From the NCBI GenBank assembly GCA_948144175.1, contig CANXME010002421.1, positions 178,006 through 242,005 of the forward strand: 64,000 bases of DNA, written 5' to 3'. The DNA comes from Closterium sp. NIES-65. Lineage: Eukaryota; Streptophyta; Zygnematophyceae; Desmidiales; Closteriaceae. The notes beneath the pieces were generated by a model. That model saw only the letters and a program-made list of their open reading frames with translations, was not told where the DNA came from and made no database searches. Positions 1 to 64,000 of the stretch are shown piece by piece (within the stretch, counting starts at the first letter, position 1; each line of letters opens with the position of its first letter). The position numbers were made by a program, and so were the translations under genes.

Positions 1-116
1 ATAGCTGAAACCTCAGTACAAGGTGTGTGGTGTTGTTGTTGTGATAGGTTTCAACGGCGCGCACCTGATATCTGTGCAGTGCATGCGAAAAAATAGGACA
101 CGCGTACCCTATCATC

Positions 117-160
117 CCCCCTCCCCCCCCCCCCCCCCCCCCCACACACTCACACACACG
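117..160. repeat. Poly-C run followed by CA-type simple repeat
   Basis: An almost pure C tract of about 26 bases (interrupted by single T near the start) is followed by CACACACTCACACACACG. It is a simple low-complexity tract; the exact length is likely to be unreliable in any assembly. Confidence 0.85.
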
Positions 161-699
161 CGGTCAACTCTGTTTCAGTGTGACTCACGTCACTAGACAG
201 ATTCGTCAGTGTTATTTGTACAGCAATACGCAAAATGGTCAGTGTGGCAACGTAGGTTATATTGAAATTTCAGTGCAAAATTGAGGCATATGCTGAATTT
301 TCAGGGAAAACGAAAATCACAGCTACAAAATCAGCGTAATCAGCGTGTTCTACGCTGATATCTGAGGGCCTGGCGCCGGCGTTTATAAAATGACATATAT
401 GTTTTTTTTATATTTTTTTTTAACACCAAACTGTAGATCTCGTACTTGCCTTTTCAATCGAGTCGAAGTTACATAGGGTCGTCCGTGAAATTATCGCGCG
501 CGCAGGGAGATACACCCAATGTGACTCTCATCCAGCTCCTGAGTCCTGACTGCTCCTCCTGACTGGACCCGAATCCAGTGCAGGGTCCGAATGTGAAGGG
601 AACCGAATCTGCAACACATCTGCCTGCTAAAGTAAAAACCGTTTCAGTGTTTTGAACACTTTTCAAAAAGTTAAGTTTACGTGCACTTATAATATAGAA

Positions 700-813
700 A
701 GTTTTTCCAGGGGGTGCGCTTATAATCGAGCAGGGGATATAAGCGCCACACGCCAATTAAAAGCGCCAAGCGCTTATCCGAGGGTGGCGCTTATAACCGG
801 GGTATGACGGTAC
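700..813. mobile_element. Possible terminus of a Tc1/mariner-pogo-like DNA transposon
   Basis: Read on the minus strand from 813, the sequence starts CAGTACCGTCATACCCCGG and continues with repeated TTATAAGCGC and GGATAAGCGC blocks. Pogo/Tigger-type termini commonly begin CAGT and carry short repeats of this kind. No matching opposite terminus or transposase was found, so this would at most be a relic or solo end. Confidence 0.25.
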
Positions 814-1929
814 TGCGTTTGCCGATTGCATGCATTCTGCTTTACTTCTCGACAATGGGAGCAATGATGTGTTAGCTAGGTAGCGTGCTGGCGGAAAATC
901 TGTTTGGAATTTCCTAGCAGATTTTCAGCAACAGTGAAACATCTGCCTAAAAACGTTGTTATAAGATGCACACTAGTACATGTAACAGTACACGCCCATG
1001 TGACACAATCATTTCGAAATCTTCGCGAACCGTCGCGAATAGACATTCTAGCTTTCGCCTGCTTTCCTGCTGTCTTAGTGGGTTTCGTCAATTCTACGCA
1101 TATTTGCTGTCTTTCACCTGAGTTTGTCAAGTAGAACCAGATCACTGAGTATGTGGGCAGACTAGGTGTCCCTCCCAACTTCACACAGGTAGCCATGGCT
1201 GAAGTTGCAACTGCTCGACTTGCGTATTCGATAAGCAATTTTATGGGCCCTTTATACGCAATCTTAGGCCCGCATCTTCGCAGGGTGCATTGTGATTCTC
1301 TCCTGATTTAGGGTTGAGGTTGAGTGCCGTGACGAGTCTCCGAGTCTCCTGCCGCACGTCGCGTGTTCCTTTTCCACCCTGCTGGCTTGATAGTCCACTC
1401 CCTATGGCTCATCCGACGGTGGTGGTAGAACAGAACCCTCAGCGTACGGCTGTAATGGTCATCCTGAGGATAAACCATTGCATTCCGAACAATGAACACT
1501 TGGTGCTGAACCGATCCAGCTGCTGCGGCGAACCACCCGATTGCCGGCGCCTTGCACGGATTGATATCGTGGCGCCACGTGACGAGCGCCCTTCCTTTTT
1601 TGAGTCGCCAGGCCATCGCATGGCTCTGTTGATTCGACATGCGGCGCAGCATCACCACACGATCTGCCAGAATCGACGGTCACCCTGCGGCAAGCTACAG
1701 GAAACCTCGGAGGATCGAGCTCAGCCACTAACATTCCAGAGTTTCGAGAGAGGTGCTCCAAACATGATCTACCATCTCCAGATAGCTAGTAGGACCTCCA
1801 GACAGATATTTAGGTCATGGGCTGCGGCAGTCTTGCGAGAGATACCGCCCGTGAGCTCTCGTAATCCTGCTAGTTGGCTCCGAGGAAGAGGAAACCGTTT
1901 CTTTGTTCTCGCCAGTTTAGGGCGTCAGT

Positions 1930-2628
1930 TTGGTGGTCGTGATGGGTGGGAGATGGGACACAAATGCGACGCGACAGCGCCGTCGCCGCGGGTTGAAGTC
2001 GCCGGAAATGCACGAGGCTGAGGTGAACGAAGCAGCGAAGGGGTTCTCCCTTCCGCTCGGCACTCCGCTGGACGTTTCCCTGCCGCAGGATCTATCATGG
2101 GAGGGGCTGACTAGTACCTCCCTCAAAAGGTACCGCCGCCGCCACCTCCCTCATCTGTGGGAAGCAGCCTCGTCGTACGCCATTCACTTTTCTACGAGCC
2201 GTAGGGACTGGACTCATTGTATTGCTTGCTTGCTTTCATGCATTCCCATCCCAACGCTCCCAACGCAGCTTCCACCCACCTCGTCTCATGAGGGGTCCAA
2301 CCACCCCAACTCCTCCGTCCCACTTCTGCCCCCATTTTCTTCCTCCCTCCCTACTCAAACCTTTTTCCTCTCCCTCCCTTTCATCCCCACCTTCCCCCCT
2401 CCATCTTCCCTCCTTCTCCCACCTGTCCCCTTGTCCCGCCATCCTCCCTCCCCCTCCCTGTTCCACCATTCCTTGAGAACAGAATCTGCTACCTCTCCTT
2501 CTCCACCTCCTTTCAATCTCCGTCTTTGTGAAATTTCTCTCCTACCCCCCCACCTTTCAGAATCTTCTCGCCTCATCATCCCTCTCGTCGGATACGCGCG
2601 TCTCTCTACCACAGCCGCGTGCTTTTGA
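1930..2628 (+). other. Open stretch upstream of the fucosyltransferase, function unknown
   Basis: An uninterrupted reading frame of about 230 codons precedes the recognisable fucosyltransferase exons. Its first 90 codons have mixed composition, with MHEAEVNEAAKGFSLPLGTP and an Arg-rich stretch. The rest, from about 2260, is Pro/Ser-rich and comes from a CT-rich tract. It could hold the missing 5' exon (cytosolic tail and membrane anchor) of the fucosyltransferase, but I see no clear signal anchor and no phase-matched donor that joins it to the exon at 2898. It may be untranslated leader. Treat as a candidate only. Confidence 0.2.
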
Positions 2629-2743
2629 AGCTGCTACTCTGGGTAGCCTGCACAGGCATTATCAGCGCCTACCAAGCCCACACAGTCTCGGCCCACGGCC
2701 TCAAAGGTACCTGCCGTTGCTAAAAGCTGGTCCGGGCTGAAGC

Positions 2744-2832
2744 ATGGGTGTTGTTGTTCTTCCTGGCTCGCTTCCTGGCTCGCTTCCTGGCTCGCAACGA
2801 TGGGTGTTGTTGTGCTTCCTGGCTCGCTTGCA
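2744..2832 (+). repeat. Short tandem duplication (GGGTGTTGTTGT...CTGGCTCGCTT units)
   Basis: The block ATGGGTGTTGTTGT followed by CTTCCTGGCTCGC occurs twice, and the CTTCCTGGCTCGC part is itself repeated three times in the first copy. It lies just upstream of the fucosyltransferase acceptor at 2896-2897 and appears to be non-coding or leader sequence. Confidence 0.6.
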
Positions 2833-2897
2833 TCAGAGCAATTGCACTTACTGGTAGTCATCCCTTGCCCTTCCCATCTCCCTCCCACTCCCTCCAG

Positions 2898-3534
2898 ATT
2901 GCGCCGACATTTTCGCCGCAGGAACAACTCTCCCATCGCCTCTTGCCACAGCAACCGATTACGACGAAGCAGGCAGAGCGAGAGAGACGGCCTCGCGCGG
3001 GTACAAGCGCGAGGACGGCGTCTGCTGGAGCCGCGCCGAGATGGCATGCTACGCGGGCATAGCAACCGCCGGCTATCCCACGAGAGGCGCCGCTGAAGCG
3101 TGCGTGCAGCCGCATGTGTCCGGGGCGCTTGAGACGAAACTGCGGCAGTACCACCGGTACCGGCGAGAGTGCCTGCGGCAGGAGCCGATGCCTCAGCTGC
3201 GCGCCACGCTGCTAGCTGGAAACCGCACTGCCTGCCGCTACCTGCTCTACCACCAAACTATAGACGGGCAGGGCAACCGGCTCATGTCGCTCGTCTCCTC
3301 GTTCGCGTACGCGCTGCTGACGGATCGGATTCTCCTGCTGCTGTCTCGCAGTGGGCCCGCTACAGAGTTCTGTGAGCCGTTTGAGCATGAGGCGTCGTGG
3401 GTACTGTTCGATGGGCCGGAGGAAGAAGGGGAGGAGTATGCCAGGGTGCTTCGGTCCAGAGTGGCTAAGGAGTGGAGGAGCGCGAGGGAGGGAGAGGAGG
3501 CATGGGCGTCGGGTGACAAGCTGCCACCACCAAT
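2898..3534 (+). CDS. GT37 alpha-1,2-fucosyltransferase, 5' recognisable exon
   Basis: GT37 enzymes are Golgi type II membrane proteins that move fucose from GDP-fucose onto galactose of xyloglucan or arabinogalactan side chains. This exon begins after a CT-rich acceptor (CCTCCAG, 2896-2897); its frame is open from there, and the first ATG is at 3041. The family N-terminal catalytic region is clear: YLLYHQTIDGQGNRLMSLVS and then FAYALLTDRILLLL (compare the plant FUT pattern GLGNR.L.L.SAFLYALLT.RVLL), then FCEPF and SWVLF. No membrane anchor is visible, so a 5' exon is missing from my model. The exon ends in PPPAT with donor GTGCGT; the 237-bp intron is a multiple of three and open, so a reading frame runs straight through it. 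Together with the next exon it forms the donor-binding half of the enzyme. Family assignment is firm; the start is not. Confidence 0.8.
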
Positions 3535-3771
3535 GTGCGTTCTGTGCTGTGCTGTGCTATGCCGTGCCGTGACAATCACTTGTTCTTGTTCCAGCGTTTC
3601 TTGTCAGTCATACTGTGTCTGCCTTCTCACATGCCTTGTACGCGCAGCTTTACCCATGCTTAACGGATGGGTTGTTTTCATAGCCTTTACAAAGTGTATC
3701 GAAGACTTATGTTCCCCTCATTTTCTACCCCATTCTGATTCTCTTCCTTCCCATCCCCCTCTTTCCCTCAG
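3535..3771 (+). other. Fucosyltransferase intron 1 (retention would keep frame)
   Basis: Donor CAAT|GTGCGT and acceptor TTTCCCTCAG bound a 237-bp pyrimidine-rich segment rich in TGCTGTGCT repeats. The two flanking exons join as PPPM-LRLDINQ, which restores the family pattern leading into the FFC..(D/E)..LL motif. The segment has no stop codon in the gene frame, so an unspliced message would add 79 residues. Confidence 0.7.
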
Positions 3772-4867
3772 GCTACGCCTCGACATCAACCAAGCAACCA
3801 CCCCGTCCGGCTTCTTGTTCTTCTGCGAGGCAGAGCAGCAGTGGCTCTCCCACACGCCCACATTGCTCCTCACTTCCAACCAATACTTTCTCCCCGCGCT
3901 CTACCTCCTCCCCTCCTTCCGCCGCCTCCTCCTCCTCCTCTTCCCTGCCCACATGCCCTTCCGCTCCCTCTCCCGCCTGCTGCTCTTCCCCCGCAATCGC
4001 ATCTGGGCGGGAATCACCCACCGATACCACACCCTAATCGCCCCGGCGCCAGCTCGTGTGGGCCTGCAGGGGCGCTTTTCAACGCATGCAAAGGCGAGCA
4101 CAGTAGCTTGGTACACTGATGCTATGGGGCGTTGCATGCTGCAAGCTCTCAACTCCTCCACCGTGCAGAGAGCAAGGGGGATGCGGCTTGCCAGGGAGGC
4201 GGCTTTGAAGGGAAATCAGGGTCCTTTTGAGATGCACTGGGGACGGGATATGCGAGAGGGAGAGGGAGGGGCAGAGGGAGTAGGCTCAGCAGGGCGGGGC
4301 ACTAGTGGGAGCACTGGGCACGGGGTGGGAGGTGTGGCTGAGAAAGGTGCGTTACGCGGTGGTGGGTTCAATCCAATGGCTAGAACAGCGAGTGATGGTG
4401 ACAGGAGCAGTGGAGGTGGTAGTGGCAGTGGTGACTGCAGCGTGGGGGGTTCATGGGGCAACGTGACTGAGGTAATGGTAGCGTCTCTCAACCAAAACCT
4501 AGTCCATAACCTCTCAGGGGTAGTGATGGCCGATGTGCCTGTAGCGAGAGTGACAGTGGGAAGTGACGCTGCTTGTGCTCCCATGGAGGATGCTCCTACA
4601 CAGGAAAAGCCACCACCCAGTGGTACCGCCTCCACTGCTGATCCTGCTGCGCCTGCAGCTACTGTAACTCCCGGTGTAAGCATGGACACCAGAAGCAGCA
4701 GCACTAATAGTGGCACTGGCAGCAGCAGCAGCAGCAACAGGAGCGGCAGTGGCGTTGGCAGCAGCAGGAGCAAGTGCAACAATGGCACTTCTGGGTATGG
4801 TGTGCATATAGTGCACTTGACAGCCGATGACAAGGAGAACACCACCAATACGCAGGGTCGTCGCTAG
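3772..4867 (+). pseudogene. GT37 fucosyltransferase, second exon, truncated by a MITE
   Basis: This exon carries the middle of the GT37 fold: FLFFCEAEQQWLSHTPTLLL, SNQYFLPALYLLPSF, LFPRNRIWAGITHRYH and ARVGLQGRF, which parallel the plant FUT blocks LFFCD.DQ..L, DNYF.PSLFL.PSF, LFHP.N.VWG.I.RYY and RIGIQ.R.F. Around codons for 4230-4440 and 4620-4790 there are Gly/Ser-rich low-complexity insertions not found in ordinary family members, separated by a conserved segment (EVMVASLNQNLVHNL). The frame then runs into the terminal repeat of a MITE at 4853 and stops at TAG 4865-4867, after NTTNT. The ancestral exon continues at 5388. As it stands the protein lacks the C-terminal STFGY and EPC.H.PP.-.C motifs and should be inactive unless the MITE is removed from the mRNA. 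Confidence 0.8.
4845..4852. repeat. 8-bp target-site duplication CCAATACG, left copy
   Basis: CCAATACG at 4845-4852 is repeated exactly at 5388-5395, directly flanking the MITE. Eight base pairs is the target duplication size of the hAT superfamily. Confidence 0.9.
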
Positions 4868-5387
4868 CAGAAATTTTTTGTCTGTTTGTCTTATATTCAG
4901 ATCGAGTTTTTAGAGATCATCTGATTTTTCAGAAATTGGTTTTTGTAATTTCTGATTGGTAAGGAGTAGTTTTTAAGTTAATCTGATCAATCAGGTTCAT
5001 GTTTTGGTTTCATCTGATACCGAATCCAATTACTGCAGGGGTGAATATGGGATTCGAGTTGTGAATGGGTGAATCTGATGCGTCAGGGGTGAATCTGTTA
5101 GTGTCAGGGGGCGAATCTGCTGTGTCAGGGGCGAAATTGTTGTGACGGGGCGAATCTGCTGTGTCAGTGTGACAGCGAATCTGCTGTGACGGACCGAATT
5201 TGCTGTGAGGGGGTGATTCTGCTGTGATTGGTCAAGTCCGAATCATTTGCCCATTCGATTGGCCAGACACGCATTTCGAAAGTATCTGATACATCAGACA
5301 CGGTAAAAAACAGAATCTGATGAATCAGACGGGCCCGAAGGGCCCGTCTGATGCATCAGGCACCCTCAAATCCTAGCGACGTCCCTG
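4853..5387. mobile_element. hAT-like MITE, 535 bp, inside fucosyltransferase coding exon
   Basis: The element starts CAGGGTCGTCGCTAG and ends CTAGCGACGTCCCTG, which are 15-bp inverted repeats with one mismatch. It is flanked by the perfect 8-bp duplication CCAATACG. It has no ORF. The interior is made of short repeats of GAATCTGCTGTGTCAGGGGCGAA type and of CTGATNNATCAG palindromes, ending in a GC hairpin (ACGGGCCCGAAGGGCCCGT). Termini beginning CAGGG with 8-bp duplications are typical of hAT elements, so it is best called a non-autonomous hAT. Removing the element and one duplication copy rejoins the host frame exactly (NTTNT to ASVDRAIIDIY), which shows that it is a later insertion into a working exon. 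Confidence 0.9.
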
Positions 5388-5395
5388 CCAATACG
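5388..5395. repeat. 8-bp target-site duplication CCAATACG, right copy
   Basis: Exact repeat of 4845-4852. It re-enters the fucosyltransferase frame at AAT ACG GCA. Confidence 0.9.
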
Positions 5396-5705
5396 GCATC
5401 AGTAGACCGGGCCATTATCGACATCTACACCCTCGCTCTCTTTTCCGATGCACTTATCATCTCCAAGACTTCTACTTTCGGCTACCTCTGTGCATCCCTC
5501 TTTGGAGTTCCCCATGTTACATTCGTGGGGCACACTTGCATTCCCGCTGTTTCCGAGCCGTGCATGCACTGGCCCCCCACCAATGACCGATGCCCTGATG
5601 GCAATCCACAGAAGCTGCAGGTGCTTCTGGCTGAGAAGCCAGATGTGCCCCTCATGCCCTGTATGGACAGACCCAATTCACTTGGGATCAAGCCCTTGGA
5701 CAGTG

Positions 5706-5710
5706 CACAG
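5706..5710. repeat. Copia target-site duplication CACAG, left copy
   Basis: CACAG at 5706-5710 matches 17961-17965 exactly and brackets the element whose ends are TG...CA. Confidence 0.9.
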
Positions 5711-5852
5711 TGTTGGGCTGAGATGCCCTAGGATCTTTGTAGAGTTAAAGTCTAAGTAGGATTGTAATAGCGGAAGCGTTTGAATGACAAGTCCTTGAAC
5801 CACCTTGCGCTAGTATGTGAGGGCAAAGTAAGTTAATTAAAACAAGCAAATA
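5711..5852 (-). repeat. Copia left LTR, piece 1 of 3
   Basis: Begins TGTTGGGCTGAG and matches 17526-17667 of the right LTR, then stops abruptly at AAGCAAATA where the Gag-bearing insertion begins. Confidence 0.9.
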
Positions 5853-8015
5853 TTATAATTTTTAAACACACATGTAGTGTTTTTTAAAATTGTGTATTGT
5901 GAAAGCGAAGCTGCTTGTACTGCACAATTGGCATCGTCGAAGCGCGCTAAACGCCCTTCTCCAACTACAAAAACCGTGGGTTGGAGCTCATTTCCCTCCA
6001 CCCACGTTTCTCAATTTTCAAACGGCTCACTCAACATTTTCCGCTCGAGTAGTTTTTCCCTCCAAGCTGGCTAGGATTAAATCGCTTCCTAGAGGCGAGT
6101 CACCCTCTACTTTACTCAGCGACATTTTCAACTTCAATCGCTCAACGATGGCACCTACGCCGACACTTAACAACGGGAACTCGTCAACCCCCGCTTCCGA
6201 CTCCGACCGTAACGCCCGCGATTCTGCGGGCGAACGCCGTAACAAGCGTCGGGCAGAAGACGGACCTTCCGCCCCGACTGCAGTGGACGTGCTGCTGGGC
6301 GGGCTCGAGGTCCACAAAAACGCCGAAACCCAGCAGCACCCTTCGGTCCCTGTGGCGCCAGTGGCGCCTGTGGCGCCAGTGGCACCTGTGGCGCAAGTGG
6401 CGACGGGGACTGGCGCGGCACACGCGACTGACGCCGAGCACACGCCAGCACCCGCTGCTGGACCGTCGCGTCAGCGTCAGAGGAGGCGGACTGCAGTCTC
6501 CTCGTCTGACGCGACCGCCGCCCCTGCGCTGACGCAGGCGTTGACCCCGGACCAGGTCAACGCGCTGCTGTCCCTTCTACAGCAGCAACCCGTCAGCGTT
6601 ACAGCCGCGGAAACTGCACTACCCGCCGCATCTGCGTCGGCTAAAAAAGAAACTGCAAAAAAGGAGAAAGGCACACGGGGAGCACGGACGAACCGGCATG
6701 ACAACGACGCAGCGACTGCCGCTCCCCCTGCTCCAGCGGTCGACAACGACACCGACGACTCTGAAGATGAAGCCGGTGAAGGTCCAGTCAACAATGTTAA
6801 TTTTATTGGCACGGAAAACCTTCCCCCCCTCCCTTCTTCTAACCTTACCTTCTCGGCGGCAACCTTCGTCAACGACTCCGTGCGAGAGCAAGCGGAGCTA
6901 CTGGAGGACCTGCGGGCGTACCTGCTGCACGCCGAATACAAGGCGCAGCGCGGTGATCCGGCGGGCGGACTCGAACTCATCTCACACGCTCTCAACCTCA
7001 TCGCGGGGCGTTTCGAGGTGCTTCAAGTGGAGGACGCCTCCGACTTTCGCACGGCGAAGCGTTTTAAGCTGTACCAGCAGAAGAGCCTGCTGACTTCTCG
7101 ACCCTTCAAGCAGGCGGTCGCAGACATGGCGGCGATGGACCGTGCGGCAAGCGGATACGCTCGTGTCAACCGCGGCGGAAACAACGGGCCGATGCCGTTC
7201 TTACCCAAGCGAGGCCCCCCGCCCACGGCCAATTGCCGTGGGTTCCGGGGCTCATGCTTCCGCTGCGGCCAGCCGGGCCACGTGGCAAGTGCCTGCCCTC
7301 GGAACGGGCATGGAGGCCAGGGACCCGCTCCGGTGGTGTAGGAGCGGGCCATGAGACTAGGCGCTTGGGCGCTAGGCACGGTGCACTCTTGAGTGCGAAA
7401 ACCGTGGGCAACCCTAGGGGTTTGCGATGGCAAGAGGCCAGCCCTAGTAAAGGGTGGGATAGGCTTGGGCCTAGGATAGGGAAGGGGAACAACAACCCCT
7501 CGGTCCCATATGTTGGCCACTTGGTGGCATGCTAGGAAAGCATTGCTATGTGTGTTGGTTGATTTAATAAAAACTACCTTCCTAAAGGCCTATGGTTTTG
7601 GCAAAGAGAGAATGAGAGAAAGCACAATGGACAACGGTGTCCATGGCCCTAGGCATCAGCCCCTACGCACTAAGGGCAGGCACAACCATGTCCTACCAAG
7701 TGGACGACGGGGCAAGAAAAAAAAAAAAAAAAAAAGGGGAAACGAGGAGAAGAAGAGACATGCGTTGACATGCGTTAATATTCCCGACACATTCGTTGAC
7801 ATTTCATTCAATTGTTCATTCTCTTCACACCTTCGATCAATGGTTGCCCGTACAAGTACATGCACACGCATGCTTTAACGTGGAATACTCAAAGCTTATA
7901 CCACTTGGCCTCAAATGTACAGGAGCACGACGGTGCGAGGCGGCATGCCACGACGATCCGTACGAATTTGTAATGAGAACGATGCCAATTGATAAGAAAG
8001 AAAGCAAGCTTTCTC
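5853..8015 (+). mobile_element. Unclassified 2.2-kb retroelement-like insertion in the copia LTR
   Basis: Compared with the intact right LTR, 5853-8015 is extra sequence; the four bases AATA are present on both sides (5849-5852 and 8016-8019) and may be the target duplication. It carries one Gag-like ORF on plus (from 6148) and no reverse transcriptase. A run of A residues occurs at 7716-7734, but inside the element, not at its end. The ends do not read TG...CA, so it is not a simple LTR element. It could be a truncated non-LTR or DIRS-like element or a non-autonomous derivative. Class is undetermined. Confidence 0.7.
6148..7341 (+). CDS. Gag-like protein with CCHC zinc knuckle
   Basis: The frame is open from 5890, but the natural start is probably ATG at 6148 (MAPTPTLNNGNSS), giving about 397 residues. 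The first half is Ala/Pro/Thr-rich, with a VAPVAPVAP repeat encoded at 6350-6400 and an acidic DNDTDDSEDEAGE block. The second half looks folded (SVREQAELLEDLRAYLLHAE, then LELISHALNLIAGRFEVLQV). It ends with one zinc knuckle, CFRCGQPGHVASAC (C-X2-C-X4-H-X4-C), next to Arg/Gly-rich sequence. These are features of retroelement Gag or ORF1 proteins, which bind the element RNA. The nucleotide composition is more GC-rich than the surrounding LTR. No protease or polymerase follows before the insertion ends. Confidence 0.65.
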   Translation: MAPTPTLNNGNSSTPASDSDRNARDSAGERRNKRRAEDGPSAPTAVDVLLGGLEVHKNAETQQHPSVPVAPVAPVAPVAPVAQVATGTGAAHATDAEHTPAPAAGPSRQRQRRRTAVSSSDATAAPALTQALTPDQVNALLSLLQQQPVSVTAAETALPAASASAKKETAKKEKGTRGARTNRHDNDAATAAPPAPAVDNDTDDSEDEAGEGPVNNVNFIGTENLPPLPSSNLTFSAATFVNDSVREQAELLEDLRAYLLHAEYKAQRGDPAGGLELISHALNLIAGRFEVLQVEDASDFRTAKRFKLYQQKSLLTSRPFKQAVADMAAMDRAASGYARVNRGGNNGPMPFLPKRGPPPTANCRGFRGSCFRCGQPGHVASACPRNGHGGQGPAPVV

Positions 8016-8019
8016 AATA

Positions 8020-8201
8020 CAAGGCTTTATATAAGAGTACAAGGAATACGAATAGATATATTTAAACTGTTTTGCTGTTGCGATTCGATACAGTGCGACT
8101 CGGGCAACTGCTCAATGTCGAGTCAGTTGTGTGTCCTTGCTGTTGCGCTGTATTTGTCAAGTCAAAGGTCGCTGACTTTTGACCTTCGCATAACCTCCAG
8201 G
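8020..8201 (-). repeat. Copia left LTR, piece 2 of 3
   Basis: CAAGGCTTTATATAAGAGTAC through TAACCTCCAGG matches the right LTR at 17668-17849 with a few substitutions. The last five bases, CCAGG, are the target site of the next nested element. Confidence 0.9.
8197..8201. repeat. Target-site duplication CCAGG, left copy
   Basis: CCAGG at 8197-8201 is repeated at 12182-12186 on either side of the nested three-LTR element. Confidence 0.9.
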
Positions 8202-8449
8202 TGTGAAGAAACGTTCTTAGTAGGAAGGCATAGAAGCCATAGTGAGTTCAGTAGTAGAGATCGAGCTCGAGTGAGTAGGGTTAGGAGAGTCGAGAAAGTT
8301 TCAACAAAGAGGGGTTTCACTATAGAGCGAGCAGTACAAATAGGCAAGATGAAAGGTGTACCACCACAACAGAACATTATATAACTACAGTAGTCTACAC
8401 TACAGGCAGTTACAAAACAATATATAGGTTTATATATATTATTCTGACA
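8202..8449 (-). repeat. Left LTR of nested element (248 bp)
   Basis: TGTGAAGAAACG ... TTATTCTGACA, nearly identical to 11934-12181. It is followed by CGCCCCCATA, the complement of a polypurine tract. Confidence 0.9.
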
Positions 8450-9497
8450 CGCCCCCATAAGTGCCTGTAGGGAAGAATATGCAGTCAACGCCCCCATAAT
8501 GGGGTACACCAAACAGGCCGCAGCGGAAATCATAACAACAGGCAAGTGCAGTGACAACAGGTGCAGTGATGGCAGATCCAGCTGTACCAACCCCTTTACC
8601 AAGGTAAAAACAGTAGGAGGTGGTGGGGCGGCAGGTCGCCTGAGGAGCAGGCTCTGTGGCTGCAACATGCAGTAGGACAGCAGCGGCTCGACGGCAGCAC
8701 CTGCAGGCCCCAGCACAAGGTAGCAAAAAACAGAGACAACAAAAAAAAAGGTAGGTGGTAGCAGGGGCGGCAGCTGGAGGTGCCACGGCAGCAGCTGGCG
8801 TCAGCAGCAGATGACCGGCTGACTTCCGTCGCCCCCTCACTCCCCCCCCCACAGCGGCATGTGCGGCAGTGAGAGAGAGAGGAGGGGCGGCAGCTTCTTG
8901 CTCACACCCGCCTCCCCAAAGCCTCCCCCCCACACTGTTGCACGTGCAGTAGCGAACAGAGGGGCGTCAACCACCCTCGCGCCTCCCCCTCCCCCCCCTC
9001 CACACCGTCGTCCACAGTGGAAGAAAACGGCAGCGGGCTCGGGTGGGGTTGGTGAGCTGTCGGGTAGGAAGGGGGAGTAACGGGTGGGTGCAACAGGTGC
9101 CGCGACGAGCGCCTGCGCACAGCTCGTCGTCGCTTGCGAGGCAGCTGCAGCGGTAGCAGCCGCATTGTCGACGGGAGGGCGGGGCAGGGGGTGCGATCGG
9201 CGGCTGAAGTAACTCGGCCGCCACACCCGCCGTCTCCCCCCAAAGCGACTGTCGATGCAGACGTTCGGGGCTGCGACCGGGCGTGACGAGGTTGCAGGGG
9301 GGCGCGATGGGCAGACGACGGGGCCGCCGACTGGGGCCGCGACGAACAGACCTAGACCCGCCACGCGCGACGTCACGACTAGCGGCTGAACGGGTGCTTG
9401 GGAGGCCGCGACGAGCGCCATGGCAGGAACGAGAAGTGGTGGGCCCATGGGAAAAAAAAAAATCAGGTCCAAGGATAGGAACCTCACTCTGATAACA

Positions 9498-9706
9498 TGT
9501 GAAAATATTAGGTGTGGGGCCTAGGCTTAGTAGCCTAGGCCCACACTAGGAGATAGGTAAGTTCGAGTGGGTTAGGTGAGAGTCGAGAAATTGGAAGGGA
9601 AGTGAAGTGACTAGCAAGAGTTGGGATACAAGTACATTGCCCTAAATTGGGTTGTACTCATTACAGAGTACCCCACTGCAGGCTAGACAGCAAATATATT
9701 CTGACA
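9498..9706 (-). repeat. Divergent internal LTR (209 bp) of the nested element
   Basis: Begins TGTGAAAATATTAGG and ends AATATATTCTGACA. It is preceded by CTCTGATAACA (primer-site-like when read on minus) and followed by CACCCCCATA (purine tract on minus). It shares the termini and a GGTTAGG..AGAGTCGAGAAA core with the outer LTRs but is otherwise different. It has no target duplication of its own, so it was not a separate insertion here. Confidence 0.7.
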
Positions 9707-10320
9707 CACCCCCATAGCCAAAGTGGGGTGAAATCAGCAGAGCAGGCAAAGCAGTACAAGCTCAGGGTGGATCACAATGTCACCACACATTCTGAGCACA
9801 AGTTCAAGAAGCAATAGTTAAAGTGCACAATTATCAGCAAAGCTAGTGGTGGTCACAACGGGCAGGTGAGGAGGAGGAGGGAGAGTGAGAGGAGAGGAGA
9901 TGGGAGGCGACTGCTGAAGCTGCAGACACACGGGCAACAGGAGCGGCTGGCACAGTGGCTACCGGGACAGCGCCCCGGACTACTGGAGTAACTGGCTCGG
10001 CGGCTACGAAGAGCGGCAGGAGCAACGGACCCACGGGCGACAGGCGCAGCAGGCTCACTGGGCTACCAGGACAGCGCCCCGGACTACAGGTGCTGCGGAC
10101 TACAAGACGGCAGCCTCCGCTCAACCTCCCACAAACAGTCCCACCCCCCTGACACACACCCGCTGCTACACCCCTAGCTCCACTCCCACGCACCCCCCTT
10201 AAACCCTAAACCCCAGTCTCCCACACAACCACCCCCCTCAGCGACAGCTGCAGCAGTGGGAGACGACGGAGGAGGAGAAGGAAGGGACGACACAAACGGA
10301 GCACCCCCACACCCGCAAAC

Positions 10321-10347
10321 GGGGGGGGGGGGGGGGGGGGGGGGGGG
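10321..10347. repeat. Poly-G run
   Basis: An uninterrupted run of about 26 G on plus inside the nested element. Its length in the assembly may be inexact. Confidence 0.85.
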
Positions 10348-10399
10348 ACAGTGCGCACGAGGGCGCAGACAGTAGCAGAGCGCACGGGGGCGCGAGCAC

Positions 10400-11060
10400 G
10401 AGACACGGGCAGCAACAGGCACGGGCAGCACAGGCACGGGCAGCACAGGCACGGGCAGCACAGGCACGGGCAGCAACAGGCACAGGCAGCACAGGCACGG
10501 GCAGCACAGGCACGGGCAGCACAGGCACGGGCAGCACAGGCACGGGCAGCAACAGGCACGGGCAGCACGGGCACGGGCAGCACAGGCACGGGCAGCACAG
10601 GCACGGGCAGCACAGGCACGGGCAGCAACAGGCACGGGCAGCACAGGCACGGGCAGCAACAGGCACGGGCAGCACAGGCACGGGCAGCACAGGCACGGAC
10701 AGCAACAGGCACAGGCAGCACAGGCACGGGCAACACAGGCACGGGCAGCACAGACACGGGCAGCACAGGCACGGGCAGCAACAGGCACGGGCAGCACAGG
10801 CACGGGCAGCACAGGCACGGGCAGCACAGGCACGGGCAGCAACAGGCACGGGCAGCACAGGCACGGGCAGCACAGGCACGGGCAGCACAGGCACGGGCAG
10901 CAACAGGCACAGGCAGCACAGGCACGGGCAGCACAGGCACGGGCAGCACAGGCATGGGCAGCAAAGGCACGGGCAGCAACAGGCACGGGCAGCACAGGCA
11001 CGGGCAGCAACAGGCACGGGCAGCACAGGCACGGGCAGCACAGGCACGGGCAGCACAAGG
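10400..11060. repeat. Minisatellite of GGCACGGGCAGCACA / GGCACGGGCAGCAACA units
   Basis: About 660 bp of 15- and 16-bp units alternate irregularly. Because the two unit lengths mix, all minus frames stay open and give Cys/Ala/Arg-type repeats that merely cycle through frames. I therefore do not call a gene here. Confidence 0.9.
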
Positions 11061-11109
11061 CGTACCGGGTCCAGGGGCGGCTTCTGGGGTCCAGGGGCGG
11101 CACCTGCAG

Positions 11110-11480
11110 CTGGGCGGCGGTAGCTGCTGCGGCAGAGCGGCGGCGGCTGCTGCTGCTGATAGAGCGGCGGCTGCTGCTGCTGGGTCGGTGGCGGCAGCTG
11201 CTGCAGGTCTGGCGGCGGCTGCTGCTGCAGACTCTGGCGGCGGCTGCTGCTGTAGACTCTGGCGGCGGCTGCTGCTGCAGGCTCTGGCGGCGGCTGCTGC
11301 TGCAGGCTCTGGCGGCGGCTGCTGCTGCAGACCCTGGCGGCGGCTGCTGCTGAAGACCCTGGCGGCGGCTGCTGCAGCAGGCTCTGGCGGCGGCTGCTGC
11401 TGCAGACCCTGGCGGCGGCTGCTGCTGTAGGCCTGGCGGCGGCTGCTGCTGCAGGGCGGCGGCGGCTGCTGCTGCAGGAA
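11110..11480. repeat. GGCGGCGGCTGCTGCTGCAG(A/G)C minisatellite
   Basis: Units of about 27 bp (CTGGCGGCGGCTGCTGCTGCAGGCT and variants) run for roughly 370 bp and are followed at once by a third minisatellite. The composition is CNG-rich. Confidence 0.85.
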
Positions 11481-11484
11481 CAGA

Positions 11485-11745
11485 CGGCGCCCCGCGGGTC
11501 CCGCATGGGGCGTCGCGACGAGCAGGGGCGACGCCCCGCGGGTCCCGCACGGACGTCGCGACGAGCAGGGGCGACGCCCCGCGGGTCCCGCACGGACGTC
11601 GCGACAAGTAGGGCGGCGCCGCGCGGGTCCCGCACGGACGTCGCGACGAGCAGGGGCGACGCCCCGCGGGTCCCGCACGGACGTCGCGACGAGCAGGGTG
11701 ACGCCGTGCGGGTCCCGCACGGGCGTCGCGACGAGCAGCGGGGAG
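11485..11745. repeat. 43-bp minisatellite CGTCGCGACGAGCAGGGGCGACG...
   Basis: Five to six units of about 43-45 bp, each containing GTCGCGACGAGCAGGG and CGCGGGTCCCGCACGGA. Each unit has two small palindromes (GTCGCGAC; GCGGGTCCCGC), so the array could form hairpins. Confidence 0.85.
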
Positions 11746-11920
11746 GGCAGCGCGCAGGCCCCCCGAGGGCGCTTCGAAGGACGGGAAAACCGCCGCGCGC
11801 CCCGAGCGCACGGCGGGATGAAAAACTCCGAAATCCTAAAAAAAATTTCGCCGCGCGGAGCGCGCGGCAGGAAGAAGGACTGCAGCGGAAGCATAGGGGC
11901 CCACAGGCCAAGGTAGAACG

Positions 11921-11933
11921 GGCTCTGATACCA
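11921..11933 (-). promoter_or_regulatory. Primer-binding site of the nested element
   Basis: Plus-strand GGCTCTGATACCA reads TGGTATCAGAGCC on the minus strand, directly next to the right LTR. This matches the 3' end of initiator methionine tRNA used by most plant copia elements and sets the element orientation to minus. Confidence 0.85.
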
Positions 11934-12181
11934 TGTGAAGAAACGTTCTTAGTAGGAAGGCATAGAAGCCATAGTGAGTTCAGTAGTAGAGATCGAGCTC
12001 GAGTGAGTAGGGTTAGGAGAGTCGAGAAAGTTTCAACAAAGAGGGGTTTCACTATAGAGCGAGCAGTACAAATAGGCAAGATGAAAGGTGTACCACCACA
12101 GCAGAACATTATATAACTACAGTAGTCTACACTACAGGCAGTTACAAAACAATATATAGGTTTATATATATTATTCTGACA
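11934..12181 (-). repeat. Right LTR of nested element (248 bp)
   Basis: Copy of 8202-8449 with one visible difference (ACAGCAG here, ACAACAG on the left). CCAGG follows at 12182-12186. Confidence 0.9.
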
Positions 12182-12186
12182 CCAGG
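12182..12186. repeat. Target-site duplication CCAGG, right copy
   Basis: Matches 8197-8201 and rejoins the copia LTR sequence (CCAGGCGGTTACCC) seen intact at 17846-17859. Confidence 0.9.
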
Positions 12187-12294
12187 CGGTTACCCTAACC
12201 TCCGAGGGTTGACTCGCGATGCTTCGATTCGGACTGCTTCGCTTGTGTCCTGAGTTTCGACACGACAGAGGCGCTTTAAGACTTATTGTTAACA
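12187..12294 (-). repeat. Copia left LTR, piece 3 of 3
   Basis: CGGTTACCCTAACC to TTATTGTTAACA matches the end of the right LTR (to 17960), except that the right copy ends GTTCCCGACA and this one GTTAACA. The purine tract of the copia element follows on the minus strand. Confidence 0.85.
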
Positions 12295-12425
12295 ACACTC
12301 CCCTTCGCTTCTTGAGTGTCGCTAATGGTGACGTGGCCTTGTCCAGTCAGCAGCATGCAGTACTCGAACTTCTGTTTTCCGAGTTTCTTGAACAAGTAAT
12401 CGGCTGCCATCTCGGACGTGGGACA

Positions 12426-13870
12426 CTAGGATAATCCGAGTTTCCCTTTCTCGATCTCGTCTTTCACGAAGAAGTATCGCAGAGCGATATGCTTCGTTCT
12501 GTTCGCGAATCCGCTTTTGTTGGTGATGCGAATTGCAGATTGGTTGTCGCAGAATAGGGTGAAGTTGGGTAACTCGGCTAACCTTGCTTCTTCCAGCAGC
12601 TCGCGAAGGTAGAGTCCTTCCTTGGTGGCTGAGCAGAGGGTGATATATTGTGCTTCAGCTGAAGAGAGAGCGATTAGTTCCTGCTTGCTCGACTGCCAGG
12701 AGATAGGTCCGATAGGCTCGAGACGATAGACGTAGCCAGTGCGAGAGCGCCTATTGTCGGAATCGCCGGCATGATCGGCATCGACGTAGCCGATTAGTTT
12801 CGTGGTCGTAGTTTCGTTTTTGTAGTAAGTCAGGCCGATCGTCGGAGTGCTCACGAAGTAGTGTAGTGCGCGATCGAGCTCCGCCAGGTGCTCTGCTTCG
12901 GGTTTCTTGAGGTAGGTAGCGAGTTGGCTTGCGGAGTAAGATAGATCCGGGCGGCAGGTGACGGCTGCGAAGAGGAGGCAGCCCAGTTTCCTCTGGTAGT
13001 CTCGTATTCCGGCAGCTTTGAGTGGAGCGGAATTTCCTTTGTTACTTCCTGCCGTGTAGCGGTATGGCGTGGCGATAGCGGTAGGTGTGAGCGAGAAGCG
13101 CTTGGAGATAGTGTCGGCGTATTTCTCGGCGCTTAAGTAGATAGCATTTTCTTCTTCGCGGATGTTGAGCCCGAGGTACTGAATGACGGTAGAAGAAACC
13201 GTGAGCGTGAGGTCCTTCTGCAGCTCCCCTTCGAACCAGGTGGTGATGTCGTCGGTGGAGCCGATGTAGAGTAGGTCGTCGACGTAGACGATCAGTAGGA
13301 TGTAATCGGCGTCTTTAGTGAATCGATACATTCCTTGGTCGTGCGGCAGTTGGCGGAATCCGATGCGAGTGAGTCGGGTGTGTAGGTGCTGTTGCCACAG
13401 CCGCGGGGCTTGTTTGATTCCGTAGAGCGATTTCAGTAGCTGGCAGACCTGATTGGGGTTTCCGTGGGTACCGTGTGGGAGTTCGACGAAGATTTCGGCG
13501 TCGACGGGTGCGTAGAGAAATGCGTTGACGACATCGATTTGTCGCAGTTTCTTCTTCTTCATGGCGGCAACGGCGAGAAGAATTCGAAGAGAGGTATGTT
13601 GACTAACTGGGGCGAATGTCTCGGTGAAGTCTCGTCCTTGCTCTTGGTCGAATCCACGCACGACCCAGCGTGCTTTGAACTTCTCGATTGTGCCGTCTGC
13701 TTTCGTTTTGATGCGGAAGACCCATTTCCCGGTGAGAATGGTCTTGTTCCTTGCCACGCTTGCGGGAACGACCTTCCAAGTGTTGCGTCCCTCCAGTGCC
13801 TTTAACTCTCTGTCCATGGCTTCGCGCCATTTCTCCCTGTGTTCCCCCCCCAGAGCCTGCTGAACCGTCG
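12426..13870 (-). CDS. Copia reverse transcriptase and RNase H
   Basis: This is the 3' half of the copia Pol. From the listed methionine at 13817 it has 463 residues, but the frame is open upstream (TVQQALGGEHREKWREA leads into MDRELKALE), so the true product is a continuation of the integrase polyprotein. Reverse-transcriptase blocks are intact: KWVFRIKTKADGTIEKFKAR, QIDVVNAFLYA, LKSLYGIKQAPRLW and the active site YVDDLLYIGS at about residue 178. RNase H follows with GYVDADHAGD, WQSSKQELIALSSAEAQY and FCDNQSAIRI. It is one frame off from the Gag-integrase ORF; the shift lies near 13900-13930. The enzyme would copy the element RNA to cDNA if translated. Confidence 0.9.
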
Positions 13871-13878
13871 CAGGCTCC

Positions 13879-16800
13879 TTAGGAAGTGCGTTGCCGTGGA
13901 CTGCGGTGACGAGGCCGAGGATTTGCAGTCCAGTCTGTGAGTATCGGGGGAGTTGGATCCTCGGGATAAGCTGCTTCGTCTCCCGCTTCTGGATCGGGTA
14001 TGAAATTTGGCCCTATCCGTTCTGCTTCGTTTGTGTTGACTTTCGCAGGTGTTACGTAACCGTTGTCGGCGAAGTGATAGAAGACTTCGGCGTTGGCACT
14101 GTCGCGAGGATTGTCTTCGTCCATGGGCACGTCGACGGAGCAGTACGGGAGAGGTCCGGTTTCTTCCGATGCGTTGTCGACGTTCTGTTCATCCCAGTCT
14201 GCTTCGTCCGTTGCTGAGGCGAAGGCTCGGTCACCATGAAAACCACCTGTGGGGTCTTGATTCTCGTGCAAGTTGGCGAGGTACGTTTGAAGGGTGAGTC
14301 GCTCGTAGAAGATCACATCACGTGCTGCTACTGTTTCCTTTGAGTGGACATCGAAAATTTTCCACGCGTTGTAATTTTTCTCGATGCCGAGGTGTAGTCC
14401 CCACTGTGCCCGTTGTGAAAATCTTCCCGCTCGTGCTTCTGGGGGTCGGTACTGCACCATGCATCCGAAAACTCGTAACATTCTTGTGCTGCCCTGCTTT
14501 CCTGTCCACAGCAGATGCGGTGATGCGTTGTTCGGGAGTGACGACGACGACAGCAAGTTGTGCAGCATGACAGCATGGTCCATTGCTGCAGGCCACTGGT
14601 GGTTGGGTAGCCGCATGCCACGTAGCAGTTTGCGCATGCTGTTCTGCAGAGTCCTGTTCATTCTTTCTGCAACACCTTGCTGCTGATGGGCGTAGGGAAG
14701 GGAGAGGAGTTGCTTGATTCCCCTTTCCGCCAGGTACTGCTTGAAGCGCTGAGAGGTGTATTCTCCTCCTCCGTCTGATTGGAAGTTTTTCAGCTGTGTT
14801 CCTGATTCCCTCTCTGCTACCGGTAGCCAAGCGGCGAACGCTGCGAGTGCCATGTCGCGGCTGGGTAGGTTTCGATGCCAGACGTATCGAGTGGCGGCGT
14901 CGATGAAGGTTATTGTGTAATTGTAGGTGACTTGTCCTGGTTCTCGATTGAAGAGGATGTCGCTGTATACTTTCTCGAGTGGTGCGTATGCAGGTGCGCT
15001 CGGGTTGTGGTGAGAAGAAAACGGTCGATGGGGTAAGTCGGCTTCGGGGCAGATGAGACAAGTTCCTCGTGCCCGTTGAAGTTCTCTGCCGTCGGGTAGT
15101 AGTAGCGAATCTTTGTCGAGGACTCCTGCTCGTATTGTGTTATTTAATACTGTGTTGCTTGGATGTCCTGTGCGTGCGTGCCAGATGTCTTCAGGAGCGC
15201 GATGTCCGGGTGAGCGTTGATACGCGTCGGAGTTGGAGTAGAAGCTGGCGACGACATTGGCGCTTCTGTGGACTTCTCGTTGAGTCGGGTTCAGTTGCTG
15301 TGCGGGTGTTGGTGGTGCTTCGTGGACGATGACTGGTGTCGTTGGTCCTGCTGCTGCCGATGATGTTTCTGCTGCTGTCGATGTTGTCTCTGCTGCTGCC
15401 GATGTTGTCTCTGCTGCTGCCGATGTTGTCTCTGCTGCTGCCGATGTTGTCTCTGCTGCTGTCGATGTTGTCTCTGCTAGTGCCGTTTGTTGAATTGTTG
15501 CTAACGCTCGTGTTCGTTCTGCTTCAGGGATGATGTGCGAGTACCAGAAACCTCCCGGGCTGAAGTCGGGATCGAGATCCGGGGGATGTGTCCAATCGGC
15601 GAAGTTGACGATGGCGTCGCTATCTGCAGTGCCAAGGTCGGGGACGAAATCGAGGACGAAGACGTTGTTCTTCAAGACTGCTCTTCCGATGTAGAGGCCG
15701 CCCTTCCCGTGGTATAGTTTAAACTCCTGGGTGGTGCTGTCGGCTTCCAAGTGGATGCCTTTCGCCATCAGCTGGCTGACACTAAGTAAGTTATAACCGA
15801 GTCCTTCTGCGATGAGTACCTTTGACATGTGCAGTATGAATTTTGTCTCTCTTGATTGAAGCTGAACTACTCCTTGTCGTCGTGTGCGCAGGTTCTGGTT
15901 GTTGGCTACCGTGATGACTACTTCTCGCTGGAGTCGATGTTCGCGTTGAACGAAGCGTCCCGAGGAGCACATATGTTGTCCGCAGCAACCGTCCAGGAAC
16001 CAGGTGTCTTGCCCGGACGGTTCGCTTTGAGCGATGGCGGCGTACGTCGGATTCGGTTGGAGTGACTCGTGGCGAGGCGTCCTGTTGTCGAGCTCTTCTT
16101 CCGGTGAGTAGTGAGGTGGTGATTTGGTTGTGGACGAATCAGTTATCTTCACCATGCAATTGACAATGTTTCTTGCTCCTTGTGCAGATTGTCCTGTTGG
16201 AGTCGTTGAAGCTTGGATTGAGGTCGTCGGATTTGCTTGTGTTGAGGCAACTTGGGAGCTTGAAGGCCGGAGTTGTCGCTGTGGTGTTGTCTGACGAGAC
16301 GGGCAGTGCGTGCGAGGGTGTCCCGAAGTCTTGCAGATGTGGCAAAACGGAGGTACCGTCTTCACTTGTTGCTGTTGTCGATTGTTGTTGTTGTTGTATC
16401 GTCGCTGAATGTGAAACGCAAACTCCGGTGCTAATGTTTTCTTCTTGTGTCTTTCTTCTTGCAGGTCCATGTCCTGCTGCTCGGCATGAATTTCGGCGCA
16501 GAGTGCCGCTTCGGAAATCCTCCCGTGTGCTCGTAATATGGCGCGAGTGGAGCGCCAGTGGGGGCCGAGACCGCCGATGACCACCGTGACAAAGGCGTCT
16601 TTTGAAATCGACCCTCCGCATCGAAGAAGCTTGTCGCGCAGTTCGCGGCAGCGGCTGATATAAGCCATGCCTTTCTCGCCTGGTTTCATTTCAATTGTTG
16701 TCAGCTGCACCATTAACCTGCTTTGATTTACGCTGTCTGTTGCTTGATACAGGTTCTTCAGGTGGTTGTACGCGAGCTCCGCGGAGTTGCCGTAGCCTCG

Positions 16801-17463
16801 GTAAGTCCTGATGTTCTGATGCTGGGTCGGGGTGATGTTTCTTAGCAGTATCGTGTACGCCATCATTGATTGATAGGTGTACTGCTGCTTCTCATATTGT
16901 GTCCCGTTTGTTGGATATGGCAGGGACTCGTCGAAGAAGCCGAGAATCTGTGCTCCTTCCATCATCAGTTCGAACTCGAACGACCAGGTGAAGAAGTCTT
17001 TTCTGTCGAAAGGCTTTGTCGTTTGCAGCTTGAGAACATGCGCGAATTGCGATTGAACTTGTAATGCGTCCAATGCCCTTTCTTGTGCCGGTGCAGATTG
17101 CGGTTGCGGCATGAAGCTGACGGAGCCACGCTGGGGCTCGTACGGCGCAAAGGTAGGCTGCTGTTGTTGTTGTTGTCGAATTCCGCGTGCGTAGGATGAG
17201 CCGTCGAGACTCATAGGAGTTACGTTGTTGTTGTTGCTGTTGTTTTACTGCGCAGGTACTCCTTGCTGGTGCTGCTCGTAGAAGGACATGAAGGAGAAGA
17301 ATTTCTCCATCATGCTTGGATCGAAGCCTGCGGGCGTTTCCGTAGACCCAGCTGCTGGTCTCGTGGTAGTCCCTTCTTCCGTCTGTAGACCAGAGACAGG
17401 AGGTGGAGTAGGGGTAGTGCCTGGAGAACCGTTGGAGGAGCTCCTCTCCTTCCTAGTAGACAT
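13879..17463 (-). CDS. Copia Gag, protease and integrase (one internal stop)
   Basis: The probable original start is ATG at 17463 (MSTRKERSSS). A TAA at 17245-17247 interrupts the frame after GVPAQ; it reopens in the same frame and continues from ATG 17214 for 1,111 residues. From that second ATG: Gag core at about 60-265 (TKPFDRKDFFTWSFEFELMM), zinc knuckle CHICKTSGHPRTHC at 291-304, a protease-like block WFLDGCCGQHMC near 408, a six-copy ETTS(A/T)AA repeat near 593-625, a pre-integrase HARTGHPS...C-X2-C region near 679-722, and integrase with D752 (YSDIL), D814 (FQSDGGGEY) and E850 (GVAERMNRTL), i.e. a DD35E triad. The C-terminus (PRPRHRSPRQRTS) is out-of-frame tail caused by the frameshift before reverse transcriptase. 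The protease block lacks the usual D-(S/T)-G. Confidence 0.9.
15350..15480 (-). repeat. 21-bp in-frame repeat inside copia polyprotein (ETTSAAA)
   Basis: Plus strand shows GTTTCTGCTGCTGTCGATGTT-type units of about 21 bp, six in a row, encoding (A/T)AAETTS on minus. They sit in the linker between protease and integrase. Confidence 0.85.
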
Positions 17464-17508
17464 GTCTTCCTTGTATTAAGTATTAAGAGAAAAAGTAACT
17501 TTGAACTC

Positions 17509-17525
17509 TGTCTGCTCTCATACCA
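17509..17525 (-). promoter_or_regulatory. Primer-binding site of the copia element
   Basis: Plus-strand GCTCTCATACCA next to the right LTR reads TGGTATGAGAGC on minus, one base off the classical initiator-Met site TGGTATCAGAGC. Sets element polarity to minus. Confidence 0.75.
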
Positions 17526-17960
17526 TGTTGGGCTGAGATGCCCTAGGATCTTTGTAGAGTTAAAGTCTAAGTAGGATTGTAATAGCGGAAGCGTTTGAAT
17601 GAAAAGTCCTTGAACCACCTTGCGCTAGTATGTGAGGGCAAAGTAAGTTAATTAAAACAAGCAAATACAAGGCTTTATATAAAAGTACAAGGAATACGAA
17701 TAGATATATTTAAACTGTTTTGCTGTTGCGATTCGATACAGTGCGACTCGGGCAACTGCTCAATGTCGAGTCAGTTGTGTGTCCTTGCTGTTGCGCTGTA
17801 TTTGTCAAGTCAAAGGTCGCTGACTTTTGACCTTCGCGTAACCTCCAGGCGGTTACCCTAACCTCCGAGGGTTGACTCGCGATGCTTCGATTTGGACTGC
17901 TTCGCTTGTGTCATGAGTTTCGACACGACAGAGGCGCTTTAAGACTTATTGTTCCCGACA
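17526..17960 (-). repeat. Copia right LTR, complete (435 bp)
   Basis: Runs from TGTTGGGCTGAG to GTTCCCGACA with TG...CA ends. It is the intact reference that shows where the left LTR is interrupted. Confidence 0.9.
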
Positions 17961-17965
17961 CACAG
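17961..17965. repeat. Copia target-site duplication CACAG, right copy
   Basis: Matches 5706-5710 exactly. Confidence 0.9.
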
Positions 17966-17995
17966 GACGACTACTACTACCAACCGAGATTCTAA
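17966..17995 (+). pseudogene. Orphaned last codons of the fucosyltransferase
   Basis: Directly after the duplication CACAG, the sequence reads GAC GAC TAC TAC TAC CAA CCG AGA TTC TAA. Joined in phase to DSAQ at 5710, it gives the ancestral C-terminus DDYYYQPRF and a stop. This phase match across 12 kb shows that the retrotransposon landed in the last coding exon. The fragment is now cut off from the gene. Confidence 0.75.
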
Positions 17996-18918
17996 GTCCA
18001 AGGGCCTCTGGCCAGGCCTGTTTCTTCCACGAGTAATTAATTCCGATTTTTTTTTTAAAAATCAGAGTGGATATTTCAAGATTCATTTCAGGGTGTGGCC
18101 AGTGCAGCATGATTTTCAGTGTTTTTTTATTTATCGTTTCAATCTACCTGCCTTTATAGGAAGATTTCGAAATGAGTTACAGCAACTCCAACCCTGGGTC
18201 AACCCCTGGCCGCCTGTGTTCTTTGTGTGTTGGAAGTACAGATAGACGGTGACAGGCGAATGAGACGTGTAGCGGTTTGCCAGACAGCAATGCACTGTTG
18301 GTTGGACAGGAACGTGAGGACCTCGAGATTCCCTTTTCTCCTCGTTAGGGTTGCGAAACAAATCATCATTCGCGAATGTTTGCGAGATTGACGGAACCAA
18401 CAGCAACTCGTGTTGGTGCCTGCTCCGTGGTGCCACCGACGGAAACGGAATCGCGACGAGCCACGAAACGCGTGGGGCGTCAGTGCCGTGCAGGTTTGGC
18501 GCGAAACCAAGGGCAGGGAAGGGGCAGTTCCCAGAGCAGACACGAACCAGACCATGCCAGGCCAGGCCTGGCCACACAACAGGGCAGGCTCGAGGGCGGG
18601 CAAACTGCGTCTCCTTTCAAAACTTTGGGATTACCGAGCCGAAATCCGTCTGTGAGAGGAGCTTGGGGGCAGGAAGCAGAGGGAGTGTCGTGCAGACAAG
18701 ATGCTATGGCCATCAGTGGCTGGAGATAGCTTATTTGTACGGAACTAGAAGCTTGTTGCTGATCTTAGCTTACTGACCTAACTAACCGCGTCCTGTAATT
18801 AAGTTATGTTATTTATGGGTCACGCCTGCTTACCTACTAGCAACGGATAGCCTATTTTTTTCGTGCATCCGTTCTTAGGTTCGTTTTAGGATTGTAATGC
18901 TTGTAGTTTTTCGCGACA
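17996..18918. other. Former fucosyltransferase 3' region and spacer to next gene
   Basis: Probably the ancestral 3' untranslated region of the fucosyltransferase followed by the promoter of the giant gene. ORFs of 98-148 codons occur on both strands with no recognisable domain. An AT-rich TTTTTTTTTAAAAATC stretch is at 18048-18063. No RNA gene or mobile-element end was seen. Confidence 0.5.
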
Positions 18919-19213
18919 ATGGCGAGTCTTTGGGGTTCGCGACGCACGTCTAGACAGCTCACGCGCGAATCGAAACGCGAGAAAAGCAAAAGGCCCGAAG
19001 AGCCGAATGAATTAGACTTAACTCGCCTGCAGTCCACTAACTCTAGGACTCGCAAGAAGGCGGAGCTTATCAAGAAAGCCAGCGACTCGCGACGCCGGTT
19101 CCACTTTAGAGAGCTCTTGTGTATCGCGATTCCACCAAACGCGACGCTAGAAGACGGTCATCTGCCATGGCCGCTTTGTTCCCCACCCACCACACCCGAC
19201 GCATCAGGCAGAG
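18919..19213 (+). CDS. Candidate first exon of the giant NAP/SET-like gene
   Basis: ATG at 18919 has a strong plant-type context (CGACAATGGCG). The frame gives a basic, mixed-composition N-terminus: MASLWGSRRTSRQLTRESKR, then NELDLTRLQSTNSRTRKKAEL and HFRELLCIAIPP. A donor GCAGAG|GTCAGT at 19213 leaves phase 1, which matches the phase needed by the acceptor at 19838 (giving ASGRG-LTWFPN). The Arg/Lys-rich start could be a nuclear localisation signal. I recognise no family. The link to the downstream exons rests on phase and proximity only. Confidence 0.4.
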
Positions 19214-19429
19214 GTCAGTTCCAAACGCAATTGTCAGATGTCAGTACCGTTACCGTTACAGTTGTTCATTAGACGAGGTTGTGAATTTGACGACTACCGC
19301 TCTCCACTACTTGAAGAGCCCCTATTTTCCAGAGAAACCATCAGAACGCCATCAGTGGAACCAGCAACCGCCCTGATCGCTAATAGATCTCTGAAGATAC
19401 ACTCGCTCTTCCAAGAACTCGATACGTTC

Positions 19430-19590
19430 ATAGAATTCTCTTTTAGTATTCGCACCCCGCGGATTTGCGATCCTGTACAGACCCGTATGCCATTCTGGCT
19501 ATTAGCTGCGACTTTTGAGGCGCCTCAGAAGTCATTTGCACCCTGCGGATTTGGGATCCCTTACAGACCCATATGCTAATCTGGCGATTA
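19430..19590. repeat. Imperfect direct repeat in putative intron 1
   Basis: GCACCCCGCGGATTTGCGATCC...CAGACCCGTATGCCATTCTGG and GCACCCTGCGGATTTGGGATCC...CAGACCCATATGCTAATCTGG are two copies about 85 bp apart. No coding sense seen. The rest of 19214-19838 is pyrimidine-rich toward the acceptor. Confidence 0.7.
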
Positions 19591-19838
19591 AGACCTTGCT
19601 CTTGTGATTCCCTCTCTGACTAGGTTTCTGCCTAGTCTCTGAGCGCCGCTACCTTTCACCTCACCAGGTCATCTCGCTCTTCCTGTCCCGCGTCTGACCG
19701 TTGATGCGCTCCAACATTTGCACTTGACGCCAGATTTTCCGTCTATGCCTCCCTTCCCCTCCCCGCTGCCTTCCTTCCCCACTCCCGGTACCTCCTCCCC
19801 CGCTCCCTCTTTGCCCCCCTCCCCGCACCCCCTCACAG

Positions 19839-19924
19839 GGCTGACGTGGTTCCCGAACGCCAGTGCGGACGACGATTGGCTGGAAGAGGCTGCTACGGCC
19901 TCACACGCCTTGCCGCCGGCTCAG
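19839..19924 (+). CDS. Candidate second exon of the giant gene
   Basis: Acceptor CCCCCTCACAG and donor GCTCAG|GTGCGG bound 86 bp that encode LTWFPNASADDDWLEEAATA and SHALPPAQ. The exon ends in phase 0, which fits the in-frame acceptor at 20200 (CGTAAGCAG) of the next exon, giving PPAQ-AASRSAVSGHV. The composition is normal rather than repetitive, which supports real coding. Function unknown. Confidence 0.5.
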
Positions 19925-20200
19925 GTGCGGTGCTGTGGGGTTGGGAGGTGCATATTGAAGTTGTGAAAGGGTGGAACGCGGTGTTAGGTGCACCAAGAGG
20001 GTTTGGCACAGGGATGTTTCGCTGTGAGTAGGGTTCAGGAATGAAATAAATGGGTCTGCTGCCTCTTCACCTCTATAATTCCACTCAACCCCATTCTTCC
20101 ATGCGCAACCCCCCTCTCCCCGCCCTCCTCCCCCTCCTCCCGGCCCTTCTAACCCCCTCCCCGTACCCCCCCCCAAACCCCACGGAATTGTCGTAAGCAG

Positions 20201-23200
20201 GCTGCGAGCAGGAGCGCTGTATCAGGACACGTGCGAGAGGAGGTCGTCAAGATCGAGGAGATCTCCACAGAGATCGTGACCGTCCAGGAGATATCCACCG
20301 AGATCGGACGGCCAGCCAGGTCCCGCCGATCAGGGGCAAGAGCCGCGCGAGAAGCAGGCTCAGGCGAAGCGGAGGAGAAGAAGAAAGGGAAGAAGGGGAA
20401 GAAGGTAGCTAGGTCGAAACGAGAAGCACAGCCGCCGGATGAGGCGACTAGCGCGGATCCTAGGTTGCCTGAACGGGTGCGGCCTGCAGTAAGAGATGTT
20501 GTAGTGCCACAAACAACAGCGGAAGCACAGACGCCCAGTTCTAGCCCTGCTCCTGCTGCCAGTGGTGCTGGTGGTGCCAGTGGTGCTGGTGGTGCCAGTG
20601 GTGCTGGTGGTGCTGGTAGGACTGGGCTTATAGCTGGCTTGGCAGCAGGGGCAGCAGCAGCAGGCGGGGCCGTAGCAGCCGGGGTGGCAGGTTTGGTTGC
20701 AGGGCGAGAAGCCAAGCCAGCAGAAGAAGCAACCAGCGGGGATGCGATGGAGGGGGTGGAAGGTTCAGAAGGGGTGCGAGGTTCGGAAGGGGTGGGGGGG
20801 TCGGAAGGGATGAGGGAAGACTCGAGAACGTCAGTTGCAGCCGTGCTGGCGTCAGGGGACACTGCAAGAGACCTCAGTAGTGTTGGCGACTCAGAGTCTG
20901 CCGTACAAAGTCTGCCTGAACCAACAGCACAAGCAGCACGAACAGCAGGGGCAGCAGAAGCAGCAGAAGCAACAGAGGCAGCAGAAGCAGCAGACACGGG
21001 TGATAGAGGTGAAGCGGCAGAAGCAGGTTCAGCAGGGGAAGCAGGCCCGAGCGGAGCAGCAGTTGCTGCTGCAGCTGGGGCTGGTGCCGGGGCAGCAGTG
21101 GCAGGCGCCGTGGTAGGAGGAGCTCTAGGCGCTGCTCTAGGCTCTCGGGAAATCTCTAGAGACGATCCCAGAGAGCAGTCCGGTGGGGGGTCGAAACGAG
21201 CCACCCCTGGGACTCCGCTAGGTGGGAGCTCGCCTGTGTCTGCAGGGGAAGGGGGGGGCAGGCGGGAGGCGAAGGCGAAGCGGAACAGGGTGGGGGAGGG
21301 GGCGTTTGGATCAGGGGATCAGCAGGAAGGGGTGTTCGGTGGGGAGGTTTCTGGGGGGAGCGGACGGCAGGGGAGCCAGGGGCGCGGAAGCATGGGGAGA
21401 AGCAGCGGCAGTAGTGGCAGTGGCAGAGATAGGGATACGCTCCTGCAGCAGCAGCAGGTGCAGCAGCAGCAGCGGCAGCAGCAGCAGCAGTCATGGTCGA
21501 AGCAGCCCCTACCTGGTCATGGTCCTGGCGGCGCTACTGGTATGCCTCCTATACGCAGCAACAGCGAGCTTCCCCCCCTTCCCTACCGCAGCACCAGCGG
21601 CCTTCCCCCCCAGCCCCTCCGCAGCAGCAGCGGCCTTGCTGCCCTCTCCGCACCAACCAATAGCAATCTCCTGCAGCGCGCCGCCACGGGCAGCGGTGAC
21701 CGTTGGATCTTCCACTCTGGCGCGGATCGGGACCAGCTTGTGGAGTCGGATTCAAGTGATGACTCGGAGACGATGAGTGGGCGGCTGGAGGGCGGGTTGG
21801 GGGACTCGTGGGGGAGAGCGCGAGGGGGAGACGAAGCAGGGTCGTTCAAAGCGGGGAGTCTGGCGAGTCAGGGGTCTAGAGGCGGAGGCATGAGTCCCGT
21901 ATCTGAAATAGGGGAGCAGGGAGCGGGTACCATTTCAGGGAGAGCGAGGGGCGGGTTATGGCATGGGGCTCCTCGCCCTAGCAGCGCGGGCAAGTCTGGG
22001 AGATCACGGCTAGGAAAGAGATCGCCTAGAGGTTCGTCTCTAGGGGCAGGGATGCTGGAGCGAGTAGCAGGTGGGACGGCGGACAGCAGAGGGAGTTTTG
22101 GCACAGGGGCGGAGATTAACAGAGCGAGTAAGAGCATGAGGGGGTTGCCAGTAGAGGGGTTGGCCAGCGCTGGGGCTAGTGGGGCGTGGAGCTCGTCGGA
22201 TGGCGAGGGGAGTGTGGAGAGGAGGGGGGCAGCAGCGGCGGCTCAGCCTGTGGTTGTGGGATTTGTGGGGCCTGCCAGGCCGGGTACGCCTGTTTCGCTG
22301 TCCAGGGTTGGGTCTGGGGCTCCTGTGCTGCGCCCTGCGACTTCGGGGGGTTTGTTGCTGGAGGATGTGGGGAAGTATGATGACTGGGTGGTGTATGAGA
22401 GTGAGGGGGAGGAGGAGGAGGTGCAGAGTAGGCTTGTCCGGGGGAGGGGGAGAGTGGTGGAGAAGAGGGTGGTGCAGGAGGGGGGGGTGGCGGGGGTTGT
22501 GGATAAGAAGGAGGTGAGGGAGGGAGGGCATGCACAGGGAGTAGGAGCAGCAGCAGCAGCAGCAGCGGCAGGGGCAGGGGCAGCGGGGATGACGGTTGGG
22601 AATGTGGGGCGGAGGAATGGGGTAGAGAGGGACGTGTGGAGAGCAGGGGAAGAGGACTCTGATGACTCGGACTCGGAAATCAAACACGAGGCGGGATGGG
22701 GGCCTGCCTCACAACAGCAGCAGCAGCAACAGCAGAGTAACGGATTCATGTTCAACAGCCAAGGGGGAATGCCAGGGGGCGGGTTTCACCCGGGGGAGGT
22801 TCATTCGGGGCAGGGTCAGCCTGGCGCAAGGCATGCACCCCAACCACCCACCAGCCCGCGACCATCATCTCCCCGACCTCTCCCTTTCGCATCTAGGTCT
22901 CGGTCCTCTGCCCCCGCTCCTCCTCACCCCCAGCAGCAGCTCCCCCCTCGCCCTGTCGGCCCTCCTACCGCCTCCTCCTCTCAGCTCGGCCCTTCACAGC
23001 CCCACCCATTCGCGTCAGGAACAGCAGGTAAGCCGCGCATACCCCCCATCCCCCCGGCTTATGGTCACTCCCCTGCTTATGCCGCACCTGCTGCTGCGTC
23101 TGCTGCTGTGCCGGGTTCCGGCCTGCACCCGTTCGCCCCTGGTGGTTACGCGGGAGGGGCGGGAGCTCCTGCAGCAGCAGCAGGGGCTGTGCCTGGGGGC

Positions 23201-26200
23201 CAGCAGGCAGGGGGGCAGCAGGCAGGGGGGCAGCAGTCGTGGGGGGGGTCTGTGGCAGGGTTCTTTGCAGGGGCAAGCGCGTTTGTGTTTGGGGCGAAGC
23301 ATGACGGGCAAGCAGGGAGAGAGGCAGGGAAGGAGGCGCAGCAAGGAAAGGACTTGAATCAGGCAGGTGATGCTGGGGCTGGGTTAAGGGACGGGGAGCA
23401 AGGGGGGTCTGGGGCGGCAGGTACAGCAGCTGCAGCAGGTGTAGCAAGTGTAGCAAGTGTAGCAAGTGGGGGCAGTGGTAGTGGCGGTGCCAGTGGTAGT
23501 GGTAGTGGTAGTGCTATGCGCCCTCCTCGTCCTCCTTCCCTTGCCATTCCTGGAGCAAAGGATAATGCCACTAGCCCTGGTGCTGGCCGCTATTCCACCC
23601 ATACACATGCAGGAGCAAACGGAGAGGTTGCAGAGCCGCCAGCAGCAGCAGCAGCAGCTAGTGCTGCTGGTGCTGCTGCTGCTGCTCCTGGTGTGTTTGT
23701 GCTAGCGGAGGGGCATGAGGCTCTTATGTCTCCCATTGCGTTCGTTACAGTGTCGCCTGCTAAGAGCACAGGGAGAGGCGCAGATGGAGCTGCATTGCCA
23801 GGGGCAGCTGCAGCAGCGGCGGCGGTGCCTGGGAGAGCGGTGGGAGGAGCAGCAGAGATGGGGGTGATGAGTCAGCAGCCTGCACAGGGGTACCGGCCTG
23901 GGGCGGGGCTTGGTGGGTGGAGTAAAGGCTCTGGTGCTAGGGCTGGTGGGTTTGGTATAGGGTGGGGGGAGGGGAGTGAGGAGGAGGAGAGTGAAGAGGC
24001 GGAGAGTGAGGAAGCGACGGAGGAGGGTGAAGAGTATGAGGAGGAGGAAGAGGATGAAGAGGAGGAAGAGGAGGAGATGGAGTATAGTAGTGATGAGGAG
24101 AGTGAGGAGGAAAGTGAGGAAGAGATTGAGGAAGAGAGTGAGGAGGAAATTGAGGAGGAGAGTGAAGAGGAGATCGAGGAGGGGAGCGAGGAGGCAACTG
24201 AGGATGCAAGTGAGGAGGAAGAGGAGGAAGAGGAGGAGGAAGAAGAGAGCGAGGATGAGAGTGTAGGTGCGTGGGTGGGCAGACCGATACTGGCACCGTC
24301 ACAGGGAGGCACTCCCACGGGCTATAGCGGCATGAAAACCCCCGATGCAATCGGAGGCATCGTGTTTATCAACGAGTACGGCGCCGCACCCCCCTCCCCT
24401 TTTCTGGAGGTAAATTCTATGCGTACTGGAGGGGGTACGAGCGGGGCCAGCACGCCGTTGAGTGGGGGAGCTGGCATGGGAATGGGTGGGGCGAGTGGGG
24501 CAATGGGGGGGGGGAGCAAGTCGCCTAGTGGCAGGCCAGGGGAGGATGATGAGCGTGTGTTTGTGGTTTTTAACAAGTCGAGATTCTCACCCACTGCTGC
24601 TGGCGCTGCTGCTGCTGCTGCTGGCGCTGGTGGTGCTGCTGGTGGTGCTGGTGGTGGTGGCTTGTTGGCTGATACTCAAGGATCAGGGACCCTTGTGGTG
24701 AGGATTGAGAGAGGTGCGGAGGAGGAGGGAAGTGAGGAGGACGAGGGGGAGGTTGGCAGTGAGGGGTGGGATGGAGGGGAGAGTGGGGAGGAGGATGGGA
24801 GTGAGGGTCGGAGTGGGATGGAAGGAGAGAGTGAGGAGGCTGAGAGTGAGGAGGGAAGTGGGTTTGATGGAAGTGCTGAGGGAGAGAGTGAGGGGGAGAG
24901 TGAAGGGAGTGAAGGGGAGGAGAGTGGGACAGAAGGGAGTGAGATGAGGGTAGGTAGGGAGGAGGGAGAAGATGGGGAATTTAGTGCGGTGGAGAGTGGT
25001 GCTTCTGGAGGGAGTGAGGGGAGCGAGGAGGAGAGTGAGGAGGGGAGTGAGGAGGGGAGTGAGGAGGGGAGTGAGGAGGAGAGTGAGGAGGGCAGTGAGT
25101 CAAGCCTTAGCCCTGTGGGGAGTTCAGACGAGGGAGAGACTGAGTACGTGGGGAGTGGGGAGAGTGAGACAGAAGAGAGTGAGGAGGAGAGAGGGAGTGA
25201 GGAAGAGAGTGGGAGTGAGGAGGAGAGTGGGAGTGAGGTGGAGAGTGAGAGTGAGGGGACGGAAAGTGGTTCGAGTGAAAGCGAGGGGAGTGAGGAGACA
25301 GGGTCGAGTGATGATGAGGATGGCACAACTTTGGATGGCACATGGGACGGCACATTGGATGGCACAATGGATGGCACTGTGGGCGGCACAATAGACGACA
25401 GAACGCTGGATGGGACAGAGGTTGTGACTCCAGGCGGGAGTGACACTATGGAGCGGACTTTCACCCTGGAAGAGACCGAGACAGCTGTTAGTGAGATGCT
25501 GGGAAGGACGTTGACTAGGGAGGGGAGTGGGACTATTGAGGGGAGTGAGCTTATAGAGGGGACGGATGCAATGGGGCGAAGTATCACGTTTGAGACAGTG
25601 GGGAGGACTGAGACGTTTGAAGGCAGTGGGACTATAGAGAGAAGTGGCACTATGGAGGGGAGTGGTACTATTGGGAGGAGTGACACTATGGAGGGAAGTG
25701 AGGCTATGGGGAGAACCAACACGTTTGAAACCCTCGGGGAGACTAGGACTTACGAAGGCAGTGATACAATGGAGGGGAGTGAGACTATGGAGGGGAGTGA
25801 GACCTTTGAAAGGAGTGGCACTATGGAGGGGAGTGAGACTGCTGGGACGGCAGATAGAACCTTGACTTCGGAGGGAACTGATGTTCCGAGTGATAGTGAA
25901 AGGGGTGGCCGTAGGAGGGCAGACAGTGACAGGGACAGCAGTCAGAGGGATGGTAGCTCGTATGAGGAAGATAGCTTATCCAAGGGGAGTGAGGAGAGTG
26001 AAGAGAGTGAGGAGAGCGAAGGGAGTGATGTGACAGAGAGTGTGGAAGATGGTGATACTATGGAGGATAGTGATAGTATGGAGGGGAGTGAGGCGGTGAG
26101 CAGGAGTGCAGCGAGCAGGAGCAGAGGAGGGTACAGTGATGATGTTGTGCTTATAGAGGTGGTGACTGTAACAGGGTCTCGAACCAGTGGGACCCGGGAA

Positions 26201-28156
26201 GACTTGTCGAGCGTGCGAGGGATGAGTGAGATTGGGAGTGAGATGGGGAGGAGTGAGATGAGTAGGAGGAAGAGAGCGGGGAGTGAGAGTATGGGGAGTG
26301 ATACAGATGGGACAGAGATGGAGGCAAGTGAGTCGGGCATGAGTGGGAGCGAGGAGAGTGGGAGTGAGGGGAGTGGGGATGAGGAGAGTAGGAGTGAGGA
26401 GAGTGGTAGTGGAGGGAGCAGCAGGAGTGGAAGTGATGAGAGTGAGGGGAGTGAGAGTGAGGGTAGTGAGAGTGATGGCGATGAGAGTGCAAGTCACAGC
26501 TCAGCAGTGTCTGGAACATATGACTCCCACTCCCACACCCATTCACAGAGCAGTGAGGGTTCCGAGTCTGAAGGTGGCTCAGAGAAAGGAAGCATCCACT
26601 CTGGTTCCCACACAACCAGCCCTCATACTACACTCACCCAAGCGTCTGCTTCAGAGGTTTCAGGATCGGAATCTGGCGAATCAGAGTCAGAGAAGATGTC
26701 CAGGTCAGGTTCTCACGCGTCCAGGTCAGCATCACATGCTTCCAGGTCAGCATCACATCATTCCAGGTCAGCATCGCACCGTTCCAGGTCAGCATCCGAT
26801 GCTTCAGGAGGAGCGGGAGCGAGCAAAAACGGGACTGCTGCAAGCTGCAGCCCCTCTGAAGCAAGCCGGAGGCCCTCTGCTGCAAGCCAGTCCCCGGGCA
26901 CAGAGTCGCCTCCTAATGAGTCGCTCAGTAAGGGATCAGTGGGAAGCCAGTCTCGGCTGGGAAGCAAGAGTGGGTCTGATGGGAGTGGGTCTCATGCTAG
27001 CAAGTCCCTTGCTAGTACATCCCACTCTAGCAAGTCTCGTGTGAGCAGCTCTCAAGCTAGTAGGTCTCGTACTAGTGGGTCGCAGGGTAGCAGGTCGGTG
27101 AGGAGCAAGTCAGAGGGAAGCGAATCAGAGAAGAGCGATTCGGAATATGAGGGTACGGGTGAGGGGTCTGAGGAGGAGGGTGAGGGATTCAGCAAGAAGG
27201 GCAGTGAGAGGTACAGCGATATTGATAGTGGGAGTGAAGGGAGCAAAGAGAGCGAGAGTGTGAGGAGTGCGAATAATGCTGCTGTTGGTGCTGCTAATGT
27301 TACTGCAAGTGGTGCTGCTAGCCCCAGCCATCAGCTTGGGACGCCAACAGGTGGCGCTGCGTCATTGGCGGATGCGATGCGGTCGCCTGGATGGAAGAGA
27401 CCCCTCACTGTGAAGGTGGGGGGTAGCTCCCAAGAGCCTAGTTCAGAGGAAGAGGAGGTGGAGGAGGAGGAGGAGGAGGAAGAGGATGATGATGAGGAGG
27501 AAGGCAGTGAGGGTGTTACTGCAACTGAGGAGGAGGAGGAGGAGGAGGAGGGAAGCTCAATTGAGGATGAGGATGAAGAGGAGGAGGAGGAGGAGCAGGA
27601 GGAGAGTGTGTTTACAGACAATAGGAGCTCAGAGGGACAAGGGAGTTTAGAGAGCGACAGGAGGTCAGAAAGTGAGAGGGGATCAGAAGGGGAAGAAGAC
27701 GAAGAGGAGGAGCAGGAGGAGAGTGTGTTTACAGACGACAGGAGCTCAGAAGCAGGGCAAAGCACAGAAAGTGACAGGCGTTCAGAAGGGGATAGGTCAG
27801 AGGGTGACAGGTCAGAGGAGGATGGGATGTCAGAGGGAGAGGATGATACCGAGGAAGAAGGAGGGGAGAGTTTTGGGAGCGAGGAGGAGGAGAGGGCGGC
27901 AAAGATGCTTCGAGCAGAGAGCAAGAGGCGGTTTGATGCAGTGCTCGGGCAGCTGAAGGGGCAGCTGAAGGTTCTGTCGCAGCAGGATTCACAGGGGAGC
28001 GGGCAGTCTGAAGGCAGTGAGGGGAGTGGGGAGGGGAGTGAGGAGGGGAGTGAGGAGGGGAGTGAGGGATTTTGGGGGTCTGATAGGAGTGGAGTGGGTG
28101 TGGGAGATGGGAGGAGAGAGGAGGAGGAGAGGGGAAGAGTCGCAAGAGGAGGATGA
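20201..28156 (+). CDS. Giant acidic Ser/Glu/Gly-rich exon, first part of giant protein
   Basis: About 2,650 codons without a stop. It starts with a mixed segment (EEVVKIEEISTEIVTVQEIS), then has two Ala/Gly hydrophobic stretches (20625-20715, 21055-21147) that could be membrane-associated or merely low complexity. Next come Gln-rich, Pro-rich and long Glu/Ser tracts (24000-24260, 25000-25300, 27440-27900). An RS-like block (HASRSASHASRSASHHSRSA) is at 26710-26810. Short conserved islands are a KYDDWVVYESEGEE segment near 22370, ERVFVVFNKSRF at 24550 and a SKRRFDAVLGQLKGQLK helix at 27920-27970; the last two have relatives in the 23-kb exon. The frame stops at TGA 28154-28156, but the adjacent frame continues the same style without a break, so a one-base shift near 28100-28145 is likely. 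The window gives no enzymatic domain. Probably nuclear, by link to the NAP fold downstream. Confidence 0.7.
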   Translation, partial: AASRSAVSGHVREEVVKIEEISTEIVTVQEISTEIGRPARSRRSGARAAREAGSGEAEEKKKGKKGKKVARSKREAQPPDEATSADPRLPERVRPAVRDVVVPQTTAEAQTPSSSPAPAASGAGGASGAGGASGAGGAGRTGLIAGLAAGAAAAGGAVAAGVAGLVAGREAKPAEEATSGDAMEGVEGSEGVRGSEGVGGSEGMREDSRTSVAAVLASGDTARDLSSVGDSESAVQSLPEPTAQAARTAGAAEAAEATEAAEAADTGDRGEAAEAGSAGEAGPSGAAVAAAAGAGAGAAVAGAVVGGALGAALGSREISRDDPREQSGGGSKRATPGTPLGGSSPVSAGEGGGRREAKAKRNRVGEGAFGSGDQQEGVFGGEVSGGSGRQGSQGRGSMGRSSGSSGSGRDRDTLLQQQQVQQQQRQQQQQSWSKQPLPGHGPGGATGMPPIRSNSELPPLPYRSTSGLPPQPLRSSSGLAALSAPTNSNLLQRAATGSGDRWIFHSGADRDQLVESDSSDDSETMSGRLEGGLGDSWGRARGGDEAGSFKAGSLASQGSRGGGMSPVSEIGEQGAGTISGRARGGLWHGAPRPSSAGKSGRSRLGKRSPRGSSLGAGMLERVAGGTADSRGSFGTGAEINRASKSMRGLPVEGLASAGASGAWSSSDGEGSVERRGAAAAAQPVVVGFVGPARPGTPVSLSRVGSGAPVLRPATSGGLLLEDVGKYDDWVVYESEGEEEEVQSRLVRGRGRVVEKRVVQEGGVAGVVDKKEVREGGHAQGVGAAAAAAAAGAGAAGMTVGNVGRRNGVERDVWRAGEEDSDDSDSEIKHEAGWGPASQQQQQQQQSNGFMFNSQGGMPGGGFHPGEVHSGQGQPGARHAPQPPTSPRPSSPRPLPFASRSRSSAPAPPHPQQQLPPRPVGPPTASSSQLGPSQPHPFASGTAGKPRIPPIPPAYGHSPAYAAPAAASAAVPGSGLHPFAPGGYAGGAGAPAAAAGAVPGGQQAGGQQAGGQQSWGGSVAGFFAGASAFVFGAKHDGQAGREAGKEAQQGKDLNQAGDAGAGLRDGEQGGSGAAGTAAAAGVASVASVASGGSGSGGASGSGSGSAMRPPRPPSLAIPGAKDNATSPGAGRYSTHTHAGANGEVAEPPAAAAAASAAGAAAAAPGVFVLAEGHEALMSPIAFVTVSPAKSTGRGADGAALPGAAAAAAAVPGRAVGGAAEMGVMSQQPAQGYRPGAGLGGWSKGSGARAGGFGIGWGEGSEEEESEEAESEEATEEGEEYEEEEEDEEEEEEEMEYSSDEESEEESEEEIEEESEEEIEEESEEEIEEGSEEATEDASEEEEEEEEEEEESEDESVGAWVGRPILAPSQGGTPTGYSGMKTPDAIGGIVFINEYGAAPPSPFLEVNSMRTGGGTSGASTPLSGGAGMGMGGASGAMGGGSKSPSGRPGEDDERVFVVFNKSRFSPTAAGAAAAAAGAGGAAGGAGGGGLLADTQGSGTLVVRIERGAEEEGSEEDEGEVGSEGWDGGESGEEDGSEGRSGMEGESEEAESEEGSGFDGSAEGESEGESEGSEGEESGTEGSEMRVGREEGEDGEFSAVESGASGGSEGSEEESEEGSEEGSEEGSEEESEEGSESSLSPVGSSDEGETEYVGSGESETEESEEERGSEEESGSEEESGSEVESESEGTESGSSESEGSEETGSSDDEDGTTLDGTWDGTLDGTMDGTVGGTIDDRTLDGTEVVTPGGSDTMERTFTLEETETAVSEMLGRTLTREGSGTIEGSELIEGTDAMGRSITFETVGRTETFEGSGTIERSGTMEGSGTIGRSDTMEGSEAMGRTNTFETLGETRTYEGSDTMEGSETMEGSETFERSGTMEGSETAGTADRTLTSEGTDVPSDSERGGRRRADSDRDSSQRDGSSYEEDSLSKGSEESEESEESEGSDVTESVEDGDTMEDSDSMEGSEAVSRSAASRSRGGYSDDVVLIEVVTVTGSRTSGTREDLSSVRGMSEIGSEMGRSEMSRRKRAGSESMGSDTDGTEMEASESGMSGSEESGSEGSGDEESRSEESGSGGSSRSGSDESEGSESEGSESDGDESASHSSAVSGTYDSHSHTHSQSSEGSESEGGSEKGSIHSGSHTTSPHTTLTQASASEVSGSESGESESEKMSRSGSHASRSASHASRSASHHSRSASHRSRSASDASGGAGASKNGTAASCSPSEASRRPSAASQSPGTESPPNESLSKGSVGSQSRLGSKSGSDGSGSHASKSLASTSHSSKSRVSSSQASRSRTSGSQGSRSVRSKSEGSESEKSDSEYEGTGEGSEEEGEGFSKKGSERYSDIDSGSEGSKESESVRSANNAAVGAANVTASGAASPSHQLGTPTGGAASLADAMRSPGWKRPLTVKVGGSSQEPSSEEEEVEEEEEEEEDDDEEEGSEGVTATEEEEEEEEGSSIEDEDEEEEEEEQEESVFTDNRSSEGQGSLESDRRSESERGSEGEEDEEEEQEESVFTDDRSSEAGQSTESDRRSEGDRSEGDRSEEDGMSEGEDDTEEEGGESFGSEEEERAAKMLRAESKRRFDAVLGQLKGQLKVLSQQDSQGSGQSEGSEGSGEGSEEGSEEGSEGFWGSDRSGVGVGDGRREEEERGRVARGG

Positions 28157-31100
28157 GTATGGTTCCAGAAGTGCGAGTGAGAGAGAGAGTGAGAGGGAGA
28201 GTGAGAGCGAAGGAGGAAGGCACGAGGAGGAGGAGGAGGAGTGGGTGGAGGAAGAAGCAAGGGATTCGGTTAGGAGTGGTTCGGAGGAAGCCTGGGTGCA
28301 CGGCAGTGAGGAGGAACAGGATGATTCAGAAGAAGGGGAGGAGGAGGGGGGAGGGGGAAGGGAAGAGGAGGAGGAGGGGGAGGGGCAAAGGGAAGAGGAG
28401 GAGGAGTACGGTTTCTCATCAGAAGATGAAGCTTCTGCTGCTGTGCCCGCTGCTGCAGTAGTTACTGCAGCTGCTGCAGCTTCCCCCATGGCCCCACCTG
28501 CTCTAGTAGCTCGAGCTGCCCCACCTGCCCCACCTGCCCCACCTGCCCTAACTGGCCCAGCACCCCCAGCACCCCCAGCAGCCGCAGCAATCCCAGCACC
28601 CGCAGCAACCCCAGCAGTCCCAGCAGTTCTAGCTTCCCCCACAACCCCAGCTTTTCCAGCAGCTCCCCCGCAGAGGTTCCACCACCCACAGCCGCCCACC
28701 ACGCCCTCTCTTCAGCCGTCTCCACCCTCCCTCGCCTTGCGCCGCTCCTTCAAGCGCCCCCAGCCCCTGCGCCCCTCCTCCTCCGCCTCGCCCCACCCCT
28801 TCGCCCAAGCGACTGGGTCTGCTGCCAGCACTCCACAGAGCACGGGAGGGTCCTCTGGAGGGTCTACCCCCCACAGTGCAATCGCCGTTACCACTAGCGC
28901 GTCTGATATGGCTGGCCCTCGGCCTACAGGTGAGTTTCCCTCTCCCTTTTACCGGCCATCATCCCCTGGTTCTGCTTCTGCTGCGCTTGCTGCTTCTGCA
29001 CCTGGAGCGCCTGTGTCTGCTTCGCCTGTGCTTGCTGCCGCACCTGCACGTGCTTCGCCTGGCCCTGCTGCCTCTGCCGCTCCTCTTCCTCCTGCTGCTG
29101 CTGCCTCCGTTGTTGCCCCTCCTGCTGGCTCGGCTGTTGCCCCTCCTGCTGCTGCCTTGGTTGTTGCCCCTCCTGCTGGCTCGGCTGTTGCCCCTCCTGC
29201 TGGCTCGGCTGTTGCCCCTCCTGCTGCCCCTCCTGCTGCCTCTGCTGCTGCTTTCTTGTCTGCAGGTCCCCAACCAGTGCAAGAAAGCGAGCACTACACT
29301 ACGAGGCTGCTGACCAATCAGGAGCAGCGTCCACCTGGAACAGCAGAAGCAGCAACGTCACAAGCAGCAGCTTCATCAGCAGCAGCTGCTGCAGTGGTGC
29401 CTACTGGCAAGCCATCCATGGCTGTTCCAGCCGCCTCTCCTGCCCTAGCCCCTGCTGTTCCTCCAGCTGCCTCCCCTGCTAGTGCCCAACCTGCACCCCC
29501 TGCCGGCACCTCCGCTGCAACCCTAGCTGCATCTCCAGCAGTGTCCCCAGCCGTCTCTCCCAAGCCTAGTACCAGCTCCTCTCCCTCCCGAGGCGTCTCT
29601 GCGTGGACATCCCTCTTCCGTCCCCTCTGGGGTACCTCGCCTGCCACTGCTGCCACTGCCGCTCCCGCTGATGGCGCTGATGGTGCTGCTGGTGCTTCTG
29701 CCGCTGCTGCAGCTGTTACAGAGCCGGTCGTTCCTTCAGCAGCAGCAGGGCCTGCAGCAGCTGTACCGCTGCCAGTCGCCCCACCTATGGTAGCGCCTGC
29801 ACCAGTAGCACCTGCACCAGTAGCGCCTGCACCAGTAGCACCTGCACCAGTAGCGCCTGCACCAGTAGCACCTGCACCAGTAGCACCTGCACCAGTAGCG
29901 CCTGCACCAGTAGCGCCTGCACCAGTAGCACCTGCACCAGTAGCGCCTGCACCAGTAGCGCCTGCACCAGTAGCGCCTGCACCAGTAGCGCCTGCACCAG
30001 TAGTGCCTGCACCAGTAGTGCCTGCACCAGTAGCACCACCACCACTAGTAGCACCTGCAGCAGCAATACCTGCACCTATAGAGCCTGCACGAGCCCCTGC
30101 AGTAGCAGCAGCTGCTGCTGTTGGAAGGAAGACCGCTCCCCCTGTTGCTCCTGCACCTCCCCTCCCCACACCTTATCACCAGTCTTCTCCTCCTCACTAC
30201 CCACCCCATCCGTCCCAGCATCCTCCCCCTCCTCCCCAGTATTCCCCTTCTCCATCCACCCCAGAGTTCTCTCCCCTTCCCTTGTCTCACCCCCCTGAAC
30301 CCATCCCCTCTATCCTCCACCCAATGGACCCACGTGCACATCCAGTTTCCGTGCCTCCTCACACTACAACCTCTCCACCTGCCCTTACAACAGCCTCTCC
30401 CACCACCTTTGCTACAGCCGCTCCTACCACCACCCATGCTAAAGCCTCTCATCGCCCCCAATTTACTGCTGCTCCCTCTCCTGCAGTCCTCCACCCTCTG
30501 GACCCACGAGCTCAGAAGCCGCTGCCAGCACAGGTGCCTAAAAAGACTCAAGGGCTTCAAGTGACTGAAGGGGACGAAAGGACTGAAGGGGCCCGGGATG
30601 GGGTTTTCCCCGTAGGCGCTCTGGTGCATGGATTGTCGGCTGACTCTGATTCCATGTCGGCTGGATCCAGGCACGATGCCTATGCTGATGCTGACGCTCC
30701 TACTCATGCCGGCGCTGGTGTTGATGCTGGTGCTGTTGCTGATGCCGATGTTGATGCGAGTGGGAAAGGCAAGTATGGTGGTGGTGCAGGGTTGGTCCCT
30801 CCGGCCTTAGTCCCCGGTGGTGCAGGGAGCTCTCAGGGCTCCAGCCGGCCCGAGTCAAGGGAGTCAACAGAGTCAACCAGGGCGAATGAGTCACCTGAGA
30901 AAGCTGTATCAACGGCAGTTGGTGCAGAAAGAGGAGGGATGGAAAGAGGGGTGGAAAGAGGGGTGGAGAGGGGTGTGGAGAGAGGGGAAGGAGTGGTAGC
31001 GACAGAGGCATGGGTGCTTGCAAGCATGCGACAAAGAAAGAGGCTACAAGGAGGCTCGGAACAAGGCTCGGATGGAGGCTTGGAAGAAGGTTTGGAGGGA

Positions 31101-32951
31101 GGCTTGGAAGGTGGTCAGGATGAAAGCCCGGTACAGCTGCCTGGGAGGGGTAGTGAGTGTGGGGTAGTGGGGAGGGAGGAGAGTTTTGTGGCGGATAGTG
31201 GTTACAAGGGGAGTGCATTTGAGGGAGAAGGGGGTGAGGGAGAGAGAGAGGGTAGTGAAGGGGATGCAAGGGCGAGTGAGGCGGAGAGTGTGAGTGGTAG
31301 TGGAGAAGAGAGCAGGAGCAGTGTGGGGGGGAGTGATTATGGGAGTGAGGCTGAGAGTGATGTTGAGAGTGAGGGGGAAAGTGTTGATGGAAGTGGTCTG
31401 AGCGCGGAAGGAAGTGAGGGAAGCAGTGAGGAGACAGGGAGCAGTGAGGGAGAGAGTGAGGGAGGGAGTGGGGAGAGTGAGGAGGAGAGTGGGGAGGAGA
31501 GCGGGGAGGAGAGTGAGGGTAGTGTGACAGAGACAGATGCAGTGACCCGATCCAGCTACTCAGGGAGTGAGGGAGAGGAGTCAGAGAAAGAGGATGGGTC
31601 GAGCGAAGGGGAGAGTGAGAGTGGGGAGAGTGAGAGTGGGGAGAGTGAGAGTGGGGACAGTGAGAGTGGGGAGAGTGCGAGTGGAGAGAGTGAGAGTGGA
31701 GAGAGTGAGAGTGGAGTGAGTGAGAGTGAGGAACTAAGTACAGTAGGAACGATGAGTGTGGCACGGGAGGGAGGAGCGGCGGGTTCAACATATGCTGAGA
31801 CAGAAACCGAGGCAGAAACAGAGACAGAAGCAGATGGGAGGAGTGAAAGGGTGGGGTTGGAGGTGGATGGAGAGAGTGTGGTGACAGAGGAAGGGGTGCT
31901 GATAGAGGTGGCGAGTGTGGCGAGTGTGGTGGGGAGGGGGAGTGTGGTGGGGAGGGGGAGTGTGGTGGGGAGGAGTGAGGGAGTGAGGGTAGACAGTCTG
32001 CTGATAGAGGTGGAGAGTGTGGCTGGGGGGGAGAGTGTGGCGGGTGGAGGGAGTGTGTTTGGAGGGGAGAGTGTGGTGGGAGGAGGGAGTATACTGGGAG
32101 AAGAAGATGTGATTCTTGAAGGGGGAGAAGAGGAAGCAGAGGGAGCACGCAGTAGGGAAGGAAGCGAGCCGGACAGGAGCGTGGGAAGTGAGGGAGTGGA
32201 AGAACAGGGGAGCGAGGAGAGTGAGGAAGTGGAAGAAAATGAGAGTGAGGGGAGTGTGTGGAGCGAACATATCAGCGGCGGGGAGGGGTTGGGTGGTGAA
32301 AGAGGGAGTATCGTCGGGAGTGGAAGTGAGAGAGAGGAGGCTGCGAGTGAGGGAATGGTGAGTGTGAAGGATGAGAGCCACTACGAGAAGCTCAGTGGTA
32401 GTGGAAGTGAATCGGGGTCCAAAGAGGAAGTGGAAGAAGAGGAATTGCCTGTGTCAATGGCAGCTGAAAAAGTGACAGCAGCAGCACCTCTGAGTCTTGA
32501 TGAAAATCTCAGTGAAGTATCGGCAGAATCTGAAGAGGAAGTGGAAGAAGAGGAAGTGCCTGTGTCAGTGGCAGCTGGAGATGGCACACCAGCAGCACCT
32601 GCACTGGTAGCGGCAGCAGCAGTGGCAGTAGCACCAGTTTCAGCAGCAGTAGCATCAGCAGCTGAGCCGGTAACAGTGGCAGCACCAGCAGAGCCAGTGG
32701 CAGTAGCAGCAGCAGTGCCTGCTACTGCAGCAGCTGCCAAGCCTGCGGATGTGGCAAAGCCTGCTGACGTGGTGAAACCTGCTGACGTGGCACAGTCTGC
32801 TAACGTGACCAAGGCTGCTGCTGCAGCAAAGGCTGCTGACGTGTCGCTGGCAGCACTGATGGCAAGGACACCCGACGCGAGGCCGGTGACTCCGGTGCGG
32901 CACAGGACGTGGCTGGAGGTGCTGCAGAGCCATGCGGTGCTGTCAGAACTG
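28141..32951 (+). CDS. Giant exon, second part, ending in start of NAP/SET fold
   Basis: The frame that takes over at about 28.1 kb reads EESQEEDEYGSRSASERESE and runs about 1,600 codons to a donor (GAACTG|GTGAGT). In order: Ser/Glu-rich acid region; Ala/Pro-rich region; a VAPAP repeat array (29795-30045); a Pro-rich segment with a doubled (I/V)LHP(M/L)DPRA motif (30316-30345, 30490-30515); a second Ser/Glu/Gly-rich region (31150-32350) with two LIEV motifs; and an Ala/Val-rich KPADVAKPADV segment. The last 18 codons (RTWLEVLQSHAVLSEL) match the start of the NAP globular domain (human SET: FWVTTFVNHPQVSALL). The long dimerisation helix that precedes this point in NAP1 and SET is not recognisable here. 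I infer the same gene as 20201-28156. Confidence 0.7.
29795..30045 (+). repeat. 15-bp coding minisatellite (VAPAP)
   Basis: GCACCTGCACCAGTA / GCGCCTGCACCAGTA units, about 17 in series, encode PVAPA repeats. It is in frame throughout and likely to vary in copy number between individuals. Confidence 0.95.
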
Positions 32952-33029
32952 GTGAGTGTGTGGTGCTGGGTGGTATGGTATGGTTTTAAGACTTGTAAGG
33001 GTGTCCCAGAGTGATGTAACAAGTGTCAA

Positions 33030-33232
33030 GCTAGTCGGTGCAGCGCAGAACATGGCTGAAGGTGCTGCAGAGCCATGCAGTGCTGTCGGAACTGGTGCCA
33101 TGCAGTGCTGTCGGAACTGGTGCCATCGGAACTGGTGCCATCGGAACTGGTGCCATGCACTGCACTGCACTGCTGCAGTGGCCTGCAGTTCCTATGCTCC
33201 GTGGGCCCCTGCATCACAGCTGCCTGATCTTT
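33030..33232 (+). pseudogene. Decayed duplicate of two NAP-domain exons inside an intron
   Basis: GCGCAGAACATGGCTGAAGGTGC... to GTCGGAACTGG (33041-33104) copies the end of the exon at 32897-32951 (QRRTWLKVLQSHAVLSELV). TGGCCTGCAGTTCCTATGCTCCGTGG at 33179-33205 copies the next exon at 33288. Between them a TCGGAACTGGTGCCA unit is amplified several times. The splice sites are lost, so this looks like a dead tandem duplication of the exon pair. Confidence 0.7.
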
Positions 33233-33287
33233 CACCTTCCCTGCACTTCCCAACCTGCCTGATTCTTTCTTGTCTGCCGCTTTGCAG

Positions 33288-33359
33288 ATGACGGAGCAGG
33301 ACATGGGTGCGCTGCAGTTCCTGTGCTCCGTGGACTTCTACAAGTCGCAACACAGCATG
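33288..33359 (+). CDS. NAP/SET-domain exon 2
   Basis: Acceptor TTTGCAG and donor ATG|GTGTGT bound 24 full codons (MTEQDMGALQFLCSVDFYKS...). In NAP1/SET proteins the equivalent stretch is (E/D)EDEEALHYLTRVEV, just after the helix encoded by the previous exon. Phase 0 at both ends fits both neighbours. Confidence 0.75.
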
Positions 33360-33566
33360 GTGTGTGATGTTTAGGCTTCGCGGTTCCGGGTTTCGGGTTT
33401 TGGGCACCATGATTTATGGCTGTGTTTGTGAGGCATGACAGAATGTTGTGTGACGTCGCGCTTTTTTTTTTTTTTCAACCAAACCTTGCCGCCGCACCCT
33501 TGCATTTTCAGATGCAACTATTGCTTGGGTTGTATTACTGTGACTGTCCTTATCACCTGTCTCCAG

Positions 33567-33620
33567 GATTTCCGCGTGGACTTTCTCTTTGACGCCAATC
33601 CGTTCTTCACCAATGAATAC
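33567..33620 (+). CDS. NAP/SET-domain exon 3 (core beta strands)
   Basis: Acceptor GTCTCCAG and donor TAC|GTATGC bound 18 codons: DFRVDFLFDANPFFTNEY. This is the signature of the family (SET: YRIDFYFDENPYFENK; NAP1: FVLEFHFEPNEYFTNE), the hydrophobic strands that build the histone-binding earmuff. It is the strongest single piece of evidence for the NAP assignment. Confidence 0.85.
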
Positions 33621-33850
33621 GTATGCCCTACCTACCTGCCTACCTACCTTCATGCACGTCTACTGCCGTTTCAGATTTTGCCCATTGTTCTTCCTCATTC
33701 GGTTTGATTTCATGCCAGTGCTTTTCCTGCTTCCGAAAATTCGAGTCTGATCTGGCTTGGTATGACCCCCCTACGCTAAACTCCAAACCCTCGATCCTCC
33801 TCAATCCCGAATCCCCAACCCCTGAACCCGAAACCCCTTATCGCGTGCAG

Positions 33851-33915
33851 CTGAGCCGCGTCTTTGCTGTAGCGAGAAACCCCAAGGCTGACCCAATCAT
33901 CATGTCGATTCACTG
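33851..33915 (+). CDS. NAP/SET-domain exon 4
   Basis: Acceptor CGCGTGCAG and donor CACTG|GTACGT. Encodes LSRVFAVARNPKADPIIMSI with a split codon at the end (TG+C). It corresponds to the LSKEFHL/LTKTY strand of SET and NAP1. Confidence 0.75.
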
Positions 33916-34164
33916 GTACGTGTGATATGAATGAATGATGACTTAATCATCATGTCTTATCTCTGGTATATGCTGCAATATAAGCAAGCATTGAATGTGA
34001 ATCCCCTCCTTGCCATGTGATATGGCCTTCACTCCACCCACCATATCTGTTGCCCGTTTTCATCATTATCCCAAGCCTTTCCTCGGACATTCCGTCAACC
34101 TCGGCATCTCCTATCTTTGCTCGCCTCACTCCCATGCCTTCTGCCTCTCCTCTCAACCTGCCAG

Positions 34165-34357
34165 CACCCCCATAGCATGGCAACCAGGCAGGGACTTAAC
34201 TAAGCGTCGCACGGGGTGGTTCGGCTGGGCTGCTGCCACTCTCACGCAGGGAGGGAAGGGAGGCGGTGCTGGTGCGGGTGGTGGCAGGAGCAGCTTCTTT
34301 ACACTGTTTGCCTCTCGACCTGCCCTCTCTGCTTCTGAAGCCAACGAGGAGGCTGTG
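34165..34357 (+). CDS. NAP/SET-domain exon 5 (PGRDLTKR and SFF motifs)
   Basis: Acceptor CTGCCAG, donor GCTGTG|GTGAGT. Encodes TPIAWQPGRDLTKRRTGWFG, a Gly-rich loop, and SSFFTLFASRPALSASEANE. SET has STEIKWKSGKDLTKR and, later, ESFFTWFTD at the same places, so the order and spacing fit the second half of the NAP fold. The loop that is basic in SET is Gly-rich here. Confidence 0.85.
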
Positions 34358-34559
34358 GTGAGTGGCGCTGGCAGACTGGCAGTGCTGGTGTCGATTTTGT
34401 TCTGCTAGTGCTGCTGGCAACAATGGTGGGTGGTAGCAGTGCTGGCAGAAGCAGCTTCTTTTCTTTCTTTTAGAATCTTTCTGACCAGCGACCACTATTC
34501 TTGCTGAACAATCGATCTCCCTTTTCCCCCGCATCCTTTCCCCATGAGCCACCCATCAG

Positions 34560-34606
34560 CGCATGAAGATGCTGGAAGAAGCCGCTCTCACCAATGGCCT
34601 TCTTCA
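34560..34606 (+). pseudogene. Mini-exon copy 1 (donor lost)
   Basis: CATCAG acceptor followed by CGC ATG AAG ATG CTG GAA GAA GCC GCT CTC ACC AAT GGC, as in the copy at 34856, but the sequence after it (CTTCTTCAGCTT) lacks the GTGAGT donor. Probably a dead duplicate. Confidence 0.7.
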
Positions 34607-34733
34607 GCTTCATACGTGCTGTACCGATTTCTATCCAATTCTCTCCCTGCTCAACTCCCTCCTACCCCCTCCCTCCTACCCTCCCCCCTCGTCCCCCTTC
34701 ATCTCCTCCTCCCTCCCACGAGCCACCCATCAG

Positions 34734-34780
34734 CGCATGAAGATGCTGGAAGAAGCCGCTGTCACCAATAATCTCCTTCT
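34734..34780 (+). pseudogene. Mini-exon copy 2 (donor lost)
   Basis: Same acceptor and RMKMLEEAAVTN coding sense; ends AATAATCTCCTTCTTGCTGAA without a donor. It lies 174 bp after copy 1 and 122 bp before copy 3. Confidence 0.7.
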
Positions 34781-34855
34781 TGCTGAAATCCCTCCTACCC
34801 TCCCCGCCCTTTCCCCACCCTCCCCTGCCTCTCCCTCCTCCTTCACACCCATCAG

Positions 34856-34902
34856 CGCATGAAGATGCTGGAGGAAGCTGCTCTCACCAATGGTCTCCTG
34901 GA
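34856..34902 (+). CDS. NAP/SET-domain exon 6 (mini-exon, functional copy)
   Basis: 47 bp: acceptor CACCCATCAG, RMKMLEEAALTNGLL plus two bases, donor GA|GTGAGT. Phase 2 at the end joins G at 35121 to give LLESSEGPVVSSLLRW. Position corresponds to the helix that follows the SFF motif in NAP/SET folds. Two upstream copies lack donors. Confidence 0.75.
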
Positions 34903-35120
34903 GTGAGTTGCCTGTCTACCCCTTTTCAGAAAAAAAAAGATCCGAGTTTATGTATTTACTTCGTCTCAGTTGTTTTTCTTCTCTTCTGTGTCTCAGTTTC
35001 GTTTTTTCGTCTTCCTTTTACAGTCAGCCCAGAAGTTTCAATTCAGTCTTGGGTACTAATTGGTCGGTAATTTATATAAATATATATTAAAAAAAATACC
35101 TTTTTTCTTTTCGGATGCAG

Positions 35121-58476
<23,356 letters not shown>

Positions 58477-58779
58477 GGGGAGCGGGACGGGCGCGTCTGG
58501 GACAGGAGGTGGAGGTGCTGTGGGGCAAGCGGGGGGAGCAGCAGCAGGAGTGGCTCCTATTGCGCTTCCGGCCATGGCAGGTGCTGCTGGTCGGCAGCAG
58601 CCCGATCCTCACAGTCCGGGCAAGGTGAGCTGCATGTTTCTGCGTACTCTATTCTGACCTCCTCGCTCTTACCACTTGTAGATAGCCTGAAGTCCCAACC
58701 CCCTCATTTTACCAATGTCGTGACAACCTTTCCCCTTTCTTCTCGCTCTTTTCCTCCACCCCTTCCACCCCCTTTGCAG

Positions 58780-58900
58780 CGATCGCGGATGCTGTCGCTG
58801 GTGGCGTCACAGGGCCTGCACGTGCCGGCCAGTGCAGTGACTCGCGAGATCATGGGGCTCACAGGGGGGAGTGCCGGCTGGGGGCGAGCCGCAGTATGGT
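58780..58900 (+). pseudogene. Exon-array copy 1 (RSRMLSLVAS unit)
   Basis: Acceptor CCTTTGCAG, then RSRMLSLVASQGLHVPASAV and TREIMGLTGGSAG. Its tail keeps similarity to the longer copy 7 (GCCGCAGTATGGTATCCTGGGACA against CGGAGCATGGTGGTTCGGGACA) but runs to a stop. Confidence 0.7.
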
Positions 58901-58963
58901 ATCCTGGGACATAATGCTCACTCACCCGTGTTGCTTCCCTTACCCCCCTTTCATTGCTTGCAG

Positions 58964-59060
58964 CGATCGCGTATGCTGTCGCTGGTGGCGTCACAGGGCC
59001 TTCACGTCCTGGCCAGTGCAATGACTCAGGAGATCATGGGGCTCACAGGGGGGAGTGCTG
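58964..59060 (+). pseudogene. Exon-array copy 2
   Basis: Acceptor GCTTGCAG; RSRMLSLVASQGLHVLASAM then TQEIMGLTGGSAG. Phase 0 start; no phase-compatible donor to the next copy. Confidence 0.65.
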
Positions 59061-59136
59061 GTGTTGCGCGTACCTCTTAACCATCCCTTCCATCTCCCAC
59101 TCTTTGTGTCTCTTCTCCCTCCTCCCCCCCTTGCAG

Positions 59137-59236
59137 CGTTCACGGATGCTCTCTCTGGTGGCGTCACAGGGCCTGCATGTGCCGGCCAGTGCAATGACTC
59201 GAGAGATCATGGGACTCACAGGAGGGAGTGCTGGTG
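59137..59236 (+). pseudogene. Exon-array copy 3
   Basis: Acceptor CCCTTGCAG; RSRMLSLVASQGLHVPASAM then TREIMGLTGGSAG. Confidence 0.65.
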
Positions 59237-59301
59237 CTGCTGATACCTGTTAACCATTTCTCCTCTCTCTCACTCTTCGCATCTTCCCTTCGAACTTGCA
59301 G

Positions 59302-59400
59302 CGTTCACGGATGCTCTCTCTGGTGGCGTCACAGGGCCTGCATGTGCCGGCCAGTGCAGTGACTCGAGAGATCATGGGACTCACAGGAGGGAGTGCTGGT
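59302..59400 (+). pseudogene. Exon-array copy 4
   Basis: Acceptor GAACTTGCAG. Together with the upstream intron piece it is part of a 165-bp unit almost identical to copies 3, 5 and 6. Confidence 0.65.
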
Positions 59401-59466
59401 GCTGCTGATACCTGTTAACCATTTCTCCTCTCTCTCACTCTTCGCATCTTCCCTTCGAACTTGCAG

Positions 59467-59565
59467 CGTTCACGGATGCTCTCTCTGGTGGCGTCACAGG
59501 GCCTGCATGTGCCGGCCAGTGCAGTGACTCGAGAGATCATGGGACTCACAGGAGGGAGTGCTGGT
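59467..59565 (+). pseudogene. Exon-array copy 5
   Basis: Nearly identical to copy 4 over the full 165-bp unit, including the intron text ACCATTTCTCCTCTCTCTCAC. Confidence 0.65.
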
Positions 59566-59631
59566 GCTGCTGATACCTGTTTACCATTTCTCCTCTCTCT
59601 CACTCTTCGCATCTTCCCTTCGAACTTGCAG

Positions 59632-59725
59632 CGATCGCGGATGCTCTCTCTGGTGGCGTCACAGGGCCTACACGTCTCGGCCAGTGCAGTGACTCGCGAG
59701 ATCATGGGACTAACAGGGGGGTTGC
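59632..59725 (+). pseudogene. Exon-array copy 6
   Basis: Acceptor GAACTTGCAG; LHVSASAV variant; one G fewer in the AGTGCTG segment (GGGGGGTTGCTGG). Confidence 0.65.
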
Positions 59726-59804
59726 TGGTGTTGCGCGTCCCTCTTAACCATCCCTTCCGTCTCCCACTCTCGGTGTCTCTTGTCCCTCCTCCCCCCCGTC
59801 ACAG

Positions 59805-60041
59805 CGGTCACGCATGCTGTCGCTGGTGGCGTCACAGGGTCTGCATGTGCCGGCCAGTGCAGTGACTCGGGAGATCATGGGGCTCACAGGGGGGAGTGCT
59901 GGGCTGGGGAGTCGGAGCATGGTGGTTCGGGACAGCATGGGGCGTGCGGGAGGAGGTGGTTTTAACCTGGGGCTGAGTCGCAGTATGGTGAAGGAACGAA
60001 AGCAGCCTTCGTTGCTGGATAGTAGTGGTAGCGAGGAGGAA

Positions 60042-60080
<39 letters not shown>

Positions 60081-60950
60081 GAAGAGGAGGAAGAGGAGGT
60101 GGAGGAGGAGGAGGAGGAAGAGGATGATAATGATGAGGAGGGTGAGGGTGGAGCAGAGGAAGGGGAGGGAGAAGAAGAGGAAGAGGAAGAAGAGGAGGGG
60201 GAGGAGGAAGAGTATGGAGAGGCGGCGGAGGAGGAGGAAGCAGGGGGAGAGGGAGGAGACGAGGGAGAGGAGGAGGAGGAGGAGGATGCACAGGAGGAAG
60301 TAGATGGAGTGGATCAAAAAGAGAATGAGGAAAGCGCGGAGGAGGAAGAGAAGGAGGAGAACGAGGAGAATGAGGAGCAGGAGGACTTAGAGCACGAAGA
60401 TATGGAGGTTGGGGGCGAGGCGACTTGGAAGATGGAGGGAGCGGAGGAGGGTCCAGGTGAAGGGGAGTCAGCTGAGGAGGACGATGAGAGCAATGAGGAG
60501 GAAGAGGAGGAGGAGGTAGAGCAGGAGGACCTGGAGGAGAACGCAGCAGGACACACGGATATGGAGGTCAGGGGCGAGGAGTCTTGGGACATGGAGGCTG
60601 AGGAGGGCCCAGGTGAGGAGGAAGAGGAGAATGAGAAGGTAGAGCACGAGACAGAGCACACCGATATGGAGATCAGGGGCGATGAGTCTTGGGACTTGGA
60701 GGAGGCTGAGGATGCTCCCGCTGAGGATGCTCCAACCGAGGACACTCCAGCTGAGGAGAGCCCAGCTGAGGCAGGAGGAGGAGCGGATGAGGAAGCAGGC
60801 AGTGATTCTGCCAAAGACCCCCTGCTGCTGAATGTGTCTGAGGGTGAGGGGCGTGTGAAGGCCCTTGCTGCTGCTATGCTGTCGCCTACTGCTACTGCTG
60901 CTGATACCACCACTGCATCCCCTAAAGAGGCTGGTGGCGTTAGGTGTTGC
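59805..60950 (+). CDS. Acidic exon beginning with array copy 7
   Basis: Acceptor CCGTCACAG, then the same RSRMLSLVASQGLHVPASAV TREIMGLTGGSAG unit, but here the frame stays open: LGSRSMVVRDSMGRAGGGGF, a poly-Glu/Asp region (60030-60300), and three copies of a D(M/L)E..(G/D)E(S/A)(T/S)W(K/D)(M/L)E motif around 60400-60700. Phase 0 at the start matches the donor at 58624. This is therefore the copy most likely used in the mRNA. It ends by running into the VKALAA repeats, with a frame change near 60945. Confidence 0.65.
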
Positions 60951-62210
60951 TGGGGGGCGTGTGAAGGCTCTTGCTGTTGTGGTGGCGTCTGCTGCTGCTG
61001 ATACCACCAGTGCACCCTCTAACAAGGCTGCGACTGTGGACGTTTCTGCTGGAGGGTGAAAGCACTGGCTGCTGTGGTGGCTTCATCTGCATCTGCTGAC
61101 GCCACCAGTGCACCCTCTAAGGAACCGGCGACTCTGAATGTTGCAGAGGGGCGTGTGAAGGCTCTTGCTGCTGTGGTGGCGTCTGCAACTCCTGACACCA
61201 CAGCTGCAGCCCCGAAAGAGGCAGCAACTATAAATGTTCCTGGCGGGCATGTGAAAGCTCTTGCTGCCGTGGTTGCGTCAACTGCTGCTCCTGCTGACGC
61301 CACCAGTGCATCCCCAAAGCGGCGGCGGCTGTAGATATCGCTGGCGGGCATGTGAAAGCTCTGGCTGCTGTGGTGGCGTCTGTGGGTGCTGCTGGTGCCA
61401 CCAGTGCACCCTCTAACGAGTCAGCGGGTCTAGATGTTGCTGGTGGGCGTGTGAAGGCTCTTGCTGCCTTTGCGGCTGCTCCTGCTGCTGATGATACCAC
61501 CAGTGCACCCTCTAAAGAGTCACCGGGTCTAGATATTGCTGGGGGGAGGGTGAAGGCGCTGGCTGCTGCGGTGGCATCCACTGCTGCTGCTGACGCCACC
61601 AGTGCACCCCCTAAAGAGGTGGTGGTGACTGGAGACGTTGCTGAGGGATGGGTGAAGGCTCTGCTCCCTCTGTGGCTGCTCTTGCTGCTGCTGATACCAC
61701 CATTGCACCCCTTGAAGAGGCAGCGGCTCTAGATGTTGCAGAGGGGCGTGTGAAGGCCTCTTGCTGCTGTGGTGGCTTCTGTGGCAGCTGCTGACTCTGT
61801 TCAGTGCAACGCCTAAAGGTGTGGCGAATCCTGATTTTTGCAGAGGGGCGTTGTGAAGGCTCTTGCTGCTCGGGCTGCCTCTGCTGCTGCAAACAACAGT
61901 GCTGAAAGCACCGGCGGTGCTTCAAAGGACTTGGTCTCTCTGGAGGTTGGAGAGGGGCGGGTGAGAGAGCTCGCTGCTATGGCTGCCTCTGCTGCTGCCA
62001 CAGCAGTGCAACCGCCAGTGCTGCTTCAAATGAACCCCTCTTCTGGATGTTGCTGGGGAGGAACTAGTGAGAAAGGCTCGCTGCTCTGGCTGCCTCTGCT
62101 GCTGCCAATAACAGTGCTGAAACTGCTGACAGTGCTCCAAAGGACTCCTCTCTGGACGCTGGTGAGGGCCGTGTGAAGGCCCTGGCTGCTCTTGCTTCCA
62201 CTGGTGCTAC
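60820..62210 (+). repeat. About 14 units of a 99-108 bp repeat (GRVKALAAVVAS...TSAPSKEAA)
   Basis: Each unit contains GGGGCGTGTGAAGGCTCTTGCTGCTGTGGTGGC and GACACCACCAGTGCACCCTCTAAAGAG. The encoded consensus is about 33 residues, roughly GRVKALAAVVASAAADTTSA then PSKEAATLDVAE. The frame changes at least four times (near 60945, 61055, 61335, and between 61735 and 62170), while the unit itself stays recognisable in one frame or another. I read this as a coding repeat that is decaying or contains sequencing indels; the last unit reads into the ORF below. Confidence 0.85.
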
Positions 62211-63480
62211 CTCTGGTAACAATGTTAGTCAAGGCCAATCTAATAGCAATGGTGAACCCACCACGCTGTACGGCAATGACAAGAGCATCCAGCAGCAGCA
62301 GCAGCAGCACTACCCTGCTCCCTCCCCACGCCTCATCCACCGTCCCTACTCCCCGTCACCGCGCTCCATCCCTCACTCCCCATCCGCCCATCTCCCCTGC
62401 TACACTCGCTGCCCCTCCACCCATCTCGTGAGCCCCATTCGCCCCCGAAGAAGCTTCAGCCCTAGTAGGTTCCGGGCATTTGATGCTGCAGCAGTGGCAG
62501 CAGCAGCCTTGTCAGGAGTTTCCCCTCAGCGCCGCCGCTCCCCTTCGCCGAACCTCCCACGTTATTCCGCCTCTCCGGGGGCTTATCCTAGCGGCTTTCC
62601 CATCCGAACCTCGTCTGTGAGCCCGAGCCAGTCACCCATGGCCCGAGGCCTGCCTCCACGGCTGCCGCCGAGGTTCGGCAGCAGCGTGAGGTTTGGTGGG
62701 GGTGCGAGGGACCCGAGGTTTGGCGAGTTCCGTGATTCGTCGAGAGATTCAGATTTCCGCGAGGGGGCGGGGAGGAGAGGTGCTGGCATGGGGGAGGTAG
62801 GGGGAGGTGGAGCAGGAGGGGTTGGGGGTTTGGGGAGTGGGGGAGGGAGTGGGGGATACAGCAAATCTCGGTCGTTGGATCGACAGATAATGGTGGGATC
62901 ACCAGGAGGGATGGTGGGAGGCGCGGGGGATGTGCTTATAACGAAGGGCAGTGGCGGCGGCATGGAGGGAGAAGGGCATGAGGGGGAAATGCTGGGGGAT
63001 GATGCAGAAAACGAGGAGGAGAGAGAGGAGGAAGATGAAGGGGAGGATGAGGACGATGAGGAGGAGGGAGAGGAGGAGCGAGAGGAGAAGGGTCCACCTA
63101 GTGAGGGTATGCAGACACAAGGGCCAGCAGCTGCAACAGTGCCTTCAAGCGAGGCCAACGGGATTGCTGGCAGTGGCAAGACATGGAAAGACATTCTTCT
63201 CTCTGTGAAAGCAGCGTCTCAGCCCGGAAGAGCTGTTCCCGGTTCTAATGCAGGGAGACAAGAGGGTGTGGGTGTTTCTGCCCTGGCAGCTGTAGCGGCA
63301 GAGGTTGTAACGGGAATGGACGGAGGCAGGGAGGGAGGGGTGGGTGATGTGGCTGGGGTGTTGGGGAATGGAGCATTGGTGTTTGGTGCAGTTGATGTGG
63401 CGGGGGACAGCAGGGAAGTCGGTGGGGGCGATTGGAGAAATGCATGGGGAGGCGTGCCGGCAGGAGGGATGGAAGAGGGC
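62173..63480 (+). CDS. RS/proline-rich and acidic exon near the 3' end of the window
   Basis: Continues from the last VKALAA unit: a Gln run, a Pro/Ser/Arg region (PAPSPRLIHRPYSPSPRSIP, RPRRSFSPSRFRAFD, SPQRRRSPSPNLPRY) resembling RS domains, a Gly-rich segment, KSRSLDRQIMVGSPGGMV, an acidic block at 63010-63090, and SGKTWKDILLSVKAAS. No enzyme motif is seen. Near 63420-63480 the coding style moves to the next frame. Probably part of the giant gene; function unknown. Confidence 0.55.
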
Positions 63481-63836
63481 GAGAAGCGTTGCAACTGGAG
63501 TAATGGCGACTGGTGGGGTGATGGCAGGTGGGCAGCAGCATTCGATTTACAGAGGGATAGCAGAGGGAGAAGAGGAGGGAGGGATGGAGAACGAAAAGGA
63601 CGGACCAGCTGTGGTAGAAGGGGAAGTTGTTGGGGGGGTTGGAGCAGAAAAAGAGGCAGCAGAGGGAGATTTTGCAGCTGCAAACAGCAACACGGGTGCA
63701 GAGGGGAGAGGGAGGGTGGAGGAGTGGGGGGGGCAGAGCCCCATGAGGGAGCTTCTGGGGGCGTTGGAGTCTCCCACCAGATGGGCTCACTTGTGTGCCA
63801 AGATGGAGCAGCAGAGGCAGCTGTATGAAGCCCAAG
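63422..63836 (+). CDS. Following segment in shifted frame, with donor at its end
   Basis: In the second plus frame the text reads VGAIGEMHGEACRQEGWKRA, then ARSVATGVMATGGVMAGG, EEGGMENEKDGPAVVEGEVV and finally SPMRELLGALESPTRWAHLC AKMEQQRQLYEAQ, ending at donor CCAAG|GTGAGC in phase 1. This is more protein-like than the overlapping first frame, which ends in Arg/Gly/Cys-rich sequence. The last 28 codons are repeated downstream. Confidence 0.5.
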
Positions 63837-63910
63837 GTGAGCCTTATGTGTGCCTTATGAATCTCAAGGTGAGCCTTATGTGGGAGAGGATAGTGTGTAA
63901 CAGTGTCAAG

Positions 63911-63995
63911 CTGCTGGGTGCGTTGGAGTCTCCTACCAGATGGCCTCACCTGTGTGCCAAGATGGAGCAGCAGAGGCAGCTGTATGAAGCCCAAG
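63911..63995 (+). CDS. Duplicate of the preceding exon end (LLGALESPTRW...YEAQ)
   Basis: 85 bp starting CTGCTGGGTGCGTTGGAG copies 63752-63836, with the donor CCAAG|GTATG kept. The upstream AG (GTGTCAAG) could serve as acceptor. Splicing copy 1 to copy 2 would shift the frame, so the two would have to be alternatives, or one is dead. The gene runs on past the window. Confidence 0.5.
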
Positions 63996-64000
63996 GTATG

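Follow-up and report, generated by a model that had tools for sequence, protein, structure and literature searches.

A predicted giant protein in Closterium sp. NIES-65 that joins a NAP/SET core, without its dimerisation helix, to long and mostly acidic arms

We analysed a window of 64,000 nucleotides from Closterium sp. NIES-65 (contig CANXME010002421.1), in which two small predicted exons, an upstream (N) arm, a NAP/SET core, a downstream (C) arm and a region of further repeats follow one another on the forward strand (Table 1). An in-frame stop lies 5 codons 5′ of the ATG of the first exon. The core, with about 180 residues, is made up of seven pieces at 32.9-35.2 kb that are joined in phase by six GT-AG introns. 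The original prediction had read a NAP fold from exons at 32897-34902 plus the start of 35121, and these do join in phase and spell the motifs it quoted. Two further copies of the RMKMLEEAALTNGLLE exon were seen within the intron that precedes it.

Table 1. Features of the predicted gene, in window coordinates
Feature	Position	Strand	Evidence or remark
Predicted first coding exon (MASLWGSRR...)	18919..19213	+	ATG; donor GTCAGT
Predicted second exon (GLTWFPNASADDDWLEE...)	19839..19924	+	GT-AG, phase fits neighbours
N arm, part 1	20201..28130	+	Low-complexity, G/S/E/A-rich; repeat pairs 41/41 in frame
N arm, part 2	28131..32951	+	1,607 aa, net charge -157; repeat pairs 20/20 in frame
First NAP residues TWLEVLQSHAVLSEL	end of 28131..32951	+	Last codons of 4.8-kb open frame
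NAP core exon MTEQDMGALQFLCSVDFYKSQHSM	33288..33359	+	Joined model, Pfam, PDB-sequence match
NAP core exon DFRVDFLFDANPFFTNEY	33567..33620	+	Joined model, Pfam, PDB-sequence match
NAP core exon LSRVFAVARNPKADPIIMSIH	33851..33915	+	Joined model, Pfam, PDB-sequence match
NAP core exon TPIAWQPGRDLTKRR...SSFFTLF...	34165..34357	+	Pfam; PDB-sequence matches stop at DLTKR part
Exon RMKMLEEAALTNGLLE	34856..34902	+	Outside Pfam match
Likely core end	start of 35121..58444	+	Outside Pfam match
C arm	35121..58444	+	7,753 aa, net charge -1293; opens with acidic tail
Five ERVVVVF(K/N) motifs	40819..41565	+	C arm
Module, five copies	48976..56700	+	Differences mostly synonymous
Putative continuation, other frame, after G run	58451..58624	+	Ends at GTGAGC donor
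Exon-like unit RSRMLSLVASQGLHV.ASA.T.EIMGLTGG, six tandem copies	58780..59804	+	Seventh copy begins next exon
Further acidic exon	59805..60942	+	Repeat pairs 34/34 in frame (59806-60860)
RVKALAA repeats, broken frame	60943..62200	+	Repeat pairs 4/30 in frame (60860-62200)

The original prediction named the lack of a match to the Pfam NAP profile PF00956 as one refuting outcome; this comparison was run and did not refute it. The joined exons match the profile with E=3.3e-19 and 69.6 bits, above the curated gathering cut-off of 28.6, which places the predicted core in the NAP family. The match covers positions 87-225 of the 266 in the profile, and the core alone scores 73.8 bits. When PDB sequences were searched with the core, human SET was the best match (4.4e-12), followed by NAP1 (1.7e-9) and AtNRP2 (4.1e-8); the likeness to SET is one of scores (49.4 bits vs 40.9 for NAP1). 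The earmuff landmarks NPFF.N, W..G.DLTK and SFF..F are present in this order, and SSFFTLF is reached by the profile match, the PDB sequence matches stopping short of it. In SET, too, SFFT.F follows the earmuff landmarks. SET/TAF-I beta and the plant proteins NRP1 and NRP2 share the order of the core (W......H...S.L, NP(F/Y)F.N, T.I.W..G.DLTKR) and, as here, have an acidic tail after it; in the Closterium gene this tail adjoins the core directly, in the same exon, which then stays stop-free for 7.8 thousand codons.

That the dimerisation helix was not to be seen, as first reported, was borne out: profile positions 1-86, which hold it, are absent from the match. The Pfam search gave no NAP match at E<=1 for either the N arm or the first exons, nor one at E<=10 for most of the forward frames of 17300-20260. 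The best-looking candidate for a hidden helix, the N-terminal sequence SRRRFHFRELLCIAIPP, which by eye we take to resemble the end of the SET helix, was rejected: the core scores 73.8 bits alone and 76.0 bits with this sequence joined to it, compared with 73.0-74.3 for five shuffles. A further two pieces that look helical were rejected likewise (73.7 bits each when joined to the core). NAP1/NAP1L proteins share the PF00956 core, but NAP1 has the dimerisation helix that is absent here; SET and NRP form homodimers through a long helix, whereas none was found in this predicted product of more than 9,500 residues. Long antiparallel helices are described as characteristic of all NAP family proteins (PMC6630525). 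Because the helix is missing, a homodimer of the usual type would not be expected of the core.

As originally stated, 23.3 kb of the downstream exon are open, and this frame continues that of the core. Its longest stop-free run is 7,784 codons, compared with a maximum of 459 in 200 block-Markov shuffles. Repeat pairs are spaced by a multiple of three in 712 of 717 cases in the C arm and in all cases in both parts of the N arm (41/41 and, run from 28150, 20/20), compared with 35 of 146 in the control; the pairs overlap, so these counts are not independent. Because the spacing of the repeats is nearly always divisible by three, the frames are taken to be coding, and the repeat phase together with the shuffles rules out a frame open by chance. 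Gapped self-alignments mostly start in frame (228/268 in the C arm, 32/36 and 8/9 in the N arm pieces); gap lengths that are multiples of three (206/1,116 for the C arm, 60/174 and 17/28 for the N arm pieces) did not discriminate and lend no support to a coding frame. Copies of the module differ at pS 0.196 and 0.152 vs pN 0.008 and 0.013, pN being lowered by the choice of copies through a protein pattern. At the sequence level, these patterns show protein-level constraint on the long low-complexity arms.

No Pfam family exceeds its cut-off in the C arm or the first coding exon, and no other known domain exceeds any Pfam cut-off in the N arm and first exons; a PDB sequence search with these first exons, and with two exons farther downstream, returned nothing, or only matches with E above 1. 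The arms were predicted to be huge and acidic, which holds for their net charges (-446 for the N arm, including -289 for exons 1-3 with 2,769 aa to 28126, and -1293 for the C arm) but not throughout their length, since 4/14, 3/9 and 5/39 of the 200-residue blocks in three arm pieces have a net charge >=0. Pro/Ser-rich neutral blocks are present, and some Ala/Gly/Val-rich stretches have membrane-like hydropathy. A basic NLS-like patch, KKKGKKGKK, lies near the N terminus in the 20201..28130 piece. Both arms contain the motifs ERV(F/V)VVF and (R/K)RF(D/N)AVLG.L, and a sixth copy of the former (ERVFVVFNK) is found at 24551 in the N arm. CK2-type sites number 453, compared with a mean of 469 in whole-sequence shuffles and 414 (range 367-464) in local shuffles. 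Because this is not above the whole-sequence mean and Trp enrichment in acidic context is absent (z -0.5), there is no sign of a dense acid-plus-aromatic array of histone motifs.

The 12.7 kb upstream of the core had been taken as a single open frame and turned out to be two, with frame 2 open between 20201 and about 28.13 kb and frame 0 from there to 32951. Among 853 GT-AG pairs of 50-700 bases scanned around this switch, no convincing intron was found. A hidden intron is unlikely, as the best acceptors (pyrimidine 0.75) go with poor donors (5/9). The best candidate with a fair donor (7/9), 27811-27994, is unlikely too: its acceptor is weak (pyrimidine 0.55; the gene model's own ten acceptors have 0.5-0.9) and it would delete the RRFDAVLG motif common to both arms.

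The frame shifts again near 58.45 kb, within a G run. Farther downstream, a seventh copy of the RSRMLSLVASQGLHV.ASA.T.EIMGLTGG unit forms the start of the exon at 59805, whose frame meets its first stop near 61.0 kb. Nine of the 12 frame switches marked in 59806-63830 fall in 60.94-62.08 kb, by a script that over-calls somewhat (four marks each in 20201-32951 and 35121-58624, mostly inside open stretches), and the RVKALAA zone is either an assembly error or decayed. One open product up to 64000, as originally envisaged, is therefore not supported, with the frame moving near 58.45 kb and broken at about 60.94-62.1 kb. Without any frame change, 9,543 residues can be read, from the ATG at 28,107 to the stop at 58,476; one unexplained change (at about 28.13 kb) and the two small first exons bring this to about 12,300. 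With introns removed, the joined open frames would thus encode at least about 9,500 residues. The profile match, PDB-sequence match and repeat phase support the original reading of a helix-less NAP/SET core fused in frame to giant arms. A single product of more than 12,500 residues, as first proposed, would need two unexplained frame changes.

The known NAP proteins compared here are far smaller, at a few hundred residues. Arabidopsis NRP1/2 are given as 29.4 kDa and AtNAP1;3 and AtNAP1;4 as 43.2 and 36.4 kDa (PMC4357127); NAP1/NAP1L proteins have disordered ends and an acidic C-terminal domain (PMC9128123). TSPYL2 (CDA1/TSPX), with 693 residues, has a proline-rich N-terminal region, a central NAP domain, an acidic C-terminal domain and nuclear signals (PMC13023821). 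The predicted product has the same order of proline-rich N part, NAP domain and acidic C part; outside the NAP domain this likeness is one of order only, and the arms of TSPYL2 comprise hundreds of residues and those described here thousands. Nopp140, treacle and AHNAK, the last with a very long exon, are giant disordered acidic proteins or phosphoproteins whose low-complexity S/E-rich repeats resemble these arms; to our knowledge, none carries a NAP core. Protein searches gave no relatives among 593, 745 and 3,055 candidates; because they returned no ordinary NAP either, this has little bearing on rarity. Scans of viral_contigs gave no relatives, and the literature searches yielded nothing usable on giant-protein or long-exon precedents among the matches listed and none on tandem exon duplication.

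We favour, with a probability of roughly 0.55, a single product, likely nuclear and about 9,500 to 12,700 residues long, in which giant, mostly acidic arms flank in frame a non-dimerising NAP/SET earmuff core that would hold histone H3-H4. In its favour are the profile and PDB-sequence matches, the acidic tail adjoining the core, the repeat phase, the net charges of the arms and the basic patch near the N terminus. Its single transcript, splicing, localisation and histone binding are all inferred from sequence. Binding of H3 by a monomeric core would be expected from SET, whose fragment 76-185, without helix and acidic tail, suffices on its own for H3 binding in vitro (PMC2676315); the core covers nearly the same stretch. 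H2A-H2B handling, which AtNRP1 performs through its helix (PMC9128123), may have been lost or transferred to the arm. In other NAPs the acidic tail is short and disordered; here it would have expanded into an arm that may add low-affinity histone contacts and tether many partners via repeated short motifs. Such a protein would serve as a reservoir for histones or a scaffold for chromatin instead of a small shuttle, and the sponge or scaffold role originally suggested is possible. Against this explanation weigh the shifts of frame near 28.13 kb and 58.45 kb and the breaks at 60.9-62.1 kb, as in a decaying gene or an error-bearing assembly, and also the empty protein searches, the lack of a dense acid-plus-aromatic array, the membrane-like hydropathy of some stretches and the gap lengths of the self-alignments. 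Only tentatively do we go further, to a single chromatin giant of ~12,000 residues whose only recognisable fold is a monomeric histone-binding core of the SET type and whose arms, totalling ~-1,740 in net charge, form a histone-buffering or chromosome-organising polymer, a scaffold and not a shuttle.

The locus might instead hold two or more genes, with a NAP-core protein of normal size, defined by an internal start and an early transcript end, between unrelated genes for giant disordered proteins. In-frame ATGs 5′ of the core (e.g., that of MARTPDARPV...) and a core without helix, as expected of a truncated product, agree with this, but both end pieces of the core sit within giant open frames, the downstream frame has no stop until 58,476, and the motifs common to both arms suggest one protein, which makes separate genes unlikely. 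Another possibility is that the NAP-like core of a giant disordered scaffold was co-opted for a non-chromatin role, such as phosphatase inhibition as in SET/I2PP2A, the cytoskeleton or a membrane tether; SET has partners other than histones. I2PP2A is named in the title of PMC9679398. The membrane-like Ala/Val stretches and neutral Pro/Ser-rich blocks would suit such a role, but the N terminus is basic and lacks a hydrophobic leader, and the acidic tail adjoins the core as in chromatin NAPs; we regard this, too, as doubtful. A former giant gene that was once coding and is now losing its frame is favoured by the frame shifts near 28.13 and 58.45 kb, the concentration of marked switches in 60.94-62.08 kb and the decayed exon copies inside introns, but is improbable given ~36 kb of exon (20201-32951, 35121-58444) free of stops save one frame change, the position of both changes in runs of purines or G, a common site of consensus errors in long-read data, and an acidic exon (59806-60860) 3′ of the second change that is still in phase (34/34).

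The 23.3-kb open exon is unusual, and its repeats show cleanly that low-complexity sequence can be constrained at the protein level. The NAP proteins in the cited papers extend in size from about 29 kDa up to 693 residues, and the members of known structure are dimers locked by their helices. If the reading of one giant NAP/SET protein is true, finding a helix-less core in a product over ten times that length would mean that this chaperone fold can join a giant scaffold, and it would allow testing whether the NAP acidic tail acts through charge and length alone.

Predicted splicing at GT-AG sites joins the core exons in phase, as the original prediction had proposed, and would yield a NAP/SET histone-chaperone core that matches Pfam NAP (PF00956) at 3.3e-19 over profile positions 87-225 of 266. 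The same sequence matches human SET (7mto, 4.4e-12), NAP1 (1.7e-9) and AtNRP2 (4.1e-8). The 86 profile positions missing from the core correspond to the dimerisation helix, and a NAP profile match was absent from the N arm, from the predicted first exons (18919..19213 and 19839..19924) and from most plus-strand frames of 17300-20260. When the most helix-like N-terminal stretch was joined to the core as a candidate helix, the score was 76.0 bits versus 73.8 for the core alone and 73.0-74.3 for shuffled stretches (n=5), and this candidate was rejected. We therefore treat the helix, which the original prediction had likewise failed to see, as absent from the predicted protein.

Features located in the window
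Feature	Coordinates	Strand	Details
Xyloglucan fucosyltransferase domain PF03254	2858-4867		3.4e-34; sole lineage marker found in the window
Three dense tandem arrays, adjoining	10395-11738		periods 15, 25 and 43
Copia-type retroelement	12182-17961	minus	two overlapping frames carry RVT_2, integrase and gag domains
Open frame	20153-28156	+	2,667 codons
Open frame	27969-33014	+	1,681 codons
Core pieces	...32951, 33288-33359, 33567-33620, 33851-33915, 34165-34357, 34856-34902, 35121...	+	GT-AG, in phase
Intron copy	33036-33094 (intron 32952-33287)		88% identical to 32893-32951
Intron copies	within 34358-34855		two copies of exon 34856-34902
Open frame	35080-58476	+	7,798 codons
Intron copies	within 58625-59804		six copies of exon starting at 59805

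The plus strand from 18.9 kb is filled with very long open frames, and the stop-free runs downstream (7,784 codons) and upstream (2,651 codons) compare with maxima of 459 and 461, respectively, in 200 shuffles that kept local composition. Stronger evidence of coding comes from a repeat-phase test, an ungapped DNA self-comparison of each piece that takes copy spacing modulo three and does not use the protein sequence. Spacing was a multiple of three for 712 of 717 repeat pairs in 35122-58430, 41 of 41 in 20201-28090 and 20 of 20 in 28150-32951, versus only 35 of 146 in the control region 1-18900; the intron 58625-59805, which holds exon copies, gave 6 of 12. Repeat differences were most frequent at the third codon position, with 3366, 4078 and 5159 at positions 1, 2 and 3 of the downstream piece and 37, 121, 176 and 70, 76, 92 in the other two; because repeat pairs overlap, neither the in-phase nor the codon-position counts are independent. 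Differences between copies of repeated motifs were mostly silent (pS 0.196 vs pN 0.008 for an 18-residue motif), although the motifs had been chosen on their protein pattern. Self-alignment with gaps was uninformative about the frame, as only 206 of 1,116 gaps in the downstream piece had a length divisible by three.

Read without any frame change, the product would start with the ATG at 28107, end at the stop at 58476 and have 9,543 residues. The N arm 5′ of ~28.13 kb lies in another frame, and because none of 853 candidate splice pairs bridging this change was convincing, it would reflect misassembly, a genuine frameshift or an unusual intron. With this change and the two small first exons, the product amounts to 4,376 + 7,918 = 12,294 residues up to 58,444. 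Near 58.45 kb, within a G run, the frame changes a second time and then runs on to a donor at 58624; the acidic exon from 59805, reached after six tandem exon-like copies, has 34 of 34 repeat pairs in phase (59806-60860), and continuation past 58.45 kb would add ~430 residues. A length of more than 12,500 residues, as originally predicted, can thus be reached only through two frame changes. The proposed extent of 18919..64000 does not hold as one open product because the frame is broken many times at 60.94-62.1 kb, where 4 of 30 repeat pairs are in phase. Our frame-switch script also placed four switches in 20201-32951 and four in 35121-58624, most of these switches falling within stretches that are open in any case, and its count serves only as a guide.

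Of the nine introns examined, three clearly contain tandemly copied edges of the adjacent exons, and a fourth, 33916-34164, was marginal (24.3 bits, with shuffles reaching at most 22.3). Growth of the gene seems to proceed by tandem duplication across splice sites. Within 58780-59900 lie seven exon copies in tandem that encode the same pattern, RSRMLSLVASQGLHV.ASA.T.EIMGLTGG, despite differing DNA, and these are possible alternative or repeated exons. At 60943-62200, adjoining an exon with intact phase, RVKALAA repeats can be recognised at the protein level in all three frames but are interrupted by numerous frame changes. At 63700-64000 there is an exon-like MRELLGALESPTRWAHLCAKMEQQRQLYEAQG, whose LLGALESPTRW... 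part then occurs again, and the locus may continue past the window end.

The window is eukaryotic DNA, and we take its fucosyltransferase domain to indicate an origin among the streptophytes, the plants and their close algal relatives. A 117-bp direct repeat (12182-12298 and 17845-17961, 95.7% identity) may represent the LTR ends of the Copia-type element.

The core apparently ends in a 21-residue stretch, identified by eye past the Pfam match, and the exon carrying it continues directly into a 23-residue acidic stretch and then on for 7,753 residues. This C arm has a net charge of -1293 and 25% D/E, and the two upstream arm parts have net charges of -289 (2,769 residues) and -157 (1,607 residues). 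The huge acidic arms of the original prediction simplify the picture, since 12 of 62 200-residue blocks are neutral or positive (4/14, 3/9 and 5/39 by arm piece). From their composition, the arms are probably disordered, and a Pfam search of them returned no family at its cut-off. Recurring motifs comprise a 16-residue motif (five times), RL(R/Q)SDFLNRFQ (five), TPMPG (14) and ERV(F/V)VVF (six), and (R/K)RF(D/N)AVLG.L occurs once in each arm. Acidic surroundings showed no enrichment of tryptophans in the arms, and CK2-type sites were no more frequent than in a whole-sequence shuffle; therefore, the arms show no dense array of histone motifs of known type.

SET and plant NRPs are closest to the gene by fold, whereas human TSPYL2 is closest by layout, having 693 residues with a proline-rich N part, a NAP domain and an acidic C part (PMC13023821). 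Tabulated Arabidopsis NAP proteins include sizes from 29.4 to 43.5 kDa (PMC4357127). Because the dimerisation helix, a defining NAP feature, was sought here and not found, we regard the predicted product as a giant protein with a NAP-fold core rather than an ordinary NAP protein. No published account of such a gene was among the matches listed from one open-access library, and protein searches returned no relatives, not even ordinary NAPs, so rarity is not implied.

In vitro, the SET fragment 76-185, which lacks both the dimerisation domain and the acidic tail, folds well and is enough to bind H3, and dimerisation is not essential (PMC2676315). The core here, aligned with residues 81-171 of SET chain 2e50, spans nearly that fragment. 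In AtNRP1, H2A-H2B is bound by the helix itself, whereas acidic C-terminal domains contribute to binding histones yet are not conserved (PMC9128123). Because of these properties, the core may be monomeric and H3-H4-binding, and its acidic tail may have grown into the arm, in which case the protein would be no shuttle but a reservoir or scaffold. The basic residues KKKGKKGKK, close to the N terminus, fit a nuclear protein. The lack of dense histone motifs in the arms counts against this reading, as do Ala/Val stretches in the predicted protein that reach membrane-like character.
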